This document shows, piece after piece, positions 1 to 50,623 of a stretch of DNA of 50,623 bases. Each line of letters begins with the position of its first letter. The first letter of the stretch is position 1. Source of the stretch: an uncultured Clostridia bacterium (GTDB lineage: Bacteria > Bacillota > Clostridia > Oscillospirales > Acutalibacteraceae); NCBI GenBank assembly GCA_946186245.1, contig CAMHMN010000009.1, positions 1 through 50,623 on the forward strand, given 5' to 3'. A program made the position numbers and the translations under genes. Under the pieces are notes generated by a model, which had not been told where the DNA came from, did not search any database, and was given only the letters and a program-made list of their open reading frames with translations.

Positions 1-345
1 TATGGGTTCACGTCTGTCAATTATTTCGTACGATACGCCCTCGGTCACACCGATGAAAATATAATGCCCGATGATGGGATCTGTTTCTTCTGCTGTACGC
101 TTGATAAGCTCCATGCGCTCCTTGTAGTGGAGTCTGGTGAGAGCAAGGTCTTCCGTCGGGTTGCTGACATCAGATTTTGCAACGGCAGATGAATCTGTTG
201 CCACACTTCTGAGCGAAATATCATTTTCATTATACTTCGACTTCCAGAAATAGTATTGCAGACAGAAATGCTTCAGTTCGTAGTAGCGATGTCTGCTGAT
301 CCAGTAGGGGTTGTCCTGTGCAAGCTGTGGTCTTACATTAATCAT
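1..345 (-). CDS. Phage-type hypothetical protein (partial, runs off left edge)
   Basis: An open frame starts at ATG 345 behind AAAGGAGC and stays open for 115 codons to the window edge, so the C-terminus is missing. The N-terminus reads MINVRPQLAQDNPYWISRHR and continues with a YYELKHFCLQYYFWK segment, then VSNPTEDLALTRLHYKERM and a GVTEGVSYEII segment. This layout resembles a family I associate with Firmicutes prophages, small proteins near late-gene or packaging modules, possibly regulators related to ArpU/RinA. That link is from memory and the function is not established. No other phage gene is visible, so the window may catch the edge of a prophage or a remnant. Confidence 0.6.
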   Translation of the reverse strand, partial: MINVRPQLAQDNPYWISRHRYYELKHFCLQYYFWKSKYNENDISLRSVATDSSAVAKSDVSNPTEDLALTRLHYKERMELIKRTAEETDPIIGHYIFIGVTEGVSYEIIDRREPI

Positions 346-392
346 AATAATTTGCTCCTTTCGATTTAAGCAAAAGTGAAAAAATATAGAGA

Positions 393-476
393 CCGTGAAA
401 GGGAATCGAACCCTTATAGCTATCGTTTTACCGATAGTGCATTACCGTTATGCTACCATTGTCTCCATAATAGGTC
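393..476 (-). tRNA. Degenerate tRNA-like element
   Basis: On the minus strand from about 476 down there is a T-arm (AAGGG, loop TTCGATT, CCCTT), a D-arm (GCAT/ATGC around AACGGTA) preceded by T-A where U8-A9 would be, and an anticodon-like arm of six pairs (CTATCG/CGATAG) around only GTAAAA. The ends pair as GGAGAC with GTCTCT, but extra unpaired bases lie between this stem and the T-arm, so the acceptor is not canonical. No anticodon can be assigned with confidence. TATTAT lies directly upstream and T6 lies downstream. It is either a decayed tRNA, possibly phage-borne, or a tRNA-like small RNA. Confidence 0.45.
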
Positions 477-583
477 TTGTAAATTTCGCGCAAAATTTGA
501 ATCTCGACATGTCGGATTCTATTCTAGCTTAAACCGAAAGGAATGTAAAGCAAAATATGTGAATTTTAATTCCATCCTTATAG

Positions 584-1015
584 GACCGCAAAGACCGTAT
601 GTCCATGTACAACGGGCTGGAAGTGCGGGTGCCCTTCTGCGATTACCGCATTGCAGAATACCTTTACAGCGTGCCGTGGGAATTCAAGGATTACCGCTCC
701 TACGAAAAGGGATTGCTGCGGGAAGCCATGAAGGACTACTTGCCCGACGAGATTCTCTGGCGCAAGAAGAGTCCTTATCCCAAAACCCACAACCCGGCGT
801 ATCTCGCGGCGGTATCCCAACTGCTGGACGAATTGGTGTGGGATGCTTCCGCGCCGATCTGGCAGATCGTCCGCCGCGACAAGGCGGCAAGCCTGATCAA
901 CGCCCAGAACAATCCCCAGCCGTGGTACGGACAGCTCATGACCACCCCGCAGACAATTGCCTACCTGCTGCAGGTCAACTATTGGCTAAAGAAGTACAGC
1001 ATCAGATTGGTTTAA
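584..1015 (+). pseudogene. asnB: Asparagine synthetase B, C-terminal remnant
   Basis: The reading frame opens right after a stop (581-583) with DRKDRMSMYNGLEVRVPF, the conserved glutamine-dependent asparagine synthetase segment of the synthetase domain. It continues through a WRKKSPYPKTHNPAYL segment to the natural C-terminus. About 143 codons remain; complete family members run to roughly 500-620 residues, so the whole glutaminase domain and the ATP-binding PP-loop are missing. No ribosome binding site precedes ATG 599. The break at about 580 lies close to the tRNA-like element, which suggests a recombination scar. It resembles the housekeeping AsnB rather than a lasso-peptide cyclase and cannot be catalytically active alone. 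Confidence 0.8.
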
Positions 1016-1033
1016 AATTCATCTCATATGCAA

Positions 1034-1082
1034 AAACAGACCGGAGCATATTTCCGTCAAAAGGGTATGCTTCGGTCTGTTT
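1034..1082 (+). terminator. Hairpin after asnB remnant
   Basis: A 17-base stem, AAACAGACCGGAGCATA against TATGCTTCGGTCTGTTT with one G-T pair, surrounds a 15-base loop 18 bases after the asnB stop. It is probably the old asnB terminator; the T tract is short. Apart from this hairpin and the promoter upstream of 1474, I see nothing recognisable in 1083-1345. Confidence 0.6.
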
Positions 1083-1345
1083 AGCTCTTCCTGCCATTAC
1101 CAAAGCTCATTTTATAGAGAATCCCAGATCATCCTGTGAAAATCCAAGTCTTTTCTTTATTGTAGGCGGGATGCTGCTCCTGAAAAGAATGGATGGCTGG
1201 TTTATGCTTTATTGTTTGACGATACGGCTATGAGGAAGGTTGTCAATCAAAACCCGATTTTACATATTATTCATAATTCAACCCGAAATAGCGAACAATT
1301 CTTATGAGAGAACGACAAACCGGGATTTGTCAAGCACGGATTTTG

Positions 1346-1398
1346 GGTCGATTCGACCGATTTTCCGTTATTGCCTTTTGGAAAACATCTGGTATAAT
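1346..1398 (+). promoter_or_regulatory. Promoter with adjacent palindrome, for the 1474 gene
   Basis: TTGCCT at 1371-1376 and TATAAT at 1393-1398 are separated by 16 bases, a good sigma-A promoter about 75 bases before the start codon. The perfect palindrome GGTCGATTCGACC at 1346-1358 lies just upstream of the -35 box and could be an operator. That role is inferred from position only. Confidence 0.6.
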
Positions 1399-1473
1399 GA
1401 GCATTGTACGGGGCGCTGCGGCATTCGCACTGCCGATTTCATTAAGTCAAGTGAATGACAGGATGAAAAACAC

Positions 1474-2715
1474 ATGAAGCGAACATTCTGGAAAAGAACG
1501 CTTGCCACGTTAATGGCGCTGCTGCTGTTGTCGGGCGCGGTACCGTTCAAGCCTATCACAGATTTGGTCGGCACTTTTTCGTTGACAGCGTTCGCAGACG
1601 GTTATCATTCGAATTGGATCAACGTTTCTACAGGCTATGCCACGGAATATTGGATCCAGGAAAACCATTTCTACAGGGTGGATTGGACTAATATCGATCC
1701 GGCAAAAGTAAAAAATTATGTACGGCTTAATATCTGGACGGCATACGGTAAAATAAATTTAAACACGAATGCGGAAGGAGATTACACTGATATTCCGTTG
1801 TATGCAGTCAATAGCTATGATCCATGGTCCTATTGGGATGTCTTAGGTCTTAAAGCCGGAGAGAGTTCTTCAGGCTCTTGTAATAAAACGTATGTGGTCT
1901 CCGGCGGTAAACCCAAAGTGTGCACCTTCACCTGTTTGGAAACAAAAGAGCCGACGTGGCGCTGGTCGGAAGAGATGAATTCCTGTAAGGTAACATTCAC
2001 TTGCGTGGAGAAAAACAGTCTCACCACAACTCTCGACGCAACAGTGTCATTTTGGCCAGAGTATGCGGCAACCGTGACATTCAACAGCAAGGAATATAAG
2101 ATCACCCCCACTTCCAAAATCACCTACGAGCTGAACGGCGGAACGATGGAAGCATCTAATCCCGCAACATACGATGCCTACGATGGCGTGGCTTCATTTG
2201 CCGATCCTTCACGCCCCGGCTATTCCTTCGGAGGCTGGTATGACAATGCCGAATTCACCGGTTCGCCTGTGACAAGCATTCCCAGGTTATCAGGCGGCGA
2301 CAGAACGCTCTATGCAAAGTGGATTATCCACAGGCACACCGTTACCCTTCCCGAACACATGGAGTTTGTTCCTGATACTGAGACAGGCGAGTTTGACTAT
2401 GACAGCACCGTTTCCTTCAAAGCGGAAACGGGCTGGGCTGCATCGGATTCAAGAGTCAACGTGGCCTTCGTTGCCCTTATGCCCGAAGGCAAGTGCGGCG
2501 ATAACGCAGACTGGAAGCTGATTGATTCCAACAATGACGGTCTTACCGATAAACTGTTGATCAGCGGCACGGGAGATATGTATGATTACGATCAATCAGC
2601 CAACAAAGCGCCGTGGTATGACTTCCGGGACGAAATTCCGGCTGTAGAAATCGCGGAGGGCATTAACGATGAAGAACATACGGTGTACGGCACTTTGACA
2701 ACACTGACTGCATAA
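1474..2715 (+). CDS. Secreted InlB-repeat/BspA-type surface protein, internally deleted
   Basis: This is a 413-residue secreted protein. A signal peptide (KRTFWKRTLATLMALLLL, ending near AFADG, residue 42) is followed by about 170 residues of unrecognised beta-rich sequence. One InlB B-repeat (about residues 215-283, ending in LYAKW) comes next, then the start of a BspA N-cap (about 338-398, with LLISGTGDMYDYDQ and APWYDF). In BspA proteins leucine-rich repeats normally follow a segment like VEIAEGI. Here the frame jumps straight to EEHTVYGTLTTLTA, the end of the C-terminal domain seen in the 29360 surface protein, so the leucine-rich region and most of that domain appear deleted. There is no LPXTG-type anchor. 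It is probably cotranscribed with the small peptide 40 bases downstream. Confidence 0.8.
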   Translation: MKRTFWKRTLATLMALLLLSGAVPFKPITDLVGTFSLTAFADGYHSNWINVSTGYATEYWIQENHFYRVDWTNIDPAKVKNYVRLNIWTAYGKINLNTNAEGDYTDIPLYAVNSYDPWSYWDVLGLKAGESSSGSCNKTYVVSGGKPKVCTFTCLETKEPTWRWSEEMNSCKVTFTCVEKNSLTTTLDATVSFWPEYAATVTFNSKEYKITPTSKITYELNGGTMEASNPATYDAYDGVASFADPSRPGYSFGGWYDNAEFTGSPVTSIPRLSGGDRTLYAKWIIHRHTVTLPEHMEFVPDTETGEFDYDSTVSFKAETGWAASDSRVNVAFVALMPEGKCGDNADWKLIDSNNDGLTDKLLISGTGDMYDYDQSANKAPWYDFRDEIPAVEIAEGINDEEHTVYGTLTTLTA

Positions 2716-2755
2716 TAACGCAATATGCATTGCTATGGAAAGGGGTTGAAATACA

Positions 2756-2860
2756 ATGTCCAAGGAATATATCAAGCCTGTCATGGAAATCACAGAATTT
2801 GAGACGGAAGATGTGATTACTACTTCGGGAGAAGAATTCATTGACGGTGACGAAGACTGA
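2756..2860 (+). CDS. Precursor-like peptide 1 (YxxP...EDVITTSG family)
   Basis: This 34-residue peptide starts at ATG 2756 after GGAAAGGGG. The N-terminal 25 residues hold Y5-x-x-P8, then MEITEFETEDVITTSG; the tail after Ser24 is GEEFIDGDED. The same segment recurs at 24660 and 29322. The Y-x-x-P motif, a Thr at the penultimate position and a Gly next match the leader/core layout of lasso-peptide precursors, where YxxP binds a PqqD-like protein. An Asp sits at core position 8. No modification gene adjoins this copy; enzymes would have to act from the 25-29 kb region. It follows the 1474 surface gene by 40 bases. I recognise no named family; precursor status is inferred. Confidence 0.75.
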   Translation: MSKEYIKPVMEITEFETEDVITTSGEEFIDGDED

Positions 2861-2890
2861 TCTCTCTCATCCTTATTCCAACAAAAAAAG

Positions 2891-2939
2891 CGGCAGACTT
2901 CCGGAATGTTTATCAAATCCGGTTGTCTGCCGTTTTTTT
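2891..2939 (+). terminator. Rho-independent terminator after peptide 1
   Basis: CGGCAGACTTCCGG pairs with CCGGTTGTCTGCCG and is followed by seven T. Unlike the hairpins after peptides 2 and 3, this copy has a full T tract. Confidence 0.85.
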
Positions 2940-2962
2940 ATTGATGAATCAACGATAAGAAA

Positions 2963-3121
2963 TTATGCCTGCAATGTGGTCAGGGTGCCTTAGACCGTGT
3001 GTTCAGTACCGTTCAGATTGTAAACCAGCCATGCCCTGACGTACCATACATCACCGGTATTAACGCTGCTCCTGGTCCATGTGTATGTAATCATGCTGCC
3101 ATTGCACAGATTACAGTGCAT
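2963..3121 (-). pseudogene. Fragment of surface-protein C-terminal domain
   Basis: The minus frame from ATG 3121 reads MHCNLCNGSMITYTWTRSSV, then a WYVRAWLVYNLNGTEHTV segment, an in-frame TAA at 2990-2992, and GTLTTLQA before the final stop at 2963. This matches the end of the 29360 surface protein (YTWNK...WYARAWLVYDLDG...HTVY) and, past the stop, the last residues of the 1474 protein (HTVYGTLTTL). The stop replaces the conserved Tyr (TAC to TAA). It lies between peptide 1 and the end of the giant gene, with no start signal, so it is a decayed remnant. Confidence 0.65.
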
Positions 3122-3154
3122 TTAAGGTGAGAGAATTACCTCTGGAATGACAAT

Positions 3155-6100
3155 TTACGCCTTGCGTCTGCGGCGTATCAGGATCACGGCAAAGGCTGCT
3201 GCCGAGAGAAGCAGAGCCGAGAACGCGATGGCAAGCGGCAGTCCGCTTTCACCTGTTCCGGGAGAATCGGTCGTGGCTCTGGCTTTCCACACAGCGTACA
3301 GGGTGACATTGGCGTTGCCCATGGAGAATTTCTTTCCGGGCTTGTAGGTTGTTCCCTTGCCGTCCGCCTGCGTGTTCCATCCCTCGAAGGTATAGCCTTT
3401 CTTTTCCAGATTGCCCTGCGGCAGTACCGTCACTTTCTTGCCCGGCAGATACTCGATTCGATCCTCGGGGACGTTGCCGCCTGTAGATCCGTTGCCGTCG
3501 TAGAATACGCGGTACTTCGTCTGCGGATCGTCAGGGGTGTCGCCGGAGGGCTTCCACTTTGCGTAGAGATGAACGTCCGCGTTCACCGTCAGAGTTTCGC
3601 CCTGATTGTAATGATCGCCGCCATCCGATTCCGTTGTCCATCCGTCAAACTCACAGCCCGTCTTTTGCAGGGTGGAGGGTCCCAGAACGGTTGCGGGGGT
3701 TCCGGCGGTGTACTGTCCGTCGTCTGTCGGGGGTTCGCCGGCGTCATTCCCGTTGCCGTGGTAGGTGACGGTGTAGGTCGGCGCTTCGTTCTGCTGCCAT
3801 ACAGCCGCCAGCGTAAGATCACCGTCGAGCGCATCCATGACCGCGCCTTCCGCGTAAACCGTGTCATCGCTATAGAAGAGCTTTGGCGCGACCGCACGCA
3901 GGAATGACTTCAGATATCCGGTGGGACTGGAATGACTGCCGGAAGCGGTAATCTTCCATCCGACAAACTCATAACCCGGACGCACATAATCGGTGAATCC
4001 TTCGTTGTGTCTGAGCGTGTAATCCTGTCCTTTGACGCAGGTGTCCGTTTTCACGGTTCTCAGCGATTCATCCGTGATTTCGTTGCCGGACAGACCGCTG
4101 GTATAGGTGATATTGACTTCGCTTTCCCTGGCCCAGACGCCGGTCAGGGTGACGGTGCGGAGCAGATCATTGCCTGCCACGGCAGAAACGGGCGTTGAAG
4201 CGTTGATGGTGAAGCCGGTGGTGTTGCTGCCGCCCAGCTTCCAGCCGTCAAACCGGTAGCCTGCCGGAGCGGTCGGAACCGGTTTCACAGTCACATCGCC
4301 GCCGAATCCGTACAACGTGCTGTCCGTCGGCAGCGCCGGCGCATCGGCGGGTTCGGTGCCGGTGTAGACATAAAGCACCTGATATTGCAGATTGTCGTAA
4401 ACCGCCTTGTAGCGCACGGTTTCCGCCGGCATCGCGAAGGTGGTGCTCTCCCCTATCTCCGTACCGTCCGCGTCGGTCTGGCTGCTCTTCACAAGTGCCC
4501 ACTGACGGAATTTCTTTCCGTCCAATTCAGGTGCCAGTGCGCCGACCGTGACGGATTGCCTGTACTCATAGACGTCGGTCTTGAGCGGCTGCTTACCTTC
4601 TGCATACCCGTCGATATCGTAGTATTCTACGTTGAAGGAGCAAATATTCCACTGCGCGTAGAGAACGGTGGTTGTACCCTCCGGTACTTCAATCGCCTGA
4701 CCGTCTGTGTAAGAATCGCCGGAATCGTCCGCCGCGGTGTTCCAGTGATCGAATTCATAGCCCGTTCTCGTGCAGTCGGAAGGCATATCCTCAACCGTCG
4801 TCGAAAGCGCGCCGTAACCTGACTGCGACGCCGGCACCTTGTCAGCCGGCAAACCGCCGTTGGCGTTGTAAATCAGATTGGCCTGCCCGTTGACGTTGAA
4901 GGAGCCGTAGAAATACACGTCGTGTGCCGGCATGACAAAAGCGGTTCCGGCAGCGTTCATGTTCAGGTCGGTATCCGCGTTGTTCCAGCCGTCGAAGGTG
5001 TACTTTCCGGGGACGGTATAATTGGCGGGACCCGGTTTTTCCTGCACGGAAACATCCGCGCCGTAGGCAAATGGCAGATCGTCTTCATAGGTGTAATTCA
5101 CATCGTCCGGCACTGTCAGACTGTAGTACACATAATAGGTTTCCACCTTCCAAACGGCGTAGAGTGTGGTATCACGGTCGATGGAAAACTTGTCGCCCTC
5201 GGAATAATCGACGGAATTGTCCGCGCCGGAGGTCAGGCTCCAGCCCTGGAAGGAGTAGCCCGTCTTTTGCAGATTGCCCTGTCCCAGCACGGTCACTTCG
5301 CTGCCGAGGGTATAAGGACTGTTCGCATCGACCGGAGCGCCTTCCACTCCGTTTCCGTCATAGGTCACGGTGTATTCCGGCGCCGTCCACACGGCATAGA
5401 GATCGGTGTCGTGATCAATGGTGAAGTAGCTGCCCGTCTGGGGGGAGTTGCTGTCATACGGCACATACACCACGGTATCGGCACTCGGATCGGTATCCCA
5501 GCCGCTGAAGGTGTATTCGCCTCTTGCCATCTCGCCCTTGCCCAGCACATGAACGGACTCTCCGTCATAATACGGGCTATTGGTATCTACCGGAACACTG
5601 CCGGTATGCCCTTCGCTGTGGTAGGTCACGGTGTAGGTTGCCTTGGGAAGCCAGATGGCGTAAAGGGTGATATCCTCATCGGCGAAGGTCACCGAAGTAA
5701 CCTGCTCCGGTTCGGTCTTGCTGAGGGACCATCCACCGAAAGTATAGCCTGTGCGGGTAAGACCGTTGTCGCCCTTCAGATTTTCCTCGCTCTCATGGGG
5801 GGCGTAGGTCTTGCTTTCGGTCGGAGGCGTGCCGCCTGTATGGCTGTTGCCGTCATAAAGCAGACGGTAGCGCGGCGAGAAATAGACGTTGACGGTGATG
5901 GCTCTGTCCTTCTGCACATAGCTGAGGGGAACCGTGTAAATTTTCGAGCCTTCGGTGTGTTCCGGAGCAATGGCGTTCTGCGTATTGTCGTTCTTCTCCT
6001 GGTAGCTCGCTTCGAAGGGAGACGCCGCCAGTTCATAGCCGGCGGGCGCGTTCAGCGTGAATTCAAGCTTCGTTCCGGCAAGGACGTGAGCGGAAAGCGA

Positions 6101-9100
6101 CTCCGCGTCTTTCAGCGTGAGGGTGTTCTCCTTGGTATCGCCGATCCGCAGCGGTTTCTCCCCGCCGCTGCCTGTGCCGATGATGACCACTTTGCCGTCC
6201 GTAATGGGAACGGGTTCATTGCTGCTGTTCATGAGGAACTGATTGACCGTCAGCTGCGCGAGATCCTCCTGGTCATCGTTGCTGAACTGAATCTGCACAT
6301 AGATGTTGCGGGTCCAGGTTCCGAGATTGACGGTGGTGATGACTTTACCGTCGACGACTTCCTGGGAAATCTTATCGTTTCCTGTCACATACGCCATATC
6401 GCCGCTTCTCGAAGCGCCCGCGCGGATGTAGTCGAAACGGTATCCCTCGTTCGGCTCGATGACAAGAACGATCGGATCGCCGGCATGGAAGCTCATCGCC
6501 TGCATATAGTCGGTGTCCTTGATAACGGTCGCGCCGTTCATCCTGACGGAGCCTTTGGGAGCGTCGGTGTCGTTATTGGTACCCACTTCCAGAATCGGTC
6601 TGCCGAAATAGTAGCTGACTGTGACATTGCCGCCGTCCGCCGTCTCATAGTGATAGGCGCAGCTGTCGTTTCTGGTGGTGATGGTGCCGTTCTGGTTGAT
6701 CTCCATCTTCTGCAGATTATAGGTTTCGGGAATTGTCGCGTCAAGAACCACATGAACCCGGTCAATATTGTTGTATTTGACCGCGTAGAGCGAATTCGCG
6801 GCGTTCACGGGTACGGTGGAGGATTTGACCGTGTGGTGGGTAGGATGCGACGTGCCGTCCATTTCATCGGCAACCAGCGCTTCTACCACGGTGTCGAACC
6901 GGTCTTCCTCCCAATTATACCGATAGAGCACCGGCAGGGCGTCGTGATGATAGATGATCGCTTCCTCCGGATTATCAGGCACATAATTGGCGTGATGATC
7001 CGCGTCGGATGTTTTGGCCGATTCGCTGGAGGATGGCTGACGGTAGCCCACACAGGTCTGCTCCACCTTGAGCGTGGCGGCGATCTCATTCAGCATGGAA
7101 GGATCGGTAATCGGCTCGTAGCCGTCCAATTCCTCATTGTAGCAGTACAGATTGACAGTCAATCGGGTATTCTTGACAACCGTGTCGGTAGAGGAATAGG
7201 TTTCTTCATGGACTTCCGGTACCTTGATGTCATCCGCGGTGGAGAGGACATAGATGACCGTCATATAACTGTCGTCCGTTATGGGATCAAGGGTGATGAC
7301 TGGGCAGAAGCCTACCGGCAGGGGAGGCTGCTCGTCATCGAAGAGAATCCGCTGTTTCATCTGAGTGGATTCCGTCTGTCCGTAATACACCGCGCCGACG
7401 CGGTAGTATTCATAATGACTGGAGCCGCTGGAACGCTCCACTTTGAACTGGTAATTGACCGTGCAGGTCGGTGTGCTGCCCCGTCTGACGCCGATATCGT
7501 ATTCCTCGTAGTTGGCAAGGTAGTTGCTGGAATAATACACGTCGTTCGTGCTGCCGTCAATCGAAGAAGCGCCTGCATTCACCACGCGCTTGGGACTGTG
7601 ATACCCCAGTCCGCTGTACCTGCGCTGGTATTCGTAGAGACCGAGCTGATCCATAATCAGGAAGTCGTCCAGACTCATCTCGTATGCCTTGATATGGATG
7701 ATATCGGCGGTAAAGGTTGCCTCCGCCGTGTAGTGTTTCCCACCTTGCAGCGAAGCGAAGGTTTCTTTGAGAAGCGCGAATTCCGCATCGGTAAGGGAGC
7801 CTTTTGTGATGGCGCTGAAATCCACCTGAATCACATTGTCTCCGGTAGGAGGCACCGCGACGGAGGTGATCTGATCGCGCGTCAGCGTCCATGTGCCGAC
7901 GCCCTCACATTCCAGCTTCAGTGTTTCGAGGGTGTAGCCCGCAAGCTCCGTAATTTCAAGTTCGAGCGGTGTGCTTTCGCCCGTGAGAAGAACGGCGCTT
8001 GCCTCATAGCCGGTGGACATGGATTCGTGCGACAGATTCTCGTCGTCCTTCTTGGGCGTGCAGTAGAAGGCAACGGAGTCAAACGCGTGCCTGTTCCGGA
8101 TGTCGGGACGCAATTGCGTCTGTTCGCTGGAGGAATCGGTGTAAAGCGCCGTTCCGGTCACCTCTGCCGCCTTGAGGTAGTAATTGACGATTTTTATCGT
8201 TCCGTCCTCCGTAATATTGAGGGACTTCTCGTAGTAATTGTTATCCTTTGAAACGGCTCTGGTCTGTATTTCGCCGTCGTCGATCTGCTCTGTGTAGCAG
8301 TAAAGCCTGTACAGCGCCTGCCCTTTGGAATACAGACTGGCGCGTGTGCCGGTGATGATGGCGTAGGAAGCGGTGCTGCCGTTCACGGCAGCGTTGTCGC
8401 CGACCGTTCCGCCGTCCGGCAGAACTCTCGCGGGCAATGTGTAGAGGGGGTTGGAGAGCCGCAGACTGACCATGCCGACATCTTCCAGAAGCTCTCCGGA
8501 AATGTAATCGCGGTTTTCCACGATCAAGGTGCCTTCCGTCCGCTTATCCGCGAAATACACCTCAAAGACAAGATTGCGGAACATCCGCGACTGCACGGGG
8601 GAACCGTTCTGCGTCACGGAATAAATCAGGTTGCCGTTCGCGTCGGTTTCGGTGTAGGTGCAGTCGTAGGTGTCGCCGTCCGGGTCAAATGCCTTGACTT
8701 CGTAGACTTCGTCATTGGAAACAGGCTTCACGGCAAGCGAGAACCCCGTATGACGCAGTACATAGCAGTTCACTTCCGGAGCGGAGGAGGTAACCTTCAC
8801 GGACGCGGTGGGCGCGGCGCTGCCTCTGGAAGAAGAATGGAACGGGACATCGCTCTTGTAAACGTCTCCGCTGTAAAGACCGCTCTCGTCTCCGCGTGCG
8901 CCGCTGAGCGTCGCGTAACTGCCGGTCAGGGTGTTGGGGACAAACTCTCTCTGCTCGGTGCTGTGATACATTTTCAGCGTGACGCTCGTGATTTTTTCGA
9001 TATAGACCGTGATCTCATAGGCGTAGCCGTTGTTGAGCTGCTGCGGCAGGGCGAATTTCGCCTGATAGACCGGCACGTCGTTCTCGGTCTTGTAAAGATA

Positions 9101-12100
9101 ATTGCTGAGCTGCGGCGAGAGGGTCTCCGTCACGCCGTCCTTGGTGCGGGTCGCCACCACACTCGCGATGGTGTAATCTTCCGGCATGGAGATGGTTCCC
9201 GTCATCTTCACCCGGTCGATGGCGTACACATGACGCACGGAAGGATCGTTGGTTACGGTGTAGGCACCGGTATTGTACTTGCTTCCGCTGACGTTTTCCA
9301 CGATGACGGGATAAATCGTGCCGCTGCCGTAGCAGGCGTTGTTATGTTCAAAGGTTGCGTAGGTGTTGGTCACCGCGTTGTCTTCAAAGACCGCGTCGTC
9401 CAGATCGGAGCGAGAACGGAACCGCACCGTCACTTCCGCTGTCTTGGCGAGGTAAACGCGGATATACAGATTGCGTTCCGCCGTGTTGACGGTACACTGG
9501 GAATAATCGTAGCAGATGCCGTAGCCTTCCAGATTCTGCGAGGAGGGCATCAGACCTTCGGCGTGCTGTCCCGGTGTGCCGCTGGATGTGATGAAGGAAG
9601 TTTCCACATTTGCCACCACATAACCGGCGGGAATATCCTTGATCCGGACGGACAGCTTGGTCTGTCCCGTGGTCAGATAATCCTCCACTGTATTCTGCAC
9701 CGTGAAGCTGTCGCAGGTCACGGAACGGTTGGAAGATTTGATGAACTGATAACCGCGTTCCGTGGTCGCCGCGTTCGTGCCGGTCACTTCTGCGTAGGCG
9801 GTGGTGGTGTTGGTGAGCATCGAAGACTCCGTGGCGGGGTCTTTTTCCAGCACTTCCATCTTGATGTGGTGCGCGGTCATGTATTCCACTTCGATGGTGA
9901 TGTCGTCGTTTTCCGCGAGCGTTTCGTTCAGTTTGTACTCCACATTGTCATAACCGGAGGAACTGAGCGTCATGTCCAGCGGCGTGTCGGAATTGGTGCG
10001 CCGCACAACGACTTTGGACAGCACTCTGGAACCGTTGGTATTGATTTTGACCTTCACGGTGAGCTTGTTGCCGGCGGAGGCGTAGACAAGGGAGGACTTG
10101 GCGAGATTGCCGTCGGTGTCGTCGCCTTCGAGCAGCTTGTTCGCGTAGGTCTTGGAAAGGTTGTTGTTGGAGGTGCTGGCGGGATCCAGGAAAGTGCCGT
10201 TGTTCTGGCTCGACAGCGTGACGGTGCCGACAACGGTGGAACTCAGAGGAGCCGGAGAGCCGTCCGCGCGCTGTTCCAGACGCACAATCGCCGCCTTGGT
10301 GTAGGAAACGGTGATCTCGTACATCGGACCTTTGTAGCTCGAATCGGTATCGCCGGTAAAGAGACTGTTGGGAATGGAGAAGGTATCGCCGCTTCTGGTA
10401 AGAGAGCTGCCGTAATCCTGATCGGTGTAAAGCAGCGGCATTACCTTGATATAGGACACGACATAGCCCGCCGCCGGCGCCGGCGTGAGCTGAATATTGG
10501 TGGTGCCTCTGTAAACGCCGCAGCCGAATTCCGCTCCGGAAGCGGTGAAGGAATCGGTCGACGCCTGATTATCCGCGGTCGTTCCGTAGATGAAGGCGGT
10601 GGTATCGTCGTCGCGCGGGGTGCCGTTGAAGGTCACGCTGAAGGAGCTGTCCGCCGGCGTGCTGCTGCCGTCGGAGGTGACGATCTGCTGCTTGATTTTC
10701 CACGCCCGGATGGTCTTGCCGTAGACGACTTCTACCCGCAGATTACATTTGGGCATGGTAAATTCCGCCTGTTCAAATACCGGCTTATTCTGTTTGAGCC
10801 CGATATTCTGATAATAATCCGCGTCAGTCGTGCCGTCAAAGGTCAGGCCCACGTCCACTTCCACATTGGTGTCGGCGTTGTAGAATTTCACCGACTCAAC
10901 CATCGTGGCGTTATCGTAATGGGTGTAGTTGCCGTCCATCAGCTTATACTTGTAATTTGCTTCGGCCCGGAAATATCCCAGTGTCGTCACGCGTTCCGTT
11001 TCGCCTGACGGGAATCTCACCGGCGAACCGGTGTCAAGGGAAGTTTCAACTGACTTGCCCAGCAGATAAAGAGGAGACAGCAGGGAGGAATCCGCATAGA
11101 GTATTTCGTTTTCCCACGTGGTATCCTTGGTGGTGGGTCTGGTTTCTTTGATCGTAATGGTGTGCATATCGGACTTCATCTTCTGCGTGATCTTCACCGT
11201 CACGTCATAGGCAGGCGGCTGGAATTCCACATAGGGGCTGCCGCTCTTGTAATCCGTCCGGTTCAATATCTCGGAGGTAACGTCCGCGCCGTCGCTGTCC
11301 CTGATGAATTTCAGACTTGTCATCTCCGTTACCCTGGCGCTGTTATAATTGGAGCTGTAATAGGTATCCGGCTTGCGGTCATAGCAGATGAGCGACATGA
11401 AATAATTGACGACCTGATTCTGATGATAATTGGAGAAGGTAACGGTCTTGCCGTCGTCGGAAGTGTAAGCGTTACCCTGCACTCTCGGGTATTGGCTGCC
11501 GTTGGTCAGCGACTCCGTACAGTCCGCGTCGGAATAACGCGCCTTATAGATGATCTGGTAAAAGCTGTTGAAGTCATAGCTGTCCGTTACGGCAACCGCA
11601 TTCAGGGTGAGATCGGGCGAAGTGGCTTCCACCGTCACCTTGTGGGGCGTAACATCGCTGGTAATCACGTCCACGATGGTGGAATACGTGGGGAACGTCA
11701 CGACATACTTCCCGTCCTCCTGGGTGACATAATTGGCGGAATTCATCGCGTAGCCGTTGCCGTCATACAGTCTGACTTCGGTGATGCTGACCGTATCGCT
11801 GTCGGTGCTGAGGACAAATCTGCCGCCTTTCAGGGCGGTTACCGCAAAGGAGGTGGTTGTGTCATCGGAAAACGCCGCGGAAGACTTGCCGTTCAACACA
11901 TTCCAATAGCCCGCAATGCCCCAGTTGCTGTATTGATCAAGCTCACGGCTATAGAAGTAGTCCCATGCGTTAGGCGCATAGGCTTCGATCCTGACAGGAA
12001 CGCTGGAGTGCCGGTTGATGGTCAGAGTAGCGCCCCTGTTGAAGGCATTAATCTGGTTGACGGTGATGGACGTAACCGAGCGTTCGCCGATCGCGTCCGC

Positions 12101-12742
12101 GACAGAGGACCATTTAAAGTTTCCGTAATAACTGGGAACCGTCATGGAACTGCCATAGGAAGAAGCGGAAGAAACCGGCCAGTTGAGGTCGGTGCCGTCG
12201 CTCAGATGGAGGGTCACGCTTCCCTGGAAACTGTCGTTGTAGTTGGTCTGGAGCTTATAGAGATAGATTTGCATATCATGCCCGTAATAAAACACGCCCG
12301 GCTGTGAGGAAGCCACCGAACGGTCGAAGGAAACGTCCAGCTTGCTCTCGCCGTTCAGCATGCTCTTGACAGTGCCGAGAACATCGGTATAAGCGCCCGC
12401 GGGATAGGCGGAGGAAACGACGGTTCCGTCATTCATCGTGAGATCGTGCGTCACGTAAAGCGGAATTTCCTGCGGCGAAGGATCCGCCATCGGAATCAGT
12501 TTCGCGCCATGATTCGTGACCACGTTATAATTCTCGGCATCTGAGGGTGAAACGCTCTCAACGGCAGACGCTTCATCGGGCTGGGTGGGAGAGACATCCG
12601 CCGTCTCATCCGCTCTGACCGTAAGCAGTTCTGTCGCGTTCCGAAAAGCCAAAAAACCGCTGCAGATGCCAATCGCCAGCGACAGGATGATAACAACGGT
12701 CTTCATGGAGCCATTCTGGATTGATTTTCTGATTGAATTCAT
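3155..12742 (-). CDS. Giant cell-surface protein with ten InlB-type repeats and C-terminal sorting signal
   Basis: This 3195-residue protein starts at ATG 12742 behind AAGGAGG. A hydrophobic segment (residues 14-35, VVIILSLAIGICSGFLAF) targets it for export. Residues of about 60-2290 are Ser/Thr/Tyr-rich repeated beta modules I do not recognise. From about residue 2295 ten InlB B-repeat (Listeria/Bacteroides repeat) units follow, most ending LYAVW or similar and carrying GY-F-GW cores; units four, six and seven are divergent. The C-terminus has SPGTGE, a hydrophobic stretch (LPLAIAFSALLLSAAAFAVIL) and RRRRKA, the layout of a sortase signal with a variant motif. It is therefore probably a wall-anchored adhesin. 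A small membrane protein precedes it in the same operon. No frameshift is visible despite the length. Confidence 0.88.
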   Translation of the reverse strand: MNSIRKSIQNGSMKTVVIILSLAIGICSGFLAFRNATELLTVRADETADVSPTQPDEASAVESVSPSDAENYNVVTNHGAKLIPMADPSPQEIPLYVTHDLTMNDGTVVSSAYPAGAYTDVLGTVKSMLNGESKLDVSFDRSVASSQPGVFYYGHDMQIYLYKLQTNYNDSFQGSVTLHLSDGTDLNWPVSSASSYGSSMTVPSYYGNFKWSSVADAIGERSVTSITVNQINAFNRGATLTINRHSSVPVRIEAYAPNAWDYFYSRELDQYSNWGIAGYWNVLNGKSSAAFSDDTTTSFAVTALKGGRFVLSTDSDTVSITEVRLYDGNGYAMNSANYVTQEDGKYVVTFPTYSTIVDVITSDVTPHKVTVEATSPDLTLNAVAVTDSYDFNSFYQIIYKARYSDADCTESLTNGSQYPRVQGNAYTSDDGKTVTFSNYHQNQVVNYFMSLICYDRKPDTYYSSNYNSARVTEMTSLKFIRDSDGADVTSEILNRTDYKSGSPYVEFQPPAYDVTVKITQKMKSDMHTITIKETRPTTKDTTWENEILYADSSLLSPLYLLGKSVETSLDTGSPVRFPSGETERVTTLGYFRAEANYKYKLMDGNYTHYDNATMVESVKFYNADTNVEVDVGLTFDGTTDADYYQNIGLKQNKPVFEQAEFTMPKCNLRVEVVYGKTIRAWKIKQQIVTSDGSSTPADSSFSVTFNGTPRDDDTTAFIYGTTADNQASTDSFTASGAEFGCGVYRGTTNIQLTPAPAAGYVVSYIKVMPLLYTDQDYGSSLTRSGDTFSIPNSLFTGDTDSSYKGPMYEITVSYTKAAIVRLEQRADGSPAPLSSTVVGTVTLSSQNNGTFLDPASTSNNNLSKTYANKLLEGDDTDGNLAKSSLVYASAGNKLTVKVKINTNGSRVLSKVVVRRTNSDTPLDMTLSSSGYDNVEYKLNETLAENDDITIEVEYMTAHHIKMEVLEKDPATESSMLTNTTTAYAEVTGTNAATTERGYQFIKSSNRSVTCDSFTVQNTVEDYLTTGQTKLSVRIKDIPAGYVVANVETSFITSSGTPGQHAEGLMPSSQNLEGYGICYDYSQCTVNTAERNLYIRVYLAKTAEVTVRFRSRSDLDDAVFEDNAVTNTYATFEHNNACYGSGTIYPVIVENVSGSKYNTGAYTVTNDPSVRHVYAIDRVKMTGTISMPEDYTIASVVATRTKDGVTETLSPQLSNYLYKTENDVPVYQAKFALPQQLNNGYAYEITVYIEKITSVTLKMYHSTEQREFVPNTLTGSYATLSGARGDESGLYSGDVYKSDVPFHSSSRGSAAPTASVKVTSSAPEVNCYVLRHTGFSLAVKPVSNDEVYEVKAFDPDGDTYDCTYTETDANGNLIYSVTQNGSPVQSRMFRNLVFEVYFADKRTEGTLIVENRDYISGELLEDVGMVSLRLSNPLYTLPARVLPDGGTVGDNAAVNGSTASYAIITGTRASLYSKGQALYRLYCYTEQIDDGEIQTRAVSKDNNYYEKSLNITEDGTIKIVNYYLKAAEVTGTALYTDSSSEQTQLRPDIRNRHAFDSVAFYCTPKKDDENLSHESMSTGYEASAVLLTGESTPLELEITELAGYTLETLKLECEGVGTWTLTRDQITSVAVPPTGDNVIQVDFSAITKGSLTDAEFALLKETFASLQGGKHYTAEATFTADIIHIKAYEMSLDDFLIMDQLGLYEYQRRYSGLGYHSPKRVVNAGASSIDGSTNDVYYSSNYLANYEEYDIGVRRGSTPTCTVNYQFKVERSSGSSHYEYYRVGAVYYGQTESTQMKQRILFDDEQPPLPVGFCPVITLDPITDDSYMTVIYVLSTADDIKVPEVHEETYSSTDTVVKNTRLTVNLYCYNEELDGYEPITDPSMLNEIAATLKVEQTCVGYRQPSSSESAKTSDADHHANYVPDNPEEAIIYHHDALPVLYRYNWEEDRFDTVVEALVADEMDGTSHPTHHTVKSSTVPVNAANSLYAVKYNNIDRVHVVLDATIPETYNLQKMEINQNGTITTRNDSCAYHYETADGGNVTVSYYFGRPILEVGTNNDTDAPKGSVRMNGATVIKDTDYMQAMSFHAGDPIVLVIEPNEGYRFDYIRAGASRSGDMAYVTGNDKISQEVVDGKVITTVNLGTWTRNIYVQIQFSNDDQEDLAQLTVNQFLMNSSNEPVPITDGKVVIIGTGSGGEKPLRIGDTKENTLTLKDAESLSAHVLAGTKLEFTLNAPAGYELAASPFEASYQEKNDNTQNAIAPEHTEGSKIYTVPLSYVQKDRAITVNVYFSPRYRLLYDGNSHTGGTPPTESKTYAPHESEENLKGDNGLTRTGYTFGGWSLSKTEPEQVTSVTFADEDITLYAIWLPKATYTVTYHSEGHTGSVPVDTNSPYYDGESVHVLGKGEMARGEYTFSGWDTDPSADTVVYVPYDSNSPQTGSYFTIDHDTDLYAVWTAPEYTVTYDGNGVEGAPVDANSPYTLGSEVTVLGQGNLQKTGYSFQGWSLTSGADNSVDYSEGDKFSIDRDTTLYAVWKVETYYVYYSLTVPDDVNYTYEDDLPFAYGADVSVQEKPGPANYTVPGKYTFDGWNNADTDLNMNAAGTAFVMPAHDVYFYGSFNVNGQANLIYNANGGLPADKVPASQSGYGALSTTVEDMPSDCTRTGYEFDHWNTAADDSGDSYTDGQAIEVPEGTTTVLYAQWNICSFNVEYYDIDGYAEGKQPLKTDVYEYRQSVTVGALAPELDGKKFRQWALVKSSQTDADGTEIGESTTFAMPAETVRYKAVYDNLQYQVLYVYTGTEPADAPALPTDSTLYGFGGDVTVKPVPTAPAGYRFDGWKLGGSNTTGFTINASTPVSAVAGNDLLRTVTLTGVWARESEVNITYTSGLSGNEITDESLRTVKTDTCVKGQDYTLRHNEGFTDYVRPGYEFVGWKITASGSHSSPTGYLKSFLRAVAPKLFYSDDTVYAEGAVMDALDGDLTLAAVWQQNEAPTYTVTYHGNGNDAGEPPTDDGQYTAGTPATVLGPSTLQKTGCEFDGWTTESDGGDHYNQGETLTVNADVHLYAKWKPSGDTPDDPQTKYRVFYDGNGSTGGNVPEDRIEYLPGKKVTVLPQGNLEKKGYTFEGWNTQADGKGTTYKPGKKFSMGNANVTLYAVWKARATTDSPGTGESGLPLAIAFSALLLSAAAFAVILIRRRRKA

Positions 12743-12776
12743 GGATAAGCCTCCTTATTGTGGGCTGTCGTTTCTT

Positions 12777-13364
12777 TCACGGTATCAGAATCATGTGATT
12801 GATGATTTCATCCATATTATCCGCATAGATTTCCCGGCTTTCTTTCCCTACCGAAAGATCTACCAGATAATCCCATCCGCCCCTGCGCAGCAGCACGACA
12901 GTGTGGCTGTATTCTTTGCCGTTCCCGTCCTTTACCGTAAAACTGCCGCGTTCGGAGTAGAATACGCCTTCCGGCACCTTTTCACGTGAATAGCCGACCA
13001 GATCGGGGTATTTCTCCTCTATATGCTCCCGGCATGGCAGCTTGGGACGCTCAAAATCCCGCCACAATCTGACGTCAATTGCTTTCTGCACAATGATATG
13101 CTCGCTGTATCTTCCGTCGGGCTGGGGTTTTTCGCTGACCACAGCGAATTCGCCTATCCGGTCCATATCATAGAGAAGCTGCACCGAACGGTCCGCCTCC
13201 GCGCCGGAATACTTCCGCATTTCCTCCCTGTTCCGCTTTATCAGAAACGGCACTGTCACAGCCAGTGCTGCCAACGTCATCACCGCCAGCGTCACAACGA
13301 TCATCCACCTGCGCGTCATCCGGAACGGAAAATGAGAGCCCTGTCTTTCGCCTGAACGTGCCAC
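12777..13364 (-). CDS. Single-pass membrane protein upstream of giant adhesin
   Basis: I place the start at GTG 13364, because AAAGGAG lies about eight bases before it; a longer frame to 13391 would put that site inside the gene. The 195-residue product has a basic N-terminus, one membrane segment (MIVVTLAVMTLAALAVTVPFL) and about 150 outside residues including VQLLYDMDRIGEFAVV, PCREHIEEKYPDLVGY and a C-terminal NMDEIINHMILIP. I recognise no family. It ends 34 bases before the 3195-residue protein and shares its promoter (13542-13570), so it may help export, anchor or sense that protein. Confidence 0.75.
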   Translation of the reverse strand: MARSGERQGSHFPFRMTRRWMIVVTLAVMTLAALAVTVPFLIKRNREEMRKYSGAEADRSVQLLYDMDRIGEFAVVSEKPQPDGRYSEHIIVQKAIDVRLWRDFERPKLPCREHIEEKYPDLVGYSREKVPEGVFYSERGSFTVKDGNGKEYSHTVVLLRRGGWDYLVDLSVGKESREIYADNMDEIINHMILIP

Positions 13365-13473
13365 ACAAATCGCTCCTTTCTTTTTTATCAAATTACAGAA
13401 AAAAACACATCGTTGCTTATTGAAAGCTGATTTGTTTTAACCCAGATTTATGGAGATGATGGGGGATTCGAGT

Positions 13474-13509
13474 GTATTATTTAAATGAAATAAAAGATTT
13501 AAATAATAC
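13474..13509. promoter_or_regulatory. Perfect 13-bp AT-only inverted repeat in 5' leader
   Basis: GTATTATTTAAAT (13474-13486) and ATTTAAATAATAC (13497-13509) are perfect inverted arms around ten bases. It lies between the 13542-13570 promoter and the 13364 start, so it could be an operator or a leader hairpin for the giant-adhesin operon. Confidence 0.55.
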
Positions 13510-13541
13510 ATCGAATTTTTCTCTATTATTTCCATAATCGT

Positions 13542-13570
13542 AGTATAGCATATAATGTTGCCAAGAGCAA
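13542..13570 (-). promoter_or_regulatory. Promoter for the 13364-3155 operon
   Basis: On the minus strand TTGCTC (13570-13565) and TATACT (13547-13542) are separated by 17 bases. This leaves a leader of about 170 bases that contains the 13-bp inverted repeat. Confidence 0.6.
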
Positions 13571-13578
13571 GCGAAAAC

Positions 13579-13603
13579 AAAAAAACGGCAGATTGAGCCG
13601 CAA
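13579..13603 (-). terminator. Short hairpin with T tract
   Basis: On the minus strand CGGC-tcaatct-GCCG is followed by seven T. It resembles a shortened form of the CGGCAG hairpin found elsewhere in the window and would end transcription of the 13657-13836 ORF. Confidence 0.5.
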
Positions 13604-13656
13604 AATTTTTCAATCAAATTCATTCATTTTGCCCAAAATCTGGTTCAGTCAGTTTT

Positions 13657-13836
13657 TTACTGATCCAAACTCCACGCAGTGAAAAGCTCCGGGAATATGT
13701 GATCAATCGGCATGTATTCAACAGGATCATTCATTGCCGCGAGAAGCCATGAAGCCTCTTTCCGTAACAGGGAATTGCTTGGGTCTGTTTGGCTTTCTCT
13801 TTCACGAATGACATTTTCCCTGATGAAATGAACCAT
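13657..13836 (-). CDS. Small hypothetical protein or gene remnant
   Basis: This 59-residue frame starts MVHFIRENVIRERESQ and ends MPIDHIFPELFTAWSLDQ, with composition like a folded soluble protein. The frame continues upstream without a stop for about 20 codons (RKTQSRCWLSESYGKPNRR), then meets a strong terminator hairpin at 13899-13940. It therefore looks like the C-terminal end of a longer lost gene. AGGAG lies only one base before ATG 13836, too close for normal initiation. I recognise no family. Confidence 0.4.
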   Translation of the reverse strand: MVHFIRENVIRERESQTDPSNSLLRKEASWLLAAMNDPVEYMPIDHIFPELFTAWSLDQ

Positions 13837-13898
13837 TCTCCTGTTCGGTTTGCCGTACGATTCACTTAACCAACATCTGCTCTGCGTTTTTCTCAGAA

Positions 13899-13940
13899 AG
13901 AATGCCCGAAACCACGATGATTGGCGGTTCCGGGCATTCT
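13899..13940 (-). terminator. Terminator of the BspA/Big_2 giant gene
   Basis: AGAATGCCCG...CGGGCATTCT arms, with further ACC/GGT pairing, form a strong hairpin. On the minus strand it is followed by TTCTTTCT. It sits just past the MITE copy, so it probably was the original terminator for the gene ending at 14138. Confidence 0.65.
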
Positions 13941-13947
13941 GATGTTA

Positions 13948-14108
13948 GAGCCTGTTCAGTATCTCTCCACGCACGTCTGGCTTGCATCTTTTCCGCCATA
14001 TTTTGCCAAAATCCTCGTTAATACACAAAGAATTGCCTGCGGTTTTGGCTTCATCTGGCGAAAAATCTGACTTCGCCATCCGCACACGTGGAGATACTGA
14101 ACAGGCTC
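13948..14108. mobile_element. 161-bp MITE, copy A (IS5-type ends)
   Basis: The element has perfect 18-bp terminal inverted repeats GAGCCTGTTCAGTATCTC and is flanked by TTA on both sides (13945-13947, 14109-14111), an apparent 3-bp target duplication. No ORF of note lies inside. A second copy at 24791-24951 has the same length, lies in the opposite orientation and differs at eight positions. The GAGCCTGTT ends and TTA/TNA target are typical of IS5-family relatives; that classification is from memory. It is inserted between the stop codon and terminator of the 14138-20101 gene. Confidence 0.85.
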
Positions 14109-14137
14109 TTAGAGGATATTGGGTTGATGAAACAGGT

Positions 14138-17100
14138 TTATCCGACGGTAAGCCTGACGGATCTGGATTTGCCGCTTCCCGTTCTGACCGTGACCGTGAC
14201 GGTACCCTTCTTGATTCCGGTGACAACAGCCGATCTGCCGTCGTCCGAAGGGGTGACCGTGGCGATCTTTGTGTTGGAAGACGACCATTTCACGGTGTCA
14301 TTGCACCCTTCCGGAGAAAGGGTTGCGTGAATTGCGACCGTTTCACTGACGTCCATTTTTATTGAAGTCTGGTTTACGGAAATCGTCTTGGCCTTCGTGA
14401 GGACATTCACTACGACCGTTGCACGCTGGCCGCCGAAGGTCTCCGCATAGATTTCGGTCGTGCCCTGGGAGATTCCCTTGATCTTGCCCTGCGCGCTGAC
14501 CGTCGCTATATTCGGGTCGGCGGAACGCCAGAAGATGACGTCATTGCAGCCCTTGGGGGCAACCTTTCCGCTCACCGTCAACGAAGCGCCGGCATAAAGC
14601 TGCACATTCTGCTTATTCAGCTTGAGGCTTTCCGCAGGACGGTTGACGGAAGTGACCTTCCAGGTGATCTTCTTGCCGCTGCCTGTTTTGGCAGTAATGG
14701 TGGCCGTACCCTTCGCGCCGGATTTCACCATGATCGACCTGCCGTCGTTTGACGTATTGGTGATCTCAATGACCTTCTTGTTGCTGGTGCTCCAAGTTAC
14801 AGTGTCGTTGCAGTTTGCAGGAGCGGTGATATTCACAGCCAGACGACCCGTATCACCCTGCATATGAAGAGCCGAAACCGTTTCGGTAAATTCTATTGCC
14901 TTCGCTCTGCTGCGTACAGTAACCGATGTGCTGATCGTGGCACCGCTGAAGGTTCTGGCCGTGATAACGGCTGTTCCCTGTTCCAATCCTCTGACGACGC
15001 CTTTTCGGTTCACAGTGGCGACATGCTCATTGCTGGAACTCCAGAAAACCGGGTCGTTGGAGCCTTTAGTGAAAAATCCTGTTTTAAGTTGTTTTGTCTT
15101 GCCCGCATACACTGCCGGATTATATGACTTCATCCAAATATATTCGCACGGCTTGACGACAACCACCTTGACCGTATCCTTGTTCTTGTTGGAATCTGTG
15201 ACGGTTATCGTGGCGGTTCCCTTCTTGACGCCCTGGAATCCGCCATCGGAATCAACCGTCACATTCTTGCTGCCGGATTTCCATGTAATACTTTCGCCGC
15301 TGTAATGCTTCTGACAGAGCGAAAGCTGACCCGACTCACCTTCCAGCACATATACGATTCCGTTGATCAGGTTGTCACTGTCAATGCGATAACAGCCTAC
15401 GCTCACCTGGCAGGGTTCGGATGTGGTTCCGTCCTCCGTGCGGCAATAGACATTGGCAGTGCCGGGAGCAATGGCGGTAACCTTGCCGGATTTGTTGACA
15501 GTGACGACATTGATATCGTCAGAATACCACGTTTTTCCCTTGCTGCCGCCTTTTATCGAAGCTGAAAGCGACGCGGAGGGATTCATTTTGCTGCGCTTGA
15601 TCAGCAGGTTTTGAGTCTTCTGCTTCAATGTGATGGATGTGGTGGGCTTGGTTGACGCAACAACAGTCACTTTGATGCCGGCGGAGCTGCCGCCTGCTGC
15701 CTTTGCTGTGACAATTGCCTTTCCTTTGCCGATCGCTGTGATATTGCCATTCACGTCCACTTTTGCGACGGATTCGTCAGATGTGCTCCAGGTCACTGTT
15801 TCGGCTGAAGAGGAAGGATAAAGGAAGGCTTTCGGGGTGAACGATGTCCCTTCAAGCATAGAAATAGTATTGAGGTTGAGTCTGACGTCGGCTGATACGA
15901 TTTCAAAACTGCCCTGCAAAGTACCTCTGTAGGCGCCCATTCCTATCACGGTAAAGTCGTATGAACCCGGATTAACAGCCCTCTTGCAGCCCGATACATA
16001 ATAATCCACTCCGTTGTAAAGCGGTTCACCGAAGTATGTGACCGAAATAGCCGGGCACTGGGGTTCTCCGTTGTAGACAAGCCTTTCCGCCTGCGCCGTC
16101 GCATAGCCAATATCAATGCGTGCCTCGCAGGAGCTGAGCAGCACTATCTCCGCGTTTTGATATTCTCCGCGTGTGACATAGGTGAATGTCAGCTTACCGG
16201 AATTTCCCGCTGTCTTCTGATCAATATAGAGCAGATTATCCGGGGCAAGCAGGACGTCGGCTTCCTCGTCCTTCACCACGGCCATCAGGTATTCCACATT
16301 TGGCAACAGATCTTCAAACGTCTGCGTCTGTATTCTGTCAAAATCACCCGAACCCGCCATAAAGGCTGCGCCGACAGGAGCCGACGAAGCACCGGAAGAT
16401 GCGCCGGAAGATGATCCCGACGAAGAATAAGTATATCCGTAATGAATGGTTGCCTCTTTCAGGTCGGTGTTTTCATATTCAATTGAAATGTTGTTCCAAT
16501 CGCTCTGAGAACCGGTATAGTAAACATCCGCGAGCTTGGAACAGCAGTAAAACGCGCCGTACTCAATGGATGTAACCGACTTGGGCATAATCAGGCCGGT
16601 CAGTCCGGTACAATAACTGAAAGCACTGACTCCAATTTTACTCAGATTCTTCGGAAGGGAAATGCCCGTCAATCCGGTACAGTAACTGAAAGCCCTACCC
16701 CCGATAGTACTCACTGAATCCGGAATGGAAATCTGTGTAAGGCCTGTGCAGCCTTCAAAAGCGCCGGTATATTCATTATTACCGTCTGTTCCGATAGAAG
16801 TAACGGTATCGGGAATGTCAATGTACGTCAGGGATCTGCACCTGTAGAACGTACCGTTTCCTATTTCAGTAATTCCGTCAGGAAGGGTAAAGCTCGCCAG
16901 ACTTGTACAGCCAGAGAATGCGCAGTCACCGATTGATCGGACGCCGGAAGAAACCGTGACCTCTGTCAGACCGCTGCAGCCGGAAAATGCACTTTTGCCT
17001 ATGGAGGTAACGCTGCCCGGCACAGAGATGCTCGTCAGACCGCTGCAATTCAGGAACGCGCCGCTTCCTATGGAGGTTACACTTCCCGGAATCGTGACCT

Positions 17101-20100
17101 CTGTCAGACCGCTGCAGCCATAAAATGCTTCGTCGCCTATGGCGGTAACGGAATGGATGATATTCACGCTGCCGGTCTTTGACGGCAGACACCTGAACAG
17201 GGTGCGATAGTTATTGCTGTAAAGGAACCCATTGCTTGACACGAAGGTCTGGTTGCCACTGTCAACTGAAATATCCGTCAATGCGGAGTTTTCAGGAATG
17301 GCCCAACCCGACAGCTCGCTTACAGTGGCGGGAATAGTCAGAGTGCCTGTCTTTTTGGCAGGACACAGCAGTAACGCCGTGCGTTCTTTGTTGTAAAGAA
17401 CGCCGTCAAAGCTCCGATATTTCGGGTTTTCAGGATCCACATTGATTTCGGTCAGGCTGTCGCAACCGGAAAAAGCCTCTTCAAGGGATCCTGAAACCAC
17501 CGACTCGGGAATGGTAACGGAACCCAGCTTTTTACAGTCAAAAAAAGCCAATTCATTAATGTCTTTGACCGAGGCAGGAATATTGATGGATACAAGCTTA
17601 CTGCAGCCTTTGAATGCTTCTTCGCCAATCGTCTTTACCGATGAAGAAAGATACACATTCAGCAGCGGCAGATTCGCAAAGGCTCTGTAGGATATGCCTT
17701 CCGCGCCCATCACTTTCAGATATTTTATCTTGACTTCCTGTCCGTTGAAACGGAACGTATCATTCCAACCCGCATCGTTCCATAAATTATCCTGCATGTA
17801 TCCCGAGCCGGTAATCTCCAGGAGACCGCTCTCGTAGAGCGTCCACTTCAGGTTGTCGGCAGGCGGAGCATCGACCGAGCCAGAGTCTCCGCAGTTGCCT
17901 GTCGCAACAATTTCCCCGTTTTCCTCAGGGAAAGACGGGTCAACGGGTTCATCCGGAATCACCGGTTCATCAGGAACTTCGGGATCATCCGGGGCGATTT
18001 CCATCACAATATCCAGCGAACACTTCTTCGCTTCCACTCTGAAACTGTCTGTAATCTCCTGATCGCCTTTGGACGCGACATATGTGTATTTTCCAAGATG
18101 CAGGTAGAAGGAGCAGTTTCCGTTTTCATCGGTGGACGCCTGTATGGCCGGATCGCTGTTGACCGTTATCAGAGCGTTGGTAACGGGATTGCCCTCCTCG
18201 TCACACACCTGCGTTTCAACAAGAAATTTCTTGTACGGGCAGGTGCCAATGCCTTTTTTGTTATGAGGAACCACCGAATGATACCAATCATACAGATGAA
18301 TATCTTTGGCAATATCCCATTGTGCTCCTACTATTTTACAGTTCCAGGCGTCAACTTCAAATTCTATTTCAGCAGAAAAAGAAGTCTCGCCTTTTATACA
18401 TAACGCGCAGTCATGTATCAGATAATCCATACCCGGAAGCGTAACCGTTTCCGGTTCACCAGAAAACTTGACTCCAAAACTCAGGGTAACAGGTACTTTT
18501 GCCACATGTTCCTCTATGACAACAGGGGTTAACTCAATCTCCAATCCGACGAACAGAGAGCCCTCTATTGACAACTCCGTATCAAAAGACGGAGGCGGTT
18601 CTTCCGATCTGGCACCGCTCAATGACGAATAGATAAAGAGGCTTGACTGCGTGAAGGAATATTCCACTTGAACGCTTCCTTCCATAGTTACCACAAACCT
18701 GGCCACAACATCCAAATTCAGACCCGGCTGAATCACAACCGATACCTTGCAGAAAGGAATCTTAAAGGAAACTTCACCGGTAATTCCTAACGAAAAAGCA
18801 AGCTTATATTCATTCTCCATTGAAAAATACTGTCTGCGGAGTGAAAAATAATAGTCAATCGTGGTTTTTAACTTCATTCCCACATCGACCTCAACCGAAC
18901 AGTGTGGTTCTACTTCCACGCCACCTATTTCTACGTCATCTTCATGATCATCTTCATGATCATCTTCCTTATTACCACCTATCTCTGCGGAATAATGCAC
19001 GCAATCCATCACATATTCGTAAGTTTCGGGAAGACCGTGCAGCTTAACCGAATGACCGTCGGTATTCGAGTTGCTTTCGGAATCCGCCAGCAAATGATAC
19101 ACAGGGCTTTCACGATAATCAACCGCCGTTGTATATTCGTCAAGCACACTGTCATCCAGCTCATAATCCTTGATTTTTCCGCCGCTTTCGATCTTGACAT
19201 AATCAAACACGTCATCCATGCCAAGGTCATTGGAGCCCAAAATTGTCACCGTGTAGGAGTTATTCTCTTTCACCTGCTGAATATCCGCCACTTTGACAAT
19301 CAGAACATCGTCGCCATGCAGACAGGAAAACACATCTCCTCTTTGGAGTGACCGCAATGTCTGATCGGCATTCTTAAAAACATATTTTTTTGCGGCCGTT
19401 GAAGAAGAGGTTTCATCATACACATTGACGCCGCCGGAACGGATCGAAAAAACACCGGCGCGAAAAACGGCAAAGTTGGTGTAGGCGCTGTCGTCAAAGT
19501 TGATGAATTCTCTATCCTCAAAATCATCGAGCGTCAGGCTCTTCAAATCCTGTATTTCTTTGGTGTAAAGCTCACAAACAAACGCTTTACCCAAAGGAAT
19601 GTCGGTCACACTGTCAGTCAGAAAAGCCTTCACCAGAAAGTATTCCGGCATCTCGTCTATATCAATGGATACATCCGCCGTTTTGCCTGACGCCTGAATC
19701 AGCGAGCTTCCCGACCCAAGCATCTCTATTCCGTCCTCGGTGTAAATTCCCACTGTCAAACGGCAGTCGCTGAGCACGGAATACTTCACATGAGCCGTTT
19801 TATTCTGTATTTGCGTATCCGTAACCACATAGGTGGACTGTGCATCATCATTACTGAACGAGCCGTTGTTGTAGGTGTTTATCTGGTCAACAAGAAGCTC
19901 GCCAAAAGAATTGGTGCCGCTGAACTGTTGTTTATTGACCAGAGACGTCACCTGAGGCACATTGCCCGAACGGTCGCCGGAGTCGCCTGCGTTGGCCGAC
20001 GCGGCAAATGCACTGAGCGGCAGCATCGCACACAGCATGGCCAAAGCCAGAAACGACGCATCCAGCCTGATAACGAATTTCCTGATCTTCCTTTTGAGCA

Positions 20101-20101
20101 T
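14138..20101 (-). CDS. Giant secreted BspA leucine-rich repeat/Big_2 protein
   Basis: I choose ATG 20101, behind AAGGAAAGGAAG, over an upstream in-frame ATG at 20152 that lacks a site. The 1987-residue product has a signal peptide (KFVIRLDASFLALAMLCAML, cleavage near AFAASA). An unrecognised N-terminal region with an Asp/Glu/His tract (DDHEDDHEDD) follows, then a carboxypeptidase-regulatory-like beta module (about 627-690) and a Pro/Glu linker. BspA-type leucine-rich repeats span about 735-1225 (units such as VTSIGSGAFLNCSGLTSIS), and seven Big_2 immunoglobulin-like modules span about 1405-1987 (WSTS...GKGTATITAKT pattern). It ends with no anchor or hydrophobic tail. Such proteins bind host or glycan ligands; the role here is inferred. 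It has its own promoter at 20165-20192. Confidence 0.87.
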   Translation of the reverse strand: MLKRKIRKFVIRLDASFLALAMLCAMLPLSAFAASANAGDSGDRSGNVPQVTSLVNKQQFSGTNSFGELLVDQINTYNNGSFSNDDAQSTYVVTDTQIQNKTAHVKYSVLSDCRLTVGIYTEDGIEMLGSGSSLIQASGKTADVSIDIDEMPEYFLVKAFLTDSVTDIPLGKAFVCELYTKEIQDLKSLTLDDFEDREFINFDDSAYTNFAVFRAGVFSIRSGGVNVYDETSSSTAAKKYVFKNADQTLRSLQRGDVFSCLHGDDVLIVKVADIQQVKENNSYTVTILGSNDLGMDDVFDYVKIESGGKIKDYELDDSVLDEYTTAVDYRESPVYHLLADSESNSNTDGHSVKLHGLPETYEYVMDCVHYSAEIGGNKEDDHEDDHEDDVEIGGVEVEPHCSVEVDVGMKLKTTIDYYFSLRRQYFSMENEYKLAFSLGITGEVSFKIPFCKVSVVIQPGLNLDVVARFVVTMEGSVQVEYSFTQSSLFIYSSLSGARSEEPPPSFDTELSIEGSLFVGLEIELTPVVIEEHVAKVPVTLSFGVKFSGEPETVTLPGMDYLIHDCALCIKGETSFSAEIEFEVDAWNCKIVGAQWDIAKDIHLYDWYHSVVPHNKKGIGTCPYKKFLVETQVCDEEGNPVTNALITVNSDPAIQASTDENGNCSFYLHLGKYTYVASKGDQEITDSFRVEAKKCSLDIVMEIAPDDPEVPDEPVIPDEPVDPSFPEENGEIVATGNCGDSGSVDAPPADNLKWTLYESGLLEITGSGYMQDNLWNDAGWNDTFRFNGQEVKIKYLKVMGAEGISYRAFANLPLLNVYLSSSVKTIGEEAFKGCSKLVSINIPASVKDINELAFFDCKKLGSVTIPESVVSGSLEEAFSGCDSLTEINVDPENPKYRSFDGVLYNKERTALLLCPAKKTGTLTIPATVSELSGWAIPENSALTDISVDSGNQTFVSSNGFLYSNNYRTLFRCLPSKTGSVNIIHSVTAIGDEAFYGCSGLTEVTIPGSVTSIGSGAFLNCSGLTSISVPGSVTSIGKSAFSGCSGLTEVTVSSGVRSIGDCAFSGCTSLASFTLPDGITEIGNGTFYRCRSLTYIDIPDTVTSIGTDGNNEYTGAFEGCTGLTQISIPDSVSTIGGRAFSYCTGLTGISLPKNLSKIGVSAFSYCTGLTGLIMPKSVTSIEYGAFYCCSKLADVYYTGSQSDWNNISIEYENTDLKEATIHYGYTYSSSGSSSGASSGASSAPVGAAFMAGSGDFDRIQTQTFEDLLPNVEYLMAVVKDEEADVLLAPDNLLYIDQKTAGNSGKLTFTYVTRGEYQNAEIVLLSSCEARIDIGYATAQAERLVYNGEPQCPAISVTYFGEPLYNGVDYYVSGCKRAVNPGSYDFTVIGMGAYRGTLQGSFEIVSADVRLNLNTISMLEGTSFTPKAFLYPSSSAETVTWSTSDESVAKVDVNGNITAIGKGKAIVTAKAAGGSSAGIKVTVVASTKPTTSITLKQKTQNLLIKRSKMNPSASLSASIKGGSKGKTWYSDDINVVTVNKSGKVTAIAPGTANVYCRTEDGTTSEPCQVSVGCYRIDSDNLINGIVYVLEGESGQLSLCQKHYSGESITWKSGSKNVTVDSDGGFQGVKKGTATITVTDSNKNKDTVKVVVVKPCEYIWMKSYNPAVYAGKTKQLKTGFFTKGSNDPVFWSSSNEHVATVNRKGVVRGLEQGTAVITARTFSGATISTSVTVRSRAKAIEFTETVSALHMQGDTGRLAVNITAPANCNDTVTWSTSNKKVIEITNTSNDGRSIMVKSGAKGTATITAKTGSGKKITWKVTSVNRPAESLKLNKQNVQLYAGASLTVSGKVAPKGCNDVIFWRSADPNIATVSAQGKIKGISQGTTEIYAETFGGQRATVVVNVLTKAKTISVNQTSIKMDVSETVAIHATLSPEGCNDTVKWSSSNTKIATVTPSDDGRSAVVTGIKKGTVTVTVRTGSGKSRSVRLTVG

Positions 20102-20164
20102 AAATTGACTTCCTTTCCTTCTTTCACAAGACATGGAACGATAATAAATCATAAATTTTATACT

Positions 20165-20192
20165 ATTATATCACTTTTATCGAACAAATCAA
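20165..20192 (-). promoter_or_regulatory. Promoter for the 20101 gene
   Basis: TTGATT (20192-20187) and TATAAT (20170-20165) on the minus strand have a 16-base spacer, about 65 bases before the start codon. Confidence 0.65.
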
Positions 20193-20420
20193 TAAAAAAA
20201 TTATTAATTATCCAGACTTCTCCAATAAAGAGCACCGATCTGCCCTCCCCGCAAATCCACATGCCTCCTATTACATCGGTCAGCTCCATAGCCTGCTCCT
20301 TCCCCTTGCTTTTACAAGACAATCAACGCAATATGTCGTATTCATGATCCGACGCAATAGAACGGCTGTTTTTATCCCGTAACCTGTTGATGATTCATGG
20401 AAAGAGCCATTGCTCGCCCG
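20193..20420. other. Intergenic stretch without recognised gene
   Basis: This region lies between the 20165-20192 promoter and the terminator of the sigma/anti-sigma operon. It contains a 43-codon minus ORF from 20289 with a good AAGGAG site, but that ORF runs through the promoter. I see no other structure. Confidence 0.5.
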
Positions 20421-20465
20421 TAAAAAATCTCAAACGGCAGACAGCTTCAAGCCGCCTGCCGTTTG
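20421..20465 (-). terminator. Terminator of sigma/anti-sigma operon
   Basis: CAAACGGCAG pairs with CTGCCGTTTG around a GC-rich inner stem. On the minus strand it is followed by AGATTTTTT. It is one of the repeated CGGCAG hairpins in this window. Confidence 0.75.
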
Positions 20466-20574
20466 ATGGATTTACACATTGTTTAATTGTCGATCAACGA
20501 ATCCGATTCACGCTTCGTTCTGCGTCAGCCGATCACCGCTTCATTATCCTGGCTTTACAAGCCGGACCGCCAAA

Positions 20575-21921
20575 CTATTGTTCCAGCCTGAAACCGTCCT
20601 TCTCATTGCCGCAGAGCAGTAAAGCCGTTTCCGCTCCGTCCTGAGATGGGACACGGATGCTATCCTTGACCGTGTAGTTATTTCCGTCAGGCATTTCAAT
20701 GCCAAGCTCAATCATGACGTTTTTCCCGCTGCCGAGATCGCCGTGCTCAAAGAAGACGGTGAATATCTCACCCCGTTTGATGGAACTGTTGTCGGCGTTG
20801 CTCGCGCCTCCGCTGCTGATCAGATCTCCGTCTGAGTAAATCGAGTAGCTGATCGCCTGAATCTCACCTTCGGTAAAGTTGACAAGATTCAGCGTGACAT
20901 TTCGGCTGAATGCCAGGTCCGGTTCATATCCCATGGCGTAGGTGTCCAGACCGGTCTTTTTGAGCAGTTCGCCGAGAATGCGGGGACTTCTGCCGCAGTC
21001 CTTGATATTCCTGCCGAGGAATTCCGTCGCGTCCTGTGCGGTGATGGATTTGGTGAAGCTCTCTCCGTCTATCGTGTAGGAATATTCCACCTCGTCGAGA
21101 TTGCCGATCACGCCGAGCAGCACGTAGGCGAACCGCTCCATGTCGTCCTCCCGGATGGCTATTTCGTTCTTGGAAACTTCCTTGTCGAAAATGATCTTCC
21201 AGACATACGGCTCCTGCGCTGTTTTCAGTTCACTGGAAAAGCTGCCGAGATAACGGCTCATATTAAGCGCTTCGGCGGTGCGCTGGTTGTCGGGCATGGA
21301 ACCCACGTAGTCGTGCCTTGTCTGGTAGACCTGCGACGTAAAGAATGACACCGGCGCTCCGTCTTCCCAGATAATCTGCCCGCCCAGCACGATACGGCAA
21401 ATGCTTTGGCTGGCAGTGAATTCCCTGCGGAGATCGCCTCTGTGCAGGAAGCTCGTCATAACGGCTCTGGCCCGGACGGTGACAACGCCGTCTTCTTCTT
21501 CAAAAGTCAGACCGGAGATGGCGTGAACGCTGTCAATCGGCACCGCAGTCAGCGTGACGTCGCTGCCGCTCACTTCCACACGGCTGGCCACCAGCCCGCT
21601 GTAATTCGCCTCGCCGATGACAAACGCTTTCATCAGGAGAATCACGATGACAAGCGCAAGGGCTCCCGCAACGCTGCCGACGATGATTTTGAGATTGCGC
21701 CTTTTGTTCTTTTTGAGGAAATCAATGTCCTTTGTCTCCTTCTGCGCCGTTTCCACGGCCGCTGCTTCCGGCGCACGCATGGAATTGAGAATGTCGGAAC
21801 AGGCCGCACATTCGGAAATGTGTTCCTCGATCAGTTGGTTGGTGGTGTCGCTTGTCAGTTTATCGATATAGGAAGGAAACAAATCCCTCACCGTATCGCA
21901 TGGAATGTTGGTTTTGCTCAT
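20575..21921 (-). CDS. Anti-sigma factor with zinc-finger N-terminus and membrane anchor
   Basis: This 448-residue protein has an N-terminal zf-HC2-type domain. Cys is at about residue 9 of MSKTNIPCDTVRD, and HISECAACSDIL at about 34-44 supplies the His-x3-Cys-x2-Cys zinc site. A membrane segment lies near residues 76-98 (IIVGSVAGALALVIVILLM), followed by about 350 extracytoplasmic residues I do not recognise. It overlaps the sigma gene by four bases (ATGA), the usual sigma/anti-sigma coupling. By family knowledge the N-terminus sequesters the sigma factor until the outside domain senses a signal. The signal and targets are unknown; neighbouring surface-protein genes are candidate targets by position only. 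Confidence 0.85.
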   Translation of the reverse strand: MSKTNIPCDTVRDLFPSYIDKLTSDTTNQLIEEHISECAACSDILNSMRAPEAAAVETAQKETKDIDFLKKNKRRNLKIIVGSVAGALALVIVILLMKAFVIGEANYSGLVASRVEVSGSDVTLTAVPIDSVHAISGLTFEEEDGVVTVRARAVMTSFLHRGDLRREFTASQSICRIVLGGQIIWEDGAPVSFFTSQVYQTRHDYVGSMPDNQRTAEALNMSRYLGSFSSELKTAQEPYVWKIIFDKEVSKNEIAIREDDMERFAYVLLGVIGNLDEVEYSYTIDGESFTKSITAQDATEFLGRNIKDCGRSPRILGELLKKTGLDTYAMGYEPDLAFSRNVTLNLVNFTEGEIQAISYSIYSDGDLISSGGASNADNSSIKRGEIFTVFFEHGDLGSGKNVMIELGIEMPDGNNYTVKDSIRVPSQDGAETALLLCGNEKDGFRLEQ

Positions 21922-22418
21922 GATAATAACTCCTCCTTCAGTTTTTCCTTTCCGCGGTAGAATGTCACCCGCGCCCAGTTTTCGGTCTTGCTGTGTACTT
22001 CCCCGATCTCCCGGAAGGAGAGACCCCCGTATATCCGCAGGTACATCACTTCCCGGTAGGGTTCGGCCAGCTCATGCAGCCGGCGGAAGAGCCGCACTCT
22101 TTCATCCGAGGCCTCCGCTCCGCTTTCAGCGGAAGGGATGGAAAACGCTTCCTCCGGAACGTCGTCGATATTCTCCTGCGGCGGGTGCTTGCGGCGATAG
22201 GTACGCAGCACGTTCTTGGCAATGGCGCAGAGCCATGTCGGCATGGAACAGCTGCCGTCGTACTTCTCACAGGACTTGATGGCCTGGAAGAATGTTTCCT
22301 GCGTCAGTTCCTCCGCGATCTGTTCATCCCGCGTCAGCGACAGCAGGTATTTATAGACCGTCCGGGCGTATTCCTGATAATTCCGCTGAATGTCGGCGTC
22401 GCTTTCACTTCGATGCAT
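21918..22418 (-). CDS. ECF-type RNA polymerase sigma factor
   Basis: The start is set at ATG 22418 because AAAGGAGG lies eight bases before it; an upstream GTG at 22427 overlaps that site. The 166-residue protein has region 2 (YARTVYKYLLSLTRDEQ, then ELTQETFFQAIKSCEKYDG and WLCAIAKNVLRTYRRK) and region 4 (YREVMYLRIYGGLSFREIGE, then ARVTFYRGKEKLKEELL). This is the compact two-domain form of extracytoplasmic-function sigma factors. It is encoded with the anti-sigma factor at 20575-21921, likely with autoregulation as is common in the family. No motif in the sequence identifies its regulon. Confidence 0.9.
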   Translation of the reverse strand: MHRSESDADIQRNYQEYARTVYKYLLSLTRDEQIAEELTQETFFQAIKSCEKYDGSCSMPTWLCAIAKNVLRTYRRKHPPQENIDDVPEEAFSIPSAESGAEASDERVRLFRRLHELAEPYREVMYLRIYGGLSFREIGEVHSKTENWARVTFYRGKEKLKEELLS

Positions 22419-22598
22419 CAGGCTCACCTCCTTTGCCCTTTCACTACGTTAATGCATCTTTTCTTCCATTCGTTACAAAGATGATGGAAGATTTTTTATT
22501 TTTTTCAATCGTTTATCCCCAATTCTTTGCCGAATCCGATCCTTGTTTTTTTGCCATACGGTAAGGGCAACCGGAAACCGTTGCGCGACCTGTTTCTC

Positions 22599-22654
22599 AG
22601 AAAGAAAAGCGTATGCGCTGCTCCTGACATCCATTCTCAGAACAGCACATACGC
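22599..22654 (-). terminator. Terminator of the metallohydrolase gene
   Basis: GCGTATG...CATACGC arms with an inner GCTG/CAGC pairing form a hairpin that on the minus strand is followed by TTTTCTTTCT. It lies about 40 bases past the stop at 22693 and rules out the longer minus ORF that crosses it. Confidence 0.7.
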
Positions 22655-22692
22655 CTTCTTCACCTGGCTTTACCGCGGTATTTTCCATGAAG

Positions 22693-23592
22693 TCAATCCG
22701 ACTTCGCGTTTTGATCACATTTCACCTGCATTCCTCTGCCGTTTCCCGTGATCGTCACAGAACCTTTTTCACTGGTACAGAAATAAAGGATGCCTTCGCT
22801 TTCGAGAAGACGGCGCAGCTTGCTGTCGGCTCTGTTTTCCTTATCGTCCGTGATAATCACGTACTTCGGCTTGACGCTGTTCAGCAAGGCCTTGGTATTC
22901 TTCTCCATTCTTCCGTGATGCGGCATTTTCAGAAGGTCATATGTCCGTCCCGTTTTGTTCAGCAGGCAGCGTATGCCTTCTTCCTCTATATCGCCGGTAA
23001 ACAGGTACGAATCATTTGCATGTTCCACCGTCACCAGCAGCGACATATCGTTGTCGTTCTCGGTCTTGTCATCGTAGGCAACGCCGCTCGGCATCACGGT
23101 ATATCTGACATGATCGGCCGAAAAGGTGATTTCCTCCGGCACGCATTCCACCGGTACATTGCTCTTATCCACTGCTTTTATCAGTTTTTTGTACTTCTTG
23201 CTGTCCTTTTGGTAATCAGGAATATACAGTTTTTTGACGGGATAATTTGAAAGCAGCTGCTTGGCGCCGCCGATGTGATCTTTATCATAGTGGGTGAGAA
23301 TCAGCTCATCGATCACCCCTACCTCCGAAGCGTCAAGGTATTCGGCTACATCGTCGGCCGTTTCTTTATATCCGGTGTCGATGAGTACCGTGTGATTTTG
23401 GGAACGTATCAGAATGCAGTCGCCTTTCCCGACGTCTATAAAGTCCACTCTGAGAGTCCCGTTCTGGATGGAACCCCTGTCCCTTCTGTCATCGCCCTGT
23501 CCGGATTGGCTTTGAACCGCTAAAATCGCCCCGATCACAATCACAGACAAAATGATGAACACAGACAGGAGCACTGTCAGTTTATTGTCCAT
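22693..23592 (-). CDS. ComEC/Rec2-type metallo-beta-lactamase-fold hydrolase, membrane-anchored
   Basis: The start is ATG 23592, seven bases after GGAAGGAAG. The 299-residue protein has one N-terminal membrane segment (LTVLLSVFIILSVIVIGAIL), then a metallo-beta-lactamase fold of the kind found at the C-terminus of ComEC: FIDVGKGDCILI, LIDTG, HYDKDHIGG, LFTGDIEEEG and MPHHGRMEKN. The first metal motif is HxxKDH-like with Tyr-Asp-Lys in place of the usual second His, a common ComEC variant. It is probably an extracytoplasmic hydrolase acting on nucleic acid or a phosphoester, but the substrate is unknown. The ComEC membrane channel domain is absent, so a DNA-uptake role is not implied. Confidence 0.85.
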   Translation of the reverse strand: MDNKLTVLLSVFIILSVIVIGAILAVQSQSGQGDDRRDRGSIQNGTLRVDFIDVGKGDCILIRSQNHTVLIDTGYKETADDVAEYLDASEVGVIDELILTHYDKDHIGGAKQLLSNYPVKKLYIPDYQKDSKKYKKLIKAVDKSNVPVECVPEEITFSADHVRYTVMPSGVAYDDKTENDNDMSLLVTVEHANDSYLFTGDIEEEGIRCLLNKTGRTYDLLKMPHHGRMEKNTKALLNSVKPKYVIITDDKENRADSKLRRLLESEGILYFCTSEKGSVTITGNGRGMQVKCDQNAKSD

Positions 23593-23731
23593 TTCCACAC
23601 TTCCTTCCGTGAGAATTATAATACAATGTTATGAGAATTGTATTAACCGGATGTTAGCAGACTATTACATTTGTATGGAAATCCGTCAATGAAATAACAA
23701 TTAATTTACAAATCTGTATACCTGAAGGATA

Positions 23732-23760
23732 TTGTCTATTTGATCATGATGTGCTATAAT
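23732..23760 (+). promoter_or_regulatory. Promoter for the lipoprotein gene
   Basis: TTGTCT (23732-23737) and TATAAT (23755-23760) have a 17-base spacer and lie about 68 bases before the start codon at 23828. Confidence 0.7.
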
Positions 23761-23827
23761 AATCATGCCAATCATCGAAATTCTCTGCGAATGACCGCGG
23801 AGACAATCATTTCAGGAGGTATTCATT

Positions 23828-24373
23828 ATGAAAAAGCTACTTTTCAGATTGACGGCATGTGCCATCGCACTGCTCGCAGCGGCAGCCATTACAGCCTGCG
23901 GGGACAGCAACAGGAAGAATGACAAGCCCACGGAATCCGCGACAGAATCACAGATGTCCGACGCGGCAGTGGATGAAGATCTGGCGAATGTCATCGAACA
24001 CGCCGGAACCGTAGGCGAAGGGACAGCCGGTTCATCGCTGAAACAGGCCATCATTGCCCATGATCTGGCAGCACTCGCGGCTGAAAAAGGCTACACCGAG
24101 GAAGACATTGCCAAGCTGAAATCGACCTTTGAGGCAACCCTCGAATCGATGGACGAGAACGCAAAAAGCAGCGTTCACTCGGTATTTTCAAACGGCGTTT
24201 TTCCGATGCTCGACAAGACAATCGCTGACGGGAATCTGGACGAATATCAGGGACTGCTTGAAGACGCCGGTGTAAGCGGCGATTGGGATAAGATTCTGCA
24301 AACGCCCGGTCTGGCGGACAGCTATAACAGCATAAAATCCGCTTACCTCGCCCTTGATGATTCCAAGAACTGA
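23828..24373 (+). CDS. Small lipoprotein of unknown function
   Basis: The 181-residue product starts behind AGGAGG. It has a lipoprotein signal peptide (KKLLFRLTACAIALLAAAAI) ending in a lipobox ITAC-G, Cys at about residue 24. A Ser/Thr/Glu linker follows, then a helical domain (AGSSLKQAIIAHDLAALAAE, TEEDIAKLKSTFEATL, a NGVFPMLDKTIADGNLDEY segment). I recognise no family. It has its own promoter and stands between the divergent metallohydrolase and the peptide 2 operon, with no functional link visible. Confidence 0.8.
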   Translation: MKKLLFRLTACAIALLAAAAITACGDSNRKNDKPTESATESQMSDAAVDEDLANVIEHAGTVGEGTAGSSLKQAIIAHDLAALAAEKGYTEEDIAKLKSTFEATLESMDENAKSSVHSVFSNGVFPMLDKTIADGNLDEYQGLLEDAGVSGDWDKILQTPGLADSYNSIKSAYLALDDSKN

Positions 24374-24528
24374 ACCCTGCCAAACAACAAAAAAAAGCAG
24401 ACACTCGCGGGAGAATTCACCACTATTTCTATCGTAGTAATAAAGATTGGGCAAAGAAAGTCATTCACAAGCCAAATGACGATACAAAAATTTCCGAAAG
24501 TCTTTTTGATTAATTCACACCCGTATTC

Positions 24529-24557
24529 TTGACTTTTTCCGTTACGTGTGGTATAAA
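24529..24557 (+). promoter_or_regulatory. Promoter for peptide 2
   Basis: TTGACT (24529-24534) and TATAAA (24552-24557) have a 17-base spacer, one of the best promoters in the window. It gives a leader of about 95 bases before ATG 24660. Confidence 0.7.
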
Positions 24558-24659
24558 GAGTATATACAATCATGGCGTGCAGCTACGCATGACATCCATG
24601 TTGCTGCGCATGATGATTTCAACCCAAACCTAATTTATTTAGAAAGGAAAGGATTCCCA

Positions 24660-24767
24660 ATGATTCCCTACATTACCCCCCAGATGGAGATTACCGAATT
24701 TGAAACCGAAGATGTGATTACGACTTCTGGTAATGGTGTTATTATGGGAGAAGAAGGTGACGATTGA
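24660..24767 (+). CDS. Precursor-like peptide 2 (YxxP...EDVITTSG family)
   Basis: This 35-residue peptide starts at ATG 24660 after AAAGGAAAGG. It has Y4-x-x-P7, then MEITEFETEDVITTSG, identical over those 16 residues to peptide 1; the tail after the Ser is GNGVIMGEEGDD. If cleavage falls between Ser and Gly, acidic residues are at core positions 8 and 9, the ring-closing range in lasso peptides, though the core is unusually short and acidic. A MITE and a CGGCAG hairpin separate it from the PqqD-like and nucleotidyltransferase genes on the same strand. Strong promoter and site suggest higher expression than the enzymes. Precursor function is inferred from context. Confidence 0.8.
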   Translation: MIPYITPQMEITEFETEDVITTSGNGVIMGEEGDD

Positions 24768-24790
24768 GAGCTCATCAATCTGACCTCTTA

Positions 24791-24951
24791 GAGCCTGTTT
24801 AGAATCTCCACGTGTGCGGATGGCGCAGTCAGATTTTTCGCCAGATGCAGCCAAAACCGCAGGCAATACTTTGTGTATTAACGAGGATTTTGGCAAAATA
24901 TGGCGGAAAATATGCAAGCCAGACGTGCGTGGAGAGATTCTAAACAGGCTC
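24791..24951. mobile_element. 161-bp MITE, copy B (inverted relative to copy A)
   Basis: Perfect 18-bp terminal repeats GAGCCTGTTTAGAATCTC are flanked by TTA on both sides (24788-24790, 24952-24954). It differs from copy A at eight positions. The differences within the two ends are matched, so each copy keeps perfect inverted ends. It lies 23 bases after the peptide 2 stop and before the hairpin at 24967. Confidence 0.85.
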
Positions 24952-24966
24952 TTAAAGCAAAATAAA

Positions 24967-25001
24967 CAAACGGCAGGCGGCTTCGGCTGTCCTGCCGTTT
25001 G
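24967..25001 (+). promoter_or_regulatory. Intercistronic hairpin without T tract, peptide 2 to PqqD-like gene
   Basis: CAAACGGCAGG pairs with CCTGCCGTTTG, but ATCATTATC follows instead of a T run, so read-through into the enzymes is plausible. The hairpin matches the one between peptide 3 and the kinase gene. Confidence 0.6.
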
Positions 25002-25029
25002 ATCATTATCAGAAAGAAAGGATCATGAT

Positions 25030-25293
25030 ATGAAACTGAATCCCCGTTTTCTCACTCACGAAACCAAAGGCGAGCATTATATGATCAGCACCGGCGATGC
25101 GACCTTCAAGGGCATCGTGAAGAACAACGAAACAGCCGCATTCATCGTCGAATGCCTGAAATCCGACACAACGGAAAGCACCATCGTGGACAGGCTCCTT
25201 GCGGAATATGAAGGAGCTGACCGCGCCACCGTTTCCCGTGATGTGGCGGATATCATCGGAAAACTCCGTTCCATTGGAGCGTTGGAAGAATGA
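25030..25293 (+). CDS. PqqD-like peptide-binding protein (RRE), copy 1
   Basis: This 87-residue protein starts behind AGAAAGGA. It has the PqqD/lasso-B1 layout: a beta-strand N-terminus (MKLNPRFLTHETKGEHYMIS) and TFKGIVKNNETAAFIVECL, then helices DTTESTIVDRLLAEY and VSRDVADIIGKLRSIGALEE. PqqD-family proteins bind precursor-peptide leaders and present them to modifying enzymes; in lasso systems they recognise a YxxP leader motif, present in peptides 1 and 2. It overlaps the nucleotidyltransferase gene by four bases (ATGA). A paralogue lies at 28079-28339. Binding to these peptides is inferred. Confidence 0.88.
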   Translation: MKLNPRFLTHETKGEHYMISTGDATFKGIVKNNETAAFIVECLKSDTTESTIVDRLLAEYEGADRATVSRDVADIIGKLRSIGALEE

Positions 25294-26393
25294 ACGATAC
25301 ACAAAAGAAACTGCTCTGTCTGCTGTCCTGCGCTGTAAACGGCATCACGCCCGACTCGGCAACGGTACAGGAGATGGATCCGGATGAACTCTATCGCCTG
25401 GCCAAGCTGCATTCTGTCAGGGGCACGGTCTGCATTGCCCTGAAACGGGCTGGCGTTGAGAACAAGCCTTTCGATCAGGCTTATAAGAAAGCCGTCCGCA
25501 ATAACATCTATTTTGAATTGGAGCGTTCGGCTGTTCTTGCCGAATTTGAACAGCAGGGCATTTGGTATATGCCCCTGAAAGGCTCCGTGCTGAAAGACCT
25601 CTATCCAGAGAACGGGATGCGTGAAATGGCTGACAGCGATATTCTTTACGACGCCGGAAAAAGACAGCAGGTCAAAGAAATCATGCTTTCCCACGGTTAT
25701 GAGGTGAAGAGCTTCGGAAGGTGGCATCATGATGTATACATGAAGCCGCCCGTGCTGAATTTTGAGCTGCACACGGCATTATTCAGCGAGAACCACGACC
25801 ATCCGGTGAATCTGTATTATGCCGATGTGAAGCGATTGCTCCGTAAGGACGACGGCAACCGCTTCGGGTATCATTTTTCGGATGAAGATTTCTACATCTA
25901 CATGACCGCCCATGAATGGGTTCACTACAGCAGAAACGGCACGGGCATACGGTCCCTGATGGACTGTTACGTCTATTGCAAAGCCAAGGGGAACACCCTT
26001 GACTGGGAGTATATCACCAAGCAGTGCGGGCAGCTTGCCATTGCCGATTTTGAACAGAAACGCAGAAAACTCGCGTTCAAGGTCTTTTCCGCGGACACCC
26101 TTCCCGATCTGACCGATGAAGAAACGGACATGCTGCGGTTTTATCTGTCGGCCGGCACATACGGTTCACTGGATCACGGCATCCGCAATGAACTGAAAAA
26201 TCAATCAAAAGCAGGCTTCCTTTTGCGCCAGATATTTCCGGATATGAATTACATGAAACATTCCGTGGCTTTTGTCAACAAAGTTCCGCTGTTATATCCG
26301 GCTGGACTTGTTTTCCGCTGGGGACGTATTTTGATTTTTCACAGAGATCATATCAAAAAGACGCTGGGAATTGTGATAAAACAAAAAAAATAA
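25290..26393 (+). CDS. Nucleotidyltransferase-fold protein (NTP_transf_5 type), copy 1
   Basis: This 367-residue protein starts within the stop of the PqqD-like gene. Its core reads WYMPLKGSVLKDLYPENGMR then EMADSDILYD, the pattern of the uncharacterised nucleotidyltransferase family found with lasso and other peptide clusters: LKG...P...R...D-x-D for metal binding. The N-terminal about 85 residues are helical (LLCLLSCAVNGITPDSATV) and a helical C-terminal half carries DEDFYIYMTAHEWVHY. Family members in lasso clusters are proposed to modify the peptide; the chemistry here is unknown. A paralogue with the same layout lies convergently at 26450-27565. The last 40 residues are basic and hydrophobic, perhaps membrane associated. 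Confidence 0.85.
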   Translation: MNDTQKKLLCLLSCAVNGITPDSATVQEMDPDELYRLAKLHSVRGTVCIALKRAGVENKPFDQAYKKAVRNNIYFELERSAVLAEFEQQGIWYMPLKGSVLKDLYPENGMREMADSDILYDAGKRQQVKEIMLSHGYEVKSFGRWHHDVYMKPPVLNFELHTALFSENHDHPVNLYYADVKRLLRKDDGNRFGYHFSDEDFYIYMTAHEWVHYSRNGTGIRSLMDCYVYCKAKGNTLDWEYITKQCGQLAIADFEQKRRKLAFKVFSADTLPDLTDEETDMLRFYLSAGTYGSLDHGIRNELKNQSKAGFLLRQIFPDMNYMKHSVAFVNKVPLLYPAGLVFRWGRILIFHRDHIKKTLGIVIKQKK

Positions 26394-26422
26394 CCACCGC
26401 AAAGCAGTTGGCAATGCGGTGG
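26394..26422 (-). terminator. Terminator between convergent nucleotidyltransferase genes
   Basis: CCACCGCA pairs with TGCGGTGG. On the minus strand it is followed by TTATTTTTTTT, so it should end the 29080-26450 operon. Confidence 0.7.
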
Positions 26423-26449
26423 AATCGATGGTCTGTATTTTGAAATTCC

Positions 26450-27565
26450 TCAGTGACCCTTTGTTTGTTTTCCGTAATTCCATAAGCTTTTCAGTTTATT
26501 CAGGATTCGATTGGGCTTGAAAACCAATCTCCTGATCAGGCGAGAAAGCCAGCAGACCGGCAACAGAAACGGCAGCTTTCTCAAAACCGGATATTGGATG
26601 GCCATCTGTGGATAGGGCAAAAACAGATTCGACCAGAAGTAACGCCAGCGTCCCTGCTTTATTATTTTATTCTGTACGGTTCCGTACACGCCGGAGATAA
26701 TATAATACCGCAACCGTTCTTCCTCCTGCGGCGAGAGATTTTCTCCCGAAAACAGCCGCAGCGAAAGCTCTCTGTTCTGCTTCTCAAAATCCGCGAGGTC
26801 AAGCTTTTCCAGCTCCGCCTCCAGATAATCCCTGTCCAATTGATCACCGAATTTTCGCCAGAAGACATAAACATCCAGCAGCGAACGAAGCCCTGTGCCG
26901 GATTCGGAAAAATGCCTGTATTCATGCGCGATGAGGTAGACATAGAAGTCCTCCTCGCTGAAACGCCGCGCCGTTGTGCTCTCCTCGCTGATCAGCCGCA
27001 ACGCAACGTCTTTGTAATAGTCATACATCTTACCGTTGGTGTGATTGAAAAGCGAACGGTGGATCTCAAAATAACTGACAGGCTTTTTGACATATTCGTC
27101 ATGCATTTCTCCCCCATACTGCTCCAGGGAAAAACCGAGGGAGATCATGATTTTCCTGACATCTTTGGAACGGCTTGCGTCAATCAGAATGTCATTGTCC
27201 GACATCTGCCGCATGCCGTATTCCGGGTAATACCCGGCCAGCACGGCTCCTTTGAGCGGCATATACCAGATTTTTTCCGCTTCAAGCCGCTCTGTCAGGG
27301 CAGCTCTGTCGAGATCCAGCGCGGCATTTTTCCGTATAGCCTTTCCCTTGGCCTGCGTGAATGGCGCGGATCTGACTCCCGCCTTTTCGAGAGCCATCGC
27401 GGTAACGGCGGTCAGCTGATGCCCATTGGCCACGGTATACAGATTGTCCAGATTCATCCGCGCTATTCTTTCCCTGTCGGGTGTTTCCCCGTTCACGGCG
27501 CACGCAGCCAGATATGTCACTTCTTTGGCTGTCCTGATATAGACTTTTTCGGTCAGAGCTGCCAT
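26450..27565 (-). CDS. Nucleotidyltransferase-fold protein (NTP_transf_5 type), copy 2
   Basis: I prefer ATG 27565, close behind GGAGGGAAGG; an upstream ATG at 27598 has only GAGAGA. The 371-residue product matches copy 1 in layout: an N-terminal helical region (TYLAACAVNGETPDRERIA), WYMPLKGAVLAGYYPEYGMR then QMSDNDILID with the metal-binding D-x-D type motif, EEDFYVYLIAHEYRHFSESG in the middle, and a basic, hydrophobic C-terminus. It is the last gene of the kinase/PqqD-like/S26 operon. Duplication of this gene together with the PqqD-like gene suggests two related pathways or a paralogous pair acting on different peptides. Confidence 0.85.
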   Translation of the reverse strand: MAALTEKVYIRTAKEVTYLAACAVNGETPDRERIARMNLDNLYTVANGHQLTAVTAMALEKAGVRSAPFTQAKGKAIRKNAALDLDRAALTERLEAEKIWYMPLKGAVLAGYYPEYGMRQMSDNDILIDASRSKDVRKIMISLGFSLEQYGGEMHDEYVKKPVSYFEIHRSLFNHTNGKMYDYYKDVALRLISEESTTARRFSEEDFYVYLIAHEYRHFSESGTGLRSLLDVYVFWRKFGDQLDRDYLEAELEKLDLADFEKQNRELSLRLFSGENLSPQEEERLRYYIISGVYGTVQNKIIKQGRWRYFWSNLFLPYPQMAIQYPVLRKLPFLLPVCWLSRLIRRLVFKPNRILNKLKSLWNYGKQTKGH

Positions 27566-27639
27566 AAATCCTTCCCTCCATTTTTTGATCAATTGCATTC
27601 TCTCTCCACATCAGACAGACCGGCGATCAGGGAGCAGCC

Positions 27640-28086
27640 TCAGCTTTTTCTTCTTTTCCGCCTTTTCAGGCGTCTTAGTCCACGAAGAAAAATCAGCACC
27701 AAGGCTCGCAGCGGAAAGAAATCGCACCATACATGCACATAAACACGATATCGCCAATCGGTGACGGAAATCTCCCTGCCATCCCGCACAACGGCAGTCA
27801 GCACGCCGATAATGTGCCGGTCAGTAATGCCGTATTCCCTTCTCCAGCGGTTATCGCCGCAGATCACGTAATCCTCCTGCCGCACCTTCAGAATCCTGTG
27901 CAGCACATATTGTCCCGAATCCCGCTTATACAGCGGGACGTCGTATTTTTTCAGCCGACCGCTTGTTTTTTCGATGACCAGCAGATCCCTGCCCTGACGG
28001 ATCAGCGGAAGCATGCTGTCCCCGACATTGGTGTAAACCAGCCTGCCTTCGCGCCGGATGATTTCTTCAAATGTGATGTTACTCAT
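27640..28086 (-). CDS. S26/S24-type serine peptidase-like protein (candidate leader peptidase)
   Basis: The start at ATG 28086 overlaps the end of the PqqD-like gene. The 148-residue protein reads VGDSMLPLIRQGRDLLVIEK, the Ser box of signal-peptidase-like enzymes (G-x-S-M-x-P), then YVLHRILKV and VICGDNRW, the GD-N box. His occupies the place of the usual bacterial Lys, as in SipW/ER-type signal peptidases with a Ser-His dyad. There is no N-terminal membrane anchor; the C-terminus has a hydrophobic patch (ALVLIFLRGLRRLKRRKRRK) ending in a basic tail. In this operon it could remove the leader: the conserved TTS|G junction has small residues at -1 and -3, as signal peptidases prefer. That is inference. 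Confidence 0.75.
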   Translation of the reverse strand: MSNITFEEIIRREGRLVYTNVGDSMLPLIRQGRDLLVIEKTSGRLKKYDVPLYKRDSGQYVLHRILKVRQEDYVICGDNRWRREYGITDRHIIGVLTAVVRDGREISVTDWRYRVYVHVWCDFFPLRALVLIFLRGLRRLKRRKRRKS

Positions 28087-28339
28087 CAATCGCACCTATT
28101 TTCCGCAATTCGTCAAGCGCGTGCCTCACATCCCGTTCGATCAGTCCATCGGGAGCGTCGTAGCTTGCTTTCATGGCGGCGATGATATCCGCTTCCGTCA
28201 CATCCTTCCGCAGCAGCTTTACGATGCTGCCGAGGGCCTGATTGCCTTTTACCACGCCGGAAAAGCCCGCGGAGGCGGTTGGCACAATAATGGTATCCTT
28301 GGCTGTCTGGTGCACGATAAATCGGGAGTTTAACTTCAT
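28079..28339 (-). CDS. PqqD-like peptide-binding protein (RRE), copy 2
   Basis: I choose ATG 28339 because it aligns with copy 1 (MKLNSRF... versus MKLNPRF...) and has AAAGGA at better spacing; an ATG two codons earlier is also possible. The 86-residue protein has FIVHQTAKDTIIVPTASAGF, then GVVKGNQALGSIVKLLRKDV and a C-terminal helical part ending LDELRKIGAIDE, close to copy 1. By family it should bind a precursor leader. It lies between the HPr-kinase-like gene, whose stop is six bases upstream, and the S26-like gene, which it overlaps. Confidence 0.87.
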   Translation of the reverse strand: MKLNSRFIVHQTAKDTIIVPTASAGFSGVVKGNQALGSIVKLLRKDVTEADIIAAMKASYDAPDGLIERDVRHALDELRKIGAIDE

Positions 28340-28345
28340 GACCAT

Positions 28346-29080
28346 CTATCCTTTCATTCCGTGATAAGCAACTTTCGCCGCCTCTATATCCATATTGCAG
28401 CGTAAACGGTAGAGCCCGACATGTTCCGTCATGCGGTCAAGCAGCGTGAGTGTCCTCGCAAGCATGACCGGATCCGACGGTCGGTAAGCCTGCTGCACCA
28501 AAAGCGGATAGACGTCCCTCTTCCCTGCCGGCTCAATATGATTTTCCGCCGCCTGCTCCAGCGTGCAGATGGCTTTGAGCGGAACAGACTGCGGGCAGCC
28601 GCGACGGTGCTTGCCGTTATAGGGCGTTCCGAATGCCGTGACCATGCCGTCCGCAATCCGGATCAGCGGCTTGTCGTCATTGATTATTATAGCACGTTCT
28701 CCGAAATAGTCCACCCATAATTGCGTATGGGTGGATTTTCCCGTTCCGCTTTTGGCGGTAAAAAGATACCCCTCGCCGTCTACTGCCACCACTGAACCGT
28801 GAAACAGAATGGTGTCGTATGTCGGCATTTTTTCGGCGATCCTGCGGTAGACCGCAAGCGATTCAAGATATTCCGCGGAAAACTCCCGGATGCAACGGCC
28901 GGCCACGATATCCTCACGGCGTGATTTTTCCCTCTCAAAGCCGATATCTTCCGCGGTGGTGATGACCGGGAAGTCCGGCGTCCCTGACGCTAGATAATCC
29001 GCGCAGTATTCATGAACATAAGGATAAATCGAGGAAATCTGAATGAGTTTGTCCGCAAACCGGTAAGTATCCGTTATCAT
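28346..29080 (-). CDS. HPr kinase-like protein of peptide-modification type
   Basis: This 244-residue protein starts at ATG 29080 behind AAAGGAG. It carries a P-loop (LFTAKSGTGKSTHTQLW, about residues 106-120) preceded by ILFHGSVVAVDGEGY, then INDDKPLIR and TPYNGKHRRGCPQSVPLKAI, the core of HPr kinase/phosphorylase-like proteins. Short versions like this, lacking the HPr regulatory N-terminal domain, occur in lasso clusters such as paeninodin, where they phosphorylate the precursor's C-terminal Ser. The cores proposed here contain no Ser, so another target or reaction must apply. It is the first enzyme after peptide 3 and its hairpin, followed by PqqD-like, S26-like and nucleotidyltransferase genes. 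The peptide 2 set lacks a kinase. Confidence 0.85.
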   Translation of the reverse strand: MITDTYRFADKLIQISSIYPYVHEYCADYLASGTPDFPVITTAEDIGFEREKSRREDIVAGRCIREFSAEYLESLAVYRRIAEKMPTYDTILFHGSVVAVDGEGYLFTAKSGTGKSTHTQLWVDYFGERAIIINDDKPLIRIADGMVTAFGTPYNGKHRRGCPQSVPLKAICTLEQAAENHIEPAGKRDVYPLLVQQAYRPSDPVMLARTLTLLDRMTEHVGLYRLRCNMDIEAAKVAYHGMKG

Positions 29081-29116
29081 GCGCCTTCTCCTTTACAGCA
29101 TTTACATTGTTTACAA

Positions 29117-29150
29117 CAAACGGCAGACAGCCAAGGCCGCCTGCCGTTTG
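29117..29150 (-). promoter_or_regulatory. Intercistronic hairpin without T tract, peptide 3 to kinase gene
   Basis: CAAACGGCAG pairs with CTGCCGTTTG with an inner GC stem. On the minus strand TTGTAAAC follows, a poor T tract. Its sequence, orientation and position match the hairpin at 24967-25001. Confidence 0.6.
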
Positions 29151-29199
29151 TTTTATGATTCATCAATAGTCCGTCAAAAGAACCTATGCTGAAATGTCA

Positions 29200-29322
29200 T
29201 TAGTCATCATGTTCTTCGCCGATGATTACGTCTCCGGGGTTGGGTTCACCCGACGTGGTGATCACATCTTCCACATCAAATGCAATGACTTCCATTTCAA
29301 GCTTTTCATATTTCTGAAACAA
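29200..29322 (-). CDS. Precursor-like peptide 3 (EDVITTSG family)
   Basis: I choose TTG 29322 as start: GAGGTG lies six bases upstream, and it makes the leader exactly 25 residues to the conserved Gly, as in peptide 1. GTG 29331 is an in-frame alternative. The 40-residue product reads MFQKYEKLEMEVIAFDV, then EDVITTSG, then GEPNPGDVIIGEEHDD counting from the shared Gly. The Y-x-x-P motif is Y-x-x-L here. Asp is at core position 7 if cleavage falls before Gly. It lies 37 bases after the 29360 surface gene and before the kinase/PqqD-like/S26/nucleotidyltransferase operon. Precursor function is inferred. Confidence 0.75.
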   Translation of the reverse strand: MFQKYEKLEMEVIAFDVEDVITTSGEPNPGDVIIGEEHDD

Positions 29323-29359
29323 TTCATTCACCTCTTTCAGCTTTATGAAGGATGGATTC

Positions 29360-32299
29360 TTATTTCGTCTTTAATACCACCAAATCGCTGTAAACGGTAT
29401 GACGAACGCCATCAAGATCGTAGACCAGCCAGGCGCGAGCATACCAATCGTCTCCTTCAATGATATTATTCTTGTTCCAGGTGTAATTGACAGGCGCACT
29501 CTTGCCGACTGCCGCAGCCAATGACTTGACGTATTTGGCGTTGGAAGCGGTCAGGACATCGTTTTCAAAATCAAACTCTTTTGAAGAGGACGCCACCAGT
29601 CCCGCTTTGACGATCACGCCGTTCTCGGGAACAGCCAGATACGCAATAAAGGTTGCCCTGTTGGTCTCTGGAACGTATTTGTAATCTTTGATCTTCGCGG
29701 TTCCCTTTTCTGTGGAGTCATAATCTGTGCCTGCGGTAATGGTAATACGAGGTCCATAAACCGTGTGTTCAACACCGTTTTCGTCTTTGTAGCAAAGACG
29801 GGCACGAACGTACCATTCGTTACCGGGGAAGACGTTGCTCTTGTTCCATGTGTAATCCACAGGGGCGGACTTACCCTCGGCAGACTTCAGGAACTTGGCA
29901 TAATCCGCATTTTCATCGGTCAGCTCATCATCAGGATTATAAGATCCATCGGCAGCCGCTGCCACCAATCCGGCCTTTACGATGGTGCATTGATCATTGG
30001 GAAGAGCCAGATAAGCATTAACGGTGAGCTTCTTTGTTTCGACATTGTATTTTACGAATTTGATGGTCGCTGTAGCGATTGCTTCTACTTGATCGGTTGA
30101 GTAAACAGCTCTCAGCTCTCCACCTTTGGTTGCAAAATAGGAAACAGTAGGATTGTAGGAGATAATATCGTTATCAAGCGTCCAATATGCAAAATGCTTG
30201 CCTTCCACTGCTGTGGCTTTTCTGGTAATGATTTTGCCTTCTGTACAATTGACTTCTTCGGGGGTTTCACTTTCGCCGTTGTAAATCGAAACGACAAAGG
30301 ATTCCTTCACAGGTTCAAATAATGCTTCAACCGTGACATTGCCGTTCTGAAGGGCTTCATTGATCTGCTCCGGGGTCATGCTCCAGCCTTTAAACTCAAA
30401 ACCGTAAGCTGCCGAAGGATCAGCAGGCATATCATCGGCTGTAAATGTTTCGTAGGTTTCAGACTTGTACACCTGACCGTTGGACATGAAGGTGACCACA
30501 TTTCCGCTGATCTTCTGATAGCGGGCTTCGATCATGGGAACTGCGATAACAGTAAAGGTGTAAGTGGTGTTCTTTTCCAGCAGAACGCCGTTGGAACGAT
30601 AGAAGCCGATGAATTCATAGCCTTCGTCCGGTTCGCCAGCGGTGATTTCAACCTCTGTGCCATAGGGGATTGCGTAAAGCGCGTAATCGCCGCAGATCAC
30701 AGCAGGCGCAGCGCCGTTGTCATGCTTGATGTCTTCAAGTGAGAAATGCTTCATTTTGACGTTTGCCGAAATAGAAATATCATTATTAACGGTAACGGAA
30801 GTCACTTCCAGAAGATTGATTTCCTCGTCGCCCATCTGTGCTGATGCGGACTCAAGATCGTAGCCCGGTCTTGCTGTGACAGTCACGTCGATATCGGTGT
30901 TGTAATCCACAGCATCACCGTTGTGAAGGAGCTTGGTTTCACCCTGACTGTTTTCACCATCGCCATCTTCAACAGCAAGGACTTTGATATCACAACCCTC
31001 GTTTTCGACAATCGTGACGGTGTATTGGTTTATTTGCCAGTTGGCTTTGTAAGCTCTGTCGCCTTCGCTGCCCTTTTCAACGGTAACGACCATCGCGGTT
31101 CCGTCGATGCCTGTGCCGCTCCAGCCGATAAAGGTATAGCCTTCCCTGGTGGGGTTGTTGAGGGTGAAGGTTTCGGTTTCAACGGTGTACTCCGTGGGGT
31201 TGGCGTTCGCCACTTCACCGTCGTCGAGATCATAGGTGATCGAGTAGACGGTCAGAGGAGCAGGCTTGGGAACAATGGTCTTGCCGGCAATATTGGTAGG
31301 TGTAGCGTCTGTTTCCGTACCCTCGATAATAAAATCTTTTTCCAGCGTGGGGGCTTTGTAGTAGCTGGTTGCGTAGATCGAGTCGGTGGAATTGGTGTAG
31401 CTGAGTTTTATGGTTTTTGCGCCGATTCCATAACCGTTATTGCAGGTGGGTCCAGTGACTTTGACCTGACCGCCGTTAATGGTGACATTGGAATCTTTTC
31501 TGTTGCCACCGAAACCAAATCCAAGAGCGGAATAAGCAGAGAACAGATAATTGGACGTAGCGGTTACATTTACTTCACCGCCGTTAATCGTAATATTATC
31601 CACACCACCGGATTGCGCGCCACCGATGGCGGCAACATATTTTGAAGAGGCGGCGCTTGCTGTAATCTTGCCACCGTTGATAATAATGGTACCGGCCTGA
31701 CGGGTTGAAGCTTTGCTTCCGTAACCGCCGATAGCGGCATAATTAGACTTGGCTTTTGCGCTGATAGCGCCTTTATTGCTACCTGTAGACTGGGCATAGA
31801 TGGTAAGTTTTTTACCAGAGACTACACTGATGCCTCCGGTCGTGGTGAGTGTAGCGCCGTCGCAAAGGATCAGCTTAACATCTTCACCCACAACTATGTT
31901 GCTTGAAACAGAACAGCTGCTCTTAACGACATACCAGCCGGAATTGCTGAGATTATGGCTCTTTTTCGTCACTTCATTGTAATCCGTAACAGACTGCACA
32001 CTTCCGTCAACGTCCAGATAAGTCACGGCCTCGGCTGCTTCGGGTTCTGTCGGCGCGGCTTTCAGATCGGCTTCGGGCGCGGAATCCTCGACTGCGTCTT
32101 CTGCTGCGGGCGTCTCGGTCTGAGGCTCGGAGGAAACAGTCTCCACCGCCTGCAGATCAGACGCGCTGACTGTTGCTGCTGTATCTTCTGCGGCAAACGC
32201 GGTCAGCGACGGTGATGCAATCATTTGCATGACCAGAGCTGCCGCAAGCGCAAACGTAAAACAGCGTTTCCAGATTGGCTTACACAATTGTTTTTTCAA
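29360..32299 (-). CDS. Secreted surface protein with beta-helix, InlB repeat and duplicated C-terminal domain
   Basis: I choose TTG 32299, eight bases after AAGGAG; the GTG three codons upstream overlaps that site. The 979-residue product has a signal peptide (RCFTFALAAALVMQMIASPS, ending near AFA) and a Thr/Ala/Glu/Pro-rich linker. A right-handed beta-helix-like part follows (about 100-280, repeats such as INGGKITASAASS and INGGEVNVTATS), then one InlB B-repeat near 353-428. Two tandem C-terminal domains of about 110 residues (about 741-979) share YTWNK and WY-RA segments ending in HTVY. That domain reappears as a remnant at 2963-3121 and as the tail of the 1474 protein. There is no sortase motif, so the domain may itself mediate attachment. 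Peptide 3 follows 37 bases downstream. Confidence 0.83.
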   Translation of the reverse strand: MKKQLCKPIWKRCFTFALAAALVMQMIASPSLTAFAAEDTAATVSASDLQAVETVSSEPQTETPAAEDAVEDSAPEADLKAAPTEPEAAEAVTYLDVDGSVQSVTDYNEVTKKSHNLSNSGWYVVKSSCSVSSNIVVGEDVKLILCDGATLTTTGGISVVSGKKLTIYAQSTGSNKGAISAKAKSNYAAIGGYGSKASTRQAGTIIINGGKITASAASSKYVAAIGGAQSGGVDNITINGGEVNVTATSNYLFSAYSALGFGFGGNRKDSNVTINGGQVKVTGPTCNNGYGIGAKTIKLSYTNSTDSIYATSYYKAPTLEKDFIIEGTETDATPTNIAGKTIVPKPAPLTVYSITYDLDDGEVANANPTEYTVETETFTLNNPTREGYTFIGWSGTGIDGTAMVVTVEKGSEGDRAYKANWQINQYTVTIVENEGCDIKVLAVEDGDGENSQGETKLLHNGDAVDYNTDIDVTVTARPGYDLESASAQMGDEEINLLEVTSVTVNNDISISANVKMKHFSLEDIKHDNGAAPAVICGDYALYAIPYGTEVEITAGEPDEGYEFIGFYRSNGVLLEKNTTYTFTVIAVPMIEARYQKISGNVVTFMSNGQVYKSETYETFTADDMPADPSAAYGFEFKGWSMTPEQINEALQNGNVTVEALFEPVKESFVVSIYNGESETPEEVNCTEGKIITRKATAVEGKHFAYWTLDNDIISYNPTVSYFATKGGELRAVYSTDQVEAIATATIKFVKYNVETKKLTVNAYLALPNDQCTIVKAGLVAAAADGSYNPDDELTDENADYAKFLKSAEGKSAPVDYTWNKSNVFPGNEWYVRARLCYKDENGVEHTVYGPRITITAGTDYDSTEKGTAKIKDYKYVPETNRATFIAYLAVPENGVIVKAGLVASSSKEFDFENDVLTASNAKYVKSLAAAVGKSAPVNYTWNKNNIIEGDDWYARAWLVYDLDGVRHTVYSDLVVLKTK

Positions 32300-32339
32300 A
32301 ACAATCACTCCTTAGATTATGATGTTTTTTTGTACTTGT

Positions 32340-32368
32340 ATTCTATCACATTATTTAAAATAAATCAA
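32340..32368 (-). promoter_or_regulatory. Promoter for surface protein and peptide 3
   Basis: TTGATT (32368-32363) and TAGAAT (32345-32340) on the minus strand have a 17-base spacer, about 40 bases before TTG 32299. Confidence 0.6.
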
Positions 32369-32436
32369 GATTATTTCAATAAAAAATCTAAATCTTAAAA
32401 AATCACCCTCAAGCATGTGAAAGAGAACCGAACAAA

Positions 32437-33429
32437 CTAATCAGATTTTTCTGCCGCTTGTCTGGCTTTTATCTTGCCACTGATCAGCAGCCATTTCTTA
32501 TAGAATTTTACAAGAAATTTTCTGATAAGAGCCGGATGATAATAGTGATTGAGCGCTTTATACAGACTTCCTGTTTTTATCTCGTACGCCTTCACTCTAT
32601 CCCGGAGAATGCCCGGTCGGGACGGTTTCATAATGGACGGATTGCGCGAGATGGCGGCGTCAAGGTCTATTTCAATGCTATCCAGACAGGATGAGATTTT
32701 TTCGATCATAGCCTGTCCTCTGGCGGTATGAATCAGCACAAGCGAAACGCCGTTGTCGTCAAAGAACGCCGGCGAAAGCGTATCCGCGCCCCAATAGTCG
32801 CCCAGTGTGAGATCGGACACGCGTGTTTCGATTCCTTTATACTGGCAGCTATAGCAGCCTTCGCTCAGGATAGTATTATCAATAAAGGCCCGCATATACA
32901 GCTCGTTTTTATGATTGACGGAATAGCTTGTCCCATCCGCATATTCGATTGTGAGATGATAATTCAGCCAGCCCTCACGTTTGTCTCTGAATTGGATACT
33001 ATCAATCTGCTTGCCCCTGCTGATTTCATTCAGATACTTTTTCCATGTGGCTGCGCTGGGTGCGCCGTGACACACAATATCCACCAGGAAGAGTTTTTCA
33101 TAGGGCTTTTCCAATTTCCTGGTCAGTGCGGCAACCTGACAGGGGGAGCCGACAAAAAGAACCTGCCTGCCCTCTTTGAGATCTTTCTCACACTGACGGA
33201 TGGCATTTCCAAACGAGCTGAAGGCATATTTGCTTTGACAGAGTCTGTCCAGATCAGCCGGCTCCGTCACGCGAACGTGAACCACTGAAAAATCCTCGTC
33301 AAAAGCAGCGCCATAGACAACGCCGCCGCTATTGACAATCTCCCTCGCAATCACAATAAATACACCGCCGGAAGATGCATTCATCCGATCATGGAGATTA
33401 TTATTCTTACAAGCCAACGCATTTATCAT
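32437..33429 (-). CDS. FrhB/F420 hydrogenase-dehydrogenase beta-type protein
   Basis: This 330-residue protein starts within the stop of the flippase gene. Motifs are NASSGGVFIVIAREIV, CQSKYAFSSFG, VLFVGSPCQVAALTRKL, VDIVCHGAPSAATWKKYL, GCYSCQYK and DLTLGDYWGAD, the C-terminal domain of coenzyme F420 hydrogenase/dehydrogenase beta-family proteins. Relatives are common in polysaccharide clusters, often with an N-terminal ferredoxin domain that is missing here. The biochemical role in polysaccharide assembly is not established; flavin-dependent redox chemistry on a sugar or pyruvyl group has been suggested for such proteins. It is the last gene of the polysaccharide operon. Confidence 0.82.
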   Translation of the reverse strand: MINALACKNNNLHDRMNASSGGVFIVIAREIVNSGGVVYGAAFDEDFSVVHVRVTEPADLDRLCQSKYAFSSFGNAIRQCEKDLKEGRQVLFVGSPCQVAALTRKLEKPYEKLFLVDIVCHGAPSAATWKKYLNEISRGKQIDSIQFRDKREGWLNYHLTIEYADGTSYSVNHKNELYMRAFIDNTILSEGCYSCQYKGIETRVSDLTLGDYWGADTLSPAFFDDNGVSLVLIHTARGQAMIEKISSCLDSIEIDLDAAISRNPSIMKPSRPGILRDRVKAYEIKTGSLYKALNHYYHPALIRKFLVKFYKKWLLISGKIKARQAAEKSD

Positions 33430-34826
33430 TTCTTCATTACCGCCTTGTACATGGAAAGAATGATTCTACGATTGATCACACAAAAAACCACAACGGCCGG
33501 AATAAACAGACAGATATTGACTGCCACACCCGCGTTCATCGTCGCCCCGATCATCAATACCGAAAGAATCAATGTAGCGATTGCTTCTTTCCAATTAATG
33601 CGTATCGGGGTCACTTGATTCAGGTCCCGCATCCTTAACAGCCACATCACAAAGAAGCCTAAAAACGTCGACAAGGAAGCGGCGTGAAGCCCGATCAGTT
33701 GGATCGCCACAAGATCAACAACAAGATTGACAGCCGCGCCTATCATGCTTGATCTTGCTATTCTTTTGGTATGAGCGTTCTTTAACAGCCCCGCGCTGAT
33801 AAATGATGTAAATCCCTGAAATACTGCTCCCAGATATAAGAAGCCTATATATTGGGCACTCTCCTGATACGTCGCACTGATCACGAATGAGAAAACGATG
33901 TTGGTTGCCGGGATAAGTATCCACGTAAAGGATATCGCAATTCTGTAAATATTCGAAAACAGTTCAGAGGAGTAATCCGATGTTTCTTTGTTGTCCTTCA
34001 GGTCAGATAATGCTAAGTCTGTCCATGCAAAATTTATGATCGTAAACACCATTGACACAACTGCGGGAAATTTGCTGGAAATAGCAAAAATGCCATTCGC
34101 TGAACTGCCTAAAGCCGCCCTGATCACGTATCTGTCAGACGCGCTCATGATCCACCAGCTCAGACCGGACGGAACTAAGGGGGCAGAATACTTTAAAAAT
34201 TCCACTGTCAGCCTTCTGCTGTCCGGGATAATGTGAAAACCTGTTCTCAGCTCCCTGGAACAGAGCAGCAGCACGGCAATGGTGATCATCTGACTGATTA
34301 CTGTACTTTGGAATAAAGCTTCAATGCCTTCCTTGAGAAAGATAATCTTTATGATGTTGAGCGAAACCAGAATGACGGTGTAAATGATTCCTGAAGCCGC
34401 GAAAAGGCTCTGTTTCTTTAAGCCTCTCACTAGCGTCTGCAGCGATTCCAGCCATCTTCCACAGACCAGAAGAAGAATAAAATACCCGTAATAGGCTATC
34501 GGCACAAACTGATTGACCAACAGAATGATAAAGGAGGCAGCAGCCGAACTGATAATCAGCACCCGGTAGGTGGCGGAAATGCAATCTACCTTATCCTTTA
34601 TGCCATTCAGCATCCATCTGTACGCGGCGTCTGAAATCCGCAGCGTAATGATGGGCGTAAACAAGGCCACTGTCGTGACAAGCAGGTCATAATCGCCAAG
34701 ATCATCCGGAGAAATATAATAGGTATAGAGAGGAACAATTAAAAATGTAATGATCTTTGTACCAAGATTGCCAATGGCATATATCAAGGTGCCCTTTAGT
34801 AAGCTTTTACTCCTTCGCTGTGCCAT
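33426..34826 (-). CDS. Polysaccharide flippase (Wzx/MOP family)
   Basis: I choose ATG 34826, overlapping the upstream stop (TAATG), over GTG 34838. The 466-residue integral membrane protein has about twelve to fourteen hydrophobic segments, starting with GTLIYAIGNLGTKIITFLIV and PLYTYYISPDDLGDYDLLVT, the signature N-terminus of lipid-linked oligosaccharide flippases. It would move the undecaprenyl-linked repeat unit across the membrane. Its place beside the EpsG-like polymerase and pyruvyl transferase supports a Wzx/Wzy-type pathway. Confidence 0.9.
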   Translation of the reverse strand: MAQRRSKSLLKGTLIYAIGNLGTKIITFLIVPLYTYYISPDDLGDYDLLVTTVALFTPIITLRISDAAYRWMLNGIKDKVDCISATYRVLIISSAAASFIILLVNQFVPIAYYGYFILLLVCGRWLESLQTLVRGLKKQSLFAASGIIYTVILVSLNIIKIIFLKEGIEALFQSTVISQMITIAVLLLCSRELRTGFHIIPDSRRLTVEFLKYSAPLVPSGLSWWIMSASDRYVIRAALGSSANGIFAISSKFPAVVSMVFTIINFAWTDLALSDLKDNKETSDYSSELFSNIYRIAISFTWILIPATNIVFSFVISATYQESAQYIGFLYLGAVFQGFTSFISAGLLKNAHTKRIARSSMIGAAVNLVVDLVAIQLIGLHAASLSTFLGFFVMWLLRMRDLNQVTPIRINWKEAIATLILSVLMIGATMNAGVAVNICLFIPAVVVFCVINRRIILSMYKAVMKK

Positions 34827-35875
34827 TAGCCTAAGCACTCCTCCAAATATTTTTCTAACTTCATTCTTTGTTCCGGTAATTCCCTGTTTGCAGACGTAAA
34901 ATCACAGTCAAAATCAATTTGATCCACTAAACCTGTTATATATCTGTCCTCTAATCCACACATGCCTGTCAATGAAATAATCCTGCTGTTCATTTGATTG
35001 TTGGTTTCATTTTTTGAATCAAACCGATCGACAACATAGAAAGGAACATTGAAATTGATGGAAAAGGCAGTCAGGTGGAACGAATCGGTAATCACAAGTT
35101 TTGCATGATCTATCAGATACAGAAGCTCCTCCGGGGTAACGGCATGATAGGCAGATTTTTTATCGCCAACATCAATGACGGTACAGTCAGAATCCGCTTT
35201 TGCCAGAATATCCTTGACAACGTCGCTTTTTTCTCCCAAGAGGAATAACAAAATATATTTTTCAGGAACCTGTCTTTCTTGTTCGATCTTTCTCCATTCC
35301 TCCGCGGTCAGGGCTAACGTGGGGTCAATCAGCGTTTCGCATTCCCTGCCGGTGAGCTGCCGGATGAGTTGGCTGCCCTTTTCTTCCCGGCACGAAAGGT
35401 GTTCAAAGCCGGAAAGACCCTCGCGGAACAGTTCGATGTATTTCTCCGGAAGCGAGTCCAGTCCGATGCTCGGCGACAGACAAACGCGTTTGCTTTTATC
35501 GCAGAAACGGAGGAAGAACCGTTGGTAATTAAACTCTTTCAATTTCGGATTCCAGACCTGATCGCTGCCTACCACAAAATAGTCATACCGTTTTGTCAGT
35601 CTCGCAGGAATACCTCTGCCAAGCACATTGACATGGCTGATTCTTTTGCGGGTAAACCGCATCATACCTGTATTACGCCTTGATTCATAATCTCCGAAAA
35701 GAGCCGTGATGTATTTATAAAAAAAACGTATCAATCTTACCGGAACACGTTCAATATATATGATGGTATCTACATCAAAATTTTTTCTTTTTAATATCTC
35801 CTGAACAGCATAATTCTGAAATCTGTTGCCATAGTTGTAGTCGCCGCTTAGTGTAACGATTGCTATTTTTTTCAT
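34826..35875 (-). CDS. Polysaccharide pyruvyl transferase family protein
   Basis: This 349-residue protein begins KKIAIVTLSGDYNYGNRFQN and contains YDYFVVGSDQVWNP, FLRFCDKSKRVCLSPSIGL, SCREEKGSQLIRQLTG, LIDPTLALTAEEW and ITDSFHLTAFSINFNVPFYV, the core of the CsaB/WcaK polysaccharide pyruvyl transferase family. By family it transfers pyruvate from phosphoenolpyruvate as a ketal onto a sugar, adding negative charge to the polymer. The acceptor cannot be read from sequence. It is followed by the flippase gene with a one-base overlap. Confidence 0.87.
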   Translation of the reverse strand: MKKIAIVTLSGDYNYGNRFQNYAVQEILKRKNFDVDTIIYIERVPVRLIRFFYKYITALFGDYESRRNTGMMRFTRKRISHVNVLGRGIPARLTKRYDYFVVGSDQVWNPKLKEFNYQRFFLRFCDKSKRVCLSPSIGLDSLPEKYIELFREGLSGFEHLSCREEKGSQLIRQLTGRECETLIDPTLALTAEEWRKIEQERQVPEKYILLFLLGEKSDVVKDILAKADSDCTVIDVGDKKSAYHAVTPEELLYLIDHAKLVITDSFHLTAFSINFNVPFYVVDRFDSKNETNNQMNSRIISLTGMCGLEDRYITGLVDQIDFDCDFTSANRELPEQRMKLEKYLEECLG

Positions 35876-35890
35876 TGTATCATCTTTCTT

Positions 35891-36847
35891 TCAATTATGC
35901 AAAATCCACATTTTTAGTTCCATCGTTGGAGAACATGCGCAAGCAAACACCGAAAGCTTTGCATTCTTTGTCAGATACCTGCTCTTCAAACAGAGAAATA
36001 CGTTTTCTCTCACTATCTTCAATAAACGCTTTTTTTTCTCATGATCATAGACATGATTGGCGGTCATGGTTCGGATAGTATTCACAGCGGCTTTTACAGT
36101 TCTTACATTCCATGCTCTTTCAATTTCTGCTTCATCAAGCAAATACGCTTGACTACGCTCGAGAGCAGTTATTTCTGTCAATTCGGTATTATTAAAATTT
36201 TCATGAGCAAGAAAGCGTTTCTTGACCGCACCATTTTGATTTGGTCGATAATAGTACAGCGAAGAATGATTCCAAACGACTGGCTCAGTCGCGTATCGCA
36301 AATATTGAATCACAAATAATAAATCCTCACAAATTGCAAGATCTTGCTCAAATCTTAACTTGTTCAATCTAATTATTTCCGTATCAAATAACTTTCCCCA
36401 TGCAAATCCGCCCATTCCAAAAGCAGAAAAGCACGAAATCTGAGCCTCTTCGGGTCTCAATACATCTTTATCGGCACTTAGGGCAGTTTTCCCGGTATGA
36501 TTCAATTGACAGGCAGTCATTCCGCCTTTATGCATATCCTGTGATAGAATTGACAGATAATTTTCATCAATGCAATCATCGGAATCCACAAAGCAGATAT
36601 ATTCGCCTTTTGCCATATCAAGACCGTTATTTCTTGCGGCGGATACGCCTTGGTTTGGCTTATGTAAAACTCTGATTCTTTGATCCATTTGAGCAAAATG
36701 ATCGCAAATGTTGCCTGAATTGTCAGGGGAGCCGTCGTCTATCAGAATCAGCTCAAAATCAGTATACGTCTGAGCCAGAATCGATTTTATGCATTCTTCC
36801 AGGTATTTTTCTGTCTTATATACAGGGACAATTATACTGATTTTCAT
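35891..36847 (-). CDS. Family 2 glycosyltransferase
   Basis: This 318-residue protein has the GT-A start KISIIVPVYKTEKYLEECIK, then LILIDDGSPDNSGNICDHFA, NQGVSAARNNGLDMAKGEYI and FVDSDDCIDENYLSIL with the D-x-D metal site. It probably adds one sugar to the lipid-linked repeat unit at the inner face of the membrane; donor and acceptor are unknown. The C-terminal third (MTANHVYDHEKKKRLLKI) is typical of capsular GT2 enzymes. Confidence 0.9.
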   Translation of the reverse strand: MKISIIVPVYKTEKYLEECIKSILAQTYTDFELILIDDGSPDNSGNICDHFAQMDQRIRVLHKPNQGVSAARNNGLDMAKGEYICFVDSDDCIDENYLSILSQDMHKGGMTACQLNHTGKTALSADKDVLRPEEAQISCFSAFGMGGFAWGKLFDTEIIRLNKLRFEQDLAICEDLLFVIQYLRYATEPVVWNHSSLYYYRPNQNGAVKKRFLAHENFNNTELTEITALERSQAYLLDEAEIERAWNVRTVKAAVNTIRTMTANHVYDHEKKKRLLKIVRENVFLCLKSRYLTKNAKLSVFACACSPTMELKMWILHN

Positions 36848-36866
36848 TAGGCGATTCTTCCTTTAA

Positions 36867-37967
36867 TTATCTCATATTGAAGAAAAACTCATATGGCATC
36901 GTTTTTCCCACATTATTAATCATGACTCGGAGAATGTATAATGCCGTTCCATACCCGACCATTGCGAGCGTCGTCAGCTTCTTTCGGTTTTCATCGCTAA
37001 TGTAACTGATCAGATTGGGAAGCAGTATGACAAAATAGGGAGTAAACAGAAACGCACCTCTTTGAAACATAGATGAATTCAGAGAAAGCAGATACAGCAG
37101 TATTTCGTAAATCAGCATCCAGACAATGAGATTGTTCTCCCTGACAACCGATTTCCTTTGCTTTTTTTCAATCTGAAGAAAGCAGAAAACAATGGCGAGA
37201 ATCTGAACAACCAGAACCAGTATCTCGACGGTATTCCCGGTACGTTTGTGAGAATCATCTATATACGAACTGTACTTCTTTGGAAGAATGAAGGTAAGAA
37301 TTTTTATAAAAAGTGGGAAGAAGGCAAGAATTAATCCGTAAACGCCACCTATAATTACCATGGTCTTTTTGTTGATATCAATTTTCGACAGAAAATACAG
37401 CGGCAGGAAGAAAATCGCAGACGTATGGAACAGCATCCCGATGCCGATAAAAATCAGGAATTTCATCAGCTTCTTGTCCTTGATAAACGGCAGCGTCAAA
37501 AACAGGAAATAAGAAACAAATGAACTCGGCGTGAGGTTCAACGCCGTCTGGTAGAAGCAGAAGGAGAAATACAGAAAAATGCTGAGCCATTTGTCTTTGG
37601 ACTGCTTATAAATAACGATGGTGATTAATCCAACCTGCAAGACACTGTTGGCAATCGTGATGGTTTGCTGATGACCGAAAACAGAGAGCAGCTTATTGAA
37701 CACTTTATAACCGAACTCCAGTTCGCCATACCAATTATAGGAATAATGTCCCAGATCCATCCAATTGGTTTTTGACAGCATTAAGAAGTGCCCTATATAC
37801 TGTCTTGTGTCAGCGCCGACACGAATGCTTCTCATTGCCGCGAAGAAAAACAGAATCAATGCCGCGATTGCAACAATGAGTTCGTCAGATTTCTCATACT
37901 TTTCGCTTAGTTTTTTGATGACGCCCAGATACAGCAGATACACAAGAATCGAATAGTAAACAATCAC
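36867..37967 (-). CDS. EpsG-family membrane protein (candidate polymerase)
   Basis: This 366-residue polytopic protein has about ten hydrophobic segments (IVAIAALILFFFAAMRSIRV, later LIFIGIGMLFHTSAIFFLPL). The R-V-G-x-D-T-x-x-Y segment (RVGADTRQYIGHF) and the later F-H-x-S/T-A segment are marks of the EpsG family. By family and position it is the repeat-unit polymerase (Wzy role) of the operon. The frame starts at GTG 37967, with AGGTGA thirteen bases earlier, a weak site. Confidence 0.85.
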   Translation of the reverse strand: MIVYYSILVYLLYLGVIKKLSEKYEKSDELIVAIAALILFFFAAMRSIRVGADTRQYIGHFLMLSKTNWMDLGHYSYNWYGELEFGYKVFNKLLSVFGHQQTITIANSVLQVGLITIVIYKQSKDKWLSIFLYFSFCFYQTALNLTPSSFVSYFLFLTLPFIKDKKLMKFLIFIGIGMLFHTSAIFFLPLYFLSKIDINKKTMVIIGGVYGLILAFFPLFIKILTFILPKKYSSYIDDSHKRTGNTVEILVLVVQILAIVFCFLQIEKKQRKSVVRENNLIVWMLIYEILLYLLSLNSSMFQRGAFLFTPYFVILLPNLISYISDENRKKLTTLAMVGYGTALYILRVMINNVGKTMPYEFFFNMR

Positions 37968-37976
37968 TTTATTGAT

Positions 37977-38723
37977 TCACCTTTTTGTTTCTTCACTTAT
38001 GAATTTCATCACGGAATTCGCCATTTCTACCTCAGAAAACACTTTTTTGCCGAACTCATAGGCGCTCCGGGACATTTTCAGATATTGCCCGTGGCTTTTA
38101 TACAGTGTTTCAATGTTGTCAGCCATTTTGGAGATGTCAAATGTCGGCGCAACAAGCGCTGTGTTGTCCCCGATAAATTCGGATATTCCCTCAATGTCAA
38201 AGCATATGATCGGGTGTCCGTGCCTGTAAGCATCAATAATGACGCCCGACTGACTGATAGACTTGTGCAGAATCAGACTTGCGTCAGCGGAATAAAAATA
38301 CCCGTGCAGCTCGTTTTCCGGAATAAACTCATTGATGAGCTCCACATTGTCACATTTTGCAATGCCGTCCATCATCTGTTGCTGCACATCATCCAGAGCC
38401 TTTCCGGCTACAACGATACGGCAGTCAACGGCTCTTTTCGCTAGTTCGTGAGCCAGGGGGACAATGAATTCGCATCCTTTATAGGTGGATATTCTTCCGA
38501 AAATCAGCAGCTTTTTCTTAAAGCTGTCTGAGGCCTGATAGGGAAGCAAGGCAAAGACGATATAAATGGGGAGCGTGAGATCCAGCGTCTGGATAAAGGA
38601 TAACGAAACAAGGTAATTTGTCGCGCAAAGGAGCTCATAAAAAAGAAATCCCATTTTGCTGTTGAAATAAAGCAGAACCAGATACACTACAAGACAGACA
38701 GGAATCACCATTTTGTCATACAT
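37977..38723 (-). CDS. GT4-type glycosyltransferase half protein with hydrophobic N-terminus
   Basis: The 248-residue product starts with two hydrophobic stretches (VIPVCLVVYLVLLYF; LDLTLPIYIVFALLPY). It then has only the donor-binding half of a GT-B enzyme: LLIFGRISTYKGCEFIVPLA, DCRIVVAGKAL, ELINEFIPENELHGYFYSAD, LHKSISQSGVIIDAYRHGHP and the ISEFIGDNTAL turn. The usual N-terminal acceptor-binding half is missing and no in-frame remnant lies upstream. It may be a membrane-bound single-domain enzyme working with the 38741 protein, or a truncated gene. AGGAAGG directly abuts the ATG, so the exact start is uncertain. Confidence 0.75.
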   Translation of the reverse strand: MYDKMVIPVCLVVYLVLLYFNSKMGFLFYELLCATNYLVSLSFIQTLDLTLPIYIVFALLPYQASDSFKKKLLIFGRISTYKGCEFIVPLAHELAKRAVDCRIVVAGKALDDVQQQMMDGIAKCDNVELINEFIPENELHGYFYSADASLILHKSISQSGVIIDAYRHGHPIICFDIEGISEFIGDNTALVAPTFDISKMADNIETLYKSHGQYLKMSRSAYEFGKKVFSEVEMANSVMKFISEETKR

Positions 38724-38740
38724 CCTTCCTAAGAGCCACT

Positions 38741-39811
38741 TCAGCCATTAATTATCTCCTTAAAACGGTCAACGTGATTACTAAAATAAAAATTGGACAT
38801 AAATGCATTCCTTGCCCCGTCAGACAAAGCGCATAAATTGTTTCTTATGCTCTCATAGGCGTTGTCGATATCGTCAAGCGAATAGGAGCCGTAGAGAATT
38901 ACACCGTTTTCAGGTGTTACTATCTCTTTGAAGCTGCCGATCTCAGAGGCAATCACGGGTGCTCCGAACATAAAGGATTTGCAAATCACGCCGCTTTGTG
39001 TGGAACGGTTGTAGAGCATCCATGTGCAGTTGCTGATGGAATAAGCGAGATTGATTTCCTGATTAGTAAGCGAATGTCCGTGATTGACAATCAGCCTTCT
39101 CTGATCTATCAGCTCCTGCAATTCATCATCCAGATATTCCGAAACATCCGTTCTGGTAGCAATCTGGAATTTGGCAGTCTTATCTGTTTTGGCCTTGTAT
39201 TTGAGGTATTCGATAAACAGTCTGAAATTCCTCGATTTAGAGGCAGTCGCTATGAAAGAAAAATACTGTTTGTCATTCACAGTAAGGCTTTCTCCGCACT
39301 CGTCGGTAAAGATCAGCGGAAATACGTCGTAGTCAACATTTTTAAATCGACAATACTTTTCATAATTATACAGGGCGGCATTGGACGGAAGGATCACTTT
39401 CGTGCATCGCTTGACCAGCCGCTTTACAAAGAAATACCGTCCTACAGCCTTAACGGTTTCTCTGGCGGATTCTGTCCCCGTCCTGAAATTCCGAAACCAT
39501 TCTCTGAAACCGTACCACGGTTCGTGATAGACGAAATACACCTTCATGGCAGGGTTGATCTTTTGGAATCGCTTGGTAATGGAGGTATCATCCGGAGAAA
39601 GGTTGTAGATGAACAGAATATCCGGTGCTTCTGATTCGCCCGAAATATATTGAAACTCATACTGCGGATATTCCTTGACAAACGAATCATACTGCTTGTC
39701 AAGATACAGCACCGGAACACAGTCAATCTCCCTGAAAAGCTCGTAATAGGCAAGCATATGGGAAAAATGCCCCGGAGCATATTTGGCAGACATAATATAT
39801 ACTTTTTTCAT
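38741..39811 (-). CDS. GT4/GT1-type glycosyltransferase
   Basis: I choose ATG 39811, just after the stop of the upstream gene, over an upstream in-frame ATG at 39847. The 356-residue protein opens KKVYIMSAKYAPGHFSHMLA and contains ILFIYNLSPDDTS, KVYFVYHEPWYGFREWF, KVILPSNAALYNYEKY and a GT-B donor domain with YFSFIATASKSRNFRLFIEY, LIVNHGHSLTNQEINLAYS, RSTQSGVICKSFMFGAPVIA and a SEIGSFKEIV loop. It is a GT-B enzyme of the capsular type; the sugar is unknown. Confidence 0.85.
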   Translation of the reverse strand: MKKVYIMSAKYAPGHFSHMLAYYELFREIDCVPVLYLDKQYDSFVKEYPQYEFQYISGESEAPDILFIYNLSPDDTSITKRFQKINPAMKVYFVYHEPWYGFREWFRNFRTGTESARETVKAVGRYFFVKRLVKRCTKVILPSNAALYNYEKYCRFKNVDYDVFPLIFTDECGESLTVNDKQYFSFIATASKSRNFRLFIEYLKYKAKTDKTAKFQIATRTDVSEYLDDELQELIDQRRLIVNHGHSLTNQEINLAYSISNCTWMLYNRSTQSGVICKSFMFGAPVIASEIGSFKEIVTPENGVILYGSYSLDDIDNAYESIRNNLCALSDGARNAFMSNFYFSNHVDRFKEIING

Positions 39812-39815
39812 TCTA

Positions 39816-41069
39816 TCACTCACCCAATCCGCATAATGCAAATCCATTCCAGATGTCGTTCCACTGGTATTCAGACTTCACAAGCCGCTGTGCTTCACCG
39901 GCAATTCTGTCACATTCAGCGGAATCCATGAGCAGTCGGTCTATTTCTTTCGCCAAAAACTTCATATCATCAGAAACAATGGCATTCACTCCGGAAGTTA
40001 TCTTAATTCCCTCCGCACCGACTGAGTTGGTCAGGACAGGAAGACCCATCGCCATGGCCTCAAGTATCTTTGTCTTGATGCCGCTGCCGTATGCAATCGG
40101 GGAAAGGAATATTATTGTTGCCTTGACATGAGGTCTCATATCATCTACCATACCCAAAAACTCAACCTGTTCGCCGAATTGAGAGCGCACTTCATCAGGA
40201 GCCTTTCCCACTACGTATAATTTCACCGGAGCCTTCACATAGGGAAGGACGTCATTTACAATCATTTTGAGCGAATCGACATTAGGCGGATATTCAAGAT
40301 TTCCGATGAAAGACAGCGAATGATCGGTTTTGGCAACGGGCATATCCTCGCTGAAATAATCATAATCAACCCCGGTCGTGACCGTGACGCATTTATCCTG
40401 ACGCAGCATGGAATTCAGCTCTTTTGTTTCCTTGTCGGAAACGAATATCACATGATCATAAAGCCGCGCGTAATACTGTTCCGCATGGCGCAGGCGCTTT
40501 ATCTCAAATGTGAGAACGGCGCTTTTGAGCAGGGGCATGACCCTGTTTGCCAGTCCCGACATTTTTTTGCTGTACTGCCCGATAAAATTCGGGTCGGAAT
40601 CCGCTGCAAGCTCTCTTTCATACCGCTTGGAAAGCAGATCGTCCATATCGAGTATTTTTACCGGAACGCCCTCCAGACCATCAATATAGGGAGCAGTCCT
40701 TATCATATCCGTGATGACAACGTCAAAATGATGCTCGCCGCATAATTGCCTGATTCGCTTTACATTTGACCTGCTGAAATACAACGAACACTGCAACGGC
40801 CATTTTTTTGAGAACAGGGACTTAAAAAACAAATTGCCTATTTTGGTTATCGCCCCGATTTCCGAAGCACGGTACACTTCCTTTATGAAATAGGGCTTGT
40901 TTTTGAGTTCATCTTCAAAAACCTGGTCGCCTTCCAGGAAGGTGAATAAATATATATCATATCCGTATTTCTCGTATAAACCTCTGCAATAGTGATAAAG
41001 CGACAGCTTTCTCCCGCTGTTGGTGGTGAAGAATAATCTTGTTGTAATAAATAACAGTTTTTTACCCAA
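39816..41069 (-). CDS. GT4 family glycosyltransferase
   Basis: The 417-residue protein begins KKLLFITTRLFFTTNSGRKL and has the C-terminal GT-B donor site: LSFIGNLEYPPNVDSLKMIV, VKLYVVGKAPDEVRSQFGE, VEFLGMVDDMRPHVKATIIF, LSPIAYGSGIKTKILEAMAM and GLPVLTNSVGAEGI. This pattern marks family 4 glycosyltransferases that often transfer mannose-like sugars; a heptose donor is possible given the neighbouring GDP-heptose genes but is not shown. It overlaps gmhA by eight bases. Confidence 0.88.
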   Translation of the reverse strand: MGKKLLFITTRLFFTTNSGRKLSLYHYCRGLYEKYGYDIYLFTFLEGDQVFEDELKNKPYFIKEVYRASEIGAITKIGNLFFKSLFSKKWPLQCSLYFSRSNVKRIRQLCGEHHFDVVITDMIRTAPYIDGLEGVPVKILDMDDLLSKRYERELAADSDPNFIGQYSKKMSGLANRVMPLLKSAVLTFEIKRLRHAEQYYARLYDHVIFVSDKETKELNSMLRQDKCVTVTTGVDYDYFSEDMPVAKTDHSLSFIGNLEYPPNVDSLKMIVNDVLPYVKAPVKLYVVGKAPDEVRSQFGEQVEFLGMVDDMRPHVKATIIFLSPIAYGSGIKTKILEAMAMGLPVLTNSVGAEGIKITSGVNAIVSDDMKFLAKEIDRLLMDSAECDRIAGEAQRLVKSEYQWNDIWNGFALCGLGE

Positions 41070-41712
41070 AAAATCTCTCCTCCAGCATTAAGCACAGGCA
41101 ATGATAAACCGGCAGGTGCAGCTCCTGAATCATATAGGTTTCGGTTTCGGGAACCTTGATGCAGACATCGGCGAGTTCCTCCAGCTTATTCCGCTTCGAA
41201 CCGGTCAGGCCGATGACCTTCATGTCCTTTGCTTTGGCGGTCACGGCAGCGTACAGGATATTCTGGCTGTTGCCGGAGGTGGATATGCCGAGGAATACGT
41301 CGTTTTCATTGCCGTAGCCGTTCACCTGCTGCGCAAAGCAGAGCAGCGGCTCGCAGTCATTCATATAAGCGGTGGTCAGCGCAGGATGTCCGTCCAGCGC
41401 AATCGCCGGCAAAGCACCCTGCAGATTTTCGGCCAGAACCTTGCCCAATTCCTCGTTGACTTCCGTGAGCTTTTCGCCCTGCTTGGCACTCAGCCTTCTG
41501 GGCTTCTTGAACCCCTTCATCAGCTCCCCGACAATATGCTCGGAATCGGCAGCGGATCCGCCGTTTCCCGCGACAAGCAGCTTGCCGCCTGACGAATAGC
41601 TCTGTTCCATTATTTCATACGTTTTGCGTATTTCTTCCTTTACAACGACCAGCTGCGGATAACGCTCGATCAGAATATCGAGCTGCTTTATGACTTTTTC
41701 ATTTGTTTCCAT
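41062..41712 (-). CDS. gmhA: Sedoheptulose-7-phosphate isomerase (GmhA)
   Basis: This 216-residue SIS-domain protein has LVAGNGGSAADSEHIVGELM, the signature of phosphoheptose isomerases, then FLGISTSGNSQNILYAAVTA, VIGLTGSKRNKLEELADVCI and a C-terminal ELHLPVYHCLCLMLEERFF. It converts sedoheptulose 7-phosphate to D-glycero-D-manno-heptose 7-phosphate, the first step of GDP-heptose synthesis in the cytoplasm. GAGGTAG precedes ATG 41712, which overlaps the end of the HddC-GmhB gene. The product feeds the kinase at 43004-44002. Confidence 0.9.
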   Translation of the reverse strand: METNEKVIKQLDILIERYPQLVVVKEEIRKTYEIMEQSYSSGGKLLVAGNGGSAADSEHIVGELMKGFKKPRRLSAKQGEKLTEVNEELGKVLAENLQGALPAIALDGHPALTTAYMNDCEPLLCFAQQVNGYGNENDVFLGISTSGNSQNILYAAVTAKAKDMKVIGLTGSKRNKLEELADVCIKVPETETYMIQELHLPVYHCLCLMLEERFFG

Positions 41713-42991
41713 TAATATCTACCTCAAGTATTCTGTTGATTGCCGCCAGAAGCGAAGGTTCGGTAGCATTCTGGCCGAAATCTTCACCGCTCTCCCCTAT
41801 CAGGATTGTCCGGCAGCCGGCATTGATGCCGCACTGAATGTCGTTTTTGCTGTCGCCTATCATCCACGACGATGACAGGTCAATATTGAAATCCTTTGCC
41901 GCCTGATACAGCATTCCCGGCTTGGGTTTGCGGCAGTCACAGTCGAATTTCAGCTCGGGAATTTCGCCCTCGAAACCCTTGTCCGGATGATGCGGACAGT
42001 AGTACAGCCCGTCGAGATAAGCGCCGGAATTGCCGAGCAGCGTTTCCATTTTGTTGTGAATCTCTTCAAGCTGCTCTGTCGTCACTTCTCCACGGGCGAT
42101 GACAGGCTGATTCGTCACCACAATGGCAAGATAGCATGAAGCGTTGATCTTTTTTATTGCTTCCTCCACGCCGGGAAGCAGTTCAAATTCATTGATTTCT
42201 CTGAGAAAACCGACATACCGGTTCATTGTCCCGTCACGGTCAAGAAAAACGGCCCGCTGGGGATTGCCGAGATTGCGGCTGGTTACAAGGCCTTTTTCAA
42301 AATCCCGGCTGACCGCTTCGTATCGGTCGGGCGTTCCCATATCCTTGACATATTCCGGGCTGCTGTAGCTGAACATCTTCCCTGTTCCCGCCAGCGGCTT
42401 CAGAATCTGACGGTCGAGGTCTACCTTTTCCGTGCCCGGATTCTTCTCAAGCAGCACAGGCGAAAGCACATGAAGGCCTGCATTGACGCAATTCCTGTAA
42501 TACGCCGGCCTTGCGTCCTCCTTCGTCAGCCAATCGGTAACACAGCCATTGTGATCCGTCACAATAAGCCCGCTGTCATACGGATGGCTGTTGGGATGGG
42601 TGAACAGCGTCGCCAGACCGCCGTGCTGGCTGTGATACGCGACAAATCTCCCGAAATCAATGTCAAAGACGGCGTCTGCATTGAGCAGCAGAAAATCCTC
42701 TGTCAGCCTGTCTTTGATCTTGAACAGTGCGCCGGCATTGCCGAGCGGGGTTTTCTCCACGTAATATTCGATCTTCACACCGAAGCGGCTGCCGTCGCCA
42801 AAATAATCCATGATGATATGGCCGAGGTGACTCACCGTGATGATCAGATCGGTAAAGCCCTGCTCCCGCAGACATTCGATCTCATGTTCCAGCACAGGCT
42901 TGCCGCCTATTCTGATCATAGGCTTCGGAATATCGCTCGCTACGGAGGAAATACGCGTTCCTCTGCCGCCTGCCATAATGACTGTCTTCAA
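41699..42991 (-). CDS. Fused heptose-1-phosphate guanylyltransferase (HddC) and heptose bisphosphate phosphatase (GmhB)
   Basis: The start is TTG 42991 with AAGGAGCG eight bases before. The 430-residue protein has two enzymes. Residues 1 to about 235 are a nucleotidyltransferase (KTVIMAGGRGTRISSVASDI, PKPMIRIGGKPVLEHEIECL, LLLNADAVFDID). Residues of about 245-425 are a HAD phosphatase (AVFLDRDGTMNRYVGFL, VVTNQPVIARGE, a CPHHP...DCDCRKPKPG zinc loop typical of GmhB, and WMIGDSKNDI). The phosphatase removes the 7-phosphate from the bisphosphate and the transferase makes NDP-heptose, probably GDP by pairing with HddA. This is a fusion of steps usually on separate genes. Confidence 0.88.
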   Translation of the reverse strand: MKTVIMAGGRGTRISSVASDIPKPMIRIGGKPVLEHEIECLREQGFTDLIITVSHLGHIIMDYFGDGSRFGVKIEYYVEKTPLGNAGALFKIKDRLTEDFLLLNADAVFDIDFGRFVAYHSQHGGLATLFTHPNSHPYDSGLIVTDHNGCVTDWLTKEDARPAYYRNCVNAGLHVLSPVLLEKNPGTEKVDLDRQILKPLAGTGKMFSYSSPEYVKDMGTPDRYEAVSRDFEKGLVTSRNLGNPQRAVFLDRDGTMNRYVGFLREINEFELLPGVEEAIKKINASCYLAIVVTNQPVIARGEVTTEQLEEIHNKMETLLGNSGAYLDGLYYCPHHPDKGFEGEIPELKFDCDCRKPKPGMLYQAAKDFNIDLSSSWMIGDSKNDIQCGINAGCRTILIGESGEDFGQNATEPSLLAAINRILEVDINGNK

Positions 42992-43003
42992 ATAAAACGC
43001 TCC

Positions 43004-44002
43004 TTAAACCGGTTCATATTGTTCGGGCGAATAGTAAATCACCTTCGTGCCGCCGTTTTCGAACTGGAAAGGAATATACAGCAGATTGTTCATGGCCTGC
43101 ATAACCGAATCCCTGTACTCCGGCTGCACATAAAAGACCAGGAAGCCGCCTCCGCCGGCACCCAGCAGCTTGCCGCCAAGTGCGCCGGCTTTGATGCCCT
43201 TGCTGTAAAGGCCGTCGATACTGTCGGTTGATACGGCAGCGCCGGTCTGACGCTTGAGCTTCCAGGTGTGGTCGAGCAGCCTGCCGAATTCGTCCAGATC
43301 GGAGGTTTTATCAGTCAGCAGTTTTTCCGCTTCGTCCACGAGAGAATACATCTCGCGCAGCTGCGCCTTTTTACTGCGGTCATCGAGCTTGTTGGCCTTC
43401 TGGACATCGGAGGAAAAACGTGTAAATCCTGTGAAGAACATCAGCAGATTGTCATTAAGCCGCTTCTTACGCTCGGGAGAAATAATGACGGGATTTACTT
43501 CGTAACCGTCCGCAGTGAAATCAATCCGGTTAAATCCTCCGAAAGAAGCGGCAATCTGATCCTGCCAGCCGCCTGACTCATTGCAAAGCACTCTTTCAAG
43601 GTAGATTGCTTCATCGGCCAGACGCTTTTTGTCGGCGTATTTGCCTTTCAGGGCGTAAAACGCGTTGAGCATTCCCACCGCGAAGGAGCTGCTGGTTCCG
43701 AGCCCCGATCTTGCGGGAAGGTCTGCTTCATAGGTCAGTCTGATCTCGTGCATATCCAGCATTTTCATCGCGTTTCTGATGAGCGGATGCTGAATCTCCT
43801 CCACGTCTGTCACCCGCTCGGTTCTGGCGTAGGAAAGCTCCGTGCTGTAATCGAAAAAACGCGGAAGATGACGCACGTTGACATAGCAGTATTTATCAAA
43901 GGTAGAGGACAGCACAGCGCCTCCGTTATCTTTAAAAAACGATTCCATATCCGTTCCGCCGCCGAAAAACGACATACGGAAGGGAGTTTTCGTGATGATC
44001 AA
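43004..44002 (-). CDS. hddA: D-glycero-alpha-D-manno-heptose-7-phosphate kinase (HddA, GHMP family)
   Basis: This 332-residue GHMP kinase opens IITKTPFRMSFFGGGTDMES and has LPARSGLGTSSSFAVGMLNA, the phosphate-binding loop, and GGKLLGAGGGGFLVFYV, the third motif. The FGGGTD start is typical of heptose 7-phosphate kinases of the HddA group rather than galactokinases. It would make the 1,7-bisphosphate of D-glycero-D-manno-heptose. The start codon is TTG 44002, directly after the stop of the upstream gene, with AGGAGAGGTG in front. The TTG is shared with the next gene in the pathway. Confidence 0.88.
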   Translation of the reverse strand: MIITKTPFRMSFFGGGTDMESFFKDNGGAVLSSTFDKYCYVNVRHLPRFFDYSTELSYARTERVTDVEEIQHPLIRNAMKMLDMHEIRLTYEADLPARSGLGTSSSFAVGMLNAFYALKGKYADKKRLADEAIYLERVLCNESGGWQDQIAASFGGFNRIDFTADGYEVNPVIISPERKKRLNDNLLMFFTGFTRFSSDVQKANKLDDRSKKAQLREMYSLVDEAEKLLTDKTSDLDEFGRLLDHTWKLKRQTGAAVSTDSIDGLYSKGIKAGALGGKLLGAGGGGFLVFYVQPEYRDSVMQAMNNLLYIPFQFENGGTKVIYYSPEQYEPV

Positions 44003-44719
44003 TTACTTCGCACCTCTCCTGTGAAAAACGGCCTCTACGGTCTTAAAAAGTATCTTTATATCCAACAGAAGGGACTGATGCCGGACATAATACAGTTCCA
44101 TATCCTGACGCTCGTGATTCTCATATCCCACATCATTGCGGGCGTAAGCCTGCCAGTATCCGGTAAGGCCGGGCTTGACCGAAAGAAGCAGCTTCTGTTC
44201 CTCGGGGGAATAGTTTTTCTCCAGCTCTTCTTCGAGAATAGGCCGAGGGCCGACAACCGACATATTGCCCAGAAGACAGATGTTGAATATGATCTGGGGA
44301 AGTTCATCGACGGAACTGCTTCTGAGCCGTGCGCCAAAGCATTTTTCTCCGTCGCCTTCCTTTTTGTAACCGATCTGGCGGGGATCGTCGTCCAGCTTGT
44401 ATTCCTTTTTGTAAAGCTCGAGCTGCTCGGGAGTCAGCATTTCCTCAAGGTTGTCCGCGCCCTTCCTCATGCTTCTGAATTTATAGACATAGAGCGTTTT
44501 TCCGTTCTGCCCTACCCGCTTGTGTTTGTAAAAGGGGTTGCCGAAATCCTTACAGAGGATGATCACTGCAATAACCAATACAGGAATCAGAATAACAATT
44601 CCCAACAGAAGGGATGATACAAAATCAAACAATCTTTTTACTATGTAATACGCCAAAGGCTGGTTCGCAACGGCTTCCAGTTTGGCCTCTTCGTTCAATC
44701 TATAAGGCGTACTTTCCAT
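44003..44719 (-). CDS. Undecaprenyl-phosphate sugar phosphotransferase (initiating transferase)
   Basis: This 238-residue protein has one N-terminal membrane hairpin (LLLGIVILIPVLVIAVIIL) and the catalytic core of bacterial sugar transferases: YKHKRVGQNGKTLYVYKFRS, DELPQIIFNICLLGNMSVVG, PRPILEEELE, KPGLTGYWQAYARNDVGYE and a C-terminal LLDIKILFKTVEAVFHRRG. It transfers a sugar 1-phosphate to undecaprenyl phosphate and starts the repeat unit. The length matches the short PglC-like form without the N-terminal multispan domain of WbaP. Confidence 0.92.
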   Translation of the reverse strand: MESTPYRLNEEAKLEAVANQPLAYYIVKRLFDFVSSLLLGIVILIPVLVIAVIILCKDFGNPFYKHKRVGQNGKTLYVYKFRSMRKGADNLEEMLTPEQLELYKKEYKLDDDPRQIGYKKEGDGEKCFGARLRSSSVDELPQIIFNICLLGNMSVVGPRPILEEELEKNYSPEEQKLLLSVKPGLTGYWQAYARNDVGYENHERQDMELYYVRHQSLLLDIKILFKTVEAVFHRRGAK

Positions 44720-44766
44720 ATTTCTAACCTCCGGGCAGACAACAGCTTACCATGATTTACCAATTC

Positions 44767-46281
44767 TCAGTCGATAATCCCTTCGGACTTTTCGGATTCA
44801 GGTCTGTATCCGTAGCCGTAGCCGTAACCATACCCGTATCCGTCTTTGCCGTAATACTTGCTGTAGTAATAGCGGGATCTGTGGCTGTAATCCACTTCAT
44901 TCATGACAAATCCAAGGACATTGGCCTTGACAAGATCAATCTGCTTCATCGCGCCGGACAAAGCCTCATATGTCGTAGAAGCATACTTCATCACCAAAAG
45001 AACGCCGCTGATATAGTTATTCATCACCATGGCGTCGCTCACCACATTCACAGGAGGCGTATCAATGATCACATAATCATATTCCCCGGCGAATTCCTCC
45101 ATGAGCTGTTTGAAACGGTCGGACGCCAGCAGCTCCGAAGGATTGGGCGGTATGGGGCCGGAAGTAAGCAGGTCAAGACCATGCACCACATCTTTTTTAA
45201 CGGCGTTTTCCTTTTCCGATCTCATGATGATGAGCGTAGAGAGTCCGTCAGCATTTCTGGCCTTGAACAGCTTATGCTGCACCGGCTTTCTCATGTCCGC
45301 GTCAATCAGAAGCACCGAGCTGCCTGTCTGGGCAAGCGCTATGGCAATATTCGCGGCGGTGGTCGATTTGCCTTCGCCGGGATTTGAGCTGGAAACGGCA
45401 ATCACCCTGTTATCAGTCGTTCCAAGGGTAAACATCAGATTGGAACGAATCGTCTTGTAGCTTTCGAGAACATTAAAGGGAATATTGGCTTCGGTGAGCA
45501 AAGTGGCTGTACGGGAGTTGTTCTTGCTTCCTTTTTTGTTTTTGGGTTTTCCCATATCCATTGTCTGGATCTCACCGAGAATAGCCTTTTTGTATTTTTC
45601 AGAGAGTGTCTCTGTCTCCTTGATTGTATCGTCAAAAAAGTCGAGCAGCAGTACGAGAAATACAGAAAAGCTCAAACCTATGATGGTGCCGATCAAAGAA
45701 TAGAGCGGAATATCCGGCGAAACAGGTTCCGATGAAGGTTTGGCAACATCGATGATCTCAACCGAACCGGCTCCGACAACCCTGATCAGAAAATCAGGGG
45801 CAATTTCCGCGAGAATATTGCACATATCGGCGGAAATTTCCGGGTTGAGCGTATTGGCGGTTATCATGATAACCTCTGTCTGATCAACCGCCGTCATGGA
45901 AAAGCATCTCTTGATGGAAGAAACCGCGATCTTGTTTTTTCTCACCTTGAAGACAAGGGACAGATCGTCAATATCGTACAGTTCGGTCAGTCTTGTGCCT
46001 ATCTGTTCCATCACCGCGTTGCTCTTGAGAACGGTAATATAGGTGCTTGCCAGAGATTTGGATGCGTATAAATCGTACAGATCAACATTGGCTTCCTGTT
46101 TTTCACTAGGTACCGCGTTGTTCTTGACATACATTGTTGTGAAGGATTCATATCTGGGACTGATCAGAAACTTTGACCCCAAAAAAGATCCCAAGCCAAA
46201 AACCAAGGTAATCATCACAATCAGCCATATCTTGCTCAACAATAACGCAATCAGATTTCGGATGGAATAGGTGTTCTTCAT
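44767..46281 (-). CDS. Fused chain-length regulator and BY-type tyrosine kinase
   Basis: The 504-residue protein joins a Wzz-type membrane part (residues 1 to about 210: IWLIVMITLVFGLGSFLGSK near the start and SLIGTIIGLSFSVFLVLLL near 190-210) to a bacterial tyrosine kinase. The kinase has IAVSSSNPGEGKSTTAANIA (Walker A), VLLIDADMRKPVQHKLF (Walker A') and YDYVIIDTPPVNVVSDAM (Walker B). The C-terminus is a Tyr cluster, RYYYSKYYGKDGYGYGYGYG and beyond, the expected autophosphorylation site. Gram-positive genomes usually encode these halves separately (CpsC/CpsD), so the fusion resembles Wzc of Gram-negatives. It controls chain length and export and is the first gene of the operon. Confidence 0.9.
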   Translation of the reverse strand: MKNTYSIRNLIALLLSKIWLIVMITLVFGLGSFLGSKFLISPRYESFTTMYVKNNAVPSEKQEANVDLYDLYASKSLASTYITVLKSNAVMEQIGTRLTELYDIDDLSLVFKVRKNKIAVSSIKRCFSMTAVDQTEVIMITANTLNPEISADMCNILAEIAPDFLIRVVGAGSVEIIDVAKPSSEPVSPDIPLYSLIGTIIGLSFSVFLVLLLDFFDDTIKETETLSEKYKKAILGEIQTMDMGKPKNKKGSKNNSRTATLLTEANIPFNVLESYKTIRSNLMFTLGTTDNRVIAVSSSNPGEGKSTTAANIAIALAQTGSSVLLIDADMRKPVQHKLFKARNADGLSTLIIMRSEKENAVKKDVVHGLDLLTSGPIPPNPSELLASDRFKQLMEEFAGEYDYVIIDTPPVNVVSDAMVMNNYISGVLLVMKYASTTYEALSGAMKQIDLVKANVLGFVMNEVDYSHRSRYYYSKYYGKDGYGYGYGYGYGYRPESEKSEGIID

Positions 46282-46406
46282 TACAACATTTCCTTTCAGC
46301 TCATGTATGTGAAAAAGCGTACGGATACAAAAGGAAATTCAATACAGGAGAATGTTAATCACAATCGGCTGTATTGAATTAACCAATGAGAATTTTAATT
46401 TAATAT

Positions 46407-46435
46407 ATTATAGAACGAATCCCTACATAATTCAA
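46407..46435 (-). promoter_or_regulatory. Promoter of the polysaccharide operon
   Basis: TTGAAT (46435-46430) and TATAAT (46412-46407) on the minus strand have a 17-base spacer and lie about 125 bases before ATG 46281. No other strong promoter is seen within the thirteen-gene operon. Confidence 0.7.
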
Positions 46436-46525
46436 GTGGTAATATTTACTTTCAGATAACCATATAAAAAAATGGAGAATTCATATAAACTTTTTGAAAT
46501 TGTGATCAAATTATGGCGTGACCAT

Positions 46526-48241
46526 TCATCCTTCTTGACAAATCACACCGTTCTCTGTAAATTCAAATACCCTGTCGCAGATTTCCAGCGCGGCGGGTCG
46601 ATGGGTCACAATGATGACCGTTTTTTCGGTCATGCTCCGCAGATTCTTCAGAAGCTGCCTTTCAGTGGCGGCGTCCAGTGCGCTGGTGGCTTCGTCCAGC
46701 AGCAGAATCGGACTCTGCGAGAATACGGCTCTTGCAACCGCCAGACGCTGCATCTGTCCCTCGGAAAGTCCGGCGCCTCTTTCTCCCAGCAGCGTATCGA
46801 CGCCGTGTTCCAGCCCCTCGACAAATTCACTTGCGCAGGCAATCTCAAGCGCCTGCCGGAGTTTCTCGTCATCGTCGGCGCAATCAGGAGCGGCAAAGCT
46901 GATCAGCTCCCGCACGGTTCCGCTCATGAGGCAGTTTCCCTGAGGCACATAGGCAAATAATCTCCGGAATCCGGCGGATAATTCCGAAACCGTTCCGTTT
47001 TTGTCCGTGTAATAACGGCATCCGCTGTCCGGATGGAAGACGCACATCAGCAGCTTCAGAACGGTGGACTTGCCGCATCCGCTGTGACCGGTGAAGGCAA
47101 CGTATTCGCCCTTTTGCATCTGAATGGTGAGATCCCGCAGCACCACCGGCATGTTTTCTTTGGATGCGTTTTCCGGATTTTCCGAAACGGAAAAGTAGGT
47201 GAAGGAGGCGTCCCGCAGCCCGATGGCTTCCAATTCCTCCCGGTAAAACCGTATCATATCCTCCACCGGAGCGGCTCTGGAAGCATCGTCTTCAAAGCAT
47301 TCCGCTTCCATCAGCCTTTCGGCGCTGGCAATCATCGCGTAATACTGCGGAAGATACCCCGTGATATTGGCAAAGGGGGCCTGAATCTGGGTTATCAGCT
47401 GGATAACGGCGGTAAGCGTTCCGAAGCTGATGCTGCCCTTCAGAATGCCCCAGCCGCACCAGCCGACCCCGAAGAGGAACATTCCGTTCATCGCCGCGCC
47501 AAAACCAATGTTGCAGATCACCGAGAAGAAGATTTTCTTCATCCTGGCTGCCCGGTGAAGATTCATCTTTTCTTCCGCCGTTTTCCGGGTCTGACCTTCG
47601 GCAGCAAAGGAACGGATCATCAGCAGACTGCCTAACCGTTCCTGCAGAAAAACCCGGAGCTGGCCGTCGGATTCCTGCACCTTTCTGTGAAGCAATTTCA
47701 GCTTCCGGCGAAAAACCCATGTAAACAGCAGCATGACCGCACCGCCGGGAAGGAGTACCACCCCGAAAGACGGCTCAAGCACAATGAGCATGATCAGAGC
47801 GCCGAACAGCTTCACCGCCATGCCGAATACGCCCGGAAGGATGACTGTACAGCCGTTTGCCACCACAACGGTGTCATTGGTCAGTCGGTTGAGCCATTCT
47901 CCCGAATGCACCGCGCTGACTCTGAGATAATCCTTGTGCAGGAGGGTATCCGTGATCCGTGCCTTGAAGATATTCTCAAAGCCCGATTTGGCATACTCAT
48001 TCAGCCATCGGATCAAGGCTCGCAGGAGAAGCTGCGCGACAACCAGCAGTATCGCAAAAAGCAGATACTTCAGAAAGCCGCTTTGTGAGCCTGAAGCCGC
48101 GGAATCGACCACTCCCCGCAGAAGCAGCGCATAAAGGACGCCCAGACCGCTGCTGATTCCCTGCACCGCGACAAGTGCAACGATAAGCAGCTTTTTCCGC
48201 CCTGGCACATCATACAGCCATTTCAGCGCGGTGTTTCTCAT
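46526..48241 (-). CDS. ABC exporter, fused membrane and ATPase domains
   Basis: The 571-residue protein starts behind AAAGAGGGG. The N-terminal six-helix exporter domain (LLIVALVAVQGISSGLGVLY onward, with FLKYLLFAILLVVAQLLLRA) precedes the ATPase: VAFTGHSGCGKSTVLKLLM, YVPQGNCLMSGTVREL (Q-loop), LSEGQMQRLAVARAVF (signature), SPILLLDEATSALDAAT (Walker B) and VIIVTHRPAAL (H-loop). It is a homodimeric half-exporter of the lipid/peptide type with no C39 peptidase domain. The substrate is unknown. It lies upstream of the polysaccharide operon with its own promoter; peptide or lipid export is possible. Confidence 0.9.
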   Translation of the reverse strand: MRNTALKWLYDVPGRKKLLIVALVAVQGISSGLGVLYALLLRGVVDSAASGSQSGFLKYLLFAILLVVAQLLLRALIRWLNEYAKSGFENIFKARITDTLLHKDYLRVSAVHSGEWLNRLTNDTVVVANGCTVILPGVFGMAVKLFGALIMLIVLEPSFGVVLLPGGAVMLLFTWVFRRKLKLLHRKVQESDGQLRVFLQERLGSLLMIRSFAAEGQTRKTAEEKMNLHRAARMKKIFFSVICNIGFGAAMNGMFLFGVGWCGWGILKGSISFGTLTAVIQLITQIQAPFANITGYLPQYYAMIASAERLMEAECFEDDASRAAPVEDMIRFYREELEAIGLRDASFTYFSVSENPENASKENMPVVLRDLTIQMQKGEYVAFTGHSGCGKSTVLKLLMCVFHPDSGCRYYTDKNGTVSELSAGFRRLFAYVPQGNCLMSGTVRELISFAAPDCADDDEKLRQALEIACASEFVEGLEHGVDTLLGERGAGLSEGQMQRLAVARAVFSQSPILLLDEATSALDAATERQLLKNLRSMTEKTVIIVTHRPAALEICDRVFEFTENGVICQEG

Positions 48242-48271
48242 TCGTTTCCCCTCTTTCAGAATTATCTTATC

Positions 48272-48300
48272 ATTATAGCAATTTTCTCAGGGAAAGTCAA
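48272..48300 (-). promoter_or_regulatory. Promoter for the ABC exporter
   Basis: TTGACT (48300-48295) and TATAAT (48277-48272) on the minus strand have a 17-base spacer, about 30 bases before ATG 48241. Confidence 0.75.
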
Positions 48301-48493
48301 CCGGAAACGCGTTACATTATTGTCATTATATTTACATTATTGTTACTGTTATGGGCATCAGGTGAGGAGCATGCCATCAGAGATGCTGCACCATCCGGGC
48401 AGAATGAAAGAAGCCCCCTATGCATTCGGAGTGCATGGATGACGTCCTGATTCGGCAGTCTCGTAGGATTGCTCTCACCAAGCGGGACGATCA

Positions 48494-48637
48494 TTAAGAC
48501 TGTTGCAAGACAAACGAGTAGGAATCAAAATCCATATACCATAGATCGAGGTGCATATTATTGACGTTAAACAGATAATCGCAAAACACTTCACCGTCCA
48601 GATAGAATGACTTCTCATCATATGTCAGGTCATACAT
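48494..48637 (-). CDS. Small acidic/aromatic hypothetical protein
   Basis: This frame encodes 47 residues from ATG 48637, close behind GAGGAAG: MYDLTYDEKSFYLDGEVFCD, then YLFNVNNMHLDLWYMDFDSY and SFVLQQS. The frame is open further upstream to 48691 but without a ribosome binding site. The composition, rich in Asp, Tyr and Phe and without frequent Arg or Ser, is more protein-like than the shadow frames. I recognise no family. It may be a short real gene or the end of a lost one. Confidence 0.4.
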   Translation of the reverse strand: MYDLTYDEKSFYLDGEVFCDYLFNVNNMHLDLWYMDFDSYSFVLQQS

Positions 48638-48795
48638 TTCTTCCTCATGGTCATTCTCCTCTCCCTCATTGATTACACACCAGAATACCATAAAAAGCCA
48701 ATTGTTTACAGCTATCGTAACATCATGTCACATTTTTGTCTATAGATTGATGACAGAATTATGAATAACGCCTCACAAAAGCGCAACTTACCACA

Positions 48796-48839
48796 CAAAA
48801 AGAAGGTGCCGCCTGCCATCCGCAGCAGACTGCACCTTC
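48796..48839 (-). terminator. Terminator of the EamA transporter gene
   Basis: GAAGGTGC pairs with GCACCTTC with an inner CTGC/GCAG stem and is followed on the minus strand by TTTTTG. Confidence 0.7.
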
Positions 48840-48871
48840 CGTCGGTTCTGTCTCGTTCAGAATCCTCGCCA

Positions 48872-49831
48872 TTACACTTCCAGCGGAAGCTCGTGAAGGC
48901 TTTTGTTGTCCGTCAGGACTTCCGGCTTGCGTTCCGCATCATCGGCTTTCTTTCCGGGGGTGAGCTGGGCGATGACAATGCCGGCAAAGATCAGGGCGCA
49001 GCCGGCATAAGCCTGCCACGCCATATGCGCGTGGAGAATCAGAACGCCTCCGATCACGCTGAAAACCGATTCCATGGAAAAAACAATGGCCGCCACCGTC
49101 GGATCGGAATCCTTCTGCCCCAATGCCTGACAGGTATAGGCGACGCCGACCGACATGATTCCGCCGTAGAACAGCGGAACCGCAGCCGCCTGTACGGCGG
49201 GAAGCGATATTTCCTCCCACAGCAGCGCGCAAAACAGGCTCTCCGCACCGCAGACGATGAACTGACCCATTGAGAACTTCAAAGGGCTGACGGAGGCGAC
49301 AAATCTGTCTATCACCAGAATATGCGCCGCCCACATGACCGAACCCGCTATCAGGCAGCATTCGCCCGCGCCGATCCTGAGATTGAAGTTTTCATCGAGA
49401 TTGAGCAGCAGCAGACCTGCCACCGCGAGAACCGCGCCTGCCCAGACAAGGACATGCGTTCTCCTGCGGAACAGAATCAGTGACAGAATCGGAACGATCA
49501 CGGTATAAAGCCCCGTAATGAATCCCGCCTTGCCCGCGGGCGTTCCCAGCTGCACGCCGTACTGCTGAAGGGCGGAAGCGAGAAACAGCACCGTTCCGGC
49601 AATCAGTGAACTGCCGAGCTGCTTTTTCCACCGCCCCCTGTCTATCCGCTCACGCTCAAAGAAAAAGATCACCGGCGTCAGCGACAACGCGCCCAGCATG
49701 AAGCGGATGCCGTTGAAGGAGAAGGTCCCGAGATATTCCGCGCCCACCTCCTGTGCCACGAACGCCAGTCCCCAGATGACGGCGGTCAGCAGGAGCAGGA
49801 ATGTCGCGCGGATCTGTTTGGATGATTTCAT
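48872..49831 (-). CDS. DMT-superfamily transporter (EamA type)
   Basis: I choose ATG 49831 behind GGAGG; an upstream frame to 49885 crosses the terminator of the next gene. The 319-residue product has ten hydrophobic segments in two EamA halves: LLLLTAVIWGLAFVAQEVGA with FNGIRFMLGALSLTPVIFFF in the first, and CCLIAGSVMWAAHILVIDRF with VAAIVFSMESVFSVIGGVLI in the second. Family members move amino acids, nucleotides or metabolites; the substrate is not readable. It lies 41 bases downstream of the polar amino-acid ABC ATPase terminator. Confidence 0.9.
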   Translation of the reverse strand: MKSSKQIRATFLLLLTAVIWGLAFVAQEVGAEYLGTFSFNGIRFMLGALSLTPVIFFFERERIDRGRWKKQLGSSLIAGTVLFLASALQQYGVQLGTPAGKAGFITGLYTVIVPILSLILFRRRTHVLVWAGAVLAVAGLLLLNLDENFNLRIGAGECCLIAGSVMWAAHILVIDRFVASVSPLKFSMGQFIVCGAESLFCALLWEEISLPAVQAAAVPLFYGGIMSVGVAYTCQALGQKDSDPTVAAIVFSMESVFSVIGGVLILHAHMAWQAYAGCALIFAGIVIAQLTPGKKADDAERKPEVLTDNKSLHELPLEV

Positions 49832-49849
49832 TTTGTCCTCCGTTTTCTG

Positions 49850-49894
49850 AAAAAACGCCGCGTATTTCGCTCGGCTCCGAGCCAAACCGCGGCG
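49850..49894 (-). terminator. Terminator of the amino-acid ABC ATPase gene
   Basis: CGCCGCG and CGCGGCG arms enclose an inner GGCTC/GAGCC stem and are followed on the minus strand by TTTTTT. Confidence 0.8.
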
Positions 49895-49910
49895 CTGTGG
49901 AATCCATCAA

Positions 49911-50623
49911 TTATAATATACTCTGCAGGAATTGCTTGGTTCTTGCGTTCTGCGGGTTGATGAAGATTTCTTCCGGCTTGCCTTCCTCCATGATGATGCC
50001 GTCCGCCATGAATACCACCTTGTCGGCGACTTCACGGGCAAAGCCCATTTCATGCGTGACGCAAAGCATGGTCATGCCTTCCTCGGCGAGCTTCTTCATG
50101 ACATTCAGCACTTCGCCCACCAGTTCAGGGTCAAGCGCCGAAGTCGGCTCGTCAAAGAGCATGATTTTGGGCTGCATGGCAAGTGCGCGGGCTATGGCAA
50201 CACGCTGCTTCTGTCCGCCGGAGAGCTTGGAAGGATATTCGTCGGCTTTGTCCGAAAGACCTACTTCTTCCAGCAGCTTGCGGGCAAGCGGCTCGATTTC
50301 TTCCTGACTCATGCCCTTGACGGTCATCGGCGCGAGCATGAGGTTTTCCAGCACAGTCTTGTGCGGGAAGAGGTTGAAATGCTGAAAGACCATCCCCATT
50401 TCCAGCATGAGCGCCTTGTGCTTCTCCTTGTCGATGCTCTCCACGGTGCGGTCGTGTTCGCGGTGGAGAAAGAGCTCGTCCTCAATGAAGATTTTGCCGC
50501 CCGTGATCATCTCAAGCTGATTGAGCGAACGCAGAAAGGTGGATTTTCCTGCGCCGGAAGGCCCGATAATGCAGATCACTTCGCCGTTTTCCACCGTGAG
50601 GTTCACGTCCTTGAGAACCTCCA
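49911..50623 (-). CDS. Polar amino-acid ABC transporter ATPase (GlnQ type; partial at right edge)
   Basis: The frame stays open to the right edge ([14 protein letters not shown] precedes the P-loop), so the N-terminus is cut off by the window. The visible 236 residues carry [20 protein letters not shown] (Walker A), [20 protein letters not shown] (Q-loop), [17 protein letters not shown] (signature), [18 protein letters not shown] (Walker B) and [18 protein letters not shown] (H-loop). The HFNLFPH and [11 protein letters not shown] segments are typical of polar amino-acid importers such as GlnQ/HisP. Permease and binding protein genes would lie outside the window. Confidence 0.92.

Follow-up and report, generated by a model that had tools for sequence, protein, structure and literature searches.

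The closest described relatives of the peptides considered here are the Linear Polyphosphorylated Peptides (LPPs), found in Bacilli by Popov et al. (Nat Commun, May 2026; PMC13381572). According to the main text of that paper, LppK puts several phosphates on one Ser, LppS cuts after a Thr with the help of LppB, and the role of the peptides is stated by their discoverers to be unknown; the terms Clostridia, Ruminococc, Oscillospir, secreted and surface have no match in that main text. Lasso clusters of the paeninodin/pseudomycoidin type also combine a kinase, an RRE and a nucleotidyltransferase with a [YW]xxP leader (described in part in PMC7533575). HprK-related and PqqD-related proteins likewise occur together in the HPr-rel-A and SynChlorMet gene sets of NCBIfam, which the DNA analysed here (the window, a stretch of 50,623 nt from an uncultured Clostridia bacterium) matches only far below the curated cut-offs.

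Three short peptide genes are found in the window (Table 1). Translation confirmed the frames of 34, 35 and 40 residues that a first-pass annotation had marked as an undescribed modified-peptide family, and these parts of its description held: all three share ME-[IV]-x-x-F-x-x-EDVITTSG, a stretch of 16 residues is the same in peptides 1 and 2, the flanking DNA differs (the 100 nt upstream of these two agree at only 32 positions), and Shine-Dalgarno-like runs before the genes make the ribosome sites plausible. The 16 codons common to peptides 1 and 2 comprise 8 identical codons and 8 synonymous differences, with 0 nonsynonymous ones, which argues that these are real, related genes. By comparison, 7 of the ten codons after TTSG, aligned ungapped, alter the residue, which suggests constraint on the leader and freedom in the tail. 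Nor is the motif a product of chance, since across the 2.6 Mb genome a degenerate EDVITT pattern picks out these 3 sites and no others, with 0 for the reversed control. Profile E-values for the three range from 2.8e-17 to 3.5e-18, with a profile that includes all of them, and the same-genus genome G036 (L014/L032) has a relative of peptide 3 with ATG where peptide 3 has TTG. Judged from sequence, the three peptides are real and related.

Table 1. Positions of the peptide genes, candidate partners, enzyme genes and exporter in the window
Feature	Position	Strand	Remarks
413-aa secreted-type protein	1474..2715	+	40 nt upstream of peptide 1
Precursor peptide 1	2756..2860	+	34 aa; translation, profile match
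Peptide 1, predicted phospho-acceptor Ser24 and predicted cleavage after Thr22			site predicted from the LPP paper (PMC13381572, main text)
181-aa lipoprotein-like gene (by eye)	23828..24373	+	286 nt before the peptide 2 ATG; weak partner candidate
Precursor peptide 2	24660..24767	+	35 aa; sole Ser is that of TTSG
Second PqqD-type RRE	25030..25293	+	87 aa; unit with peptide 2; 40% identical to first RRE
Second NTP_transf_5 nucleotidyltransferase	25290..26393	+	367 aa; unit with peptide 2
NTP_transf_5 nucleotidyltransferase (LppN-like)	26450..27598	-	382 aa
SipW-like S26 peptidase (LppS-like)	27640..28095	-	151 aa; GxSMxP, LHR and GD motifs; sub-threshold family matches
PqqD-type RRE (LppB-like)	28079..28345	-	88 aa
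HprK-like kinase (LppK-like)	28346..29080	-	244 aa; P-loop; sub-threshold family matches
Precursor peptide 3	29200..29322	-	40 aa; TTG start; sole Ser is that of TTSG
982-aa secreted-type protein, partner of peptide 3	29360..32308	-	CTD-A at 29363-29761
Exopolysaccharide-type cluster	32437..46281	-	between cassette and exporter
ABC exporter, candidate LppD	46526..48241	-	scores like exporters after S26 genes elsewhere

As far as the main text of the LPP paper goes, LPP loci and the window have in common an HprK-like kinase, a discrete RRE, a SipW-like peptidase, an NTP transferase and an MsbA-like exporter, with a polysaccharide locus nearby in both. The proposed tie of a leader/core peptide family to PqqD-like and nucleotidyltransferase genes was borne out, and the family is conserved in related genomes. 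Among PDB folds, the predicted structure of the kinase (pLDDT 95) comes closest to HPr kinases, and the P-loop is kept in 90/90 kinases. In the cassette RRE, Asn35 and Asp72 are spaced like the LPP pair N33/D70, a spacing (N-37-D) found in 59/72 RREs. The peptidase motifs GxSMxP, HR and GD are kept in 11/11 aligned sequences, and S26 motifs in 66/66 of a larger filtered set. Against PDB sequences, the kinase, peptidase and peptide profiles gave no useful match; the RRE profile lay closer to the lasso RREs 5v1u and 6jx3 than to LppB (9x8z).

Starting from peptide 3, the gene order in the window is A-K-B-S-N. The order A-K-B-S-D-N, common to the LPP loci of that main text and this branch, is seen in L097 and L099, and an extra gene follows A in L098 and L104 (A-x-K-B-S-D-N) and in L091 (A-x-K-B-S-D), the exporter domains having been verified in L091 and L105 only. 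The candidate exporter of the window lies about 17 kb from the peptide 3 operon, on the far side of the exopolysaccharide-type cluster. A profile of five cassette exporters gives it 621 bits, within the 541–646 bits reached by most other exporters encoded directly after an S26 gene. A natural fusion of S26 peptidase and ABC exporter (761 aa) was seen at L105 6406-8691 (-).

To find relatives, a peptide profile (A1) was built from 8 family members, the window's three included. Of 391 same-class genomes, counting the window's own, 73 had a match at E<=0.1 and 41 had one at E<=1e-4, in line with the expectation that the peptides would be conserved in related genomes. A degenerate pattern had matches in 15 of 200 same-family genomes, the own genome again among them. 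By translation, six of the others (G100, G149, G021, G014, G036 and G020) contain true short relatives; the matches in the remaining eight proved unrelated, being five long proteins and three chance frames. An iterated search over 47 sources yielded 53 peptides. A Ser anchor fits 98 of 104 distinct peptides (E<=1e-3); it stands four residues after V or I in 97 of these 98 and after A in one, and two residues ahead of it stands T in 73 peptides and A in 10. Precursor variants containing Cys adjoin the cassettes in L162, L164, L185 and L206, perhaps reflecting another modification, and four tandem precursor genes stand ahead of one kinase cassette at L138 715-1336.

Set against the LPPs as the main text of PMC13381572 describes them, these peptides share the YxxP leader and a conserved Ser that closely follows the [T/A] residue of the cleavage site, but the end of the leader reads D[VI][IV][TA]xS(G) here and FETxxS there. 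The full LPP leader is YxxPxVLxHQxIxFETxxS, whose element Px9Fx[T/A] occurs in 0 of the 98 anchored peptides. LPP precursors number 1–3 per cluster, whereas in this branch the number of matches in a single genome reaches at least 19, and the tie to secreted-type proteins presented below sets this branch apart from LPPs as that main text describes them. No description of this leader, or of the combined features, was found in the open-licence literature. With the LPP motif absent and no description found, the peptides are called, on sequence grounds, an LPP-like new branch rather than plain LPPs. The word undescribed in the first-pass annotation was therefore half right: it stands for this branch, and it fails for the pathway, since LPPs with the same enzymes were published in May 2026. 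Multi-copy precursors, pairing with secreted genes, co-variation of tail and C-terminal domain (CTD) and fusion are features that we did not find in print.

Peptide and peptidase occur in the same genomes. An S26 peptidase (E<=1e-20) is present in 39 of 41 peptide genomes versus 62 of 350 others (Fisher p about 1e-23), and with the ten model-building genomes removed the counts with and without peptidase are 30/2 versus 61/288; two peptide genomes are thus without the peptidase, and in 62 others it occurs although no strong peptide match is present. Among 80 loci found from the kinase alone, the RRE was present in 57, the peptidase in 57, the nucleotidyltransferase in 30 and a peptide matching the leader profile at E<=0.1 inside the fetched stretch also in 30. 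A whole-genome leader search, which took 37 of the 50 peptide-less kinase loci and 3 with a peptide, found a match somewhere in the genome for 32 of the 37 and none anywhere for 5. Cultured organisms are represented by Kandleria vitulina DSM 20405 (L148), with a precursor beside the cassette, and by Ruminococcus flavefaciens Y1 (L111), whose precursors lie away from its cassette. A regular-expression search for divergent precursors beside peptide-less kinase loci gave nothing clear.

Copy numbers, counted as matches at E<=0.1 with partial ones at contig ends included, reach at least 19 precursors in G412, 16 in G216 and 15 each in G215 and G275. Peptidase matches number one each in G216, G215, G275, G303 and G554 and two in G412, and some genomes thus have 13 to at least 19 precursor matches with one or two peptidase copies. 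In G216, G215, G412, G457, G250, G242, G555 and G502, K-B-S was seen with no recognised peptide in the fetched stretch, and G303, G275 and G554 have an S26 gene with no recognised K or B beside it. Given the few peptidase copies, the peptide-less K-B-S loci and the many precursors, the cassette enzymes probably act in trans on dispersed precursors.

The position of the peptide genes points to partner proteins. ORFs were called with a greedy script and secreted-type starts by a crude hydrophobicity rule; by these measures, 37 of 52 peptides (of the 53, one at a contig end was left out) lie no more than 60 nt behind a same-strand secreted-type gene of at least 300 codons, versus 18 of 554 other genes drawn from these loci (odds ratio 73). 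The 15 that miss this strict rule include the window's peptide 2. For 33 of the 34 peptides in G216, G215 and G412, a gene on the same strand, at least 150 codons long, ends no more than 300 nt away. The peptides themselves have no signal sequence of their own, as judged by eye.

By their last 170 residues, the partners form five main C-terminus families, which occur mostly ahead of peptides (partners/others 18/5, 8/3, 5/1, 6/0 and 4/1), besides some smaller groups and 19 singletons, and a single C-terminal domain common to all partners is ruled out by these several families and singletons. Two further groups proved to be merely kinase or peptidase genes preceding a peptide (3 cases). An LPxTG-like end was found in 0 of 57 partners and a C-terminal TM-like stretch in 3, which says little about wall anchoring because such ends are also few in the controls (5/95). 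CTD-A of the peptide 3 partner is predicted to be a beta-sandwich (pLDDT 85.7), with weak and mixed PDB matches, and by eye the final residues of the 413-aa protein resemble its end. A 43-codon CTD-A remnant (E 3e-15) at 2990-3121 (-) of the window is apparently a decayed gene. The window also encodes a 3195-aa repeat protein (3155-12742, -) ending in a membrane stretch and an RRRRKA tail; whereas the 982-aa partner is followed by a peptide, none was found after this protein.

Within two of three genomes tested, tails and partner CTDs co-vary. In G216 two tail types pair with two CTD types (Mantel r=0.94, p=0.0002, 13 pairs), and the co-variation also appears among the 72 of 78 comparisons with unrelated N-terminal parts; G215 gave r=0.60 (p=0.0002, 11 pairs), and G412, with one pair left out (partner <300 aa), gave no significant correlation (r=0.20, p=0.19, 8 pairs). 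Several loci come from one genome or genus, which makes the p-values given here optimistic. Tail and partner N-terminal part correlate weakly (r=0.42 in G216, 0.31 in G215), and leader and CTD correlate in G216 with r=0.65. Copying of whole units would yield the same correlations, which therefore speak for co-inheritance rather than contact.

In one case the two genes are joined. At L257 1684-4830 (-), and at the same place in L237, a secreted-type protein with CTD-E is fused in frame to a whole precursor: the 1048-codon frame opens with a secreted-type start, matches CTD-E at 90 bits and reaches the complete precursor with no intervening stop. The source is genome G592 (that of L116), a metagenome assembly of an uncultured Oscillibacter, and no second fusion was seen among the 2934 ORFs of 140 or more codons in the loci examined. 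Its junction keeps the Shine-Dalgarno run AAGGAGG and a GTG, so separate production of the fused peptide is possible as well. The fusion could have arisen through loss of a stop codon or through misassembly; it is also what a working protein–peptide pair would allow.

Our preferred reading, to which we give a probability of roughly 0.7, is that these are LPP-like, Ser-phosphorylated peptides produced in trans, every one of them serving a particular secreted protein. An LPP-like pathway is well supported, and the role of the pairing, with the core as partner of the protein, we infer from position, co-inheritance and one fusion. The precursors would give linear, Ser-phosphorylated RiPPs of a separate LPP-like branch found mainly in Clostridia. 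By homology to LppA/K/B/S, the RRE would hold the leader via its Tyr and Pro/hydrophobic residue, the HprK-like kinase would phosphorylate the nearly invariant Ser of [TA]-x-S, and the S26 peptidase would cut two residues ahead of that Ser and free the core; the NTP transferase may build further on the phosphate, and export of the short core would fall to the ABC protein. In many genomes one separately encoded enzyme set would serve many dispersed precursors, the precursor usually being the second gene of a two-gene unit after a large secreted-type protein, and the core would most likely work extracellularly with the C-terminal domain of that partner.

The first-pass annotation had matched the peptides to the grammar of lasso precursors, in which Gly1 is cyclised to an Asp/Glu at position 7–9 after leader removal. 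The YxxP-like leader and the Thr two residues before the Gly fit this, as do PqqD, kinase and nucleotidyltransferase genes like those of paeninodin-type clusters (in part PMC7533575), and over 98 tails acids at 7–9 are slightly above shuffles (54 vs 45.8 ± 4.3). As a rule, however, the acid failed among the Gly-first tails themselves (27 of 53 vs 24.9 ± 3.0 shuffled); 44 of the 98 tails have no acid at 7–9, 45 have no first Gly, and 24 are shorter than 14 residues, the shortest having 6. The B2 protease (PF13471) exceeded the cut-off in 0 of 41 peptide genomes, own included, with 4 weaker matches, and a one-sequence AsnB profile had 0 matches in the 80 kinase loci. Unlike the paeninodin/pseudomycoidin type, as far as known from that source, the present loci have an S26 peptidase, and neither macrolactam cyclase nor transglutaminase-like B2 was found in them. 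With B2 over cut-off in no peptide genome and ring acids missing from so many tails, it is extremely unlikely that the peptides are lasso precursors. Two "AsnB" matches in peptide loci look, on reading, like PurF. The own genome has two weak asparagine-synthase matches and one strong gene, nearer to the housekeeping than to the lasso cyclase model. This asnB is in two pieces on two contigs (window 566-988, +; L034 6158-9143), the window piece near a tRNA (389-463, -); a gene that by eye resembles a recombinase abuts the end of the first piece, an arrangement that points to disruption of asnB by an integrated element.

Phosphopeptides of LPP type might instead act alone, as signal or antimicrobial, with the preceding gene merely timing expression. 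No partner protein is reported for Bacilli LPPs in the main text of PMC13381572, some cassette precursors have no large gene directly in front, and in G216 the leaders also track the CTD, a pattern expected from simple copying of units; the position rule, the C-terminal families, the tail–CTD co-variation even among pairs with unrelated N-terminal parts and the one fusion nevertheless make this account doubtful. The tight pairing with secreted-type genes, together with the S26 genes of G303, G275 and G554 that stand apart from K and B, would suit a peptide that serves the secreted protein, without modification, as a small subunit or folding helper, its link to the kinase set being indirect, but this is highly improbable in view of the co-occurrence with the peptidase, the A-K-B-S operons and the peptides' lack of a signal sequence.

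LPP-like phosphopeptides, each dedicated to a secreted protein, may tentatively be placed in a trans-encoded tag system: one kinase/RRE/peptidase set would make phospho-peptides (perhaps glyco-phospho-peptides), each for one secreted protein and recognised by its C-terminal domain as anchor, latch or activator at the cell surface. Because the neighbourhood names a candidate partner for most precursors, the question of what LPPs do becomes testable. We know of no other partnership between a secreted protein and a separately made phosphorylated peptide. If the reading is true, gut Clostridia equip many of their secreted proteins with such a peptide.
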